Origin: Diphasiastrum complanatum
Lineage: Eukaryota; Streptophyta; Lycopodiopsida; Lycopodiales; Lycopodiaceae
Length of the DNA: 64,000 nucleotides
Direction of reading: 5' to 3'
NCBI GenBank assembly: GCA_029204225.1
Contig: CM055109.1
Span: 1,128,673 to 1,192,672, forward strand
Shown here: positions 1 through 64,000 of the stretch, in pieces
Layout of the letters: every line of letters begins with the position of its first letter
How positions within the stretch are numbered: the first letter of the stretch is position 1
Program-made: the position numbers and the translations under genes
Notes under the pieces: model-generated
Databases searched by the model: none
What the model saw: only the letters and a program-made list of their open reading frames with translations
Told to the model about the DNA's origin: nothing

Positions 1-17
1 CACTGATTTGTGCCACT

Positions 18-141
18 CATTCCCCTTTGAGATTGATCCATAGCTTGGGGGCTAGATCTGTTCGATCTAGGTTTGGTTGGGTTGATTTGTCCACCATCCG
101 TTCCCTTGTTGGTTGCCTGTATTCGCATGTTTAGATAGTAT
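18..141. repeat. Left arm of long inverted repeat
   Basis: This stretch is the reverse complement of 2055-2156. Long shared blocks lie on both sides of an extra ~26 bases in this arm (about 40-67). The arms enclose a hAT transposase relic and a gypsy integrase relic, so the whole 18-2156 looks like one compound unit. No target-site duplication was found outside the arms, so the element type is unknown. Divergent, inverted LTR fragments are an alternative. Confidence 0.7.
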
Positions 142-183
142 ACTGTGTGAAGGAATTTATACTTTAGTTCCTCTCACAAGCTT

Positions 184-1135
184 ATGCAGTGCAATCTTGT
201 GAGAGGACACGCAATGCAAGCTCACGTATCCCCCATACCTCTCCCACCAAGAGATTGGCTTCAACATGCTACCTCTTTGTTGAGCAACCGGTCTCCCAAA
301 AGTAAGACCATAATCAACATATATCAAAAGTTCATCTCCCAATGCCTGCTATGTATTGACATCAATATTTGATTGCCAGTCCACCCTCCTCCAAAGGGCA
401 TGCTAGATGTGGGCAACATGTAGTGGCTTATGGGACCATTGCCATTTGGTTTGCCACTTTTTTTTTATCTCTTCAAGCCTATGTGAGTCAAAATGTAAGT
501 TTTTGGACAAGTATCAATAGACTTGTGAATCGTGATTGTATCAGAGACTAGAGTTAAAAAAATTCAAATTACAAGTAGAGCCTAGGAATCAAGATTCAAG
601 ATAATGGATTACAATGCTAGGCTCAACATGGTGCAGCTATGCAACTGCTCACCCATTTGCTCCTCGAACTCATAGAAAGGGCCCAAAGTGGATCCTTCTC
701 TGTCTGTGAGATGCAAGGCGGTGTGTAGCACCTATAGCAGGATAACCATTTGCCGAAGTGTATTTTGCACCTTCATCAGCCGCTCCAAGACAATGAAAAT
801 ATATGCAAAACTGATCATGATGGGAAGTTGGAACATTTCATAGCTTTAGAAAACTTATCATTCAAAGTTCAAACCTCATTAATGATTAAAATTTAGCACA
901 ATTCACAAAGAATTAAGATGAATGCAAATTGCAATTTGCAAACTTGTTACTTGGTGGGGGCAGGCTTGAGGATCTCTAGGGCTTTGAATCCCCTACAGAT
1001 CGAGAGGACCTTCGGTCGATTGGTGACAAACCTCACCCAGAATCAAGTGATGTCCACTATCTCCTTAACCCATGGTAATTTTGCAATGTCCTCAATCAAC
1101 AGGTGCAAACAATGAGTTGCACATGGGGTCCAAAA
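184..1135 (-). pseudogene. hAT transposase remnant (DUF659 to dimerisation domain)
   Basis: On the minus strand, in order, this holds pieces of a plant hAT transposase. A DUF659-like WTPCATHCLHLLIEDIAKLP stretch lies near 1134-1060. It is followed by RFVTNRPKVL-like and EILKPAPT-like pieces near 1030-940, a REGSTLGPFYE-like piece near 690-660, and a C-terminal KPISWWERYGG dimerisation-domain motif near 250-220. Frames shift between pieces and stops are frequent, so it is not functional. The same domain order is seen in the better preserved hAT element at 4313-9384. The segment joins a gypsy integrase relic on the same strand without a gap at about 1135. Confidence 0.7.
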
Positions 1136-2054
1136 AAGAGACACACCCGATGATTCATCCAACAGGTCCAATTGGTCTCCAGAACCAAGATGCTCACCTT
1201 CACGTAGACTCTTCTTGAGTCGGCTTACGTGACAAACCGGGTGCACTTGAGTTCCTTCCGAGAGGTCCAACTGGTAAGCTAAGGATCCGATCTTTTTCAA
1301 GATCTACGGTCCTCTATATCTAGGGGACAATTTATAATGCTTGCCGGTACGCATTACACTAGAATTCTTCGGGATTCTCAAATATACCCAATCCCCCACT
1401 TGAAAGTCTTGCGGTGATCTTTTCAGATTTGCATAATGCCGGTCCCTATCCTGGGCACACTGGACATTTTCACGTGCAATCCGTAGCATTTCCTGCATAT
1501 CATGTAGAAAATCCGCTACCTTCTGAAACATGATCGACCGAGTCTCTACTGCAATAGGTGATCTGGGCTCAAAACCATACATAAGCATAAACGGGCTATA
1601 ACCGGTAGCCGAATGCTTACTACAATTATAGGCAAACTTGATCAATGGAAGATACTTCTCCCAATCAGATTGCCGTCGGGAAACATATGCTCGTAGCATT
1701 TGTTCCATTGTCTGATTTGTTCTTTCCGTCTGTCCATCCGTCTCAGGATGATCAGAAGAACCCAAGCTCAGAGTCGTCTCTAGTTTAGCAAACACAGCCG
1801 ACCAAAAGTGACCGGTGAACTTCGGATCGTGATAGCTCACAATATCACTCGGTAATCCGTAACGTCTAAACAGACGCTCTACAAATGTCTGAGCTAAATC
1901 AGAAGCCTTCGCCGTGGTCTTTACCGGGATAAACGTAGCCAATTTGGTAAGACGGTCGACCACAATCCAAATTGCATCATGCTGTTTATTCGTCCGCAGC
2001 AGTAACCCAACCACGAAATACTATCCCATCTCTTATCCAGGATATCCAATGGAG
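1136..2054 (-). pseudogene. Ty3/gypsy integrase remnant
   Basis: The minus strand keeps an integrase core open for 236 codons (2014-1304). It shows a DAIWIVVDRLTKLATFIPV block, an IVSYHDPKFTGHFW catalytic block and the DHPETDGQTERTNQTMEQML block with its conserved Asp. A later SPRYRGP stretch and a VHPVCHVSRLKK stretch (1300-1160) correspond to the region before the chromodomain. A frameshift separates the WDSIS motif near 2030 from the integrase frame. It is distinct from the gypsy family at 45.7-52.1 kb. It is flanked by the hAT relic and by the right arm of the inverted repeat. Confidence 0.85.
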
Positions 2055-2156
2055 ATACTATCTAAACATGCCAATACAAGCAACCAACAAGGGAACGGAT
2101 GGTAGACAAACCAACCCAACCAAACCTAGATCGAACGACTATCTCAAAGGGGAATG
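2055..2156. repeat. Right arm of long inverted repeat
   Basis: Reverse complement of 18-141, with only scattered mismatches apart from the extra bases in the left arm. It begins directly where the gypsy integrase homology ends. This suggests that the gypsy and hAT fragments were enclosed by the arms rather than inserted independently. Confidence 0.7.
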
Positions 2157-3770
2157 AGGAATCACTCTAGCAGCATGTAGCTACCAATCATGCAATCAAG
2201 CATACGTGAGAGCCCAATAGGTATACTTATACCCTCCAAGGCCCATGCACCACTAGTAGTGCACTGTGACACCTCACTGGACACCTCTACAGCCTATCTG
2301 GGCCACGTCATCCAGTTCCCCAATCACTCACTGACAGACCCATACAAATCCACCATCATGAGTTTAGGCCTACAACCATTAATTATGACCTTAAACACAT
2401 AAGGGCCCCAATTCCCTTATAGTCACAATTAACTTGCGGGTTGTTGGTCTACTGATCCCTAGCATGGACACGCTACCCGAGACCAGTCGTGGGCATGACA
2501 TAAAGTGTCTTTTCTCTTATCCACATGAATAAGAGATATAGACTCTTCACTATGCAATTAAAATGCCTCATTTCTGTCCACTACAATTTACGCCTACTGG
2601 ACAAGAAGAGAGGTGCTCGAGAGGTCTTATAGGTACACTACCAAGTCGTAAATTGGTACTTAAGTTTCAAATTTTAACATTCAACTTTCAAGTTTCAAGT
2701 TTGAAAGTTGAAATTTGAACATTCAGTAGTGCACTAGTGAGTGGTGACTTATTATTGATGATTGAAATTTGATTTTAAGGCTTGCCGCTTGAATAATGAT
2801 TTTGATTGATTCCTAACTCTTAATTCTTGAAATTTCGCAATGCACAGGTGAACCCTAAAGATATTGATGTGATGAAGGTCCCTGACCTTCCTGCACGGGG
2901 GGATGAGGAGGAAGAAGGTGTGTGTTCTCTTTGATTCATACGAAGAGGAGGAACAGGCTCAGTGTTGCATAGTTCGATAAGTTGATGTATGCGCACGCCA
3001 ATCTACGGCTTTTGAAGAAGCTAAAGGAGACAAGGGAGCCCCTATAGGTCAATTGTAATTTGCAAGTTGCAACTGTGTTTGAACATTGAAATTTGAAGTT
3101 TGAACTTTCAACTTTGAACCATATTCTTATAACTTAATAGTAAATAATAATCAATCTACTAAATAGAAAAATTAAACTCTAATTTTGAAGTTTTAGTGAC
3201 ATTCTAGATGTTTTGTTGTACATGTTACAGGTAAATCGGGATGAAATAAACGTGACAAAGGTTCCAACTTATGTTTATTTCAAAGCTAAACTTTGTAAAT
3301 ATCTTTAAGTTATGGCAATTGCAGACTTTGACGAAAAAAATATTGACACATTTCTCAACACTTTATCATTGTTGTCCATTACTCGCCAATTGTCATCCAT
3401 TTTGGCATAGGTTTCCCTATTTCAGCATGCTTCAAATAGTTGACAACCGGCTAATCTCTCCAATTTGGATTGGCCAATTCTTTTTTTTGGAATTAACGAA
3501 TTAGATTTAACATGAAAAAAATTCAAATCAATAATTATTTATTTTTTCCTCATCTACCCAAAATGGATATCTATAGGTTCAGGCAGGAAGTTCAAACTTT
3601 CCAGATTTCAAGGATCGGATTCAGCGACCATCAAGGAGATATAGAAATTCTATTGTTTATGAGAAGGCCTAGATTTTTGGCCGGGAATCAATGATAGTCC
3701 AATCTTGCTCAAAGATTACCGCAGAATAGAGCCAGCCAATATTCTTCCCTTAAAAAGAAAAAACATTCAC
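2157..3770. other. Non-coding stretch, AT-rich repeat words, no gene recognised
   Basis: No convincing coding region was found. Near 2667-2722 and 3080-3120 the sequence is dense in short inverted words of the TTTGAAAGTTGAA type. These resemble, at lower GC, the word-packed ends of the hAT-like elements elsewhere in the window, but no terminal repeat or target duplication could be placed. A short acidic reading (DEEEE) near 2895-2925 could be a relic of a hAT tail. The last MMS19 exon(s) would be expected here or further left but were not recognised. Confidence 0.4.
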
Positions 3771-3927
3771 TATTTTCTCTCAACAAACTCAAGAGATGCT
3801 GAGAAATTATACCATAGTGAGTATCAACCAAAAAGGAAGATAACACCAAAAGAATTGCCAATACTAAATTCATGTCCCTGGAGTCTTTAGAGAGAGCTGG
3901 AAGTGCTTCTAGAAGCAATGGCAGTAC
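3771..3927 (-). CDS. MMS19: MMS19 exon (C-terminal HEAT region)
   Basis: The acceptor is TTTCCAG before 3927; the proposed donor is GTGAAT at 3770. It reads [16 protein letters not shown] followed by [17 protein letters not shown], which is the C-terminal HEAT segment of plant MMS19 (family pattern LQPLILEGLSVLS, then LLLVLSGTL). It starts in phase 0, fitting the preceding exon, and leaves one base for the next exon. The final ~70 residues of the family are not seen below this point. The donor is only moderately strong, so the 3' edge is less certain than the 5' edge. Confidence 0.8.
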
Positions 3928-6900
3928 CTGGAAAGAAACAAACATTTATGTATAGAAAGAAGATCACTGTAAGACTATGCAGAAACCAGAAAAAGCAATC
4001 AGTTGCAATAACTGTATACACCAGACAACAGTCTCTTTGTCTGTAAGAAACAATGCATGGCCCCAAAACAAAATGCTGGGACGGATATCTTTGCAGGTCA
4101 CTATAGAAACTTGACATACAAAACCACCTTTTCTGCCTCATTTCAAATGTCATATGGAACACATCTTGTACGGAACGTGGGAAAATTTAAAACATTCCAT
4201 AGGGAGCATAATTTTTTAAAACATAAAAAAAAATTTTAGATTATTTGTTTAGATATTTTGTGTACGTACTGAATGAAATCAACCTAAAAAGAAACCCAAG
4301 ACTGGTATGTAACATAGTTGCAGCGAATCGCGATTCGCTTCACAGAATCATGGAAAAGAATCGTTAAAAAAAAAAACCAGAAACTCGATTTCGGGCCTCC
4401 TCGCGCACAGAACCGCGCCAGCAGTGGAGGAGGCAAAATTTTTTTCTGAGAGCTGTGGGCGTCCAATCTTCGCAAGTGAATAGTTGGCAGGCATCTACTC
4501 GGCGATACGGAGGTGGTGTGCACGGTGCCCAATTGTTGACATTGAGCTGTAGGCAACCAAATCGAGCATAGTTTGGCTCTAGACCACCTTTCTTCATGCC
4601 CACAGTGATTCCTACAGCGTCAGTTTCAGCCGTTACGGCACGCCTAGCGAGATTTGAACACCACATTCCAAATGCTTGTGTATTTTTGCCATTTTCACAT
4701 AATGACTTGTTGGAAACCGAGTGAGGTGATGTCTGAGCCTAGAATGCATTTCCACATGCCTGCATAGACTCCTACGACCTCCGTTCCGCCCGTCTACGTC
4801 CGTATCACAAATTTCAATTTTCATGCCCTGATTCCATACTTTTTAGGGTTTAGGCGTGAACCATCGTGCAAACATCTGCTAAGGGCGCGGTTTAGGCCCA
4901 CACTACACTCCTTTATGCCTGCACGGACTCTGACGCTAACGTCAGTCCCCTGTTATCCCTCATACAGAAATTATTCTATCCCACGCCCTAATCTCATGTT
5001 CTTCTTTGGCACTTGGTATAATGTGTGAACTGGAATCGTTCTGATGTATGCTCTGGTATTTTGAGCTCTATTTGAGCTCGGTAATGTTGTTCAATGCAAT
5101 GTATTTTTTTCTACTGAACGTTTGCCTGATTATTTGTTGTTTGCAGGTTTAGGGTCGTGTTGATACGATGCCAGTGCGGGACCGAGGCCTTTGGGCTGAG
5201 GTTGAGCTTACCGACGGGGATGTGGGCACACACCATGGCTCAGGCACCCGCAGATGGAGATGCTTGCATTGCAGTGGTCACTTCACGGGATCACTCACCA
5301 GGGTTAGGGCTCACTTGCTGCGGGTCAGAGGGCCAGATGGGAGGACATTGGGCATATATGATTGCCCCAGGATTTCTGATGAGTATCTGCAGAGATTGTC
5401 TACCATGTACGGGCCCGATACTGAATCACAGGGTTCTAGACAGGGACAGGTAGCAGGAGCAGTTACAGGCAGGCATGCAGGAGGGCTCACAGGCAGGCAG
5501 GCAGAGCCTACCATGGGTATTGGGCCCAGTACATCACGGGCAAGGCATGGTACAGCTGCAGGGCGTAGTACATCACAGGTTGGGCATGGTACAGGTGCAG
5601 GGCCCAGTACATCACGGGCAGAGCATGGTACAGCTGCAGGGCCCAGTACATCACGGGCACAGCATGGTTCAGGTGCAGGGCCTAGTACAGCACCTTCAAT
5701 TCCATCCGCAGCAGCAGCAAGACCATCAGATGAGCATGTTAATTCAGCAGCAACGGGTGCTTCTCGACCCGCCTCCTCGACAGCAGATGCACCACATGCT
5801 TCGGCAGATGTTGCCAAAGAGAGTGACACACCCACGGATCAGCCATCCGTTGGGCATGCTAGACCACGAGCACCATATACACAGCAGAGAGGGGTTAGGC
5901 CCAGGCAGCAGACCCTTGATCGATGCGGCTGGCAGAGAGAGCAGCAGGCTCGTTGCACTCGACTGTGTGGCCAGTTCTTTTACGAGTGCGGCATTGCCTT
6001 TGTTGTTGCTGACACTTGGGTGTTCAGGGAGTTCTGTGCACAGATGGCGGCCGTGGATGCTACATGGACACCTCCCAGGCGAGAGGCACTACGAGGCAGC
6101 TTCGTCAGGAGGAGGAGACCATCGCGGGAGTTGAGTTCCATTCGCTCAGCTTGGCAGCAGTAAGTAACTTGTCTTTATAATCTCTTTGCATGTGTTTAGG
6201 ATTTACTGGTGCCGCAATTTTTGCATGTAGCTAATGAGTGTTTTGCGGCAGGTATGGATGCACGATATTGAGTGATGGATGGACCGACATTCGTCGGCAA
6301 TCCGTCATCAATGTCTTGGTTTCTTGCCCGCTTGGCACAGTATTCCTACGTGGCGTGGATGCCACTCGAGGTGGTGACGCCATCACAACCGATTTCATAT
6401 GGGAGGTCATTAGAGATGTTATTGCTGACATCGGGGTTGAGCACGTGGTTCAGGTTGTCACCGACAACGCCTCGAACTGCAAGCAGATGGGCGAGATGAT
6501 GATGAGGGAGCACCCCAGCATTGTGTGGTCACCCTGTGCTACACATTGCATAAACTTGCTCATCCACGACCTGTGTGCGCTTCCATGGATCAGAGCGGTA
6601 TAGTTTGTTCTATTTGCTATGCTTTCTTCCTTCAATGCTGCTAACCACATCTCAACTACTGTCTAAACTTTTTTACTAGATGTTTGTGTTGCAGATCACT
6701 TCTACGGCCATGCGCCTGGTCACTTTTGTCACCAGGAAGAGGCGTGTGTTGGCCCTGTTCCGCACCTTCTCCACCCTAAACCTAAAGAAGCCCGCACCCA
6801 CACGCTTTGCGTTTTACTTCTTGGTGCTAGAGCGATTGGTGGTGGTGAAGGACGCATTGCGGCGGATGGTTTCCAGCATGGACTTCCGGGACTTTACAGA

Positions 6901-8875
6901 CCTCCCCCATTCGGCATTTTTCCAGTCCACTGTGTACGGCGACGAGTTTTGAAGAGCTGCTAAGGAGATTAGTGGGATCCTTCTACCCATTTACAGAGTG
7001 CTGCGCCTGGTAGACCGTGAGGGTTGCACCCTCGGTCTCATTTACGAGTTCATGGACCGCATCGGCGAGGAAATTCTGTTGTCAGCCTTGGACGAGCACA
7101 GGTATGACTCTTCAGTGTCTAGTTTGTTGTTTCTCACTCGAGTCTGATGCGTTTCTTTTATGCTATGGTTTAGTGATTGTTGTAATTTGTCTACTGTAGG
7201 AGGCTCGAGATCTCACATATCTGGGAGGCCAGATGGGACTACTTCCACCGACCCATCCACGCCGTAGCCCACATGTTGCACCCCTTGTGGCACTCTACCC
7301 GAGAGAGGGACGATCCGGAGCTGTACCGGGGATGGGTGGAATACACGGAGCGTGTATGGCCCGGACCAGGTACGTGTGAGAAATCGGTTGGTAGCAATGT
7401 TACTACAGTATTGTACTCATTGGTAGTGTCTGAATTCGAGGGGTCTTACATGTGCCATGTTTTTCCTTTTGCCAACAGGTCCGATGCTGGCCAACATTGC
7501 AAGCCACCTGCTCGCATTTGAGCGCTTCCAGTTTCCTTTTGATGGAGAGCAGAGTCGATGGAGGGAGGATCAGTTGAGGCCCGTTACATGGTGGTGCATC
7601 CACGGGCGCAGCACAGGTGACCTGAGGCGATTGGCTGAGAGAGTCCTTGCACAGGACTGTTCAGCAGGAGCTTGTGAGCGGAATTGGAGCACCTGGGCCT
7701 TGTATCACACGTAGAAGAGGAACAGGTTGTCCATCGAGCAGTGTAGGCGGTTGGTGTTTGTGAACACCAACGGCAGTATGTTGAGGCGCACACGAGGAGA
7801 GGGTCAGATGCTCGAGGTGAGTCACATCATCACCCCTTTTTTCTTGCTATGCTTTGATGAATTGATTTGCTTTCAAAATATGCAGTGAGTTGCACAATAC
7901 CTGCCTGACAACAATGTATTGTTTTTGGTTGCAGGTGGACCCTGACACTTGCTTGGTGGATTCGATAGCTGCTGCTCCTCGGGCACCACCCACACAGGAG
8001 GAGATGGATGATGAGATCCATAGAGAGCTCTACAGACAGGCACAGGCTGACGCACGGCTTTACGGCGACAGAGGAGGACAGAGAGGCAGAGGGAGAGGGC
8101 TGAGGAGGGAGATGACGAGGGCTCGGAGGGTGGAGAGATGCTCGGGGCAGACTATGTGGAGGAGGAGGAGTGGGTTGAGGGAGATACAAAGGAGGACGAG
8201 GAGATGTGGGCGGAGGCACAGAGGGATGACCTGGATGACCTGCTGGTGGACCCTGATGCAGAGACAAAGGAGGAGCCAGCCATTCCTGCATGTAGGCCTA
8301 GGGGGAGACCTAGAGGTTCTGGGAGGGGGGGGCTGAGTACTCTTTTTGTAGACAGGAGTGGAGTATCACAGGAAGCCGTCGGCCAGGCATCATCACAGTG
8401 GGTAGGGCCATCCCAGGGTGTAGGGTCACAGCCACCTGACACACAGGCACGACGGAGTAGACACAGGGCTGGGGGCAGCCAGATGGGGGCCAGAGGAGGG
8501 GAGAGAGGCAGAGGCAGAGGCAGAGGTAGAGGCAGGGGGAGGGGGGTGGTCCAGAGCCAGAGCACGCAGCAGGGATCCAGAGCACGCAGTAGAGCTAGGG
8601 CCACACCACGGCATATGGCTCCCTCCAGTTCCGATTCATCTGCGGACCCATGGGACCTGCAGTCCACAGATTCGGATGATTTATCCTACCATGACTCTGA
8701 CGAGCCTTAGTTATATAGTTTTCATTATGTTCATGGAACATCATTGTACCCCTTTTTGGTGCCATGTGGCCCGATATTATATATTATGATGATCCTATTC
8801 ACAGCATTGTCGTGATTCAGTATTGTTCTTTGTGGTTTTAGTTCAGTAACTTCGGTTTCATGGCTTATGATTTAT

Positions 8876-8960
<85 letters not shown>

Positions 8961-11900
8961 GGTTGTTTTGTCAAAAATTGTTTCATTTAAGGCTAAAGTT
9001 CAGAATGATTCAGCTAGGTTTTTGTTCAGCATGGTTTTAGTTCCGTTTGTTGTGAATTGTGATCAGAGAGAGATAGATAGAGGGAGAATCAGAGAAAGGG
9101 AGATTCTTGCTATGTTCATTGGAAGCCCCAATGTGTTCTCTTTTTTTTATATGGGATGCAGCTTTAGCGTAAAGGGACCATCCTGCACCTGAAACAGTCG
9201 GCAAACTACACAATCATATTCCCCTCAATTAAAACTTTAATCTGATACCCGTATTGCACAAAAAAATTTCAAAAAAAAAAAAAAAAGGATTCTACACGAT
9301 TCTGGGAAAATCCCGAATCGCGAATCGGGATCGTGATTCTGATCGCAATTCTGAATTGCGATTCAGAATCGCGCTGCAACTATGGTATGTAATATGCATG
9401 CATGTACTGTACAGAATATATAGCAAGTTTTTTTAATGGGAAAAACTTCTAAAAAATTTAGACCTTGTGAGTTTTCAACATTTTCGTTTATTGATAAGGA
9501 ATTATAATGAGCTGACATTGACTCTGCTGGAGAACTTAAGCTTGCAAACTAGCCGTTTATACTGCCAAAAGGTGTCAGAATACGGTTCGATATTAGCAGT
9601 CAGGCATATGGCCAAATCAAATTTACAACCACTCCCATCTGAAGAGCTTTCAAGAAGTATTAAACCTACCTTTGCACATCATAATGAGAACTAATCAACA
9701 TGCATTTTCTAACAAGAAACACAAGAAGATCAAGTAGCAAACATGGTGAACTGTCACCATCAGCAGCTCGTTCACTGGATTAAGAGCCCACTAAAGAAAG
9801 TACATCCTCCCTCCAGATTGAGTGTTTCTTTCTTCAGTTTTTGTACTCATTTGTGCTCCTTATTCATAAGTGCCCTTCACAACTTGAAGAGCTCACTGAA
9901 GTGTTTTCATGAACAGAGTACCCCTTTCCAATGCCAACATCTAATCTCTTTCACTCTTCAATCACCTAATATTGAAGTCATAAATGCAGCATTTCCAATG
10001 AATAGACAGAAATCTAGCAACCTGCAAACCCCATCTTCATGATAGCCATGCTATCCAAGATTGAGCTATTAAAACTTGATCCTTGTGTCCCTTAAACAGT
10101 ATCCATAATGGTATAAAAATCTTTCTTCATTAATATATGCCAATACAGGGTATTGACACTGACTGTAGCTATACTTCTTCCACTAACTCACTTGATTATG
10201 CCTTAGAAAATTGAAGGATTTTAGGCCTTCAAGATTGGGGTTCAGTGTCAAGCTAAAGCTCTAAACTAGCCCTAAAGATGTGTTTATCTTCTCAAATTTA
10301 AGGCCCTTCAATATGGGATTTCATGTATTAACACTAAACTGCTTCCTTATTTCCACCAATTGACCATGATTTACACCACATAAAAGCATTATACAGGATC
10401 TGTTACTGTCAGAGTCAGCCAAACAGACATGTTTTAGAACACATGAGGGAGAATAGATTATAATCCTTTTTTCATAATATTATTCGTTTTGTTCTAAAAT
10501 GCTTTGTTCCGTTTTGACAAAATTTATAACAAACAACGGTGACAAAATATGTCTCACAATCCATCTTGGGAGCATTTATACGTATTTTTTAGAGTTTTGT
10601 ATTTTATGATCCATTGTTTAGTCTTGCTCGTTTTGTCACCATTTGTTTGTTAAAAAAACGAGAAAAAAAGAGAGAAAATCAAGTGTTTTTACATGTGTTT
10701 GGACGTGGTTCGTAAGTCCCACTTTAAGCTCATTCATGATCCATTATTTCCCACATCTTCAAGGAGATTCTAGTGTGTAAAATATACAGTAAAGCTTGAA
10801 AAAAAATAAACATAATAGCAACTTTTTTCTTCTAAAGAGAAAAAATCAAAATCTCTGTTCTATTCACTGCTCAACCTTTGCAGATTATTTAGTTCAATAG
10901 AGGAAGGTTAAAAAAATTACCATATAATGTAAAAAACACAAGCTTGTTACTTCTACCAAAATTCACATGATAAGCAATGAAGGAGCTCACAAGCTGAACA
11001 TCAGACATAAGAGCAGTGTGTGGAGTCTCTGAAATCAAATGCCCTAATCCTCGAAGCAACCATATCCTGGACAAACCATCAGGCCAAAATTACACCAAAT
11101 GACATAAGTGCACTATATTACAACCATAACTTGTTACTTTGAGCTAGATAATCAGAAGTCAATAGGTCTCAGCAATAAATGCATTCATTCCAATGATACT
11201 TGCAGACAAACATGTTGGGTCACAACAACATGGATCACCAAAAATTTCCCATTGCCCAGCATTATCAAACCAGCCTTTGAACCACCCCCATAAATTTTGA
11301 AGTCCTGATTTTCAAATTTCAATAGAAGGAAAAGGAAGAAACGCACTCATTTTATAGCACACAATTTTCACTAGCCTTCTATAACATTAAGTATGACACT
11401 TCTGACATGAACAATATCCTTATAGGGATGTGCCGCCTTCACTGACCAAATAGTAAACTCATCTGTCCCATGGGAATCTAGCCTTGCCTTAAGTGCAAAC
11501 ATGCTTAATATCAGGCTTGAAGCCCTGTAATACTCAGTGACACACCACTAGCAATTGGTGAGAGTGACCTTGTAGCATATTTTTCATTGATGTTTGGAAA
11601 CATTTAGATCTTCCTCTTCATCTTTTCACTAATCTTATACATCCTCCTCCAAAATGCATAGCAACTACTTTTGATGGGACTGATTAAATTGATGATAAGA
11701 TGTTTCCTCGAGGCTGGATTCCTATATACTGAATCTTGCTCTATGTTTCCCATCTCCCAAGTGGGAAACATTTTTCTGATCTATAACTATCATTGTATAA
11801 AGCATCATCACCAAGATGAAGCAATCTTGACCTCCTTGGAGAGCTAGTTATCTTCAGCTACCATTTGGGAGAATTCGTTTGGAGCCTTTTCCTATAGTAT

Positions 11901-14900
11901 CAGGTAACATCATTCAGTGAAAGGCTTGGCCAGACAAGTAGATGATATTGGAAAACTCTGTTTCTCAATCTCCACTTCCACCTATCGCAGAAATGTCTAG
12001 GTCATAGTCTAGGATGTCCTATCCCAACATATCTAACATGTCATCAATCAGGAAAACACATAATCACCTTACATCAAACTCTGCTATGGGCTAGAATTTC
12101 TTAAAAAATAACTTCACAAGTAACAGGTTGACCACTACTCAAGACCTTAGGCTTTGGTAGTTGCAAAAATCAATTCATAGCCTCCAAAATTCAAGCTTCA
12201 ATTGGTGCAATCCTCAACATATCTTTTTGAAGATGAAACTAATAGTAGGCTCTTATAAATATTCTTTCTAGCTCTGAAAATATTGTTTTGCCACCTCTCC
12301 TCTTTTTGCTTTTGAATTGTCAGGATAACCAATAAAGATACACTTCAAAGACTTAGAATCAAGCTTTCTTCTACACTCATCAGGAATCTTCATGAAAAGC
12401 AAGAGAACCAAATACTTTCAATTGACTTATAGATGGTTTATGCCCACTATAAGCCTCTTCAGGGGTGATACCTGCCAAAATCTTCGTAGGAGAACGATTC
12501 TGTAGATATCCTGCAGTCTTCACTGCTTCGGCCCAAAAGGAATTGGGCAAACTCTTTGCCTTCATCATACTTACAGCACACTTGAGGCATAGTTCAGCAA
12601 AAACGTGATTGGTTGACCCTCTAGTAATTGATAACTTTAAAGTCATCTTTGAACCCTACACGACTTACCTCATGCTCAACTTTCATACTCTATGGATCCT
12701 CTTGTTGAGCTTTCTGATCGTAGCTAACAAGTCTTTCTCAATTTCTAGAAATGGGATTTTGATAAATTATTTGGACAATGCATTTGACACAAATTACCTT
12801 TCTTTATTTATATTGTTCGATAGTTATAGGCTCTCTCTAAAAAAGAGATGGCCCTACACTCCTGAAAACTGATCCTGGGGCTTGAACTTGAGAAATGGTC
12901 CTAGTGATAGCAATAAGGTGATCCACACGACTTTTCAGTATGCCTTTCATGGTCTCAACTCTTTGTAAAATCTCCTCCGAGTGTCAGCAACCTTGTAATA
13001 GCACGGTTTGTAAATTAGCTCTCCTAGCAAAGTTTAACTTTTTTTGCACTCCTGACACCCTTATAATTGCTCTGAACTCAGGGTATATTGTAACTAATCC
13101 TTATGTACAGCAGATAGCTTGATCAGGCACCGGAAATCATTTTTTAGGAATTTTGATTGCCTAAAACTCATACTGTCCAAAACAGCTATTGCAGCTTGAT
13201 TTTTTAGGAATTTTAGTTGCCCAAAACTTGTACTGTCAAAAAGTGCTATTGCAGCCACAGATTTTCTTGATTGCTAAGAGGCTTTGTAAAAAGTACTGTT
13301 TCTCCATATTGCAAACTTAACTACAAGCCACTATCTAATGAGCAGATTCACAGGGTGTTATGTCAAACATTTTTTAAGCAGCACTATAACGTAAAGCAAT
13401 GTCACGGACAGCCACTTCACATAAAAGCCTAGCCTTAAGTTAGCAAACATCTTTCTTCCTAAAATTTAACCAAACACAGGAAGTCATGTCCTTATTCGAA
13501 AACTGATCAGACATTTATCATATATACACACGAATATGCTCCAAAAGTATCACACAAACAGCATTTTAAAAATGTGTCACAGAAGCAAAAGTTCCAAGAT
13601 TTTAGCTCCAAATTCAGAAATCGATTACCTGCCTTGGCATTATTGAGACAAACAAACTTTACGGATGCAACCACACATGTAACCGGAACTCACCTCTCAA
13701 AGTTCCCAACTTCGCGCAGTGCCTGGAAAAACAACGGTAGCATGCTACAGAGAAACCGCTGCTTGTAAAGTGGCCGAACCGTTGCATAATGTTTCTTGTT
13801 CAAAGCTTTGCTTTCCTTTATTATAATTCCCAAACCTTCGGCTGCTGCAGTCGCTATCGCTATTGTTAATTCTTCATGCTCTTCGGATTCCTTATTCATT
13901 CTATAGCCCTCATGCTTAGGATCCTTCCCAAGTTCAAGGTCACTAGATTTGAGTATGCTCAGGAGCAGCACTGCAATATCTTTTACTTGCACATCGCCTC
14001 TCATAGCCAAAGCTTTTCCCACCCATGACAAAACTTGAACACCTTGAAGTCGCTTATGACTCAACAAAAACCCATCTGAATTATCCAAATTCTCAAGACC
14101 ATTTGAGTTCATGAAACTCTTGACAGGACTTATCGATTCACTAGTCAGCACAAAATTAATGGCATCTTCTAAAGTAAGCAAGTCTGAAGACAAATGATTT
14201 TCTTTCTTGCCCTCCACCCACTTATTCAGTATTGATGCCAAGGCTTGCGCTGCTGATTCTGTATATGGAGATCGCCTTTTATCAAGGGCAGCATCTAAGA
14301 ACAACTTCAAAAAAAATTTCTCTTGGAGATAAAGTAACCCAGGTCTGACCGCAATCACAATAGATGCTAAGAGTGCTATCAGCCATGTTTCTTGTATTTT
14401 CTGATAACATGAACTTAATTTGAAAAGAGTCGGAATGCTTTGTTTGCAGATATCCTTTTTAGAAAAAGCTATAGCTTTTGAGTCATTGCATTTATCACAA
14501 ATATTTACTCTGTCTGCTACAGTCTGCAAAGCCTTTGAGAAAACATCTTCTTGCACAGCTGCATTGCATTTCTGTACCGCAACACGTATCACCTCCATGC
14601 ATGCAGCCATAATCTAAATACGGTAGAGATTTCAGATATGAGAATCACAAATAGCACTGGTCTGGATATACAACAACATAGTTTTCAAAAATAATGCTTT
14701 TTCTTAAGAGGTTTAAACCAAGGTTGCAGGCCGCGTTCCGGAACGCATTCCGGATCGCGTTCCGGAAATTTCCATTAGGGTTTTCCGGAACAATTTTGTT
14801 TTTTTTTGAGATTTTTTTAATACCAAGTATCAAATGGAAGGTTTTTTCAAGGGCAGTTCCTTTATCAAGTTTGCCATCAATTTCAGGACCACTGTCGTCC

Positions 14901-15172
14901 GTTAACTTATTTTTCACTATTATATCATTTTCTACAGTTACCAGTATTGTGTGAAATGCTTCTTGGTTTCCAAGGGAAGGCTCGAACTTGAGACCAAAGA
15001 AACTTTCTACAGTGACCAGTATTGTGTGAAATGCTTCTTGGTTTCCAAGGGGAGGCTCGAACCTGGGACCAAAGAAACTTTGGATGCCAAGCTAACCAGT
15101 TGAGCCAACCCCGTTGGGTGTGTATTGTGTGAAATGAAATCATGTGCATAGCAAAGCATTGAAAGCATATTG

Positions 15173-15238
<66 letters not shown>

Positions 15239-18200
15239 GTAGACCATGCTGGAAAAAAACCATACCGAATTACCTACTGAAATAGACCATGCTGGAAAAA
15301 AATCATATCGAAACACAAACTGATAGGACACAATGTAAAAACGTGAAAATATATAATGTCGGGCTCAAGGCCAAAAAAAAATCGTTTTGGAGACCAACGC
15401 CGCCACCTCGTCGCTTCCACTATCCTGATCACGCACAGATCGATGCCCCACGCTGCCCACAATCCACGATCACCTCCTCATCCTTGCTCTCTCTCACTCT
15501 CCAACTCTCAAAATGCAAAATTTTTTAAGTGGGCCGCGGGCTGCCTGCTCGCGGCCCACATAAAAAATTTTCAAAATTTTTCGCGTTCCGGGACCGCGTT
15601 TCTGGTCCCGGAACGCGGGCGATCCGGATCGAAATCCTTCCGGATAACGGTCCGCTGCAACACAGGTTTAAACATACTTTTCTTTCAGTAGACATTTAGA
15701 AGATACTCATTTACTATCATTCAACCATAGATCCAGCGGTACCAGGATCCGCGGATCCCGGTACCGACGAGAGCAGTGCATTTATGCAGGTTGCCGGTTT
15801 TGACGAGAGCGAACAGCCAAAGGACCGAGGGGATGCAAAACACCAAAAAGTGTGTTTTCACTCAGGGAGTCGGAAGGCCAAATCATGAAGAGGCCGTACC
15901 GTCGGGGCCTCGGACCCCGCCAGGGGGCTACCGCCCCCCGAACCCCCCAGGACTTCCTGCTATATAGAAACTATAATCTAGCCATCTCATAACCATCATG
16001 GTCTCACAGTAGACCCTATACTAACAATCGTGCTCAGTAATGGCTTCTCCTCATAACGGGGGCCTTACAGATCTGAGCTCAGGGTTAACTAGTGACTACT
16101 AAACTGAGAGGTGCATTATTTAGTTGTCTAACACATTTTGTAGCTGAAAGCACCGGCAACTTGCATAAATGCATTACTCTCATCAAGAGCTTCAAGCTGA
16201 TACCCATATTGCACACTAAATTTCTTTTTTTAAATTTAAAAAAAAAATTAATGAAAATATTAAAAAATGGTACCGCCCTGGTACCGCGGAATTTTGGGCC
16301 GCACCATAACCGCGGTACCACCATTATGGTACCGGCGGTACCACAGGGAACTATGCATTCAACAAAGAAGTATAATGTACTCAACATGGAAACAAAATGC
16401 ATATATAGTAATTACAAGCACATGGGTAAACTATGGAGGACATAAATGAAAGCATGCAAAGCTCCATATTTACCATTTAGCTTAGGGTAGATGTTGACGT
16501 AGGAATGAGGTTTTAGTTTACCTGCTCAGAATACTTAAGGGTGGAGACTGGAAGTGCTTCGATTGAACTCCAAACAGAATGAAGGATCTTAGGTGCCGCT
16601 GCCTGATCACCTCCTTCAAGGTTGCATCTGCTCACAATGAAAAGCATAGCTTAAAATATGCATTAACCAAGCAATTTCAGTTCTAGAATGTATCTTTCTT
16701 CCTTGTAGCATAGGAGCAATGCACATGCTAAAAACCAAAAATATCATTTATAATATCAACGTTTAGAAGTGGATGGTAGCTTAGAACGAAAAAATGGCTA
16801 TCATATTAGAAAATCTAGCAGGGCGAATGGCCAAATTGCAAGCAAAATTGTAAGTCATTTTTTGAAAAAGGAATTCACCCAAAGAATGTGGAAGAGAAAA
16901 CTTTTCAGATCTAGAAACAGGCCAAATTACATTGTCAATATCATCAATAAATGCAGTTCTATCTTGTTTCTACAAGTCTTGTATGAAGAATGACGTCTTG
17001 TGCTTAGAAGCCCGTTCCGACCAAAATGGGTCGGAACGTTCCGTTCCGAACGTTCTGTACGTTCTGGAACGTTCCTGGTCAGAACGATATTCATAATAAT
17101 TTCATTATTTTGATTATTTATATGAATTAAATGCTTTGTAAAAAAACGTATTTTTTTTATTTTTTGAGGGCATCGTTCCGGAACGGGCAACTAAGGTCTT
17201 GTGTACTTCCTATGTACTGTACATTAAGTAACAGTACTCTACTTGCATTTAATAGATGTGTATTTGTCTAGAAGATTCTAGGCTCAATCATTTTTCATTT
17301 AGCATTTAATGATATGATGTCCTCTTAGTTCAAGATAATATTCAGAAAATTTTGTACTGAGTTTTCTTTTTTTTTATATGGTATTAGAGCAGGTTTTGAG
17401 AGGACAGATCTGGTATTGTACTTGTTCCCTAGAGAGAGAAAGAGAGTGTCTATAAGAGTCAGTTTCTAGCGAGTACTTGCATTTAATAGATGTGTACCTG
17501 TTTAGAAGATTCTAGGCTCAATCATTTTTCATTTAGCATTTAATGATATGATGTCCTCTTAGTTCAAGATTCTGTTCAGACAGTTTTGTATTGAATTTTC
17601 TATAAGTTATTCTTGAGCTTGCTTAGCTACATACTTTCATATACATAGTACTACACTTGTATCATTGTAATGTTCTATTTGGCCTATAGAGTCTAGATCG
17701 ATGAAGGTGATCACATTAGACACTAATAAAGATACGGTATAGATTGGCCCTTTGTGGCCCTTTGAAGGTCAGGCCAGACTCTCAGTTTTTTGGAAGTTCA
17801 CACATATGGAGAGATTGTCCCATCACACTACTCGTTAGCGTACCACATAGTCTTCGTTAAACCTTGGAGCAGTTCAGAGTTTCCTCCAGCCAACTTCAGG
17901 TGGAAGTAGGTTACTTGCAAAGGATGTCCAAAGAGGATAGGATTTGTCATATGTGTCCCATCAGAAAGATAGAGATGGAGCACTCTATCTTTAGGAACTT
18001 GATATGTATGACCTTTGTAATTACATTGTAAATAATTGATATTGGACAAGATTTTGGTTTTTATTTGTACACTACTTGGTGTCAGTTCTAACATTCGGTA
18101 TCAGGGCCAAGGTTAAGAAGAGGGCTTGATTATCAAGCACTTTTAAACCCTTTTTTCATCTTTGCCTTGCGGTACTTGTACGCTATCGATGTTGGCTGGA

Positions 18201-21200
18201 CTATCGCGAGGAGGCTGCAAAAAAAAAAACAATTTGTGGGAACTTACAAGCTGACTAAGGCTGGCTGCCTAGAGTTGAAATTCAGCAAGATTTTGGAACT
18301 CTTCTGATTCTGAAATTACGGGTGGTTTTTGGTGAATGTTCAGTACCCAGGAACAGTTCTAAGACCTTATTTTAGACCAGAATTTTGTAGCCAGAGAGTG
18401 TAAGTTACGCTCAGATTTCTACACAGGTCTGCAGCCGCCTTCTGTGTGATGTTTAGGCTTACGAAGTTATTTTTTTCAGCTCATTTTAGGGTGCAGCTGG
18501 CTGTGGGCAGGCAACAGCCCTTCATTGGCCATTTCCAAGATTCATCATTCAACAAGCTCAAAAACAAGTGCATCAGTGCATTTTTATTTTGATTCAAAGA
18601 AACACGTCATTCAGGATATTATTAATGTGAAGATAGTGATTCAAGCCTAGCCTTCCCAACTTAATTCTTTTGATATCTTTTAAAATATCGTTCTTTTGAT
18701 ATCTTTTAAAATATCAGCATTTTCTTTGGAAGCTTGGCTGAAAATGGCATGCTACCTGCATAAACAAGAATGAAACTACTCCCCTTGAGAACAGCCATGT
18801 TGTAGCCAAGAATTCTCCAAAAATTCTCAGTCTCCTAGACTTTTCCACAAATATTTTGTTGTGGTTCGCTTGATATTATCTTGGGGCAAGGGCAAATAAA
18901 ACTTTACAACTAGGTTTTGACATAAGGTAATGTCCCACTACCTTTAATACTCATTTACATACACCAAAACACAAAACAACCCTTTGTGAAATACAGACAT
19001 ATTACTCTACTTTAATTTATACTACGACCCTGGATAAATGTTTTTAGATGCTGATTGCATAAGAATGTAAGGATGGCGTCATTGTATCCAACGTGAATGT
19101 TGCAAAACTCATTGGCGCAATCTTCTCCAGCGAGCAAAGCCTTGTAATCATAGTTCCACAGCATCACAATTCGATCCTTTTAAAGTTGAATTAATGCAGA
19201 ATTCAAATCGAATAGTTTGCATACATTCCTTTGCTTTTTCCAAAAAGGTTTCACAGCAGCTGAGAATTTTTTAACGATTTTGCATTTCAACAATTCAAAG
19301 TCTGAAAATAACAATAGAATGGATTTGATTGCAATTTAGATCGAGTTGCTACAAATCAACTGGGAACTACGTTGTGATCCACGAAAAAGCTCCAAACTTG
19401 TTATCATTCTACACAAGATATATGCATTCACTCTTAACGGTCAACAATCGACCATACATCAAACACCTGAATTCCACCATGTACATAACATTTTTGCCCT
19501 GTTTGAGCATTCAGTTTCACTGCCACATCAATGAAGCTCTGAAATTCAAAAATGAAATTCATCCTTACAATGGCAACAGATCCTGCGAAATGCACCGCAA
19601 TATTGATTCAACCTTCCTTGTATCTCCGGCAGGCTCACTCTTAACCTATTGGTCAATCAAACCAACTTTCTCAGACTCACTTCTACTTTGTATCTGAAAG
19701 ATCATAAGAATGCTGCAAGACAAAATACGAGATTAAGAAAAAGGTCTTTTCTAACATACACAATTAAACTTGGGATACTTACTATTGTTTCAGGTAGCCA
19801 AAATGAAATTGAATCACCTAGGTTATCAAGCAACCTTTCCAGAACTAAAGGCCTTGATGCTGAAAATGTCGAGATAGCCTGCAAATTTGCGTCGACATCC
19901 TGAATCCCCTTGGATTGAACAAGTGCTTTAAGCAACTGAGGAATAACTTCATCCAGGACATAAGTACGAGGAGATCCAAAATCCTTGAATGTTTCCTCGG
20001 TAGCGATAATGGATGAGAATGCTTTCAGGACATGATTCCAGATAAAGTCATATTGCTCTTTGTCCAGTAATATACTAGTCAAAAAAGAGATGATCTGATT
20101 CACTTGATCGGAAGAAAGGAGGGAAATGGGTGCTGGGAAGGTAGCCAAACCCCGCAATCCATCCACTGCCACATCAAAAAACAAGACCCACTTGAGTAAT
20201 CACACCAAACCAGCATAGCCCACTCAAAATTCAATTGAACCGGAATTTTTGCAAATGATTAGCCAACCTTGGAAACCAAAATACCATGCATACAGAATAG
20301 CATACCTCCAAGCTGGCAGTATTGTAATCCCAGTGTATTTGAAGCAGCGGTCAAGATAATTTGCTTGCCAACAGTAACAGCTTCAACATAAGCATCCACC
20401 AGATCTGGTGCTCTGACAAACAGAGGCTCCAACCAATATTTGTTCACCACCTCATCGATGTTGACAGGACTCTGAGTTTTGATGAAAGTGTAAGCCTGGT
20501 CCTGAGCTAAACCGTTTGCTGCATTCACAACTTTTGTGGACAAAAGCAAAGCAACCAAGTTGGCAAATTGTCTGCTTCCAGCATTCCAGGTGGAAATATT
20601 TCTTTTTTCGGTAATAATATTCTGAGAAGAATAAGATTCTTGTACGGCAGTAAGATTAAGTTGTAGCACCTTTTCTAATACACAAGAGCATGCTGAACAT
20701 GAAGCTTGAGCCACAGCGGATAGTATATCGATCATTACACGTGCTTTACTCGTGGCGCCCTCTTCATTGATGAGAGCCACGATCCATTGGGGACTTATGT
20801 TACCATCAGTCATTAATTCACTGGATGCTGAGTAAGTGCAATGTTCTATAAACCTAAATAAATCTCCTACAGAATCATCTTCAAGAATCAAAGAGAGTAG
20901 TTCTTGCTTTGGAATTTCGGGCATCATAAAATTAACTCTATCTGGATTATCTCCCTGATTTTGAACTGCTTTTATGCAACGTCTCAAACAGATTATGGTT
21001 TCATTAAAAATTTCTTGATCATTATTTGGAATAACGTCAAAGATTCCTTTGTTCGAAACAGATGAAGGGAAAAGCTCGGATTTGAGAGCAACCCAGATGG
21101 GCTTAGAAAATTCTGCCATCACTTTTCCGCTAAAATCCAGAGCGCATAGACCAAGATACTTCAACGAATCGATCTAAAAGAGAACCCCAAGATTGTCAGT

Positions 21201-24200
21201 ACAAGCAAAAGTGCATGCACAACTATGATTACAACCACTAAGAATATACATGCATGTGCTCATCAACTGAAATTCCTATTTGGCCCACACGCATTACTCC
21301 TGAGAACTTTCTAGCTACTGCACATAGACTGAAAGCAAAAATCAACAACAACACATGGAATGGAGAATAAGAAAACCTTATAATCAAAGTAAACACAACT
21401 ACAATTGCAATGGACTGTGGTAGCAACAGAGAGACAGGAATTTGTTGAAATTTCATATGTGCCAAAAGCAGTGCATAAGACTCGAGCACATACAAAAATG
21501 TCTTCCACTATGTAGGAGCACAATTTCCACCATACTAGCTTCGACCAAAATCAAAGTTGTTTTAAGAACCAAATTGACAACAATGAACCGTGGATAATGA
21601 GATTCACATGCATATATATACATGTCACAGGCCCTCAACACAGCCTAATGTTTCTGTATAGGTATGTAGCTGCTCGGCATACACTACGGAAGAAGGTATG
21701 TTAAAGAAAACATGGAAAAGTGTTCGTGCCAGATATGGTTGGAATCTCAATGATTTGTTAATTGCTGATTCGACCGAATCACGAATCCAAATCAGAACCA
21801 GCTGATTCCAATTGGATTCCCAGCCTCCAAGGATCCAATTGCTAAAATGAATACTTTAAGATCTATTATAGCACTTGCTACGCACTATGGATGGCATGTA
21901 CAACAAATGGATGTCAAATGAGCTTCCTTGAATGGTTACTCAGAAGAGGAGGTATTTGTTACTGTTACAGTATGTTGACCATAATCAAATACACCATTTG
22001 AATCTAACTAAATCCTACTATCTTCTTTTACGAAAGATAAAGTGAATGAGACACTCTATAGATGTTTGATTGGTAGTCTCATTCATCTTACTATCACTAG
22101 GGCATATATTTCCTGTGTTATGGTGATAAGTTAGTTAATGGTTGACCCAAGAGCATCACATTGGCGTGCTGCTAAAAGAATTCTATGATATCTTAAAGGC
22201 GCATATAACCATGGTCTTGAATATGAAGGAAGTGCACATTGGGAAAGTGATGCAGAGAACCGAAGATCCACTATAGATTATGTATTATCATTTGGTTCAG
22301 CTACTATTTTGTGGGCAAGTAAAAAGCAATCCACTGTTGCTCTTTTATCTAATAAAGCCAAATATAGTGTAGCTTCCATTGTTGTATGTGATTGTATAAG
22401 GCTTAGAAGACTTCTAGCTAAATGCCAAGAAAGTCAAAGTGATACGACCCCCATCTTCTATGACTACCAAAGTTGTAATCAACTTGCTAAATATCCTACA
22501 TTTCATACTCATACAAAGCATGAAATGTTGGATATTTACCCAAAGGAAGTGGAGCCAATTTATTGCTCAACAGATTATCAAGTAGTTCATATACTGGCTT
22601 AAGGATAAATTAGTCATTAATTACGCAGTTTGAAGATTGCATCACCGGAATCCACCTCAACAAAGGTCCAACAATTGGAAACCAAGATTGAACAGCATAA
22701 GGAAGAAACCAAGCAACTTAGAAAGCAAAAAGCTCTCAATATTAGAGTAAGAAGCATTCGAACACACAAATTGGTATTGAGGAAGCAACATGCTTTCTTG
22801 AGACTACATTGGAGTCCCTTAGAAGCCCGTTCTGAGCAAAATGGGTTGGAACGTTCCGTTCCATAACGTTCCGAAACGTACTGGTCGGAACGAGTTTATT
22901 TACAATGTAAAAAAAATAAACATAATACGCTGGTTTTCCGCGAAATCTATTGAGGTAACACCCTGCTGGCCCGCGACTTCACCATTTCACAACACTTGCT
23001 GGCCCGCGACTTCACCATTTCAAAACACATGCTGGCCCGCGACTTCACCATTTCACAACAGCGAGCAGGGAACACTGATGTGCTAAGATAACAGAATTAT
23101 CAGACAATTCAAATAGCGTGTCATCATAGAATCTGTAGCTGTAAGGTAGATGTGTGGTAAGTGCTATTCTTGAACATAATAGACCAACCTCTCTCAGTAA
23201 ACTATATCTTTTGTATGACATACTTCAGCTTCTTAGCATTCATTTTTCTTGTTCGTCACTTCAATTTCACAAGAGAATGATCATTCGTTGCATACTTCTA
23301 GCCTTCTGCATACACCAACTCTTCTCTCAGATAAATACCGCTCGAAGTTAGAGCCATCCGATTATTAATAATTCTGTTATCTTAGCACATCAGTGTTCCC
23401 TCATCAGTATGACGTTAGTGGTGCGCTATTTGAACTATCAGGTAAAGCTTCAAAGAAAAAAGAGAACGGATTAAATATTGAAGTGTAGTGTATAAAAAAT
23501 ACGTTTTTTTTTTTTCAAGGGTTCGTTCCGGCACGGAACGCGTTCCGTTCCGGAACGGGCAACTAAGCATTGGACTATAACTGTGAGGGCATGGATTCAA
23601 CATGGGGGACAAAGAAAGATAATGTCACCTTAGTAATTGGCTTTGTATCATCAGAAAGTCATAGAGAGGTCCTGCGACAACAATCTAAGTTGAGGGGCTC
23701 CTGTATCTTCATGGACGATACTCTCACTTACATGCAGCTGGTAAAGCCTTCCAGGAGGCCATGGATATTGGTAGATGTGTGATATACATGGATGGCCAGA
23801 TTCGTTACATTGATGGTGCACCTAGAGGCCCCCATAACTAGGAAGTTGGGGCCCTTGGGCTTGGGAGCATTCCAAGGCTCCGTTTACACCACTTACATCC
23901 TTGCTTTCTTCAGTAGTGGTCCTATTGCGACATTTTTTTTTATAGTTCGGACTGTATTATACAACTTCAGCTACTCGACACCCCATGGTACCCTATTTCA
24001 GACTTTCATGTCTTGTGAGAAAAGCAGAGATTGTCTAGTCTTGATAGGCTAATTATTTATCTTTTGGCATTATAAAGAAATTTATAAAGCTTTTATTGCA
24101 GCTGACTTCATCGCTGGGGAACAGTCAGTGCTGTCCCTTCCTCATCTAATTCTTCGTCGTCTGCTGCCTTCCTATCAGGCTCTACCAAAAATGCTCATTA

Positions 24201-27200
24201 GGGAGACGACATCTACACGCCAAGGAAAGCATTTGAGGGCTATCTAAAACCAGAGGTGGATGCATTACGATTCGAAGTACAGCAGCTTAAGCTGACTATG
24301 TCCACGCTGCTCCAAGACAACATGGCTCTCAAACAGAAAATCCAGACATTGGAAGGAACGCCATCCCCAATGACAAGCAAAATCGATGAGCTAGAACGTC
24401 ATTTGAGTGAACACAAGGAGGCTTCAAAAACCTGGGCTTCTTTACTTCATAAAAAAGAAGGTAATACCGCTCATATGTCTACTGTTATGTCAGCTACCAT
24501 CTCTGAAGAAAAATTACGTGATTCCAAAGCTCTCAATGTTCGAGTTCGAGGTGTTCTCGACAATCAAGAGGCTGTGAAAGAAGCAAAATCCTTCTTAGAC
24601 ACTACTTTGAGTTTCAATACAGATGACGCAAGAAAATCTTTTAGGAGGCTAAAGCATCGGATCGTGGTCCATCTACCTCTAGTGCTTAGGAAGTTGGGAC
24701 TCTCGGGCGTAGGAGCTGCCCGAGACCCCATCCACATTATCTACGTATTGGTCTATGGAATTGTAACGACTTCCATTATTTAGCAGCTGCAGGAGATTTA
24801 GCAGACTTTATAGCACAGGGGGACATCTTTCTTTTCACTGAGACTCATGAGAGTTAGTTTCAAGGACTACCAGAGTTTCATGGATTCAGATGGTTTTCTG
24901 CTTTTTGATCAAAGACTAGGTCTGTAGGGGGCAGAGGTTCTGGTGGAGCTGCATGCTTATACAGGGACTCATTACAGCCTATCATTGATTTGGTTCGACA
25001 GGATGAGCATGCATCCTATCTGTGGCTTTGATTTCTTGGCCGAAGTACTGGGCTTGATAGGGATTTGTATCTGGCAAGTTGCTATTTTCCACCGGAGTCT
25101 TTGACTTTCGTTGATAGTACGGCCCCCTTATGTTAATCTCTCATCAGATATTCTTCTTTACATGGAGCGTGGTTATATACTTATGGCAGGTGACTTCAAC
25201 GCCAGAACCTCCTCTAGACAGACAGAGTTTCATACGATCACTGATGATCCCTTGAGGATACATGCCACAGATAGTACGGATATGGGGATTGATAGGATAT
25301 TTGCTGATGATGGTGGCCCGGTCTCTGAGCACTTTCTTTTACTGGGTGAGGTCCATGAGCTGGCTTATCTTGTTGGCTAAGATCTGGTGACTATACTTGC
25401 CACCCCCATGGTGGTGGGCATAGTGCTGTGGATTATTTCATGGGGTCACCATCTCTTATACCCTTTCTATCTGACTTTATTGTTTCTCCCACTAAATTAT
25501 CTGACCAGTCCTTTCTTTCCATTAATTTGGGCTCAGTACCTGATCTCTCCCCATCTAATCCCTCTCCTATGGAGCGTGCCCCTAAGTATACATTTAATAA
25601 CGCTTACACACACCTTTACCAAGCTGCTCTCTCTTTCCTACTCCAAAATTTTCCTTATGATAGTCCACTCCACTCCCAAGCATCGTTCCTCACTACAACT
25701 CTTCATATTGCCGCCTCTATGGCCTTCCCATCCAAACATTGTAAAAGATCCAAGTGCCCAAAATCTCGTCATCCTCATTAACCTTGGTATGATGATGTTT
25801 GCAAGCAACTCCACTCGAGCGGAGCACGTGGTTCAAGTTGTCACAGACAGCACCACGACTTGCAAGCAGATGGGACTTGTTAGAAATAAATGACCACGCT
25901 AAAGTTAATCCATAGGTTACTTTGACCCAAAAGGTCGAGATTTGTGTAACCATGGGTATTTAGTTATTTAGGCCATCTTAAGTTTGTCTTAAGTTCAATT
26001 GGACCCAATTTTGGTCATGTACTGACTCGTGGGTCCTTAGAAGTCTAATTTGGTTTAGGGGCCCTATCTTGACTTTTGGGGGTGCCCTACCATCAGTAAG
26101 TAGGTAGAGTACATATTTGCTTATTGTGTCACATTTTTCAGTTTGGCTAAGCATTGCTCTCCATTGCTTGTGTTGTTGTTCTCTCTCTCTCTCTCTCTGG
26201 TCTGCGCTACTGCGCTGCTACGCCTGGCCGTTTGTCTACACTGTCCTCCATCTGCTTACCGCCTCCTATGGCACCTAAGAAAAAGGGGGGTGTTCTTACA
26301 CCCCCCTCCCTGTTGGACACCCCCCCATCACCGGTAGTGATGGAGGAGCCGTCTTCGGTGATAGAAACTAGTGACATTCCTGTCAACATGGCTGCCATTG
26401 ACTACACTCCTTCCAAACCTACCGAAAGTCTTTTTGCTTATGATCTTAGTTTTATCCGACAAGAAATTCTTGGACTTAAGAAACAACTACACCTCTTTGA
26501 AGCTGAAAATAGCAAGTTAGCTAAGGATCTTTTTGGTGTCACGGAACGTGTGGAGCAGCTTGAGCAAGAAAATATATATCTTAAGCAACGAATTGCAGAA
26601 AAAAGTGCCTTGGAGGAGACTTCCAACAAGATCAATAGCTTGGCGAAACAAGTCGAGGAGACGAAAACGTGGGCAGCACTCTTCAAACCGGATGATATGG
26701 GCAGCAAACTCTCATCACTCGCAAAACAGGTTGAAGAAACGACATCGATCCTTAAGCAAGGTAATCACTCTCAGATTTCATCTTTTCCGAAGGAAAACGA
26801 TTTGGAGACAGTTTTGGGTGAACAAGCCAGAAGGGCCAAAAAAGCCTTTAACATTAGAGTAAGAGGCATTGCCAATGGTGGAAAACCGTTGGAAGAAGCT
26901 ACGGATTTGCTCATTTCCAAGTTATCTCATGTGGCTGATGGTTTTGATACTGCTTGGCGTAGTAAATTTGATGACAATGTTTTGTTTATCAACTTCCGCT
27001 CGCTTTCACAACGCCATGCTGCCCTTCGGCTTAGGGCGAAGCTTAAAGGTACTTTCATTTATATGGATGATGACTTAACAAATACTCAATGGTTGGCAAG
27101 AAAAAAGATTATCCTTGAAGCGAAAGAGAAAGGGAAAAGGGTTGTTTTTATTGACGGGAAACCGAGATTTTTCGACCTTCCACAATAGGAACTAGGGGCC

Positions 27201-30200
27201 CCCGGATATAGAAGCTACCCGAGATCCCCTACCAATTTGAGACTTGGCTTCTGGAATTGTAATGGTTTTTTATCTTCGTCATCAGCCGGAGACTTTGCTG
27301 ATTTTATTAGAAAATGCGACATTTTGTTGTTGGCTGAAACTCATGAGTCCTTATATCATCCTCTTCCAAATATACAGGAGTACTCTTGGCATTCTGCTTT
27401 TCGTCCATTTGTTAGGGGAAAAACTTGTCGAGGATCTGGAGGAGTAGCTTGTTTATACAGAGACACCACAGTTCAGATGGTTAAACAAGATCCATACGCT
27501 CGCTATATTTGGTTACACATTATTGGCTCACTATTGGGATTACCTCAGGACATCTATATAGCTGTATGCTATTTTGCTCCACAGACCTCAGTGTTTGCTG
27601 AGTTTGGCGGGGACCCTTTTCAGGCTCTCTCAGATGATATTGCTATCTTTTCTCAGCAGGGTTCCATTTTACTAGCAGGTGATTTCAACGCCCGCACAAG
27701 CTCTAGACAAACCGAATTTCATGCAGCTACGGATCTTCTCAGGCTTTACCCTTTGGATATGGGGCTAGACCGGATATCACAGGATGCAGACACTCCAGCT
27801 ACATCTTTCGGGGAGCAGTTGATCACTCTAGCAGAGACACACGCTCTTGCCATTTTGAATGGCCTCACACAGTGGCCTTCCTCATCAGCATATACATGCT
27901 ATCCTCATGGTGGAGGACATAGTGTGGTCGACTACTTCATTGGATCACCTGCTTTGATCTCTCACATTTCTGATTTCTCCATTACACCCCCTACCATTTC
28001 CGATCACTCACTCTTACACATCTCACTTGGTCACATAACCTCTTCTTTGCAAGTTTCTTGCTCTCTTCCCACTCATAAACGTATTCCTTTCACCCAATCT
28101 GGATTCACCAATTACACCACAATCTTATCCCAACTACTCGCTAACTTCCCGTTCATGGCACCAATTGACCAGCAAGCCACTTTTCTCTCTACATCCCTCT
28201 TAGCTGCTGCTTCCTCATCCTTCCCCACCAAAACGACATCATCTCACAGAAGTGTTCACAACAGATGGTATGATGCAGAATGCCGCTCTCTTCACAATCA
28301 TGTGACATATGCCAGGTCACACTCCCCTGCCACGCTCAAACAATGCCAGAAAGAATATCATAGAACCACCAGAACAAAGAAGATCAAGTACCTACAATCA
28401 CTCTGCCAAAAAATGATCAACTCTTTAGATTCACCCTCCTCCTCTTTTTTCTGGAAACATTTCACCAGACACTCTTCAACATTGGCCCCCATAGCCATCG
28501 AATCCTGGATCGAGTATGCCACGGAGTTATATACCACGGACTCTCCTCCTACCTCACTCTCACCGAGACCTGACCACTGCTCACTTTTCACCCCTGACAT
28601 GGTTGAAAACGCCATTAAACATGCCAAACTAAATAAAGCCACTGACTATGACTCCTTAAGTGTAGACTTCCTAAAGCCCGTAGCACATCTCATCTCCCCT
28701 TACATTGCTCATGTTTTTAACACAGCTGTTACTTCTGGTTTTCCTACGGCTTGGTGTACTAATATCCTTCACCCCATCCTCAAGGCAGGTGATCCCATGA
28801 ATGTAGGAAACTACCGCACCATTATGATTGGCCACACTCTGGCTAAGATATATGGCTCTATACTACAGACAGTTACTGGATCTTTTGCTGAAACTGAGGG
28901 TTTACACGCTATGGGTCAAGCTGGTTTCAGACCGGGATATTCTACTTCAGACCAGATCTTCATTTTGAGATGCATTATTGAGGAGGCTCGACATCGGAAA
29001 CAGAGAATTTACTGTTGCTTTGTGGATTTTCGCAAAGCTTTTGACTCTGTTCCACGACATCTTCTTTTCCAGAGACTGTCTTCACTTGGCTTTTCAGAGG
29101 ATACTATTGCTGCGATCATTACTTTATATGAGCGAGTCTTGGCACGTTTCAGAGATGGTAGTGGCTGGTCCTCACAGATACATTCTACCATTGGTGTGAA
29201 GCAGGGTTGCCCCTTATCACCCACTCTTTTTGCACTATATATAGATGACCTCGAGCGGATTATTCGCGAGGAAGGTGGAGAGGGCTGTCCCCTAGCAGAC
29301 ATTATTATCCCCATTCTCTTGTACGCTGATGATGTGGTTCTCCTCTCATCCTCTGCAGCTGGTTTACAGAGTCACCTTTCTGCTTTACATCACTTTTGCC
29401 AGCGTTGGGGATTGACGGTTAACCTTAAGAAGACTAAGATTATGGTGTTTAACACCAACAGACAGCATATGAGAGATGTGATTTTCTATTATGACGGGCT
29501 ACCGATTGAGATCGTGACCTCCTACACCTATTTGGGAGTTCTTTTCTCTGGTCCGCTACTCACTTTTCGACCAGCAGCCACCGCCAGGCTCCGCAAGGGG
29601 CATACCGCTCTTGTGCATATGGAGAGATTTTGCTCTACTTATTATGTGCAGGATCCTGCTACCAGATGCCTACTATTTTCTGCTACTGTCTCCCCAGTTG
29701 TGCTATATTCGGCTGAGACTTGGTGCCCTGATTTATCACGCGATACATGGAGAGATCTTACTCGTATCCAGATTCTCATGCTCAGTAGGATAATCCGGGC
29801 TAAGCCCTCAATACCACATGATATCATACTAGCCGAGTTTGCTTCTCCTCCATTAGTTGTTGGTGCTATGTTTCAGATCATCACCTTTCTTCACAGGGTA
29901 TCAGATCTAGATACCTCCAGATACATTGTTGCTGCTCTCACTTCATCTTGTACCATTGCGGATCAGGGAGCCAAGCACTCTTGGTATCGCAGTGTCTCAG
30001 CCCTTCTTCAGACTTGGGGTTTATCCGCACTTGATCTTCCGAATGGAACCCATGCTTATATCAGACAGCAGATCTACCGGAGCTACATACGCACTATATG
30101 GTCACATCCTGATCCAGATAGGGTCAAGCTACATTATTATGGCACACATCTTTTACGGCTGGACGTTTCGGGCTTGCCTATTCTTCCAGTTTATCTTACA

Positions 30201-30971
30201 CAGACGCTATCTTTTGGTCTGAGATATCGTATAGGACAGCTTCGAGTCTCTTCTCATCAGCTTGCTATCGAGACAGGTAGATACACAGACACTCCCAGAT
30301 TGCAGCGGATATGTCAGCTCTGTTCTCTTCAGGAGGTGGAAGATGAGTTTCATTTCATCTTTCGCTGCCCAGTATACTATGAGATTAGAGGACGATACCA
30401 TTGTTTATACCGAGATATTCCCCTCACGTTGAGCTCCTTCCTCGAGTATCCAGACGCTAGATGTGTGGGTCTTCTTTTGAGAGAGATGTATATTTTACGA
30501 GCTTCACTTCTACCTACGCTCTCAGATATGGATTCCAGTCAGGCTCACATTACTCAGTTCTTCCAGAAGCGAGACAGAGTGGATATTTCGGTTGCGGATT
30601 TTGACGTCCCCGTCCGAAGATTGAAGACACAGAGAGTTTCGGCTCGATCCAGTGCTACTAGATCTTCATACGCCTCCCACCAGCCTACATCACGACCCAC
30701 TACTACCATCACTCATTACTTTCGGCTTGCTCGTAGCTAGTTTCCTCCGCGGAGCAGGTGGTTAAGCTCTTGCTTTGTACCCTCACCAGCTGGTGGTCAA
30801 GCTTGGATACTTTTTCTCTTAGAGACAGAGAGATCGATATTTTAGTTTTAGTTTTACTGTCTTTTCATTGGTAAATAAGTCCTTATGCGGACAATGCTTC
30901 TCACATTTTGTACTCTCTTTTGTCTTATGTGCCCCTGGGCACCAAAAGACGTTAATAATAATTCTAATTCT

Positions 30972-31028
<57 letters not shown>

Positions 31029-34000
31029 CGCCGCCCTGCTGGTGCGCTGCCCGCCTGCTGGTGCGCTGCCCGCCCTGCTAGCGCTGCTGCCCTCTCTCTC
31101 TCTTGCACAGCCCACCCGCCCTGCTGGCGCTGCTGTCCGCCCTGCTGGCGCTGCAGTGCTGACCTTCGCACCTGCCCTACGCTGGTCGGCGCTACTGCGC
31201 TGCTACGCCTGGCCGTTTGTCTACACTGCCCTCCATCTGCTTACCGCCTCCTATGGCACCTAAGAAAAAGGGGGGTGTTCTTACACCCCCCTCCCTATTG
31301 GACACCCCCCCATCACCGGTAGTGATGGAGGAGCCGTCTTCGGTGATAGAAACTAGTGACATTCCTGTCAACATGGCTGCCATTGACTACACTCCTTCCA
31401 AACCTACCGAAAGTCTTTTTGCTTATGATCTTAGTTTTATCCGACAAGAAATTCTTGGACTTAAGAAACAACTACACCTCTTTGAAGCTGAAAATAGCAA
31501 GTTAGCTAAGGATCTTTTTGGTGTCACGGAACGTGTGGAGCAGCTTGAGCAAGAAAATATATATCTTAAGCAACGAATTGCAGAAAAAAGTGCCTTGGAG
31601 GAGACTTCCAACAAGATCAATAGCTTGGCGAAACAAGTCGAGGAGACGAAAACGTGGGCAGCACTCTTCAAACCGGATGATATGGGCAGCAAACTCTCAT
31701 CACTCGCAAAACAGGTTGAAGAAACGACATCGATCCTTAAGCAAGGTAATCACTCTCAGATTTCATCTTTTCCGAAGGAAAACGATTTGGAGACAGTTTT
31801 GGGTGAACAAGCCAGAAGGGCCAAAAAAGCCTTTAACATTAGAGTAAGAGGCATTGCCAATGGTGGAAAACCGTTGGAAGAAGCTACGGATTTGCTCATT
31901 TCCAAGTTATCTCATGTGGCTGATGGTTTTGATACTGCTTGGCGTAGTAAATTTGATGACAATGTTTTGTTTATCAACTTCCGCTCGCTTTCACAACGCC
32001 ATGCTGCCCTTCGGCTTAGGGCGAAGCTTAAAGGTACTTTCATTTATATGGATGATGACTTAACAAATACTCAATGGTTGGCAAGAAAAAAGATTATCCT
32101 TGAAGCGAAAGAGAAAGGGAAAAGGGTTGTTTTTATTGACGGGAAACCGAGATTTTTCGACCTTCCACAATAGGAACTAGGGGCCCCCGGATATAGAAGC
32201 TACCCGAGATCCCCTACCAATTTGAGACTTGGCTTCTGGAATTGTAATGGTTTTTTATCTTCGTCATCAGCCGGAGACTTTGCTGATTTTATTAGAAAAT
32301 GCGACATTTTGTTGTTGGCTGAAACTCATGAGTCCTTATATCATCCTCTTCCAAATATACAGGAGTACTCTTGGCATTCTGCTTTTCGTCCATTTGTTAG
32401 GGGAAAAACTTGTCGAGGATCTGGAGGAGTAGCTTGTTTATACAGAGACACCACAGTTCAGATGGTTAAACAAGATCCATACGCTCGCTATATTTGGTTA
32501 CACATTATTGGCTCACTATTGGGATTACCTCAGGACATCTATATAGCTGTATGCTATTTTGCTCCACAGACCTCAGTGTTTGCTGAGTTTGGCGGGGACC
32601 CTTTTCAGGCTCTCTCAGATGATATTGCTATCTTTTCTCAGCAGGGTTCCATTTTACTAGCAGGTGATTTCAACGCCCGCACAAGCTCTAGACAAACCGA
32701 ATTTCATGCAGCTACGGATCTTCTCAGGCTTTACCCTTTGGATATGGGGCTAGACCGGATATCACAGGATGCAGACACTCCAGCTACATCTTTCGGGGAG
32801 CAGTTGATCACTCTAGCAGAGACACACGCTCTTGCCATTTTGAATGGCCTCACACAGTGGCCTTCCTCATCAGCATATACATGCTATCCTCATGGTGGAG
32901 GACATAGTGTGGTCGACTACTTCATTGGATCACCTGCTTTGATCTCTCACATTTCTGATTTCTCCATTACACCCCCTACCATTTCCGATCACTCACTCTT
33001 ACACATCTCACTTGGTCACATAACCTCTTCTTTGCAAGTTTCTTGCTCTCTTCCCACTCATAAACGTATTCCTTTCACCCAATCTGGATTCACCAATTAC
33101 ACCACAATCTTATCCCAACTACTCGCTAACTTCCCGTTCATGGCACCAATTGACCAGCAAGCCACTTTTCTCTCTACATCCCTCTTAGCTGCTGCTTCCT
33201 CATCCTTCCCCACCAAAACGACATCATCTCACAGAAGTGTTCACAACAGATGGTATGATGCAGAATGCCGCTCTCTTCACAATCATGTGACATATGCCAG
33301 GTCACACTCCCCTGCCACGCTCAAACAATGCCAGAAAGAATATCATAGAACCACCAGAACAAAGAAGATCAAGTACCTACAATCACTCTGCCAAAAAATG
33401 ATCAACTCTTTAGATTCACCCTCCTCCTCTTTTTTCTGGAAACATTTCACCAGACACTCTTCAACATTGGCCCCCATAGCCATCGAATCCTGGATCGAGT
33501 ATGCCACGGAGTTATATACCACGGACTCTCCTCCTACCTCACTCTCACCGAGACCTGACCACTGCTCACTTTTCACCCCTGACATGGTTGAAAACGCCAT
33601 TAAACATGCCAAACTAAATAAAGCCACTGACTATGACTCCTTAAGTGTAGACTTCCTAAAGCCCGTAGCACATCTCATCTCCCCTTACATTGCTCATGTT
33701 TTTAACACAGCTGTTACTTCTGGTTTTCCTACGGCTTGGTGTACTAATATCCTTCACCCCATCCTCAAGGCAGGTGATCCCATGAATGTAGGAAACTACC
33801 GCACCATTATGATTGGCCACACTCTGGCTAAGATATATGGCTCTATACTACAGACAGTTACTGGATCTTTTGCTGAAACTGAGGGTTTACACGCTATGGG
33901 TCAAGCTGGTTTCAGACCGGGATATTCTACTTCAGACCAGATCTTCATTTTGAGATGCATTATTGAGGAGGCTCGACATCGGAAACAGAGAATTTACTGT

Positions 34001-35959
34001 TGCTTTGTGGATTTTCGCAAAGCTTTTGACTCTGTTCCACGACATCTTCTTTTCCAGAGACTGTCTTCACTTGGCTTTTCAGAGGATACTATTGCTGCGA
34101 TCATTACTTTATATGAGCGAGTCTTGGCACGTTTCAGAGATGGTAGTGGCTGGTCCTCACAGATACATTCTACCATTGGTGTGAAGCAGGGTTGCCCCTT
34201 ATCACCCACTCTTTTTGCACTATATATAGATGACCTCGAGCGGATTATTCGCGAGGAAGGTGGAGAGGGCTGTCCCCTAGCAGACATTATTATCCCCATT
34301 CTCTTGTACGCTGATGATGTGGTTCTCCTCTCATCCTCTGCAGCTGGTTTACAGAGTCACCTTTCTGCTCTACATCACTTTTGCCAGCGTTGGGGATTGA
34401 CGGTTAACCTTAAGAAGACTAAGATTATGGTGTTTAACACCAACAGACAGCATATGAGAGATGTGATTTTCTATTATGACGGGCTACCGATTGAGATCGT
34501 GACCTCCTACACCTATTTGGGAGTTCTTTTCTCTGGTCCGCTACTCACTTTTCGACCAGCAGCCACCGCCAGGCTCCGCAAGGGGCATTCCGCTCTTGTG
34601 CATATGGAGAGATTTTGCTCTACTTATTATGTGCAGGATCCTGCTACCAGATGCCTACTATTTTCTGCTACTGTCTCCCCAGTTGTGCTATATTCGGCTG
34701 AGACTTGGTGCCCTGATTTATCACGCGATACATGGAGAGATCTTACTCGTATCCAGATTCTCATGCTCAGTAGGATAATCCGGGCTAAGCCCTCAGTACC
34801 ACATGATATCATACTAGCCGAGTTTGCTTCTCCTCCATTAGTTGTTGGTGCTATGTTTCAGATCATCACCTTTCTTCACAGGGTATCAGATCTAGATACC
34901 TCCAGATACATTGTTGCTGCTCTCACTTCATCTTGTACCATTGCGGATCAGGGAGCCAAGCACTCTTGGTATCGCAGTGTCTCAGCCCTTCTTCAGACTT
35001 GGGGTTTATCCGCACTTGATCTTCCGAATGGAACCCATGCTTATATCAGACAGCAGATCTACCGGAGCTACATACGCACTATATGGTCACATCCTGATCC
35101 AGATAGGGTCAAGCTACATTATTATGGCACACATCTTTTACGGCTGGACGTTTCGGGCTTGCCTATTCTTCCAGTTTATCTTACACAGACGCTATCTTTT
35201 GGTCTGAGATATCGTATAGGACAGCTTCGAGTCTCTTCTCATCAGCTTGCTATCGAGACAGGTAGATACACAGACACTCCCAGATTGCAGCGGATATGTC
35301 AGCTCTGTTCTCTTCAGGAGGTGGAAGATGAGTTTCATTTCATCTTTCGCTGCCCAGTATACTATGAGATTAGAGGACGATACCATTGTTTATACCGAGA
35401 TATTCCCCTCACGTTGAGCTCCTTCCTCGAGTATCCAGACGCTAGATGTGTGGGTCTTCTTTTGAGAGAGATGTATATTTTACGAGCTTCACTTCTACCT
35501 ACGCTCTCAGATATGGATTCCAGTCAAGCTCACATTACTCAGTTCTTCCAGAAGCGAGACAGAGTGGATATTTCGGTTGCGGATTTTGACGTCCCCGTCC
35601 GAAGATCGAAGACACAGAGAGTTTCGGCTCGATCCAGTGCTACTAGATCTTCATACGCCTCCCACCAGCCTACATCACGACCCACTACTACCATCACTCA
35701 TTACTTTCGGCTTGCTCGTAGCTAGTTTCCTCCGCGGAGCAGGTGGTTAAGCTCTTGCTTTGTACCCTCACCAGCTGGTGGTCAAGCTTGGATACTTTTT
35801 CTCTTAGAGACAGAGAGATCAATATTTTAGTTTTAGTTTTACTGTCTTTTCATTGGTAAATAAGTCCTTATGCGGACAATGCTTCTCACATTTTGTACTC
35901 TCTTTTGTCTTATGTGCCCCTGGGCACCAAAAGACGTTAATAATAATAATTCTAATTCT

Positions 35960-36054
<95 letters not shown>

Positions 36055-39000
36055 AGGAGGGCGCCCAGCCTCTTCTCTCTTGTTTCTTGTGGAGATTGAT
36101 TGATAACTAGATCTTGGTGACTTGACTCTTGCTTTCCTAAATGGTATCAGAGCTACCAGATTTGCAGCAAGCTTGTATGTTGGCACCCTACCAGAAGAGG
36201 AGCTTCTCTACTTTTTGTTCTGAAATTTCAGCATCCTGCTGATCTATCCAAGTGGAGTTTGGATCAGCTTTTTTGTCTTTTTTCAGGTTGAAGGAGGGCG
36301 CCCATCACAGATCTTGGAGGAGCAATTTGTGGCACCCAAAAATCAGCACCTCAAATCTGATTTTTCTTTTGCAGCTAGTTTTCAGCAAGTTTTGTTTGGA
36401 GGAGGGCGCCCAAAAATCTACTACTGATTTTTGGTGTTGGAGCCTTCTTACCTTGTTGTTTTTGTTTTCAAGTTTGCATTTGTGAAAAAGGGCGCCCAAT
36501 ATTCAGCATACCCTATTTTGGGTTAGGGCCAATTTGTGGCTGGAAAATTACAGATTTTCAGCAAAGCAGTAGGGTGCTTTCAACAGCCCTATTGGAGTGT
36601 GTGTTGATCACACTATTTGGCTTCCTAATTGGGTTTTGGTGTAGGCTTCAATCGAAGCTAACCTAATTTTCAAGAAGCTGGTTTTTTTGTGCAGAAAGAC
36701 AGCCATCTTTCCATTATCCTTTGAGCACTTTGGTTGCAGATTGGAAGACATCTGGTGCCAAAAGGTACTGAGTTGATTGAGGTGTCTCGCTGCAGACTTT
36801 GATGTTTGAGCTATTTTTTGACGTATTGAACTGCTTTTGTTGTGCTTGAATCGCAAGATACTCACTTGTCAACATTGTTTGTTTGTGGTTGCAAGTGAAC
36901 CCTGACTCCTGCATGGTCGACTTGTTAGCTACTGCTCCTCGGGCACTAAAAAGTTTCTGGCTGCTTCAACTTTTTCTTGTTTAAACCCTACAGCTGTGGG
37001 TGAGCGTGGCTGAAAAACCGTACATCAGCATAAATGGGCTGTATCCCGTAGCTGAATGTTTGGTACTATTGTAAGCAAACTCTAAAATCGAGAGACACTC
37101 CTCCCAATTTGTCTGCTTCTTGCTGACGTATGCTCCAAGCATATCCTCCAGCACCTGATTTACCCTCTCTGTTTGACCGTCCGTCTGTGGATGGTCGGTG
37201 GTACTCATATTAAGTTTAGTATAGAGATGATGGAATACTGCCCTCCAAAAATTTCCATTAAACTTACTGTCCCGATCGTTGACTATGTCGGGTAGACTGT
37301 ACAATTTAAATAGCCCGTCTACAACAACCTCGCTAACTCTGGAGCTCTAACGGTTGTTTTGGTCGGAATGAAATGAGCCATTTTGGTCAAACGGTCAACT
37401 GTGACCCATATAGCGTCATTACCCTTTTGGGCTTTAGGCAGGCCTACTGTAAAATCCATGGGGATACTCTCCCATTTACCAACTGGTATTTCTAAGGGAT
37501 GCAACAACCCTCCTGCCTTTAAACGCTCTGCTTTGTTTACTTGACATTTCTGGCAACTGGTTACATACTGGTGGACGTCCTTTTTCATACTGGGCCAGAA
37601 AAATTGCCTACGAAGAAGCTCATAGGTCTTCTGTATGCCTGGGTGCCCCACACTAGGATTCTCATGACACTCATATAGGACCTGCTACCTATAATCCTCT
37701 GAATTGGGGACACATACTCTACTTCTATAGAGCAAGCACTCATCCTGAATGGAATACTGTTTCCATTTGAATCCTTGAGTCAACTGACCCTCAACCACTG
37801 GGGTTTGCTTGGGTAATACAGGCTCAGAATCCTCAACGTCATCTGACGTATACTCGGACTCATCATCATCCTCAACGGAAGCTGCCGTATTCTTGGATGA
37901 ACTGGCTCCAGCCCCAGGAACTGGTTCTGGAGTCTATAACTGTCTGCTCTGGACTGAGTGCCAGATAGTAGAGAAGAATGCATCATGCTGGCACTTCCCT
38001 CTCAAGGACTCGAGTAACTCATTACGAATCTGAGTAAAACTCAGCTCGTTTATTATCGGCAATCTACTAAGGGCATCTGCTACTGTATTGAATTTCCCCC
38101 ATCTATATCTGATAGACATATCAAAATCTCGCATCAACTCTGCCCAACGAGCTTTCCGACCTCTAAGCTCAGGTTGATTGCAAAGGTATCTGAGACTTTC
38201 ATAGTCTGTCAGGACCTCAAAGTTGGCACCATACAAATAATGCCTCCAAGTCTTAAAGGCATGGACTATAGAAAAGAGTTCCTCTTCATAGGCACTGTAC
38301 CTAGTCTGAGCTGGCTCGAGTTTTTTACTCTCGAACGCAACTGGTCGTCCACCCTGAGTTAGTACAGCACCAATTGCAAAGTCGCTAGCATCTGTCTCGA
38401 CCACAAATGGCTGATTGGGGTCAACGACTTTTAAAACTGGTACTGTAGCTAAGGCTGTTTTGAGAGCATCAAAGCTCTCTTGCTGTGCGGACTCCCAAAT
38501 GAACTCCTTTCCCTTCCCCTTAAGAAGATTTGTCATGGGAACTGCTATCTGAGCATATTCCTTGACAAATCGTCTGTAATATCCCGCCAAACCTAGAAAG
38601 ATCTGAAGCTCTAAAATATTCTGAGGTCTCAGCCAACTGAGTATGGCTTTGACCTTATTAGGGTCCATATAAATCCCATCTGCCGAGATAATGTGACCCA
38701 AATAAGCTACTTCTTCAACGAAGAATTCACACTTAGGTTTCTTAGCATAAAGCTTAAGCTTTCTAAGCAGTCGAAACACCTTTCTGAGGTGTTTAAGATG
38801 CTCCTTCCTCGTTTTATTGTAGACGAGGATGTCATCTAAAAATACGACTACAAACTTACCCAAGTATGGTCTGAGGACACTCTTCATCAAGGTCCGTGCA
38901 TTATCTGAAAGTTTAATTCATCTTGATACCCCTGAATACCAAGATTTAAATTACTTACCATAGTTTCCCAAATTGCGTTCCAGATCGCGGACTGCAACTT

Positions 39001-40223
39001 TGGATTGAAGTAGAAAAATTAAGAGTACATTCGTAGGGTTGCTTTTTCACTAGTGTCATTGTGTGCTAATTTGGAATCTTATATTCTAGCAGCACAATTT
39101 CCCCAATTTAAAAAGCAGTACCACAAGGAAAAAGCTTCCCCAGCACAAAGTCTCACACGACTTTTTTAGACCAGGTAGGATAGGTAGACTTGTGAAATGA
39201 TTCTTACCCCATAGAAATTAGTGACGTGTTTCTTAATAGTAATGTGACAAGGTACATTGTATAAAGCTAAAAAACTTTTTACTACTCTAAATGTTAATAA
39301 ACCATAAACTGGATAAGTTATAAGGAAATGAAACTTACTAACCTTTGCAATATGAAGCCTCGATGACAATTTCTCAAGTAATAAGGAAATACATGAAGAT
39401 GAGAAAAAGGGTGTCGATACAAATGCCTTCTGCAAAAGTAAGAACAAAACAAAGGGAAATTGCGTCACTTCAATAACAACGTACTGGTACATATTCACAC
39501 AAAAAAAAAAAAAAAACTTACATGGAATTGAACCCTTCTGAATAGTCACCAAACATTACCATATTCTTTTCTGGCATACATCCTTAATGTGAAAGACGAT
39601 CAAAATGATATATCAAGCAAATGCTTTTATCACAACTGATTCTTTGTTGTACTGACAAAAATGCCTTCCTTTTGTAAGAGAACAAAGTCAATCTATTGTA
39701 TTTTCTTCCAACTTAAAGATTGCTACAACCATGTGATTAATGGATTAACTAGAGCTAAGACTTTTCCAGGAATAAAAGTGACATGTTCTTACAGCAATAT
39801 AAAACACAAGATTTGACTCTTATAGAATTTTTGATAGCGTGAAGCAGAAGCAAACCTGAAGGCTTGTTGCAAGGTCCTCTCTTGTGATGCCCCGTGCATC
39901 ATTTGGAGGCTGCATCATAAGACACAGAAGCATTTAAACACTCAGCCAGCAGCCTGTCGTGGCCAGCAAAGACTTTTATTTGCCAAAATAAAAATTGACC
40001 CAAGTGTTGAGTAGAAAAGATAAAGACATTGTACAGGAGTGAATGAAACTGGGAAGTAGCGGCTGATGATGTCAAAGAGATCTTCTGCACAGTCAGCAAC
40101 AGGACCTTCTGGGCTAGGGAACATATGTGCTAGCAGCTCCACAATGTGAAACGAAATCAAAAGGCAACGAGGATCTGTTTCCCCTTCAATGGCCGCACAA
40201 ACACCATAGACAAGATCAGATCC
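3771..40223 (-). CDS. MMS19: MMS19/MET18 homolog (split gene, nine exons placed)
   Basis: The host gene spans the left two thirds of the window. MMS19 is the HEAT-repeat scaffold of the cytosolic iron-sulfur targeting complex. It delivers Fe-S clusters to DNA polymerases, helicases such as XPD, and other nuclear enzymes. Placed exons on the minus strand: 40223-40035, 39909-39856, 39429-39343, 21173-20306, 20165-19783, 16627-16522, 14613-13694, 11066-10991, 3927-3771. They total 2840 nt (about 947 codons; the family is about 1,130). Family signatures are ERDPRCL-like [39 protein letters not shown] and [10 protein letters not shown]. Introns are GT-AG and phases match, except that one small exon is missing between 19783 and 16627. 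All exons are open. Start and stop are outside or unrecognised. Confidence 0.9.
5168..8710 (+). pseudogene. hAT transposase, multi-exon, disabled
   Basis: Likely exons: 5168-6160, 6252-6597, 6695-7101, 7200-7369, 7479-7816, 7935-8710, joined at GT-AG sites. The N-terminus has a BED-type zinc finger ([19 protein letters not shown], then a distal Cys). A Ser/Gly/Thr-rich linker follows. Then come the DUF659 core ([37 protein letters not shown]) and the C-terminal dimerisation domain ([26 protein letters not shown]). The last exon adds an acidic segment and a basic Arg-Gly tail with a GRPRG AT-hook-like motif. Defects: TGA at 6950-6952 where a Trp is usual, TAG at 7712-7714 where a Lys is usual, and an apparent frameshift between 8040 and 8138. 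Exon edges are inferred. Confidence 0.85.
8881..8957. repeat. (GA)n microsatellite
   Basis: An uninterrupted GA dinucleotide tract of about 77 bp in the 3' untranslated part of the hAT element, downstream of the transposase stop. Open frames across it are artefacts of the repeat. Confidence 0.97.
9393..10990. other. MMS19 intron sequence, nothing recognised
   Basis: Host intron to the right of the hAT target duplication. It is AT-rich, with no coding pattern, terminal repeats or known element motifs that could be supported on either strand. Confidence 0.5.
10991..11066 (-). CDS. MMS19: MMS19 exon (76 nt)
   Basis: Acceptor TTTGTCCAG before 11066; donor GTGAGC at 10990-10985. The first base completes the Arg codon left by the 14613-13694 exon. 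It then reads [15 protein letters not shown] and TALMSDVQL, matching the family segment that follows the VRPLYKQRF motif. It ends in phase 0, agreeing with the next exon at 3927. The intron between them is about 7 kb and holds the complete hAT element. Confidence 0.85.
11067..12199. other. MMS19 intron, nothing recognised
   Basis: Intron sequence between two MMS19 exons. No coding or repeat structure was supported here, apart from the copia relic that begins at about 12.2 kb. Confidence 0.45.
12200..12650 (-). pseudogene. Ty1/copia integrase remnant
   Basis: The minus strand reads a copia integrase C-terminal part: [49 protein letters not shown], then [20 protein letters not shown]. This is the usual order of the integrase core end and the GKGY-like region. 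The stretch of 88 codons at 12646-12380 is open; beyond it stops accumulate. No LTRs could be attached to it. It lies in an MMS19 intron on the same strand as the gene. Confidence 0.85.
12651..13693. other. MMS19 intron, weak repeat only
   Basis: Intron left of the 14613-13694 exon. A ~60-bp segment containing GATTTTTTAGGAATTTT(G/A)TTGCC is present twice in tandem near 13138-13255. The upstream end of the copia relic may extend into 12.65-12.95 kb but is too decayed to support. Confidence 0.4.
13694..14613 (-). CDS. MMS19: MMS19 exon (largest, 920 nt)
   Basis: Acceptor TATTTAG before 14613; donor GTGAGT at 13693. It is open for 306 codons plus two bases. It carries the family segments WIGKGL-like [20 protein letters not shown] and [16 protein letters not shown], near the start of the conserved C-terminal HEAT block of MMS19. 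It starts in phase 0 after the 16627-16522 exon, whose last codon is CAG. No stop or frameshift is present, indicating that the gene is under constraint. Confidence 0.92.
14932..15080. repeat. ~74-bp tandem duplication
   Basis: A unit starting TCTACAGT(T/G)ACCAGTATTG and ending AGAAACTT occurs twice in direct tandem (about 14932-15005 and 15006-15080) with few differences. The second unit continues into a tRNA-like sequence, so the duplication probably copied part of a SINE. Confidence 0.8.
15045..15116 (-). repeat. tRNA-derived SINE-like head
   Basis: On the minus strand GGTTGGCTCAACTGGTTAGC resembles an RNA polymerase III A box (TGGCTCAACTGG), and GGTTCGAGCC matches the B box consensus at the usual tRNA spacing. 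The T and acceptor stems pair poorly and no anticodon arm is clear. It is therefore a SINE-type relic and not a tRNA gene. It lies inside the 14719-15665 element. Confidence 0.5.
15175..15235. repeat. (TC)n microsatellite
   Basis: A pure TC tract of about 61 bp inside the 14719-15665 element. It may be the variable tail or head of the SINE-like sequence next to it. Confidence 0.95.
15726..16355. mobile_element. Non-autonomous hAT-like element, GGTACC word family
   Basis: Flanked by a perfect 8-bp duplication CATTCAAC (15718-15725 and 16356-16363). The ends are CATAGATCC and, inverted, CATAGTTCCC, sharing CATAG with the complete hAT element. The left end carries GGTACC and the palindrome GGATCCGCGGATCC (15740-15765). 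The right end carries six or more GGTACC words arranged around CGCGG (16268-16343). No coding sequence is recognised in the 630 bp. It lies only 52 bp from the preceding element's duplication, so two related insertions are adjacent in one intron. Confidence 0.87.
16522..16627 (-). CDS. MMS19: MMS19 exon (106 nt)
   Basis: Acceptor GTGAGCAG before 16627; donor GTAAAC at 16521. After one base completing a codon it reads [20 protein letters not shown] and [15 protein letters not shown]. This fits the family region of a short amphipathic helix (WxxIE) just before the segment encoded by the 14613 exon. It ends in phase 0, as that exon needs. The upstream exon supplying the first two bases of its first codon was not recognised. 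Confidence 0.75.
17003..17195. mobile_element. 193-bp MITE, GGAACGTTCC word family
   Basis: Perfect 8-bp duplication GTCTTGTG (16995-17002 and 17196-17203). The TIRs are CTTAGAAGCCCGTTCC and, inverted, CTTAGTTGCCCGTTCC. The left third is packed with GGAACGTTCC, TTCCGAACGTTC and GAACG words. The middle is AT-rich and ends with a poly-T run. It is the short version of the 22818-23567 element, which has the same termini. Confidence 0.9.
17240..17595. repeat. Direct repeat, possible LTR relic
   Basis: A segment of about 115 bp (from TTGCATTTAATAGATGTGTA to CTCTTAGTTCAAGAT) occurs at about 17244-17350 and again at about 17477-17570. Between the copies is ATGGTATTAGAGCAGG, resembling a decayed initiator-tRNA primer-binding site, and another such site (GGTATCAGGGCC) lies near 18096. 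These hints suggest LTR retrotransposon debris, but no LTR borders or coding region support it. Confidence 0.45.
17600..19782. other. MMS19 intron, missing exon region
   Basis: Intron sequence between the 20165-19783 and 16627-16522 exons. Phase arithmetic requires at least one more exon here of length 3n+2, about 35-50 codons, but no candidate fits both splice sites and frame. An open minus-strand stretch of 55 codons (19185-19021) and another of 88 codons (18094-17828) match nothing I know. A ~22-bp tandem ATATCTTTTAAAATATC occurs near 18670-18715. Confidence 0.4.
19783..20165 (-). CDS. MMS19: MMS19 exon (383 nt)
   Basis: Acceptor GATGTGGCAG before 20165; donor GTAAGT at 19782. The first two bases complete a Val codon begun in the previous exon. 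It reads [13 protein letters not shown], then [13 protein letters not shown] and [14 protein letters not shown], the central HEAT repeats of MMS19. It is open throughout and ends in phase 0. Confidence 0.88.
20306..21173 (-). CDS. MMS19: MMS19 exon (868 nt)
   Basis: Acceptor CTTTTAG before 21173; donor GTATGC at 20305. It reads [16 protein letters not shown], then [14 protein letters not shown], and continues open for 289 codons plus one base. The start fits directly onto LSSRLHIAK of the 39429-39343 exon, as in other plants (AKVDSLKCL pattern). The intron between those two exons is about 18.2 kb and contains the LINE, LTR, copia, hAT and gypsy sequences from 21.8 to 39 kb. Confidence 0.92.
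21174..21840. other. Start of 18-kb MMS19 intron; word-rich fragment
   Basis: Non-coding. Near 21763-21838 there is a cluster of GATTC/GAATC words (GATTCGACCGAATCACGAATCC), resembling one end of a word-packed hAT-like element. No partner end or target duplication was found. Confidence 0.4.
21845..22605 (+). pseudogene. Ty1/copia RT and RNase H remnant
   Basis: The plus strand reads a reverse-transcriptase piece, [19 protein letters not shown], then [11 protein letters not shown] (21858-21962). After a deletion it reads an RNase H piece, [18 protein letters not shown], then [24 protein letters not shown], and the ending TKHEMLDI (22170-22600). These are the beginning of copia RT and most of copia RNase H. 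The YxDD part is missing, and several stops and frameshifts are present. No LTR is attached. Confidence 0.85.
22964..23062. repeat. 33-bp tandem repeat, three copies
   Basis: Units starting TGCTGGCCCGCGACTTCACC begin at 22964, 22997 and 23030, nearly identical. It lies inside the 22818-23567 element and has no counterpart in its short relative at 17 kb. Confidence 0.92.
23067..23401. repeat. Nested foldback unit with 34-bp perfect inverted repeats
   Basis: 23067-23100 (starting AGGGAACACTGATGTGC) is the exact reverse complement of 23368-23401, enclosing about 267 bp. The AGGGAAC end resembles hAT termini, but no 8-bp duplication was found around it. It is inside the 22818-23567 element. Confidence 0.85.
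24100..25800 (+). pseudogene. LINE remnant: ORF1 and endonuclease half of ORF2
   Basis: ORF1 is recognisable at 24250-24690: a coiled coil, [31 protein letters not shown]. The conserved junction follows at 24690, TAGGAAGTTGGGACTCTCGGG. ORF2 endonuclease pieces come next in several frames: FLFTETHES (24830), [14 protein letters not shown] (24930), [20 protein letters not shown] (25170-25230) and a final part near 25430-25790. Stops and frameshifts are frequent, and RT is absent. The sequence ends where a hAT fragment begins. Confidence 0.8.
25815..25877 (+). pseudogene. hAT transposase fragment (DUF659)
   Basis: It reads [19 protein letters not shown], matching [19 protein letters not shown] of the hAT element at 6432-6490, with high DNA similarity over about 55 bp. 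It is cut off by the TGTTAG start of an LTR. A second fragment of the same transposase lies at the far end of that LTR element (36868-36946). The LTR element therefore probably landed in an old hAT copy. Confidence 0.75.
25878..26179 (+). mobile_element. LTR, left part (split by LINEs)
   Basis: Starts TGTTAGAAATAA and aligns along its length with the LTR at 56471-56902 (shared GTGTAACCATGGGT, TTGGACCCAATTTTGGTC, GGGGCCCTATCTTGACTTTTGG). The alignment breaks at a (CT)n tract. It resumes at 36053 after two LINE copies, where GAGGGCGCC and the LTR end are found, followed by a primer-binding site. Both parts together give about 390 bp, close to the 432 bp of the related LTR. Confidence 0.82.
26180..26198. 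repeat. (CT)n tract at LINE 5' junction
   Basis: A short CT tract joins the LTR sequence to the 5' end of the first LINE copy. It corresponds to the pyrimidine tract inside the related LTR at 56.8 kb. Confidence 0.9.
26268..27188 (+). CDS. LINE ORF1 protein, L1-ORF1p-like (copy 1)
   Basis: 306 codons from the ATG giving MAPKKKGG; an upstream in-frame start at 26154 would begin in the flanking LTR. It has a basic Pro/Ser-rich N-terminus. A long heptad coiled coil follows (about residues 60-160; [29 protein letters not shown]). Then comes an L1 ORF1p-like RNA-binding core ([45 protein letters not shown]). The presumed role is a trimeric RNA-binding chaperone coating LINE RNA. It ends in TAG; the frame continues open through 16 codons into ORF2. 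A GC-rich potential hairpin follows the stop. Confidence 0.88.
   Translation: MAPKKKGGVLTPPSLLDTPPSPVVMEEPSSVIETSDIPVNMAAIDYTPSKPTESLFAYDLSFIRQEILGLKKQLHLFEAENSKLAKDLFGVTERVEQLEQENIYLKQRIAEKSALEETSNKINSLAKQVEETKTWAALFKPDDMGSKLSSLAKQVEETTSILKQGNHSQISSFPKENDLETVLGEQARRAKKAFNIRVRGIANGGKPLEEATDLLISKLSHVADGFDTAWRSKFDDNVLFINFRSLSQRHAALRLRAKLKGTFIYMDDDLTNTQWLARKKIILEAKEKGKRVVFIDGKPRFFDLPQ
27237..30740 (+). CDS. LINE ORF2: endonuclease and reverse transcriptase (copy 1)
   Basis: 1,167 codons, uninterrupted. The N-terminal apurinic-type endonuclease has NCNG (residues 7-10), ETHE (34-37), GDFNAR (148) and SDHS (255). The reverse transcriptase has [10 protein letters not shown] (about 595), [19 protein letters not shown] (about 653) and catalytic YADD (696-699). 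A C-terminal zinc motif CQLC, then H and C lies near 1026-1044. The product would nick DNA and copy LINE RNA by target-primed reverse transcription. The frame opens at TTG directly at the endonuclease core with no ATG, in phase with ORF1 across its TAG. Translation probably depends on ORF1. Confidence 0.95.
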   Translation: MRLGFWNCNGFLSSSSAGDFADFIRKCDILLLAETHESLYHPLPNIQEYSWHSAFRPFVRGKTCRGSGGVACLYRDTTVQMVKQDPYARYIWLHIIGSLLGLPQDIYIAVCYFAPQTSVFAEFGGDPFQALSDDIAIFSQQGSILLAGDFNARTSSRQTEFHAATDLLRLYPLDMGLDRISQDADTPATSFGEQLITLAETHALAILNGLTQWPSSSAYTCYPHGGGHSVVDYFIGSPALISHISDFSITPPTISDHSLLHISLGHITSSLQVSCSLPTHKRIPFTQSGFTNYTTILSQLLANFPFMAPIDQQATFLSTSLLAAASSSFPTKTTSSHRSVHNRWYDAECRSLHNHVTYARSHSPATLKQCQKEYHRTTRTKKIKYLQSLCQKMINSLDSPSSSFFWKHFTRHSSTLAPIAIESWIEYATELYTTDSPPTSLSPRPDHCSLFTPDMVENAIKHAKLNKATDYDSLSVDFLKPVAHLISPYIAHVFNTAVTSGFPTAWCTNILHPILKAGDPMNVGNYRTIMIGHTLAKIYGSILQTVTGSFAETEGLHAMGQAGFRPGYSTSDQIFILRCIIEEARHRKQRIYCCFVDFRKAFDSVPRHLLFQRLSSLGFSEDTIAAIITLYERVLARFRDGSGWSSQIHSTIGVKQGCPLSPTLFALYIDDLERIIREEGGEGCPLADIIIPILLYADDVVLLSSSAAGLQSHLSALHHFCQRWGLTVNLKKTKIMVFNTNRQHMRDVIFYYDGLPIEIVTSYTYLGVLFSGPLLTFRPAATARLRKGHTALVHMERFCSTYYVQDPATRCLLFSATVSPVVLYSAETWCPDLSRDTWRDLTRIQILMLSRIIRAKPSIPHDIILAEFASPPLVVGAMFQIITFLHRVSDLDTSRYIVAALTSSCTIADQGAKHSWYRSVSALLQTWGLSALDLPNGTHAYIRQQIYRSYIRTIWSHPDPDRVKLHYYGTHLLRLDVSGLPILPVYLTQTLSFGLRYRIGQLRVSSHQLAIETGRYTDTPRLQRICQLCSLQEVEDEFHFIFRCPVYYEIRGRYHCLYRDIPLTLSSFLEYPDARCVGLLLREMYILRASLLPTLSDMDSSQAHITQFFQKRDRVDISVADFDVPVRRLKTQRVSARSSATRSSYASHQPTSRPTTTITHYFRLARS
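30974..31026. repeat. (TC)n between two LINE copies
   Basis: A pure TC tract of about 53 bp is the only DNA between the 3' end of LINE copy 1 and the 5' end of copy 2. This fits insertion of one copy into the (TC)n tract bordering the other. Confidence 0.95.
31253..32173 (+). CDS. LINE ORF1 protein (copy 2)
   Basis: 306 codons, with the same amino-acid sequence as copy 1. It has a coiled coil followed by an L1-ORF1p-like RNA-binding core, and ends in TAG with the same downstream potential hairpin. The frame is again in phase with ORF2 after 16 further sense codons. The start is the ATG of MAPKKKGG. Confidence 0.88.
   Translation: MAPKKKGGVLTPPSLLDTPPSPVVMEEPSSVIETSDIPVNMAAIDYTPSKPTESLFAYDLSFIRQEILGLKKQLHLFEAENSKLAKDLFGVTERVEQLEQENIYLKQRIAEKSALEETSNKINSLAKQVEETKTWAALFKPDDMGSKLSSLAKQVEETTSILKQGNHSQISSFPKENDLETVLGEQARRAKKAFNIRVRGIANGGKPLEEATDLLISKLSHVADGFDTAWRSKFDDNVLFINFRSLSQRHAALRLRAKLKGTFIYMDDDLTNTQWLARKKIILEAKEKGKRVVFIDGKPRFFDLPQ
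32222..35725 (+). CDS. LINE ORF2: endonuclease and reverse transcriptase (copy 2)
   Basis: 1,167 codons, intact, with the same endonuclease, reverse transcriptase (YADD at 696-699) and C-terminal zinc motifs as copy 1. It differs from copy 1 at three residues that I can see: Ser for Thr before ALVHMERF, Val for Ile in KPS(V/I)PHD, and Ser for Leu in VRR(S/L)KTQ. It opens at TTG at the start of the endonuclease. The near identity implies a recent insertion or a recent duplication of the pair. Confidence 0.95.
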   Translation: MRLGFWNCNGFLSSSSAGDFADFIRKCDILLLAETHESLYHPLPNIQEYSWHSAFRPFVRGKTCRGSGGVACLYRDTTVQMVKQDPYARYIWLHIIGSLLGLPQDIYIAVCYFAPQTSVFAEFGGDPFQALSDDIAIFSQQGSILLAGDFNARTSSRQTEFHAATDLLRLYPLDMGLDRISQDADTPATSFGEQLITLAETHALAILNGLTQWPSSSAYTCYPHGGGHSVVDYFIGSPALISHISDFSITPPTISDHSLLHISLGHITSSLQVSCSLPTHKRIPFTQSGFTNYTTILSQLLANFPFMAPIDQQATFLSTSLLAAASSSFPTKTTSSHRSVHNRWYDAECRSLHNHVTYARSHSPATLKQCQKEYHRTTRTKKIKYLQSLCQKMINSLDSPSSSFFWKHFTRHSSTLAPIAIESWIEYATELYTTDSPPTSLSPRPDHCSLFTPDMVENAIKHAKLNKATDYDSLSVDFLKPVAHLISPYIAHVFNTAVTSGFPTAWCTNILHPILKAGDPMNVGNYRTIMIGHTLAKIYGSILQTVTGSFAETEGLHAMGQAGFRPGYSTSDQIFILRCIIEEARHRKQRIYCCFVDFRKAFDSVPRHLLFQRLSSLGFSEDTIAAIITLYERVLARFRDGSGWSSQIHSTIGVKQGCPLSPTLFALYIDDLERIIREEGGEGCPLADIIIPILLYADDVVLLSSSAAGLQSHLSALHHFCQRWGLTVNLKKTKIMVFNTNRQHMRDVIFYYDGLPIEIVTSYTYLGVLFSGPLLTFRPAATARLRKGHSALVHMERFCSTYYVQDPATRCLLFSATVSPVVLYSAETWCPDLSRDTWRDLTRIQILMLSRIIRAKPSVPHDIILAEFASPPLVVGAMFQIITFLHRVSDLDTSRYIVAALTSSCTIADQGAKHSWYRSVSALLQTWGLSALDLPNGTHAYIRQQIYRSYIRTIWSHPDPDRVKLHYYGTHLLRLDVSGLPILPVYLTQTLSFGLRYRIGQLRVSSHQLAIETGRYTDTPRLQRICQLCSLQEVEDEFHFIFRCPVYYEIRGRYHCLYRDIPLTLSSFLEYPDARCVGLLLREMYILRASLLPTLSDMDSSQAHITQFFQKRDRVDISVADFDVPVRRSKTQRVSARSSATRSSYASHQPTSRPTTTITHYFRLARS
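35973..36052. repeat. (TC)n at 3' end of LINE copy 2
   Basis: A pure TC tract of about 80 bp separating the LINE 3' end from the right part of the LTR (AGAGGAGGGCGCCCAGCC). Confidence 0.95.
36053..36141 (+). mobile_element. LTR, right part
   Basis: Continues the LTR begun at 25878: GAGGGCGCC, a TTGTGGAGATTGATTG block and CTTGACTCTTGCTTTCCTAAA. It aligns with the end of the LTR at 56471-56902. The final CA is altered to AA. A primer-binding site follows immediately. Confidence 0.8.
36142..36155 (+). promoter_or_regulatory. LTR primer-binding site (initiator Met tRNA)
   Basis: TGGTATCAGAGCTA directly follows the LTR end. TGGTATCAGAGC is complementary to the 3' end of plant initiator methionine tRNA, the usual minus-strand primer of plant LTR retrotransposons. 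It confirms plus-strand orientation. Confidence 0.85.
36156..36867 (+). mobile_element. LTR element leader, non-coding, GGGCGCCC repeats
   Basis: Leader of the LTR element, related to that at 56.9-58.3 kb. It contains no gag. The palindrome GGGCGCCC recurs about every 100 bp (near 36296, 36404 and 36490, plus 36058 in the LTR), usually as GAGGGCGCCCA. The sequence then runs straight into a hAT fragment, so the rest of the element and its second LTR are deleted. Confidence 0.7.
36868..36946 (+). pseudogene. hAT transposase fragment (last exon start)
   Basis: Matches the intron end and last-exon start of the hAT transposase at about 7905-7990: TTTGTGGTTGCAAGTGAACCC against TTTTGGTTGCAGGTGGACCC, reading [17 protein letters not shown]. 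It borders a gypsy fragment at CTAAAAAGTTTCTGG, a sequence also present in the intact gypsy. The join may therefore have used short homology. Confidence 0.7.
36947..38963 (-). pseudogene. Ty3/gypsy chromovirus fragment, internally deleted
   Basis: A minus-strand copy of the 45.7-52.1 kb family. It keeps the RT 3' part and RNase H ([32 protein letters not shown]), the tether region and part of integrase ([36 protein letters not shown]), with frameshifts near 37.3, 37.66 and 37.94 kb. About 790 bp equivalent to 48597-49387 (protease to RT) are missing. The junction at 38897 has a short AGGT homology. It has no LTRs, chromodomain or gag. It compares usefully with the other copy, which has lost one base in RNase H. 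Confidence 0.9.
38964..39342. other. MMS19 intron; relic hAT-like end
   Basis: Just after the gypsy fragment, GCGTTCCAGATCGCGGACTGCAAC (38975-38998) resembles the right end of the 14719-15665 element (words around CGCGTTCC and a terminal CTGCAAC). No left end is present. The rest is intron. Confidence 0.45.
39343..39429 (-). CDS. MMS19: MMS19 exon (87 nt)
   Basis: Acceptor CTTTTGCAG before 39429; donor GTTAGT at 39342. It reads [13 protein letters not shown] and [16 protein letters not shown], an MMS19 N-terminal domain signature (family [19 protein letters not shown]). It is 29 codons, phase 0 at both ends. Its 3' intron is the 18.2-kb one. Confidence 0.93.
39856..39909 (-). CDS. MMS19: MMS19 exon (54 nt)
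   Basis: Acceptor ATGATGCAG before 39909; donor GTTTGC at 39855. It reads [18 protein letters not shown] (18 codons, phase 0 at both ends), the family segment just before STPFF with the conserved REDL. Confidence 0.9.
40035..40223 (-). CDS. MMS19: MMS19 exon (189 nt)
   Basis: Acceptor TCTTTGCAG before 40223; donor GTACAA at 40034. It reads [20 protein letters not shown], then [17 protein letters not shown] and [10 protein letters not shown]. This is the best-known N-terminal signature of plant MMS19 (DLVYGIC.AI.GEKDP and FPSPSGPLA). It is 63 codons, phase 0. Further upstream exons (about 140 residues) should lie at higher coordinates but were not recognised. Confidence 0.95.
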
Positions 40224-43200
40224 CTGCAAAGATGTAAATTAAGAATCATGTTCAAAAATATTTTCTTTGAAACTAATAAATACTTCTACCAGATTACTAA
40301 ACAGATACACACATAAATGCACACCCACCACCCACACTCACACACATATGATAGTTGTTGCCCTCTATTGCAATTATGAGTGCACACAACTCCTTAGTAC
40401 TGTGAGACTTGGAGAGAGCTAACAGTTGGGTACTCAGGAAGTCTTTCTCATTGTTTCACTTGTAGGACGTTTCAAGTAATCTATTGGGGGCGGTTCAGAT
40501 CAGCAATTTGAAACAGTCAATTCGTCCAATTAAATCAAGAAAGAATCAGCTCAATCAGGTTTGTACTGCTAAATCATTTTGGGGTATTTTTTTGGTATTT
40601 GTATTCCTGGCCTTCTGATGGTGAGTTCACTGGCTTCAATGCTCAGTGTCGATGTTTCTTCCGATGGTGAGGTTTCATTGGCTTTGATGCTCAGTGTCAA
40701 TGTTTCTTGGACCCACTCAAATCCACTATTCAATTCATCCGATTCATCCATCAAACTAGTTCTGATCGGCATGTTGGATAATGAATCAGAGAATCGGATT
40801 TAGGGTTTTTTTAAGAATGATAATTTTACGTCTTTTTTATTGTTGGGTTTAGGAGCATATAATTACTGCTTGTTTAGGTCTATAGGCACATAATTACTAC
40901 TTGTTTAGTTGTTTGAAGTTTATAACCTAACCAATGATTCCTCGCTCTTGATTCCTAAATTCTGATTCCTGAATACTGATTTTTTATCTGTTGAACTTGG
41001 AACATTGCTACTTACAACTTGTTAGAATTCATCAAAATTTCGAAGCTTTTTTTTTGGTTTGGAATAGATTCTTATTGAAAGGTAAGTGCACTACCTGGCT
41101 TTGTAATAATGAGGAAATTGTAACCTTAAAAAAATTGGATTTTGAAAACTTGATTTTGCCAAAAAATGTAGTTACTTGCTGGAAATTACTTCCACAAATT
41201 TCATGCTTCTGGTTTCTTATGAATAAAAGATGGTACTGCCAATCTTTCATATGTTTCCTTACAATTTGTGTTGGAAGTCAGAATGGATTTCTTTGAATTA
41301 AAAAGTCTAGCCCTGACAAATTGCACAGAAATCAAGAAAGGCATCCAATGGAAAGGTTTTTCACTTGTTGTATAAAAGACTCTTTCAGAAAAGAGGTGTT
41401 TCCTTTCCTATGATTTATGGCTCACTATAACAATTGATATATCAGAAAATTTTTGACAAGTGCATTTGCTGTCAATAGACCCCTGCAAGAAAGCATAGAG
41501 TAATGGAATTGAAACTAAAGAATGAAACTATAAGCCCTTCATTTGAAAACTCCTCCTGGCTTGCACCTCTTCTCTTTCCTAAGCATCTATGCAAGCATTT
41601 CGCACAGCAGACGATTTCTGACAGCAGGAGGAAATTCAGCAATGTGGTTTTGGTATTTTTTCACTCCAAAACTAATGAGAATGTGTAATGCACCAAAACA
41701 CAGTACCAGAATTCAATAAAATTGCATTTTTATTGAATTGTGCTAAAAATTCTGCATTTGTCTTATACATCGCAATTAGGCATTCCTGTAGGCATGACGG
41801 CCAAATGGCACAATTTGTTGAATCACTCCAGTTCCTTTTGCTTCAGAGGAGCCATAAACCCAAGCGATCGTAGCAATCGACAATTGGAATTTGGATCAAC
41901 AAATAGTTAAGTTTCCTCAATATCCCATTGAAACACATTTTCCTAAAGAGCCATCTGTCTTCAGGGATGGCTGAATGGGCATCCTTGGATTGTGATACAT
42001 TTGTGCCAAGGTCTCCAATTTCTTGGCTTAGGCGTTATTTGTTATTAAGGGTCACCTAGGTGGCAATCCATTGGTGGGGTTGTTGGCGCGACTATCAAAA
42101 ACTGGTTAGAGGAGCATACTACGATGTGAACACTATTATCCATTTGATAAGAGATTTGCCAGTACCATAAAGCCTCTTAACGTTAACTAAAGATCCAAAC
42201 TGAAATTTGATAGGCAAGAGTCTAACCTCATGTATCCATTGGGAACTAGAAAAATATGACTTGGTAGAATAAATCTACTATAGAAGCCTAAAACTAGTGC
42301 TGCAAGGTTGGTATTTAAAAGAATTTCTGAAAACCTGGCATTGTACAATTTAATGAGCTCAAACCTAGAAAGGTAGCATGAGTCATTTGACAAATTGGGA
42401 GATTTTCGAGTAAATCTCAATTCGAACAATTCATTGAATAACGTAAAGATTATTCTCACGAAAAATCCTTAGAAACCATTTGATATAGCCATTAGTGATT
42501 CGAGTAAATAGGAAAGGAATTGTGTGATAGTTGATGAATTACGGTTCTAAGCACCTTACTAACAGTTAGTAACAAGCTTATCCCTTGAGCCCCAAGGCTC
42601 TAGCTGTAAGGGATAAATATCTTGTTGGTATTGAAATGGACGTTTAATATGATCAACCGGATTCATGATCAAATAAGTTCCTAGCCGTACAAGAGTAAGT
42701 TGGATCTACACATTCACAATCCATATACATGAATGAAAGTTCTCTAAATTTACATCTCTTGCATCTTGTATTTGGATTAGTCTTTACAACCTTTAGAAGG
42801 TTCTCACAATATCTCCAATATCCTATCAATTGAGATTTCAAATAGGTCCTCCATGTTGTACATATAGCAGATTCCTCTTTGGAATGCTAGAGATGTTTCT
42901 CTCAGATAATTTTCCTATAACCTCTCACTCTCCTCCCTCTTTTATAAGAAACTTAGCTCCCATTAGGTGTCATATCATTTATAATAAGACGTAGGAGATG
43001 TTGAAGAGTAATGACTATTTTACCCCTTTGGCTAAGCACTAATTATGTTGTAAGTTGTAAATAACTCATGGAGCAAGCTATTAATTAAATACAGGAGACC
43101 CCCCCTTTTGTAAGTTCAGTAAATTAGTGCAAGTGGCCCACTTCGCCAAGTAGCTCACTCATATGGTTGACACCTAGACTTTCCATGCATGTAATTGAGG

Positions 43201-43227
43201 TGCTCGCCTCACAAGGGATTTGGAGGA
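40224..43227. other. Upstream MMS19 intron, no gene recognised
   Basis: No MMS19 N-terminal exon or other gene could be supported. A ~47-bp unit around GATGCTCAGTGTC(A/G)ATGTTTCTT is repeated near 40621-40711. GATTC/GAATC words cluster at 40490-40560, 40735-40800 and 40935-40985, resembling a word-rich hAT-like element without clear borders. The 42.5-43.2 kb part may be LTR material around the next LINE. Confidence 0.4.
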
Positions 43228-43233
43228 CCCACG

Positions 43234-43234
<1 letters not shown>

Positions 43235-43288
<54 letters not shown>
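43235..43288. repeat. (CT)n at 5' end of the 43-kb LINE
   Basis: A pure CT tract of about 54 bp directly upstream of the LINE 5' end (AGCGATGGAGATGGCGATGG). At the other end of the same LINE, near 54.83 kb, the tail also passes into a CT tract. Confidence 0.95.
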
Positions 43289-43291
<3 letters not shown>

Positions 43292-43338
43292 GATGGAGAT
43301 GGCGATGGCATTGTAGTAGGAGCGGCTCTTCCTTGTCT

Positions 43339-44694
43339 ATGGCCAGGAAAGGTAAGGGGAGCCCACGCTCCCCCCCCTCACGGACTTCTACTCGTGGCCA
43401 GATGGCTCCTTCACCATCACTGAGTGGCCAGGAGCCTCCATCGCGGGTCTCTACAAATGACCCATTGCTAAGTGGCCAGGTATCGCGGGTCTCCACAGAT
43501 CAGGAGTATCCATCGCGGGTCCCACAGTTGACACATCGCTAACCAGCCAGGTATCGTGGGTCCCTACACCGTCACTAACTGGCCAGGTCTCTCCACCGCG
43601 GGTCTCCACTGATGAAACCAGCTCCATCGCTCCACCAGCTCCACTGATGAAGCCAACTCCAGCTCTGATATCGTCCACCAGCGCTGCATCCGGCTCCAAC
43701 ATCGATGCAGATCCGTGGTCGCCTAGCGCTACAGCTCCTCTTCTGTCCACCAGCGTTCCAGATTCCAATGATACCAAAGTCTCTTTCTCGTTGTCCACCA
43801 GCGCTACAGAGGCACTAACTTCTATTTCCAATCAGTATGCCAATGCTTCCAATGTTGCTCAGAGACCTGGTGATGGCACTGTTGTGGTTACAGATGGAAT
43901 CATATGCAGGCAGTATGAAAGATGAGACAGTGTTGCCTGTAGTCCATACTCCTTGCCATCCACCTGCTCACTCCTCTTTCTTGATACCTGAGATCTATAC
44001 ACCTGCCAAGTCATTCGAGCAATACATTTTCTCCTACATCGAGCAAATCAAGAACGAATCCACCTCTCTACGAAAAGAAATGGGACAGCTTCAAACGGTC
44101 ATTCACACTATGGCCGCTGAACGAGAAATCATGTTAGCCCGGATTACTTCTTTGGAGTCAGCAATAAGTAACCAAGGAGAACCGACTAAGATTCAAGAGT
44201 TGGAGGAGAAGATAGAGCAACATAAGGCTGAGACAAAATCGTGGGCTTCTCTGTTCAAGGAGGATGTTAGGGAAGGTACACCATCCTTCAACCGAGTCAT
44301 TTCGGCCACCATATCCGAAGAGCGAATGCGAGAATACGAAGCCCTAAATATTAGGGTCTGCGAAGTTGAAGACACCAACGATCCAATGACTGAAGCAGCC
44401 AGCTTTCTCTCAAGCACACTCTCCCATCACTCCGAAGAGTTGGATAGAGCTTGGAGAACCAAGAGAGACCCCTCTACACTCATCGTTCGCTTCACGAATC
44501 TGGAAGAGAGACGGGCAACTCTCAAACTGCGGGCCAAGCTTAGAGGTACACTTATATTTATGGATGATGATCTCACTCCCATGCAAGTTGCAGATCGGAA
44601 AAAAGCATTCATTGAGGCAAAAGCTTTGGGGAAGAGGGTAATTTATCAGGATGGCAAGGATCGATACATTGGTCCTCCAAATTCTGACAAATAG
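43339..44694 (+). pseudogene. LINE ORF1, degenerate N-terminus (43-kb LINE)
   Basis: The likely original start is ATG 43339 (MARKGKGSPRSPP). The Ser/Thr/Pro-rich N-terminal part is broken into different frames with stops. From about 43920 the frame is open to TAG 44692-44694: a coiled coil (EQIKNESTSLRKEMGQLQT, KIQELEEKIEQHKAETKSW) and the RNA-binding core (ALNIRVCEVEDTND, TLIVRFTNLEERRATLKLRA, LIFMDDDLTP). As in the young copies, TAG is followed after six bases by a GC-rich potential hairpin, and ORF2 continues in the same frame. Confidence 0.82.
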
Positions 44695-44742
44695 GGATTA
44701 AGGCCCCTCGGACTAAGCGGTTCGGGGGGTCCTCCTCGAGCA

Positions 44743-45732
44743 TTGCGGTTGAGGCTATGGAACTGCAATGGCATTCACTCTTCGGCTACTGCCGGCGATT
44801 TTAGAGACTTTTGTGCGGAGGGTGATCTCTTCCTATTCACAGAGACACATGAGAGTCCGGAAAGAGGTCTACCTGTTGTTACGGGTTTTTGCTGGTACTC
44901 TGCACATCGGCAGTCGACGAGAGCATTGACAGATCGGGGTTCTGGTGGGGTGGCCTGCTTAGTCCGCGACTTCATTCGGCCTTGGGTCGAGTTGGTGCAT
45001 ACAGATGAGCGAGCTTGCTATATTTGGATTCGGGTAGACCGGACTTTGACGGGATTGACCCGTGACCTCTTTCTGGCCATTTGTTATTTTCCACCAAACA
45101 CCTCAGTTTTCACAGCAGATGAGGAGTCACCTTACATGGATATCTCTTTAGACATTATCCGATATGAGGAGCGGGGTTATGTTCTTTTAGCTGGCGACTT
45201 TAATGTCAAGACTGGATCCAGGCAGACAGAGTTCCATAGAGCAGAGGATGATCCACAGCGGATACATGCTTTAGACTGGGATGATCTTGGCCTCCGGCGA
45301 CGATCAGCAGATGCAGAGGGTCTAGTTACTGCATACGGAGAGCAGATGCTTCAGTTGGGCGAGGCTCATGGATTGGCCATTTATAATGGCTTATTGCAGT
45401 GGCCTGATTCAGGTGACTTTACTTGTTTTCCACACAATGGAGGGAGTAGTGTTGTTGACTATTTCATGGGATTGTCGTCTCTCCTCCCCTACATTTCATC
45501 TTTCCTGGTTCACCGTACCACTTTGTCTGACCACTCATACCTCTCTCTCTCTATTGGCCTTCTTCACACCCCATGTACTAATACCCTAACTCCTGGCAAC
45601 AAAACAGTGTACCGCTATAATCCTCAAAACACCCCCAGGTACAGGGAAGCATTATTTGACCTCTTGACTCATTTCCCTTCTGATGATACTTTGACGAACC
45701 AGTCTCTTTTTCTTGTCCGGACCTTGCATACC
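44743..45732 (+). pseudogene. LINE ORF2, endonuclease part (43-kb LINE)
   Basis: 330 codons open up to the gypsy insertion. Endonuclease motifs are NCNG, FTETHES, LLAGDFNVKTGSRQTEF and LSDHSYLSLS, in the same spacing as the intact LINEs. One change is Asn-Val for Asn-Ala in the GDFNA motif. The start lies 16 codons after the ORF1 stop, in frame, without ATG. The reading frame leaves LINE sequence at 45733 and ends a few codons into the gypsy LTR. The continuation is at 52151. Confidence 0.88.
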
Positions 45733-46090
45733 TGTAATAGATCCTAACACCACAGTAGGGCAAACACTAACTGATCCACCCAACCTTGCCTACTCCCTGA
45801 TATAGAGTAAGCCCCTCCTAGCCCAGTGTGAGGACTGGTAGCATGCTACTGCCAAGTGTCGGCCACGTGGCACTGACGTGGCCGACTGCACGTCGGGACC
45901 CAACTGGGAGCCCTATCCTGCTGACAGGGTCCCTAGGCTGTGTTAGGCCCGCCATGGCTATGCACCGTGCTGGGGCACACTACTCACACTGTCTTGCCCT
46001 GTTGGTCATGTACACTGGACACGACCCTGACTGTGGTATCTGACCTATCTGTGTTCTCTAGGGTTCGGCACTGGTTACGAGCTCGTAACA
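45733..46090 (-). repeat. 3' LTR of gypsy element
   Basis: 358 bp. On the coding strand it begins TGTTACGAGCTCGTAACC and ends GGATCTATTACA. The first bases contain the perfect palindrome GTTACGAGCTCGTAAC. A second near-palindrome, GGCCACGTGGCACTGACGTGGCC, lies near 45863-45886. A third, truncated copy is at 63434. Confidence 0.95.
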
Positions 46091-46108
46091 CTCCCTCCCC
46101 CTTAAGAA
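46091..46108 (-). promoter_or_regulatory. Polypurine tract
   Basis: On the minus strand AAGGGGGAGGGAG directly precedes the 3' LTR start. This is the expected position and composition for the plus-strand primer of an LTR element. It follows the pol stop by about 15 bases. Confidence 0.8.
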
Positions 46109-46121
46109 CCGTCTTGGTCCT

Positions 46122-48012
46122 CTAAGACAAAGTCTGGAAAAATCTTGCGAAGGACGCTGCCTCTTTCCCAAGTGCATTCTCAACAGGCTGATCATTCCAC
46201 TTAACCAGATATTCTCGGTATAGAGTATGACGAGTCTGCGTCTCTCTACTATCAAGAATCTCCTCTGGTTCATGTGGAGGTTGTTGAGGATCCAATGGGA
46301 GAACTAGAACACTGTCCCCTACCAGATTGTCTGATCTGGCTAAGGCTTTTTGTAACTGACTTACATGAAAGATTGGAAAAACCTTACTGCTATGTGGGAG
46401 TTCTAGTTCATAGGTGACCTCGCCTAGTCTCCTACTGATGGTAAAGGGACCACAATACCTTGGAGACAACTTAGCACACACTCCTGATTTGAGGGTTTTA
46501 GAGTCAACTGGGACTCTCAAGTAGACTTTCTCACCAGTGGAGAACTGCACATCCCATCTGTGTGGATCTGCATAATGTCTGGCTCGATCCTGGGACAGTC
46601 TAATGCTACGCTTAGCATGTTCTATCATCTGGTTTAGGTCCTCTAAAAAGTTTCTGGCTGCTTCAACTTTTTCTTGTTTAAACCCTACAGTTGTGGGTGA
46701 GCGTGGCTGAAAACCGTACATCAGCATAAATGGGCTGTATCCCGTAGCTGAATGTTCGGTACTGTTGTAAGCAAACTCTAATATCGAGAGATACTCCTCC
46801 CAATTAGTCTGCTTCTTGCTGACGTATGCACGAAGCATATCCTCCAACACTTGATTTACCCTTTTCGTTTGACCGTCCGTCTGTGGATGGTCGATGGTAC
46901 TCATATTAAGTTTAGTATGGAGATGATGGAATACTGCCCTCCAAAAATTTCCAGTAAACTTACTGTCCCGGTCGCTGACTATGCCGGAAGGTAGACCGTA
47001 CAATTTAAATAGCCCGTCAACAAACAACCTCGCTAACTCTGGAGCTCTAACGGTTGTTTTGGTCGGAATGAAATGAGCCATTTTGGTCAGACGGTCAACT
47101 GTGACCCATATAGCGTCATTACCCTTTTGGGTTTTAGGCAGGCCTACTATAAAATCCATGGAGATACTCTCCCATTTACCAGCTGGTATTTCTAAGGGAT
47201 GCAACAACCCTCCTGCCTTTAAACGCTCTGCTTTATTTACTTGACATTTCTGGCAACTGGTTACATACTGGTGGACGTCCTTTCTCATACTGGGCCAGAA
47301 AAATTGCCTACGAAGAAGCTCATAGGTCTTTTGTATGCCTGGGTGTCCCGCACTAGGATTGTCATGACATTCATATAGGACCTGCTGCCTATAATCCTCT
47401 GAATTGGGGACACATACTCTATCTCTATAGAGCAAGTACTCATCCTGAATGGAATACTGTTTCCATTTGAATCCTTGAGTCAACTGACCCTCAACCACTG
47501 AGGTTTGCTTGGGTAATACAGGCTCAGAATCCTCAACGTCATCTGACGACGTATACTCGGACTCATCATCATCCTCAACGGAAGCTGCCGTATTCTTGGA
47601 TGAACTGGCACCAGCCCCGGGAACTGGTTCAGGAGTCTGTAACTGTCTGCTCTGGACTGAGTTCCAGATAGTAGAGAAGAATGCATCATGCTGGCATTTC
47701 CCTCTCAAGGACTCGAGTAACTCATTACGAATCTGAGTAAAACTCAGTTCGTTTATCATAGGCATTCTGCTAAGGGCATCTGCTACTGTATTGAATTTTC
47801 CACGTCTATATCTGATAGACATGTTAAACTCTTGCATCAACTCTGCCCAACGAGCTTTCCAACCTCTAAGCTCAGGTTGATTGCAAAGGTATCTGAGACT
47901 CTCATGGTCTGTCAGGACCTCAAAGTTGGCACCATACAAATAATGCCTCCAAGTCTTAAGGGCATGGACAATAGAAAAGAGTTCCTTTTCATAGGCACTG
48001 TACCTAGTCTGA
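46122..48012 (-). pseudogene. gypsy pol, 3' part: RNase H end, integrase, chromodomain
   Basis: Open from 47939 to 46122 (605 codons), in a different frame from the upstream part of pol. It includes [18 protein letters not shown] (RNase H), an acidic tether, and the integrase zinc finger ([25 protein letters not shown]). The integrase core follows ([53 protein letters not shown]). It closes with a chromodomain (REYLVKWNDQPVENALGKEA). The frame break at about 48013 is a single base missing relative to the 36.9-kb copy (GTCTGAGTGG against GTCTGAGCTGG). Otherwise the enzyme set is complete. Confidence 0.93.
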
Positions 48013-49921
48013 GTGGCTCGAGTTTTTTACTCTCGAACGCAACTGGTCGTCCACTTTGAGTTAGCACAGCACCTACTGCAAAGTCGCTAGCATCTGTTTC
48101 GACCACAAATGGCTGATTGGGGTCGACGACTTTTAAAACTGGTGCTGTAGCTAAGGCTGTTTTGAGAGCATCAAAGCTCTCCTGCTGTGCGGACTCCCAA
48201 ATGAACTCCTTTCCCTTCCCCTTAAGGAGATTTGTCATAGGAATTGCTATCTGAGCATATTCCTTGACAAATCGTCTGTAATATCCCGCCAGACCAAGAA
48301 AGATCTGAAGTTCCAAAATATTCTGAGGTCTCAGCCAACTGAGTATGGCTTTAACCTTATTTGGGTCCATCTTAATCCCATCTGAAGAGATAATGTGACC
48401 CAAATATGCTACTTCTTCAACGAAGAATTCACACTTGGATTGTTTAGCATAGAGCTTATGCTTTCTGAGCAGTCGAAACACCTTTCTGAGGTGTTTTAGA
48501 TGCTCCTTCCTCGTTTTGCTGTAAACGAGGATGTCATCTAAAAATACGACTACAAACTTACCCAAGTATGGTCTGAGGACACTGTTCATCAAGGTCATAA
48601 AGGTAGCTGGAGCATTTGTGAGCCCAAATGGCATCACCTTAAACTCATAATGACCGTGACGAGTCCTAAAAGCTGTTTTCGAGACATCTTCCGATTTTAT
48701 ACAGACTTGATGATATCCCGATCTGAGGTCTATTTTGCTGAAAAACTTAGCCCCGTCGAGTTGATCAAACAACTCGTCTGCCCGAGGCATAGGGTATTTA
48801 TTCTTAATTGTGACTTTATTGAGGGCTCTGTAATCTACGCAAAGACACATACACCCCTCTTTCTTTTTCACCAATAGGACTGGTGAGGCCCATGGTGAAC
48901 TACTGGTCTGAATTTGGCCTTTCCCAAGATAGTCTGTTAACTGCCTAGTTATTTCTTCATCCTCTGTTCGGCTGACCCGATACGGAGGTTTAGAAACAGG
49001 TGCTGTACCTGGTACTAGGTTTATTACATGATCTACCTCTCTGCTAGGTGGTAAACCATGTGGTAAATCTTCAGGAAAAACGTCTTTAAATTTAGACAAT
49101 AAAGTTTCTAATTTACTGATTTTCTGCTGAATAGAACTGGAAATAGAAACTTCAGGAATAAACTGAAAGTCACATAAGAATACCTGATGGTCTTCGTCTC
49201 CGATTAAATGACAGAGCTCTGATCTGCAAACCATAGGGCTGTTGGGAACATCATGCTCCCCATGCAACTGGATCTCTCGGCCTTTATGCTGAAAGCTGAG
49301 GGTGTTCTCCTGATAGTTTCTGTGGAGGGAAGGTCCTAAACTGTAGAGCCAATCTCTCTCGAGAACAATGTCTGTTCGATCCAGGTGCATTATCTGAAAG
49401 TTTATTTCATCTTGGTACCCCTGAATACCAAGATTTAACTTACTTACCATAGTTTCCCATATTTTTTTATCTTCACCCTTAGCTAATGAAACGATGTACC
49501 TATGCTGACTAGGTACTTCTGGTAGTTTAAGCTTTTTAACTAGGGTGTGGTTGATGAAATTATGGGTTGCCCCATCATCAACCATGACTCTTACTGACTG
49601 GTTACCAACTTTCCCATGCATACGTACTAGGTCATGCGGCCCAAAGCTGAAGGGTCTCGATAGCATTGCAAAGGTCAGCTGGCAACAGTGTTCATGATCT
49701 TCATGATACACTTTGATCTCGGAAGCTGCCGAGTCACTGGGGAAACATACAGTCTGAACAAGATGAACTTGTTTTTTATCTTTCTTATCTTTTTTAGTGA
49801 AAGGCCCCTTGGGACACTGTCTGACTGTGTGTTCCTTGCCCATACACACAAAGCACAAACGTTCTTGTTTGGCTTTCTCAAAATCATCTGGTTTTAAGGG
49901 CTGTATGAGTGAAGGGCGTTT
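47912..49921 (-). pseudogene. gypsy pol, 5' part: zinc knuckle, protease, RT
   Basis: Reads in the same frame as gag, directly after its TAG. It has the zinc knuckle [14 protein letters not shown], an aspartic protease ([12 protein letters not shown]), then reverse transcriptase ([46 protein letters not shown]) and the RNase H start ([15 protein letters not shown]). The frame is lost near 48013 through a one-base deletion, so RNase H and integrase are cut off. The protease Asp-Asp-Gly form occurs in other plant elements and need not be a defect. Confidence 0.93.
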
Positions 49922-50887
49922 CTAAGGAGCTTCACCTTTAAATTTATCTTCTTTCTTTCTTTTTAAAAATTTCTTTTTAAATTGAAAGTCTTTCTGAGAA
50001 GGCTGCTCAGAAAGTGGTTGTTGTCTCGCCCTCTTCCTACCCACTGAATCATCATAGATTTGAGCATATCTGAGAGCTTGCTCAAGGGTAGTAGGCAAGT
50101 TTCTCTGGACCTCTACTTTATATTCATCTTTGAGGCCACGGACAAATCCCCTGATTTTCTGATAGTCATCCATATTTTTAATCTTTAAAATTGCCTCTCG
50201 ATACTGCGAGATATATTGGATGAGGGACTTGTCCATTACTGTTCTTTCCCAGGCTTCCCAGGCTCTATCAAGTTCATTCTCTGGTAGAAATTCTCTTAGG
50301 AAAGCTTCTTCAAAAGCTTTCCATGACCGGGGAGACTGCCTAGTCTCCTGGAGATTTAACCACCACTTATAGGCCATAGGCCCTAAGGAAAGACTAGCCT
50401 CAATAGCTTGCAAATGGTCAGGGGTATGTTTAAGAGCATGAATGTTCTTCCATTTGCTGAGGAAGGTTTGTAGAATATCTGCATTTCTATCCTTCTCTTC
50501 TCCATTAAAAGTAGGAGGTTTTAAGTCTTTAAAAACACTGGGGTGAGATCGTAAAGTCTCACCCGAAACTGATGGAAGTGGAGAAGGGGATAACTGAGAA
50601 GTGGAGGGAAGGCTTCCTTTCGCGGAACTCAAAATCAAGTTTTTGAGTTCAGGGAACGAGTTGTCCACACTGGACTTGAAATTGGCTAATGCCAACTTCA
50701 GATCATCCACTTCTGTTACCAATTGGAGGAACTGCTCCTTGGTAACTAGTTCGTCGAGTTCTTCGGCGAACTGTTCCTGTTCTTCTACTTCCATGGGTTC
50801 CTTCCCTTTCCTGTAAGCCAAGGCTTTTGTTTCAAGTTCGTCGAAGCCTCTCTCCGGGGGTTGATCAGGTCCCTGAGGAGTGGTCAT
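49922..50887 (-). CDS. gypsy gag polyprotein
   Basis: 321 codons from ATG 50887. It has an acidic N-terminal helix region (EEQEQFAEELDELVTKEQFL) and the retrotransposon gag domain (PPTFNGEEKDRNADILQTFL, WWLNLQETRQSPRSWKAFEE, FVRGLKDEYKVEVQRNLPTT). It ends in a Lys-rich tail (QFKKKFLKRKKEDKFKGEAP). It stops at TAG 49924-49922, but the same frame continues for 21 more codons into the zinc knuckle of the next segment. The stop therefore separates capsid from nucleocapsid. It is either a recent mutation or a readthrough site. Confidence 0.92.
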   Translation of the reverse strand: MTTPQGPDQPPERGFDELETKALAYRKGKEPMEVEEQEQFAEELDELVTKEQFLQLVTEVDDLKLALANFKSSVDNSFPELKNLILSSAKGSLPSTSQLSPSPLPSVSGETLRSHPSVFKDLKPPTFNGEEKDRNADILQTFLSKWKNIHALKHTPDHLQAIEASLSLGPMAYKWWLNLQETRQSPRSWKAFEEAFLREFLPENELDRAWEAWERTVMDKSLIQYISQYREAILKIKNMDDYQKIRGFVRGLKDEYKVEVQRNLPTTLEQALRYAQIYDDSVGRKRARQQPLSEQPSQKDFQFKKKFLKRKKEDKFKGEAP

Positions 50888-51772
50888 CTTCGGAACTGAA
50901 AGAGAGCTACCTTAACTTCTGAAGGAAAAAAAAAAGTCTAAAAGACTAATTTACAACTGTACAAGGGAAAGGAAAGATGACTTAGCTGTTTCTGAGGACT
51001 GTACTTCCAAAGAAAGAATGAAGAGGAACCCTTTCAGCTCTTTTCCCCAAGATTTCAGACCTGCTGTCCCGAAAAATGCCAGTTTGAAGCTTCAAAACGG
51101 TGCCAAATTTCCCGGTTCTTTGAGGATAGTAGCTCGCTGGTCTGATTGCAACCCAACTGGCTCATTTACTTCTGATTTGAGACCCAAAAAAGTATTTCAA
51201 TTTCTGATTTTGGTGTCTCCCTACCCTCGCTGGCTGGACAGCCACCTGTCTGGCCCAATTTTCTAAAATTTAAGGCCCAAAACTTGCTTGAAACTCTGAT
51301 CTGACTTCAAGTAGTAGGTCACTGGTCTGTGGCAATCTAGTTTGATGTTCAAACTACTGAAAAATTCTCAAAAACAGTGATGAAAAACCAATTTTTCACC
51401 TCCCTGTCCAGCGCTGGCCCTGCTAAGAAAATTTGCTTGAAAACCCCTCAAACTTCCTTGGATTTCTCTGAAATTTCAGAGGTAGATGTCTGATCCCACA
51501 GCGATGGACCTGCTCACTGGTTTCTACTCTAAATCCTTTCTAAAATCTCCTATCAGATGTCTGAAATCTGATATAGATTGCTGCCTTTCCAGCGATTTAC
51601 CTACAGAAGGAATTCTACTTCCTACAACTGTAAATTCTCAGTGAATTTCAAGGGTTTGAAGGCTGCACCTACAGCGATTCTCCTCCTCTAATCTTTTCTG
51701 AGAACCTGAGAAACACTTCCTATCTTCTGATAGCTTTCTCTACTGCTGCTCCTGAACTCCCTAGGATGGAGA
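50888..51772 (-). other. gypsy 5' leader
   Basis: An untranslated leader of about 890 bp between primer-binding site and gag. It contains no long open frame. CTGGTCTG(A/T) and CCAGCG words recur (near 51137, 51325, 51410, 51590 and 51670), giving a loosely repetitive leader. No further function can be supported. Confidence 0.6.
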
Positions 51773-51786
51773 TGGCTCTGATACCA
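51773..51786 (-). promoter_or_regulatory. gypsy primer-binding site (initiator Met tRNA)
   Basis: On the minus strand TGGTATCAGAGCCA follows the 5' LTR end (TTACA plus one T). It is complementary to the 3' end of initiator methionine tRNA. Confidence 0.88.
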
Positions 51787-51787
51787 A

Positions 51788-52145
51788 TGTAATAGATCCT
51801 AACACCACAGTAGGGCAAACACTAACTGATCCACCCAACCTTGCCTACTCCCTGATATAGAGTAAGCCCCTCCTAGCCCAGTGTGAGGACTGGTAGCATG
51901 CTACTGCCAAGTGTCGGCCACGTGGCACTGACGTGGCCGACTGCACGTCGGGACCCAACTGGGAGCCCTATCCTGCTGATAGGGTCCCTAGGCTGTGTTA
52001 GGCCCGCCATGGCTATGGACCGTGCTGGGGCACACTACTCACACTGTCTTGCCCTGTTGGTCATGTACACTGGACACGACCCTGACTGTGGTATCTGACC
52101 TATCTGTGTTCTCTAGGGTTCGGCACTGGTTACGAGCTCGTAACA
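51788..52145 (-). repeat. 5' LTR of gypsy element
   Basis: 358 bp, same as 45733-46090 apart from two substitutions (C to T in CTGA(C/T)AGGG and C to G in TATG(C/G)ACC). It ends at 52145, followed by the second copy of the target duplication ATACC. Confidence 0.95.
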
Positions 52146-52150
52146 ATACC

Positions 52151-54424
52151 GCTGCATCCCTTGCTTTTCCATCTCCACGGCCCAAGCACTTATGACATAA
52201 TCGACCACACAACCCCTGGTATGACCACGAGTGTAACCAACTTCATCTGGACTTGATTTATGCACGCTGCCACCTTCCCCATATGGTAAAGGACTTATCT
52301 TGTGTTTACCGTAGAACCACCCGAAAAAAGAAAATTACTTACGAAATTGGCCAGGGGAAGAAGATGATGGACCTTCTCTTTAGCTCCTCGTAGCGATCAT
52401 TTTTGCAAAAATTCCTCTCACGGGCACCTCCACCCCAGATCACAGATCTTAGCACATGGGTAACCTATGCCACATCGTTGTACACTGTTCCTGACACCCC
52501 TCCACTTCCTACACATCCCTACACACGTACTTCCGATATATTCTCTCCAGACATAGTAGAAGAGGCCATTGACCGATTAAATCTACATAAGGCCAAAGAT
52601 ATTGATGATCTAGAAGCTGAACTTTTGAAGCAGCTGCTGACATTCTCTCACCCTTCCTCTCTCTCCTCTTTAACCACTCTATCACATCTGGTTTCCCCTC
52701 CCCCTGGTCCACAAACCTTATCCATCCTATCCATAAAGGCGGTGATGCCATGAAAGCCGACAACTATCGTACCATCATGATCAGTCACCTCTTTGCCAAG
52801 GTTTATGGTTCTATTCTTCAGTTAGAGATCAGTACAGAGATGGATACCCGAGCACTGCATGCCATAGGTCAGGCAGGTTTCAGACCAGGATATACCACAT
52901 CAGATCATATTTTCACCCTAAGATCCATCATTGAGGAAGCTAAGGCCAGGAGAGAGCGTGTATACTGCTGTTTTGTGGATTTCCGCAAGGCCTTTGACTC
53001 TGTGCCTCGACATCTACTGATACAGAGACTTCGGGACCGTGGCCTCCAAGAGGATATCATGCAGGCAGTTGTGGCATTGTACAGACGAGTTATTGGTCGT
53101 ATCCGAGTATCAGGAGTTGTATCACCAGAGATAGAGAGTACCACTGGGGTTAAGCAGGGATGTCCTCTCTCTCCTACACTCTTTGGTTTATATATAGACG
53201 AGCTTGAGCAGGTTATACAGACAGAGGGAGGTGAGGGATGCACATTGGGTGACCTCGTTATTGCTATCCTATTATATTGTGGTTTTGCTTTCGAGGACGA
53301 GGGAAGGTTTGCAGCGGCATCTTGATGCGCTTCACTGTTTTTGTACTCAGTGGGGATTATCAGTGAATGTGGCCAAAACCAAAGTTATGGTATTTAACAC
53401 CTCCAGATCCTTCATGATGCGACAGGTGCTTTTATGGGAGGAGCATCCACTTGAGGTAGTTGACTCCTACACATACCTAGGGGTGGTATTTTCAGGTCCC
53501 ACTTTCAGCATGCGACAGGCGGCATTTTCCCGACTACGGAAGGGTTATGCATCGTTGGTAGAGTTGGAGAGATTATGTTTCAGATCACATGTTAGAGATG
53601 CGACTAGTAAGTGCTGACTCTTTGACACTATGGTCGTTCCCTCAGCTCTATATGCATCAGAGACATGGAGTACTGGCTTGACGGCTACCGAGTGGGCGCG
53701 CATCTCACGACTTCAGATTCATATGTTCTCTCATATTATACTGGCAGAGTTTGTCATCCCCCCTATTCAGATAGAAGCACTATTCCATATTGTCACATTC
53801 ATACAGCGCCTAGAGGATCTCCAGGGTAGAGGCACACACTATGTTGCAGCAGCTCTGTCGTCCTCCCAGCACCTACACTCTGAGGGACACTCCTTTTCGT
53901 GGTATTCCCAGGCCTGTCGTCTCCTCTCCACATTGAGTATTCACATTACGGATCTACCAGCTGGTACTCATCAGTATATTAGAGGATACTTATACAGGGC
54001 ATATCTTCAGAACACTTGGCAGGATTCATCTGGAGTGAAGACGGAGTTTTATCGGACACATTTTCTATCCCGGGATCCTGCTGGGTATCCCATTGCACCC
54101 AGATACCTAGTGGACAGTATCTCACACAGCCTGCGGATAGTGATGGGTCAGTTCCGGGTTTCCTCTCACCAGTTAGCCATTGAGACTGGTAGATACAGGG
54201 GCATCCCGAGAGATGCACGGATTTGTAGTATTATGTGTGACCTACATGATATAGAGGATGAATTTCATTTTCTCTTCAAATGCCCAGCTTACTATGAGAT
54301 TCGAGGGAGATACTACTGCTTGTTTCGAGACCATCCACTTGCACTCTCTGCCTTGATATCGTATGAGAACTCCAGATGTGTTGCGTTGATGATCCGGGAG
54401 TCGGAGACAGAGGCAGGAGAGTAG
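52151..54424 (+). pseudogene. LINE ORF2, RT part (43-kb LINE)
   Basis: Continuation of the ORF2 begun at 44743. Pieces in changing frames cover the linker, RT palm ([52 protein letters not shown]), thumb and C-terminal zinc motif ([16 protein letters not shown]). At 53273-53280 about ten bases are missing, removing the Ala-Asp-Asp of the YADD catalytic motif and shifting the frame. A TGA at 53615 and a frame change near 52700 are also present. The enzyme is dead. Confidence 0.9.
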
Positions 54425-54830
54425 TGACTCTGATGGGGAGGCTGAGATTCCAGATGCCACCATACATAGACGGTGGAGACAGTGTCGTTGACCAGAGCGA
54501 CAGCCAACCTGCAGGCCACGGCCTGCAACTTCACGACAGCGTAGACACCACCGATCATCTACCCGACGACAGAGAGACGCAGCTAGCACAGAGACAGTGC
54601 CACAGCATACTTTACATCATTTTTTCTCACAAGCAGAGAGACATCTATGATGCTTGACTCTCCTTGTGCATAGCACTATTTCCTGTTTTATTGTAATCTT
54701 GTTTCTTTTCGGTGGTTGAGCTTTCACGCTCCCACCGGGCATACTTGACATGTACCTTTTTTCAGTCCTATGTACCTTAGGGTATTCCATGGACATTAAT
54801 AAAGATCTTTCTTTCTTTCTCTCTCTCTCT
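52151..54830 (+). mobile_element. Older LINE, 3' part
   Basis: Second half of the 43-kb LINE. After the ORF2 relic comes a 3' region with GGTGGTTGAGC and CATTAATAAAGATCTTTC. It ends in TTTCTTTC and CTCTCTCTCT units near 54810-54830 and then joins LTR-like sequence. The 3' region resembles that of the young LINEs (GGTGGTTAAGC, GGTGGTCAAGC). Confidence 0.87.
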
Positions 54831-54999
54831 AGCAATTCATTTTCTCTTCTATCTTTTGGTGTTGTGAGGTGCTTATGCAATTCTCCTTGTATGTGATGTT
54901 TTCCATAGCTAAGTTTCTCAAGCTTTCTTGGTTGATCTAGTATTGAAGTTAAGATACTCCATAGCTAGGTCTTGCAATTCATCATGGTATCAAAGCAAG
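54831..54999 (+). mobile_element. LTR end with primer-binding site, probable LINE target
   Basis: AGCAATTCATTTTCTC through CTTGCAATTCATCA is followed by TGGTATCAAAGCAAG (54983-54997), a variant initiator-tRNA primer-binding site. This looks like the 3' part of an LTR. Its 5' part would lie left of the (CT)n tract at 43235, so the older LINE would again have inserted into an LTR pyrimidine tract. The left border of that LTR could not be located. Confidence 0.5.
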
Positions 55000-56465
55000 T
55001 TGTCTAGCCTGTGAGTCTGTGAGTGAGAGAAACTTCAGTTACCACTAACTAACCATCCACATGGTACATTGGAATATGACATATGTAATATGTAATATGT
55101 AGTATGTATGTTGTGACATTAATGTTTTAAAAAAAAAACCCTAAAACCTATTCGTCGCTTCGAACTTGGAGAAGTCGATTCAAACTCAATTCAAACACGG
55201 TTCGAAAAGGCGATTCACCTCTTGAATCCTATCACCTGTGTGCCTACTAACGTCATATCATCTACCCATGCATTTGATGACGTCCTATGGTGATTGATCT
55301 ACCTATGCACTTTATGACGTCCTATGGTGATTGATCTATCTATCATCTAGATTCTATGTGCCCACCTGCCCATTGCCTGCTAAGTTGCTGGAGAGGATGA
55401 GGCTGAGGACAAGGATGAGAAGGAAGAAGAAGATGAGGAAGAGGGTCAAAATTAGGAGGATGAGTTTGATGATGAGCATAAACTTGAGCCTAAGGCTCCC
55501 ACGCCTACTAGGAGAGAGGCCAGGAGGCATTGCTAGTTAGCTTAGGAACTTCATATTAGATGCACTCATAACTCTTCAGTCTTTTTAACTTCATGATTGG
55601 CTCATTGTCAATGTAATTGGTAGTTATACCATTTACTATTTAGAAAGTACCAACTAATTTTTTACATATGGAATTCAAGATTTTTATTAGTTAGTTATTA
55701 ATCTGTTGGAAATTTGGCATATAGAACTTGAGTTAGAGCTTAGAACTTAGTAGAGAATAGTAAAATACATCGTGCATGTTCATTGTGTGATGTATCTCAA
55801 TGTCTCATTGAGTTCTCAATCATTTGAGTGTGTTGATATTACATAATCAATTGTTTATATTGTCATGACTCGTAGTCTCATTGTATAGAGCTATAATCAA
55901 TCTCTAGATAGTAAAGCAACATTTCTTTTTCCTCTAACTAGAGGCCAAAAATTAAACCAAGCAAAAAAAAAACTAAAATGTTTCACCGTTTCTTTCCCGA
56001 CAAAGCCAATTCTTTCTCGTTTCAAATACGTTGCAAAAAGGATTTTTGAAAAGGTCCATGGAGTTGATCTAGAATTGGTTGAGTAGGTTTGATCCCCCAT
56101 CTGTTTCCTATGTGTCTCTTGGAACTAGCATCCTGGTTTTGATCTTGGAAGTCTTGAAAGATGTCATGAGTTTGTTCCTCCTTAGTGTGTAAATGAGGGC
56201 AAAGAATATCCAATTCCTCACATGCGACTGTTGTGCAATCCTGTGAGAGGATTTGGAGTGTAAGCTTCAGCAACTTGGGAATGCCATAAATTACAATGCA
56301 CACATTTACGCAACATGGATGATGATCAATATATTATTTTGTTCTTGAAAGTGTAGACAATAGATACTAGAATGTTACAACTTACAAGCATAGATCTAGA
56401 ATTTCAATAGATCAATCATCGTAGATCATAGCTCATAGATGATAGTACTAACTTCTAAGTACTAA
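55000..56465. other. Unassigned repeats, no gene recognised
   Basis: A word-rich stretch (TTCGAACTT, GATTCAAACTC, GGTTCGAAAAGGCGATTC) lies at 55152-55225. A tandem of about 44 bp (TTTGATGACGTCCTATGGTGATTGATCTA type) lies at 55270-55340. An acidic reading (EDEAEDKDEKEEEDEEEG) at 55395-55450 recalls a hAT tail. A minus-strand open stretch of 93 codons at 56303-56022 matches nothing I recognise. Confidence 0.4.
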
Positions 56466-56470
56466 GTAGA

Positions 56471-56902
56471 TGTTAGAAATAATAAATGATAATGTTAGTT
56501 TCCCATAGGTTACCCAAATGGTCGAGACTTGTGTAACCATGGGTTAGGTTTATTATTCAGACCATGTTAAGTTAGTTTTAGCTAAGTTGGACCCAATTTT
56601 GGTCTAGTAATAACTCATGGGTCCAAGTAAAGTCTAATTATGTTAAGGGGCCCTATCTTGACTTTTGGAGGTGCCCTATAATTAGTAGTGGATGAACTTA
56701 GGGTTTGGAAGAGTCTAGGCCCTTGGAAGGCCTATTTAAATGTACTCATTATTCATTTGTAATTCGTTCCCTTTCAAGCATTGCTACTACTTTCTCTCTC
56801 CTTGAGGGCGCCTAACCCTCTCCCTCTTCTTCTTCTTCTTTTTCTTCTTCTTGTATATGGAGAATGAATGTTAGAAGGATCTTGGCACTTTGATTTCGTA
56901 CA
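56471..56902 (+). repeat. 5' LTR
   Basis: 432 bp, TG...CA borders. It contains the pyrimidine tract CCCTCTTCTTCTTCTTC (56820-56850), at the position where the related LTR at 25.9 kb received its LINE insertions, and one GGGCGCC motif. Confidence 0.93.
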
Positions 56903-56916
56903 TGGTATCAGAGCCA
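56903..56916 (+). promoter_or_regulatory. Primer-binding site (initiator Met tRNA)
   Basis: TGGTATCAGAGCCA immediately after the 5' LTR, complementary to the 3' end of initiator methionine tRNA. Confidence 0.9.
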
Positions 56917-57422
56917 TGGATCTTCTATGCTTCATTTAGGGCGCCCTACCAAAAGAGATCGTCTTCACTTAGGGATCACAAAAATTCAGCACCTTTGCTG
57001 ATTTTTTGGAGTGAAGATCCGTTTTTTGACTCTTTTCCGTTTTGCAGGAGGGCGCCACACATCAAAGAAGATAACAGGATTTTGGGCGCCCAAAAATCAA
57101 GTTGTTGTTTGCTGATTTTTCAGGTTGCAGGAAGGTGCCATTAATTATCTTCTTCGAGGCTTCTTTTAGGTCGCCCACATCCGTGTAGGTTTATCCTACT
57201 TTCGTTGGTGCACTGTTGCCCTATTTTTCATATTTGCTCCTTTGCAGGAGGGCGCCCATCTATAAGCAATTTCTATTCTTCTGATTTGGCTGAAAAATCA
57301 ACACCCTTGCTGATTTTACAAAGTGAAGATCCGCTTCTTTTTGCTTGTTTCCGGTGTGGAAGAAGGCGCTAATTTTTTTGTGATGATCTGATCACATTCC
57401 GAGGCTGAAAATTGGACAGCAT

Positions 57423-58079
57423 CAATGTTTCATGGACGCGTTTCGTACGTGTTTCGAAACGCATTTGAAACATGTATGAAACGTCTGGTTCAGGTTCGAA
57501 ACGGGAAAAAAAATTTAAGGGTTTTTTTTTTTTTGAAAATGTGCTTTTGAGGGTTTTTGAGGGTTTTTGAGGGTTTTTGGGGTTTACAGATGTCATAGAA
57601 AGTCTAGTAACAAGTAGATACATCCAATTTCATGAGAATGCTCTAGAGAATGCAATTTCAAGAGGAGAAGCTGTGACTGTACATACTACAAAGCTTATGG
57701 CACGGTTTTTGGGGTTTACAGATGTCATAGACAGTCTAGTAACAAGTAGATACATCCAATTTCATCAGAATGCTCTAGAGACATTAGAATGCAATTTCAA
57801 GAGGAGAAGCTGTGTATGGTGATTATGGTCACTTTCCTCAGTCAATTATTGAAATTACTAATACTATCATGGATAGGTTATTAGGTTGCGAGAATCTATT
57901 CATGCCCATTGCCTGTACATACTACAAAGCTTATGGCGCGGTATCAGAAAAAAAAAAAAATTGGTTTCTTTTTTTTTTGGTCGTTTCGAACACTGAAACG
58001 GCGTTTCGAAACGGGGTCGTTTCGTACATCCCGTTTTGAACACATTTCAGCATTCGAAACGCGTTTCGAGGAAACACTG
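57423..58079. mobile_element. Non-autonomous hAT-like element, CGTTTCGAAACG word family
   Basis: Perfect 8-bp duplication GACAGCAT (57415-57422 and 58080-58087). The termini are CAATGTTTC and, inverted, CAGTGTTTC. Both ends are packed with GTTTCGAAACG, GCGTTTCG and CGAAACG words (57429-57505 and 57980-58072), followed inward by homopolymer A or T runs. The interior holds a ~130-bp imperfect tandem duplication. It is nested in the leader of the LTR element, so it is younger than that insertion. Confidence 0.9.
57577..57815. repeat. ~135-bp imperfect tandem duplication
   Basis: GGGGTTTACAGATGTCATAG begins two units at about 57579 and 57710, each continuing to GCAATTTCAAGAGGAGAAGC. A four-fold GAGGGTTTTT run precedes the first unit. 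Part of the same unit (GTACATACTACAAAGCTTATGG) recurs at 57914. Both units translate to GFTDVI(E/D)SLVTSRYIQFH, but no family is recognised. Confidence 0.8.
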
Positions 58080-58404
58080 GACAGCATATTACCATTTGTA
58101 GGGTGTTGCAACAGCCCTATCCGTGTGTGTATTGTTCACACTTTTTGGCAAGAAAGAAGGGTTTCGAAAAAAGCTTTGTTGGAGGCTAACCTGATTCTTT
58201 GCTTGCTGGTTTTTGAGTTTGTAATGCAATTTCAGGCTGAAATTTTCAGCACACAAGGCTTGTAGGAGGGCGAGTTCCTACATCCATCTAATGTGTGTTT
58301 TCGACACATTCCGGTGCTGATTTGTCAAATTTGATAGTGCTGGTTTTTGTGTCTTTTAGGGCACATTTAGGGTTTGAAAAAGTTTATCTTCTTGGCTGGT
58401 TCTT

Positions 58405-58743
58405 ATGGCAAGAGATTTGGGAGCGATTCGTACTTGTTCAGGTGAAGATATGTTGGATGGCACCAACTATTCTTCATGGAGTTGCAAGCTGAGATTTTGC
58501 ATCGACGTGATGATCAAGATTTTATCGGTAACAAGATCTGTCTTATATCATTTGAGATTTTGCAAGACCTCTAAAAGTGTTTGGGAAACACTTTTAAAGA
58601 TGTACCGAATAAAGGATTCATCATCATGCTTTCTCCTCTCTACTTCATCCTCTTTGAAGGTAGAAGAGCAAAGATCATTGTCTTTCTACAAGTACAAGTT
58701 TGCATCGGAATGTTGGTATGGTAAAGCATTCTTCTTCTCTTGA
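58405..58743 (+). pseudogene. Copia-type gag fragment
   Basis: It reads MLDGTNYSSWSCKLRFCI, the LDGxNYxxW motif at the start of copia gag. After a deletion it continues with KTSKSVWETLLKMYRIKDSS and LKVEEQRSLSFYKYKF, typical of the middle of copia gag (UBN2-type). It is much shorter than a full gag and lacks the zinc knuckle. It shows that the non-autonomous LTR element derives from a copia element. Confidence 0.75.
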
Positions 58744-59365
58744 GCCATTTGTTGCAAATGATGGATGCATTAGTGAAGAACTTTATGAGCAAGCTTCTCA
58801 AGTTAATGTTTTGGAAAAGGCTGAAATCAAGCATTCTTTGAAGCCATTTTGTACTAATGGAGGAGGGGAAAAAATCATGTCAATTAGTACATTGGTTCAA
58901 AGTGGCATGTTGCTGGATTTTTTGGGTGTTCAAAGTGGCAAGCTGCTGGATTTTTTCTTAAAGATGGTGGACAGCAGATTCAGCCATGGTTTATTGATCA
59001 TTTTCAGCCTATGTTACATCGTGAGCATCCTATTATGCATCGGGAACGGCCTGCGAAAGGTTTTTGGACAGCAAGGTCCACATTTGAAACACTTTGGACA
59101 GCAAAGTGTTGGTGATTTTGTGGCTGCTGGACAGCCTACTACAGCCTCTTGTTGGCTGTCCGAGTCTTTGCAGGATAGCAAAGCATCTTTTTACGTTGGA
59201 GGAAACACACATGCCTCACCAAAATCAGTACCTTATGCTGATTTTCCTGTTTTGATGCTTACTTCTTATGATGACGGTGTTGCCTTACCTAGTGTTGGTG
59301 AGCAAATCGTTGATAGTAAGATTCGGGAGGATGTGATGGTAAAAGAGTATCATACTCTTCTTTGA
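58700..59365 (+). CDS. Unknown 221-codon ORF in LTR element
   Basis: Uninterrupted frame between the gag fragment and the 3' LTR. It has an internal near repeat (VQSGMLLDF, VQSGKLLDF). One strongly hydrophobic segment of about 20 residues (LLIIFSLCYIVSILLCIG) could span a membrane. A Ser/Gln-rich second half follows. No family is recognised. The position after gag recalls additional ORFs of some plant LTR elements, but the overlap with gag-like sequence and the lack of a homolog in the window leave coding status open. Confidence 0.35.
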   Translation: MHRNVGMVKHSSSLEPFVANDGCISEELYEQASQVNVLEKAEIKHSLKPFCTNGGGEKIMSISTLVQSGMLLDFLGVQSGKLLDFFLKMVDSRFSHGLLIIFSLCYIVSILLCIGNGLRKVFGQQGPHLKHFGQQSVGDFVAAGQPTTASCWLSESLQDSKASFYVGGNTHASPKSVPYADFPVLMLTSYDDGVALPSVGEQIVDSKIREDVMVKEYHTLL

Positions 59366-59717
59366 GTTTCTTGTGGTAAGAAGACTTATGGAATCCTGTG
59401 GAAACCATTGATGGATTGCAAATCCATATTTCAGCTTGTGGCTGGTTTTTTGGTTACCTACTTTGGATGGAGCATGCTTGTCTTCACTCCTCGACTTGAT
59501 GCTACTGCACTTCGTATTCTACATCTCTTCTACATCGGGCATGATTGGGGCTGAGATTTCGACTACTTCAAGCTGAAGTTTAAGCCTGGACAACAAGCTA
59601 CATCTTTTCTTTTTCGGCTACATGGAGTTTTGGGCAGCATGCAACACTTTGCATTTTTGTTGCAATTTTTCATACTTCATGTCATCTTATGTTTTTTACA
59701 TTATCATTTAAGGAGGG

Positions 59718-60146
59718 TGTTAGAAATAATAAATGATAATGTTAGTTTCCCATAGGTTACCCAAAAGGTCGAGACTTGTGTAACCATGGGTTAGGTTTAT
59801 TATTCAGACCATGTTAAGTTAGTTTTAGCTAAGTTGGACCCAATTTTGGTCTAGTAATAACTCGTGGGTCCAAGTAAAGTCTAATTATGTTAAGGGGCCC
59901 TATCTTGACTTTTGGAGGTGCCCTATAATTAGTAGTGGATGAACTTAGGGTTTGGAAGAGTCTAGGCCCTTGGATGGCCTATTTATATGTACTCATTATT
60001 CATTTGTAATTCATTCCCTTTCAAGCATTGCTACTACTTTCTCTCTCCTTGAGGGCACCTAACCCTCTCCTTCTTCTTCTTCTTCTTCTTCTTCTTGTAT
60101 ATGGAGATTGAATGTTAGAAGGATCTTGGCACTTTGATTTCCTACA
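59718..60146 (+). repeat. 3' LTR
   Basis: 429 bp, matching 56471-56902 with roughly ten substitutions and a shorter CTT tract. It is preceded by the purine tract AAGGAGGG and followed by the target duplication GTAGA. Confidence 0.93.
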
Positions 60147-60289
60147 GTAGAGACTAGTTACCAGTAACAAGAATTAGGACTTAAGATTCAAGAGTGTAGC
60201 ATATTCAATGATAAAGATTCAAGAATCAAAATTCACTTGTTGCCAAACTTCAGTGAGTAGGTCACAAGCTGCAACATTCATGGCCTACA

Positions 60290-61110
60290 AAGTGCCACTA
60301 GATATTTAAACTCCAAGGCCTCATTTCAATACACTAGGAGGTCATCCCATAATGCTCCCACCCAAGAACATCAAGAAAGACTCAGTTGATGTAGGTAGAC
60401 CATTTGTCTCAAACTCTTTGTCCTGGAACTGCATGTCGCTCCTCCACAACAGGTCCAAAACACAACCCATGGCATGTAATGGGTGATGGAACCACTGCCA
60501 TCTATCCCGTATCTCCTAGAGCCTATGAAATAGAAAAAACAAGAACAAAACTTGACAATGAAGAATTTGATTTTCTAGCTTACATGTTAGTACTTACTAG
60601 TAAGTTGTGATTACTAATTACTCAAGGCTACATTTATCACCCTACAAGCATCATGCACACAATACATTGCAAACAGACATTCTAACTACTTAGACATTGA
60701 TTTAGCAATGGTAATTGGCAGTGGGTACTAAGCATACCTCTCAGCCATACCTCTCATGCATGTCCACAACTACTTCACCAACCTATCCATAAACTTGAAT
60801 ATAAGGCCCATAGTGGAGCCCTTTATATCAGTAAGCCACAAGATGATGTAGATAGGCTACAACTCTATCACAATAGCATGTGCCTTATCCCAAAATGCAA
60901 ATGATAAAACTATACTCTGAAATTTTCAAAATGTGCGCTCTCGCAATGGGCCCCACTCTTGCCAATGCCCAACAGTTAGACACAACCATTTGTCTAAGGA
61001 AATTGAGCACCTTCATGAGGCACTCCAAAACAATGAGCATGTATGCAAACCTAGGATGCAAGGTGTATCCTATGTTTCATGTTAGCACACTCAACTGATG
61101 TTTGCACGAT
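60290..61110 (-). pseudogene. hAT transposase remnant
   Basis: The minus strand reads, in order, LECLMKVLNFLRQMVVSN (near 61020-60965), GLHYGPYIQVYG (about 60825-60790) and RDRWQWFHHPLHAMG with a following CVLDLLWRSDMQF (60515-60430). These correspond to the middle of the hAT transposase at 6.8-7.3 kb ([32 protein letters not shown]). Frames change and stops are frequent. BED and dimerisation parts are not seen. It is similar in decay to the relic at 184-1135, on the same strand. Confidence 0.7.
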
Positions 61111-61269
61111 GGCGATAACCTCGTAGAAGGCCTTGTGTCTCTAGAAGAGAAACACATTGCATGAATGTTATGGACCAGAGAAACTGCTACACTGGAGGGG
61201 GCGACAATTGTGGAAACGTCTCTTCCAAGACTATCTAGTTACTTGGAAAGGGCATCCATTGTCAAATGC

Positions 61270-61455
61270 TACAATGTTTGTAGAAGTTTTACCCAAAGTT
61301 TGTCATTGAGGACCAATGACTTGCCAGAGGAGGGAAGGATTGTTAGAGTCAATTATCTAGGAGACGCAACAATGTTTGTAGAAGTCTTACACAAAGTTTG
61401 TCATTGAGGACCAATGACTTGCCAGAGGAGGGAAGGATTCTTAGAGTCAAGTCTA
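61270..61455. repeat. ~102-bp tandem duplication
   Basis: A unit from ATGTTTGTAGAAGT(T/C)TTAC to GGAAGGATT(G/C)TTAGAGTCAA occurs at about 61270-61355 and again at about 61371-61455, nearly identical. It is non-coding and unassigned. Confidence 0.85.
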
Positions 61456-61589
61456 ACTCTAGCATTCTTAGCATGGCCAATTACTAGAGAGGGCTTGAGC
61501 CCAAGTACTTACAACTGGCGAAGGCCAATAACCAGAGTGGGAGTCTGTCCCTAGCTGGACTGGTTTGTCACAAGTAGCGACCCAGTGTG

Positions 61590-62466
61590 ATGTCCCGGAT
61601 CTTTCTTCATAAGCCCCTATCCATTGCACCCATCTCTCTTCAATCCTGGGTCGACTATGCAACCAACCTATATACAACTACTCACCCTTCCATCTCTCTT
61701 TCTTCTCGTCCTACCCACTGTGACCTCTTTTCTCCTGACATGGTTGAAGCCACCATCTGCAAACTCAAGAACAATTGTACGTCTGACATTGACCTCCTTT
61801 CAGCCAAGCTCCTCAAACCAATTGCCAAACTCGCCTCCCCTTTCCTGGCCCGCTGTTTCAACCGCTCTGTCGTTGATGGTTTCCCCATACCTTGGGCCAC
61901 CAATCTCCTTCATCCCATTCTTAAAGCAGGCGATGCCATGAATGTCCACAACTATTGCACTATTATGATTGGTCATACCATGGCCGAGTTGTACGCCACT
62001 ATTCTCCAGAACTTAGTACGGCAGAGGCTGATTCTCGACTATTATATGTGACTGGCCAAGCTGGTTTCCACCGGGGTTATAGCACTCTTGATCATGTCCT
62101 CACTCTATGTACTATCATTGAGGAGGCAAAGCATATGGGCAAGAAGGTATTTGCGCTACTAGATGCTAGTTGTTTCACACACGGGTGGTTCCAGCAGTGA
62201 TGTATGCCTCCAAGATCTGGTTGCCAGAACTTTCTCTCTGGGACTGGGCCGGCATTTCCCGCATTCAGGCCACTATGTTGGGTCGCATGATACGTGCCAA
62301 GACTACCACTCCTCATGATATCCTATGTGCTGAGTTTGCTACTCCTCCGATCATCCTTGAGGGCTTTTTCCGCCTTATTCTTTTTCTTCAGCAGATTCAG
62401 GAGATTCGTGCATCTCACCCGGATAGATACATAGTTGTTGCGGTTACTTCTTCACGTGTCCTAGCG
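61590..62466 (+). pseudogene. LINE ORF2 fragment (RT and thumb, internally deleted)
   Basis: It reads ISLQSWVDYATNLYTTTHPS, the RT start [17 protein letters not shown], then TGQAGFHRGYSTLDHVL and IIEEAKHMGKKV. After a deletion of the catalytic palm it continues with VVPAVMYASKIWLPELS and PHDILCAEFATPP. The family is that of the other LINEs here. It ends where a separate LINE 5' fragment begins. Confidence 0.85.
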
Positions 62467-63433
62467 TCGGATTGGAGTGTGGAATTGTGCGGGCATACAT
62501 TCATCTTCCACGGCAGGGGATCTGGTTGACTTTATCACAGGCAGAGACATATTATTCATCGTGGAGACACACGAGAGCCCGGAGCGAGGAATTCCTTCCA
62601 TTCCTGGATATAGATGGGACTCAATATTCCGATGAGAGACTAGATCTGCCAGTGGCCGAGGTTCAGGTGGGGTCGCATGTCTGTACCGAGAGACTCTCCA
62701 TTCAAGTATTGACTTCATCCGACATGACGAGCAGGCCCGCTACATATGGGCTCGCATTGTGGGTTAGGATATTGGTTCGGATAGAGATCTTTTTGTTGCA
62801 GCATGTTACTTTCCACCAAAGTCCTCATCTTTTGCGGAGGGTATTGGATCTCCATATCAGGACCTCTCACCAGATATTATCAGATTCTCAAAGCAGGGGC
62901 ATATTCTCCTCGCAGGGGACTTTAATGCCAGGACATCTTTGAGACAGACAAAGTTCTTCGACGTCTTCGATCAGCTGCGTGTTCGTGCCCTTGACAGTGA
63001 TATGCTTGGGGTTACCGGGACCTCTGCGGACAGTCTATTACTTCATATGGTGAGCACTTACTGCAGTTTGGAGAGGCGCATGAGCTAGCCATTTATAATG
63101 GCTTACCCTGTTGGTCACATTTAGACAACTATACATGCCATCCTCACAGTGGAGGACATAGTGTCGTTGATTATCTCATGGGGTCCCTGACCCATACTCT
63201 CTGACTTCCGCGTTTCTCCCACCACCCTCTCTAATCACTCATTTCTCTCATTCGATATCGGCCATCTCCCATCCACTCAGTCATCTACACTACCCCTGAT
63301 TACCCAATCACCCACGTACACATTTGATCCCATTTACATGCCACTTTACCGGCAATCCTTTGGCCTCACTTTTACACTCCTTTCCTCATGACAGTCCAGT
63401 CGACACCCAGGCTGCTTTTCTCACCACCTCTCT
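62467..63433 (+). pseudogene. LINE ORF2 fragment (endonuclease), fused in reverse order
   Basis: It starts at the first codons of ORF2 (RIGVWNCAGIHSSSTAG in one frame). It continues through endonuclease pieces ([60 protein letters not shown]) in changing frames. Because it follows the RT fragment of another LINE at 62466, domain order is inverted relative to a normal ORF2. It is cut by a gypsy LTR at 63434. Confidence 0.85.
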
Positions 63434-63677
63434 TGTAATAGATCCTAACAACACAGTAGGGCAAACACTAACTGATCCACCCAACCTTGCCTACTCCCTG
63501 ATATAGAGTAAGCCCCTCCTAGCCCAGTGTGAGGACTGGTAGCATGCAACTGCCAAGTGTCGGCCACGTGGCACTGACGTGGCCGACTGCACGTCGGGAC
63601 CCAACTGGGGGCCCTATCCTGCTGACAGGGTCCCTAGGCTGTGTTAGGCCCGCCATGGCTATGGACCGTGCTGGGGC
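63434..63677 (-). mobile_element. Truncated gypsy LTR
   Basis: Same LTR as at 45733, starting TGTAATAGATCC. After GGACCGTGCTGGGGCA it jumps at about 63678 to gypsy integrase sequence. The outer part of the LTR and the pol end (about 1.3 kb) are therefore deleted. It is inserted in a LINE endonuclease relic. Confidence 0.92.
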
Positions 63678-64000
63678 AAAGCTCTAACGGTTGTTTTGGT
63701 CGGAATGAAATGAGCCATTTTGGTCAGACGGTCAACTGTGACCCATATAGCGTCATTACCCTTTTGGGTTTTAGGCAGGCCTACTATAAAATCCATGGAG
63801 ATACTCTCCCATTTACCAGCTGGTATTTCTAAGGGAAGCAACAACCCTCCTACCTCTAAACGCTCTGCTTTGTTTACTTGACATTTCTGGCAACTGGTTA
63901 CATACTGGTGGACGTCCCTTTTCATACTGGGCCAGAAAAATTGCCTACGAAGAAGCTCATAGGTCTTTTGTATGCCTGGGTGTCCCGCACTAGGATTGTC
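63678..64000 (-). pseudogene. Gypsy integrase fragment, runs off the window
   Basis: On the minus strand it reads the integrase zinc-finger region and core start ([55 protein letters not shown]). It is very close to 47045-47380 of the complete element. It continues beyond the right edge. Confidence 0.92.

Follow-up and report, generated by a model that had tools for sequence, protein, structure and literature searches.

Family-specific half-site arrays as predicted transposase-binding sites at the ends of hAT elements in the clubmoss Diphasiastrum complanatum

The window analysed here, a 64,000-nucleotide stretch of the Diphasiastrum complanatum genome (contig CM055109.1, positions 1,128,673 to 1,192,672), carries six hAT-like elements, E1 to E6, with arrays of short words at their ends (Table 1). 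The coordinates and duplications assigned to them in a first-pass annotation proved correct: the 8-bp target-site duplication (TSD) is exact in five of the six and imperfect in E6. Exact 8-bp TSDs were also found at loci L116, L126, L131, L132, L133, L180 and L181. The hAT identity proposed in that annotation is borne out by E1, the one element scanned for domains, which encodes DUF659 (E 1.9e-42) and Dimer_Tnp_hAT (E 4.3e-06), both over the cut-offs. No frame of 150 aa or longer was found within E2 to E6.

Table 1. Elements, word arrays and transposase exons in the window (TSD, target-site duplication).
Feature	Coordinates	Strand	Details
E1 hAT element, transposase-encoding type	4313..9384	+	tip CATAGTTGCAGCG; TSD GTATGTAA
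E1 left word array	4325..4363		half-site GAATCG
E1 transposase exon 1	5168..6159	+	BED-like CCHC finger (residues 32, 35, 49, 66)
E1 transposase exon 2	6252..6597	+	bulk of DUF659 region
E1 transposase exon 3	6695..7101	+	in-frame stop inside
E1 transposase exon 4	7200..7369	+
E1 transposase exon 5	7479..7816	+	hAT dimerisation region; in-frame stop inside
E1 transposase last exon (putative)	7935..8710	+	reading frame shifts within
E1 right word array	9297..9371		GAATCG and CpG-decayed variants
E2 hAT element, no transposase frame seen	14719..15665	.	tips CAAGGTTGCAG / CTGTGTTGCAG; TSD GTTTAAAC; relative L126
E2 left word array	14733..14790		GGAACG, orientation alternating about every 6 bp
E2 right word array	15584..15653		GGAACG and GATCCG-type repeats
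E3 hAT element, no transposase frame seen	15726..16355	.	tips CATAGATCC / CATAGTTCC; TSD CATTCAAC; likely partner L136
E3 left word array	15737..15766		GTACCG and GATCCG
E3 right word array	16268..16343		GTACCG
E4 hAT element, 193 bp	17003..17195	.	tips CTTAGAAGCCCG / CTTAGTTGCCCG; TSD GTCTTGTG; likely partner L187
E4 left word array	17013..17086		GGAACG
E4 right words	17174..17185		CGTTCCGGAACG
E6, same family as E4	22818..23567	.	imperfect duplication: left CATTGGAgtcC, right CATTGGAC
E6 left word array	22828..22892		GGAACG
E6 right word array	23524..23557		GGAACG
E5 hAT element, no transposase frame seen	57423..58079	.	tips CAATGTTTC / CAGTGTTTC; TSD GACAGCAT; relatives L179-L181
E5 left word array	57439..57503		GAAACG
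E5 right word array	57982..58067		GAAACG

The terminal inverted repeats (TIRs) of hAT elements are short, with C (or T) first, G fifth and usually A second. All 12 window ends begin with C and have G as their fifth base; A is second in only seven, T taking its place in the right end of E2 and in E4 and E6. Taken together, TSD and TIR exceed chance only for E4 (14/16 TIR matches) and E1 (13/16), as judged against 20 simulations that gave 0.05 such pairs per window at 13 matches and none at 14. By the same measure E5 (11 matches, 2.3 expected) and E3 (9 matches, 25 expected) lie at chance level, and E2 falls under the threshold of the comparison. The calls of these three rest on their words and on related copies, namely L180 and L181 for E5, L126 for E2, and L136 and L158 for E3.

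The words of the six elements reduce to four half-sites, GAATCG (E1), GGAACG (E2, E4 and E6), GTACCG (E3) and GAAACG (E5), each ending in CpG and repeated within ~100 bp of the tips, mostly as inverted neighbouring pairs. A short motif is thereby repeated at both ends of an element, which is the pattern of hAT subterminal-repeat recognition. The 12 window ends hold 50 exact half-sites of their own family against two foreign ones, compared with a mean of 2.8 in shuffled ends, and a split-sample test gave P<0.05 in 16 of 20 rows. Only three of the 12 ends are richer than shuffles in perfect CpG palindromes of at least 8 bp (P<=0.01), so the solid feature is the half-site array and not the perfect palindrome. 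The first-pass annotation had described family-specific palindrome arrays whose words differ completely: the arrays stand as half-sites particular to their family, but not as perfect palindromes, and E2 shares GGAACG with E4 and E6 behind different tips. This half-site is joined in opposite orders, as GCGTTCCGGAACGC in E2 and as GGAACGTTCC in E4 and E6, and the right ends of E4 and E6 both contain the words listed for E4 in Table 1.

Across the genome, GAATCGCGATTC occurs in 3910 copies versus four of its reversed control, and GCGTTCCGGAACGC in 348 versus two. When 90 loci, mostly picked around words or transposases and totalling 338,140 bases, were scanned de novo, 63 distinct word clusters emerged, versus one in a single order-2 Markov copy. 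Other families carry the further words CAAACG, GAACCG and GATCCG, bringing the half-sites in one genome to at least seven.

Among 162 half-site neighbours no more than 14 bp apart, 119 are inverted and 43 tandem (GTACCG left out; copies within a family are not independent). Inverted words could act as hairpins, whether in RNA or in single-stranded DNA, and might for instance give rise to small RNAs or form cruciforms, with the repeated half-site a by-product. Folding is indeed better than that of dinucleotide shuffles in 10 of 11 ends (the E4 right end left out; z -2.3 to -6.7), and the left end of E4 and the right end of E2 have arms of 10-14 bp. However, the E1 left end folds no better than shuffles (z -0.24), and a hairpin needs neither the reuse of a half-site at variable spacing nor its tandem arrangement. 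The changes in E6, L120 and L115 relative to E4, judged by eye in few copies, are also not compensatory, and hairpins seem an improbable explanation of the words.

The tips are rich in CpG, with a median observed/expected ratio of 2.12 versus 0.54 for all loci. Half-site variants include 17 CpG transitions where 2.6 were expected, other changes being nearer expectation (17 versus 13.6 and 11 versus 8.0); since the half-sites also end in CpG, this suggests that they were methylated in the past. The CpG figures would also suit words that serve as CpG islands through which methylation of the element is controlled or its silencing opposed, their reader being some factor of the host or the element and not the transposase. 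VANDAL elements of Arabidopsis, which are Mutator-like, differ from hAT in superfamily. In the available part of the VANC study, their family-specific arrays of short motifs have co-diverged with a family-specific element-encoded protein, so that related proteins have different tandemly repeated targets, although that protein is an anti-silencing factor (PMC5735166). Against a CpG-island role, the clubmoss arrays lie within ~100 bp of both tips even in gene-less elements, where transposase sites are expected, and we consider such a role unlikely.

Within the E1 family, GAATCG is present in all 25 left ends that show the tip (30 loci, five without a visible tip). Neutral words, in the sense of short repeats whose number grows at the ends through slippage or gap repair and whose sequence drifts from family to family, would account for the two to nine half-site copies in these left ends, but neither for this constancy nor for the single word kept at both ends of window elements and in both E4 and E6, whose interiors differ, and they are very improbable.

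Words and tips are combined in more than one way. One tip core, G[TA]TGCA, fronts GAATCG, CAAACG, GGAACG or GATCCG depending on the family, in line with the earlier proposal that TIRs are partly shared while words differ. Tip and word do not form a one-to-one pair: GGAACG stands behind the E2 tip, behind the E4/E6 tip and, by eye, behind a third tip in L192. Under a partly shared tip, the word tends to go with the transposase family. In the six families for which both word and finger are available, two related ones having CAAACG in common, the word is associated with the BED-like finger (Mantel r 0.66, 32/720 permutations) and with the DUF659 region (r 0.75, 20/720); with DUF659 partialled out, the association with the finger is r 0.26 (119/720). 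Because there are only six families, an effect of the zinc finger is not separable from descent of the transposase as a whole. The link between word and transposase proposed at the outset thus holds insofar as the word is fixed in the E1 family and tracks the clade, whereas that with the finger is no stronger than that with DUF659 and fades once the latter is partialled out.

Small elements that have no transposase frame bear the tip and word of a transposase-encoding family, clearly so for E4 and E6 and probably for E3. The E4 left end is identical to L187 in 70 of 70 letters, with one 19-base gap, and L187 has a BED-like finger; the sequence match makes this locus a strong candidate for the transposase-encoding partner of E4 and E6. 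Against L136 the two E3 ends score 62 and 82, above the maximum of 57 reached by 173 random 110-mers. The word of E3 recurs in L136 together with a CATAGNTCC tip and a 672-aa frame with DUF659 and a BED-like finger, and the locus is probably the partner of E3.

Comparable arrangements are described in the available portions of several studies of hAT elements. Cooperative binding of BED-domain pairs to a quasi-palindromic repeat is described for Hermes, whose site also depends on AT-rich sequence next to it; the STR1-STR2 pair of the Hermes left end resembles the clubmoss ends in being quasi-palindromic with an AT-rich flank, pair binding having been shown for Hermes and the clubmoss ends being read from sequence (PMC10368747). 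Among the clubmoss tips, 40 of 57 have an A8/T8 run at 30-150 bp, versus 8.8% for random positions. Hermes differs in having one pair near the left tip and another far inside (PMC10368747), whereas the clubmoss pairs are repeated in arrays. Ac/Ds of maize shares the 8-bp duplications and short tips, its non-autonomous elements share tip and hexamers, and its transposase is bound cooperatively by multiple CpG-containing AAACGG hexamers that lie in the outer 200 bp at both ends (PMC3260210). It has a single hexamer word, and the string 'palindrom' is absent from the available text (PMC3260210), in contrast to the clubmoss half-sites, which are several and mostly in inverted pairs. For Herves, a CG/AATTCAT motif at both ends is critical and sufficient for binding, and the authors state that the specificity of hAT transposases is ensured by differences between their binding sites (PMC3143072). 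The Herves site CGATTCAT contains a CGATTC core equivalent to the E1 half-site, although Herves is a mosquito element and sufficiency was tested with direct repeats (PMC3143072). Related hAT-derived domains of the CGGBP-type BED/Hermes group differ in specificity, often for CGG or CGC, and four hAT proteins have motifs that fit the subterminal regions of their own elements (PMC8097297). That group is mainly of the animal hAT-19 type (PMC8097297), whereas the clubmoss elements represent a plant DUF659 lineage whose predicted sites are read from its end sequences.

Together, these observations favour reading the words as predicted transposase-binding sites, arrayed at the element ends in several families of one DUF659-type hAT lineage, to which we assign a probability of roughly 0.8. 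By analogy with Hermes, Ac and Herves, an N-terminal BED-like finger would bind one half-site, two fingers of a transposase multimer would cooperate in occupying an inverted pair, and transposase would be recruited by the dense array and then cut at a near-generic tip. Family specificity would then come from the array and chemistry from the tip, methylation of the half-site CpG might block binding, and divergence of the word would accompany that of the transposase. As family-specific subterminal sites are already published for Herves, Ac and CGGBP-type hATs, the clubmoss elements add a rich further case to an established principle and do not amount to a new type of system.

A wider and distinctly speculative proposal is that the DUF659 hAT lineage keeps its tip-plus-array architecture while the BED-read half-site, of the form NNNNCG, changes by family, so that thousands of elements would be sorted into separate channels of mobilisation, the CpG common to all half-sites acting as a switch controlled by methylation. 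If so, the genome would be a natural data set for the recognition code of BED fingers. Should word and finger co-vary, matched pairs of finger and target site could be read straight from this genome, making that code testable and showing how related transposons in one cell keep apart. For annotation, tip and word together place short elements in the family likely to mobilise them. On a first-look count, the genome contains 10,619 DUF659 candidates.

The six hAT elements of the window (E1 to E6) lie where the first-pass annotation had placed them, and their 8-bp duplications are exact in five cases, that of E6 being mismatched (CATTGGAgtcC versus CATTGGAC). In a scan for 8-bp duplications with inverted tips (the terminal inverted-repeat ends), E4 and E1 only are beyond chance; E3 and E5 do no better than chance, and E2 falls under the threshold, so these three rest on their words, the short CG-rich palindromes packed in subterminal arrays, and on related copies elsewhere.

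The 12 ends carry 50 half-sites (the CpG-ending hexamer units of the words) of their own family and two foreign ones, and exact half-sites averaged 2.8 in shuffled ends against the 50 observed. When the commonest hexamers were picked from one end and counted in the other, P was below 0.05 in 16 of 20 rows. Perfect palindromes are less striking: 13 of the 25 CpG palindromes of at least 10 bp in the window are no more than 70 bp away from the end of an element, and those of at least 8 bp exceed shuffles at P ≤ 0.01 in just 3 of 12 ends. The robust unit is therefore the half-site, mostly in inverted pairs, and the separate words initially assigned to E2 and to E4/E6 reduce to one half-site, GGAACG, joined in two orders.

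E1 encodes a DUF659/hAT-dimerisation transposase, read as six exons, and the window copy is dead: two in-frame stops interrupt it, and its last exon changes frame. The transposase's best-scoring database relatives among 7,998 scored candidates are from the fern Ceratopteris (35% identical), and a shorter, unnamed relative is 41% identical over 40% of the query. In the 1.74-Gb genome, in which the window is C18:1128673-1192672, GAATCGCGATTC occurs 3910 times (reversed control, 4), GCGTTCCGGAACGC 348 times (control, 2) and CGTTTCGAAACG 688 times (321 for a control without CpG). DUF659 gave 10,619 first-look candidates, 150 of which were scored, and the E1 BED-like N-terminal zinc finger gave 6,659, the 150 scored all being at least 93% identical. 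The left tip is visible at 25 of 30 loci around E1-type fingers and not at the other five; all 25, which include at least two duplicate pairs, have two or more copies of GAATCG, 24 of them with CATAGTTGCAG and the remaining one with CATAGATGCAG. One such pair is the window's own insertion (L139) and L140 (G000 C656), a second contig bearing an E1 copy with a duplication, GTATGTAA, identical to the window's, which is probably an alternative haplotype of the window locus.

Among 55 distinct tips, each accompanied by three or more copies of a single half-site, the core G[TA]TGCA bears four words (GAATCG 17, CAAACG 14, GGAACG 2, GATCCG 1), while the other types bear one each (E5 12, E3 4, E4/E6 3, CATAGAACC-like 2). 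GGAACG is found behind two types of tip, those of E2 and of E4/E6; tip and word are thus not one-to-one. Four loci picked solely by E2's word were judged by eye, no duplication test being applied: the tip is of E2 type at L191, looks like a decayed version of it at L193 and L194, and is of another kind at L192. The word tracks the transposase family: across the six families with both finger and word, word distance correlates with DUF659 distance (r 0.75, 20/720 permutations) and finger distance (r 0.66, 32/720), and more weakly with tip distance (r 0.44, 50/720). The words had been proposed as family-specific recognition codes; with DUF659 partialled out, the finger-word correlation is r 0.26 (119/720, six families), and the finger is a plausible cause of the link.

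Candidate mobilisers come from loci elsewhere in the genome. L187 carries a finger, and its left end aligns to that of E4 with all 70 of 70 letters identical and a single 19-base gap, which makes the L187 family the likely mobiliser of E4 and E6. L136, whose left end begins with the tip CATAGGTCC and holds nine GTACCG, has both a BED-like finger and a frame with DUF659, and is probably the mobiliser of E3. Aligned to it, the two ends of E3 reach scores of 62 and 82, whereas none of 173 random pieces exceeded 57; an earlier, looser control had reached 76, however, and many gaps interrupt the alignment. No transposase partner for E2 or E5 was found among the loci fetched. Around other DUF659 matches lie full CAAACG-word elements 2.4-3.4 kb long, most of whose tips are CAAGGTTGCA or CATGGTTGCA, and two ends with the word GAACCG (tips CATAGAACC and CGTAGAACC). 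A 405-bp element in these loci, with a tip of E2 type, differs between its ends, one carrying GATCCG and the other GGAACG. By eye, L110 (~3345-3456) shows an E1-type tip, CATAGTTGCA, with a GAAACG-type word, CAGAAACGCG. A de novo word scan covered 338,140 bases from 90 loci, chosen mostly around words or transposases, and returned 63 distinct clusters (one in a Markov copy), 52 of which contain one of seven known half-sites. An extra cluster at L158:2753-2919 (half-site CGGACG / CGTCCG, with A-tracts) possibly marks an additional family.

Binding of family-specific subterminal motifs by hAT transposases, as a source of specificity, is already described for Herves (PMC3143072), Ac (PMC3260210) and CGGBP-type hATs (PMC8097297). 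Among titles and abstract openings in one library on hAT subterminal or palindromic repeats, DUF659 or lycophyte hATs and this genome, no earlier description of the clubmoss case was found. Distinctive here are the number of words within one lineage and genome, the inverted pairs in the arrays and the CpG closing each half-site.

Features of the window, with half-sites read from the tip inward
Feature	Position	Strand	Remarks
E1	4313-9384		GAATCG
E2	14719-15665		GGAACG
E3	15726-16355		GTACCG
E4	17003-17195		GGAACG
E5	57423-58079		GAAACG
E6	22818-23567		GGAACG
Host gene MMS19	13690-21173	-	E2, E3 and E4 sit between its reading frames
DUF659-core-like, ~20 residues (EHVVQVVTD...TCKQMG), cf. E1	25815-25893		Ends frame in LINE-like stretch; no Pfam match
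Two LINE-type units in tandem	26151-35740		Each with one frame of 336-345 aa and one of 1183 aa
Ty3/Gypsy-looking reverse transcriptase, integrase and gag frames	37934-50911	-	By eye; more than one copy

Two MMS19 frames are identical to the Diphasiastrum complanatum protein P0048 in 307/307 and 289/289 aligned residues, which identifies this clubmoss as the host; E2, E3 and E4, given their position between frames of the gene, are apparently intronic. The LINE-type units, offset by 4985 bp, are 99.75% identical over 4807 bp, a similarity that points to recent tandem duplication or tandem insertion.
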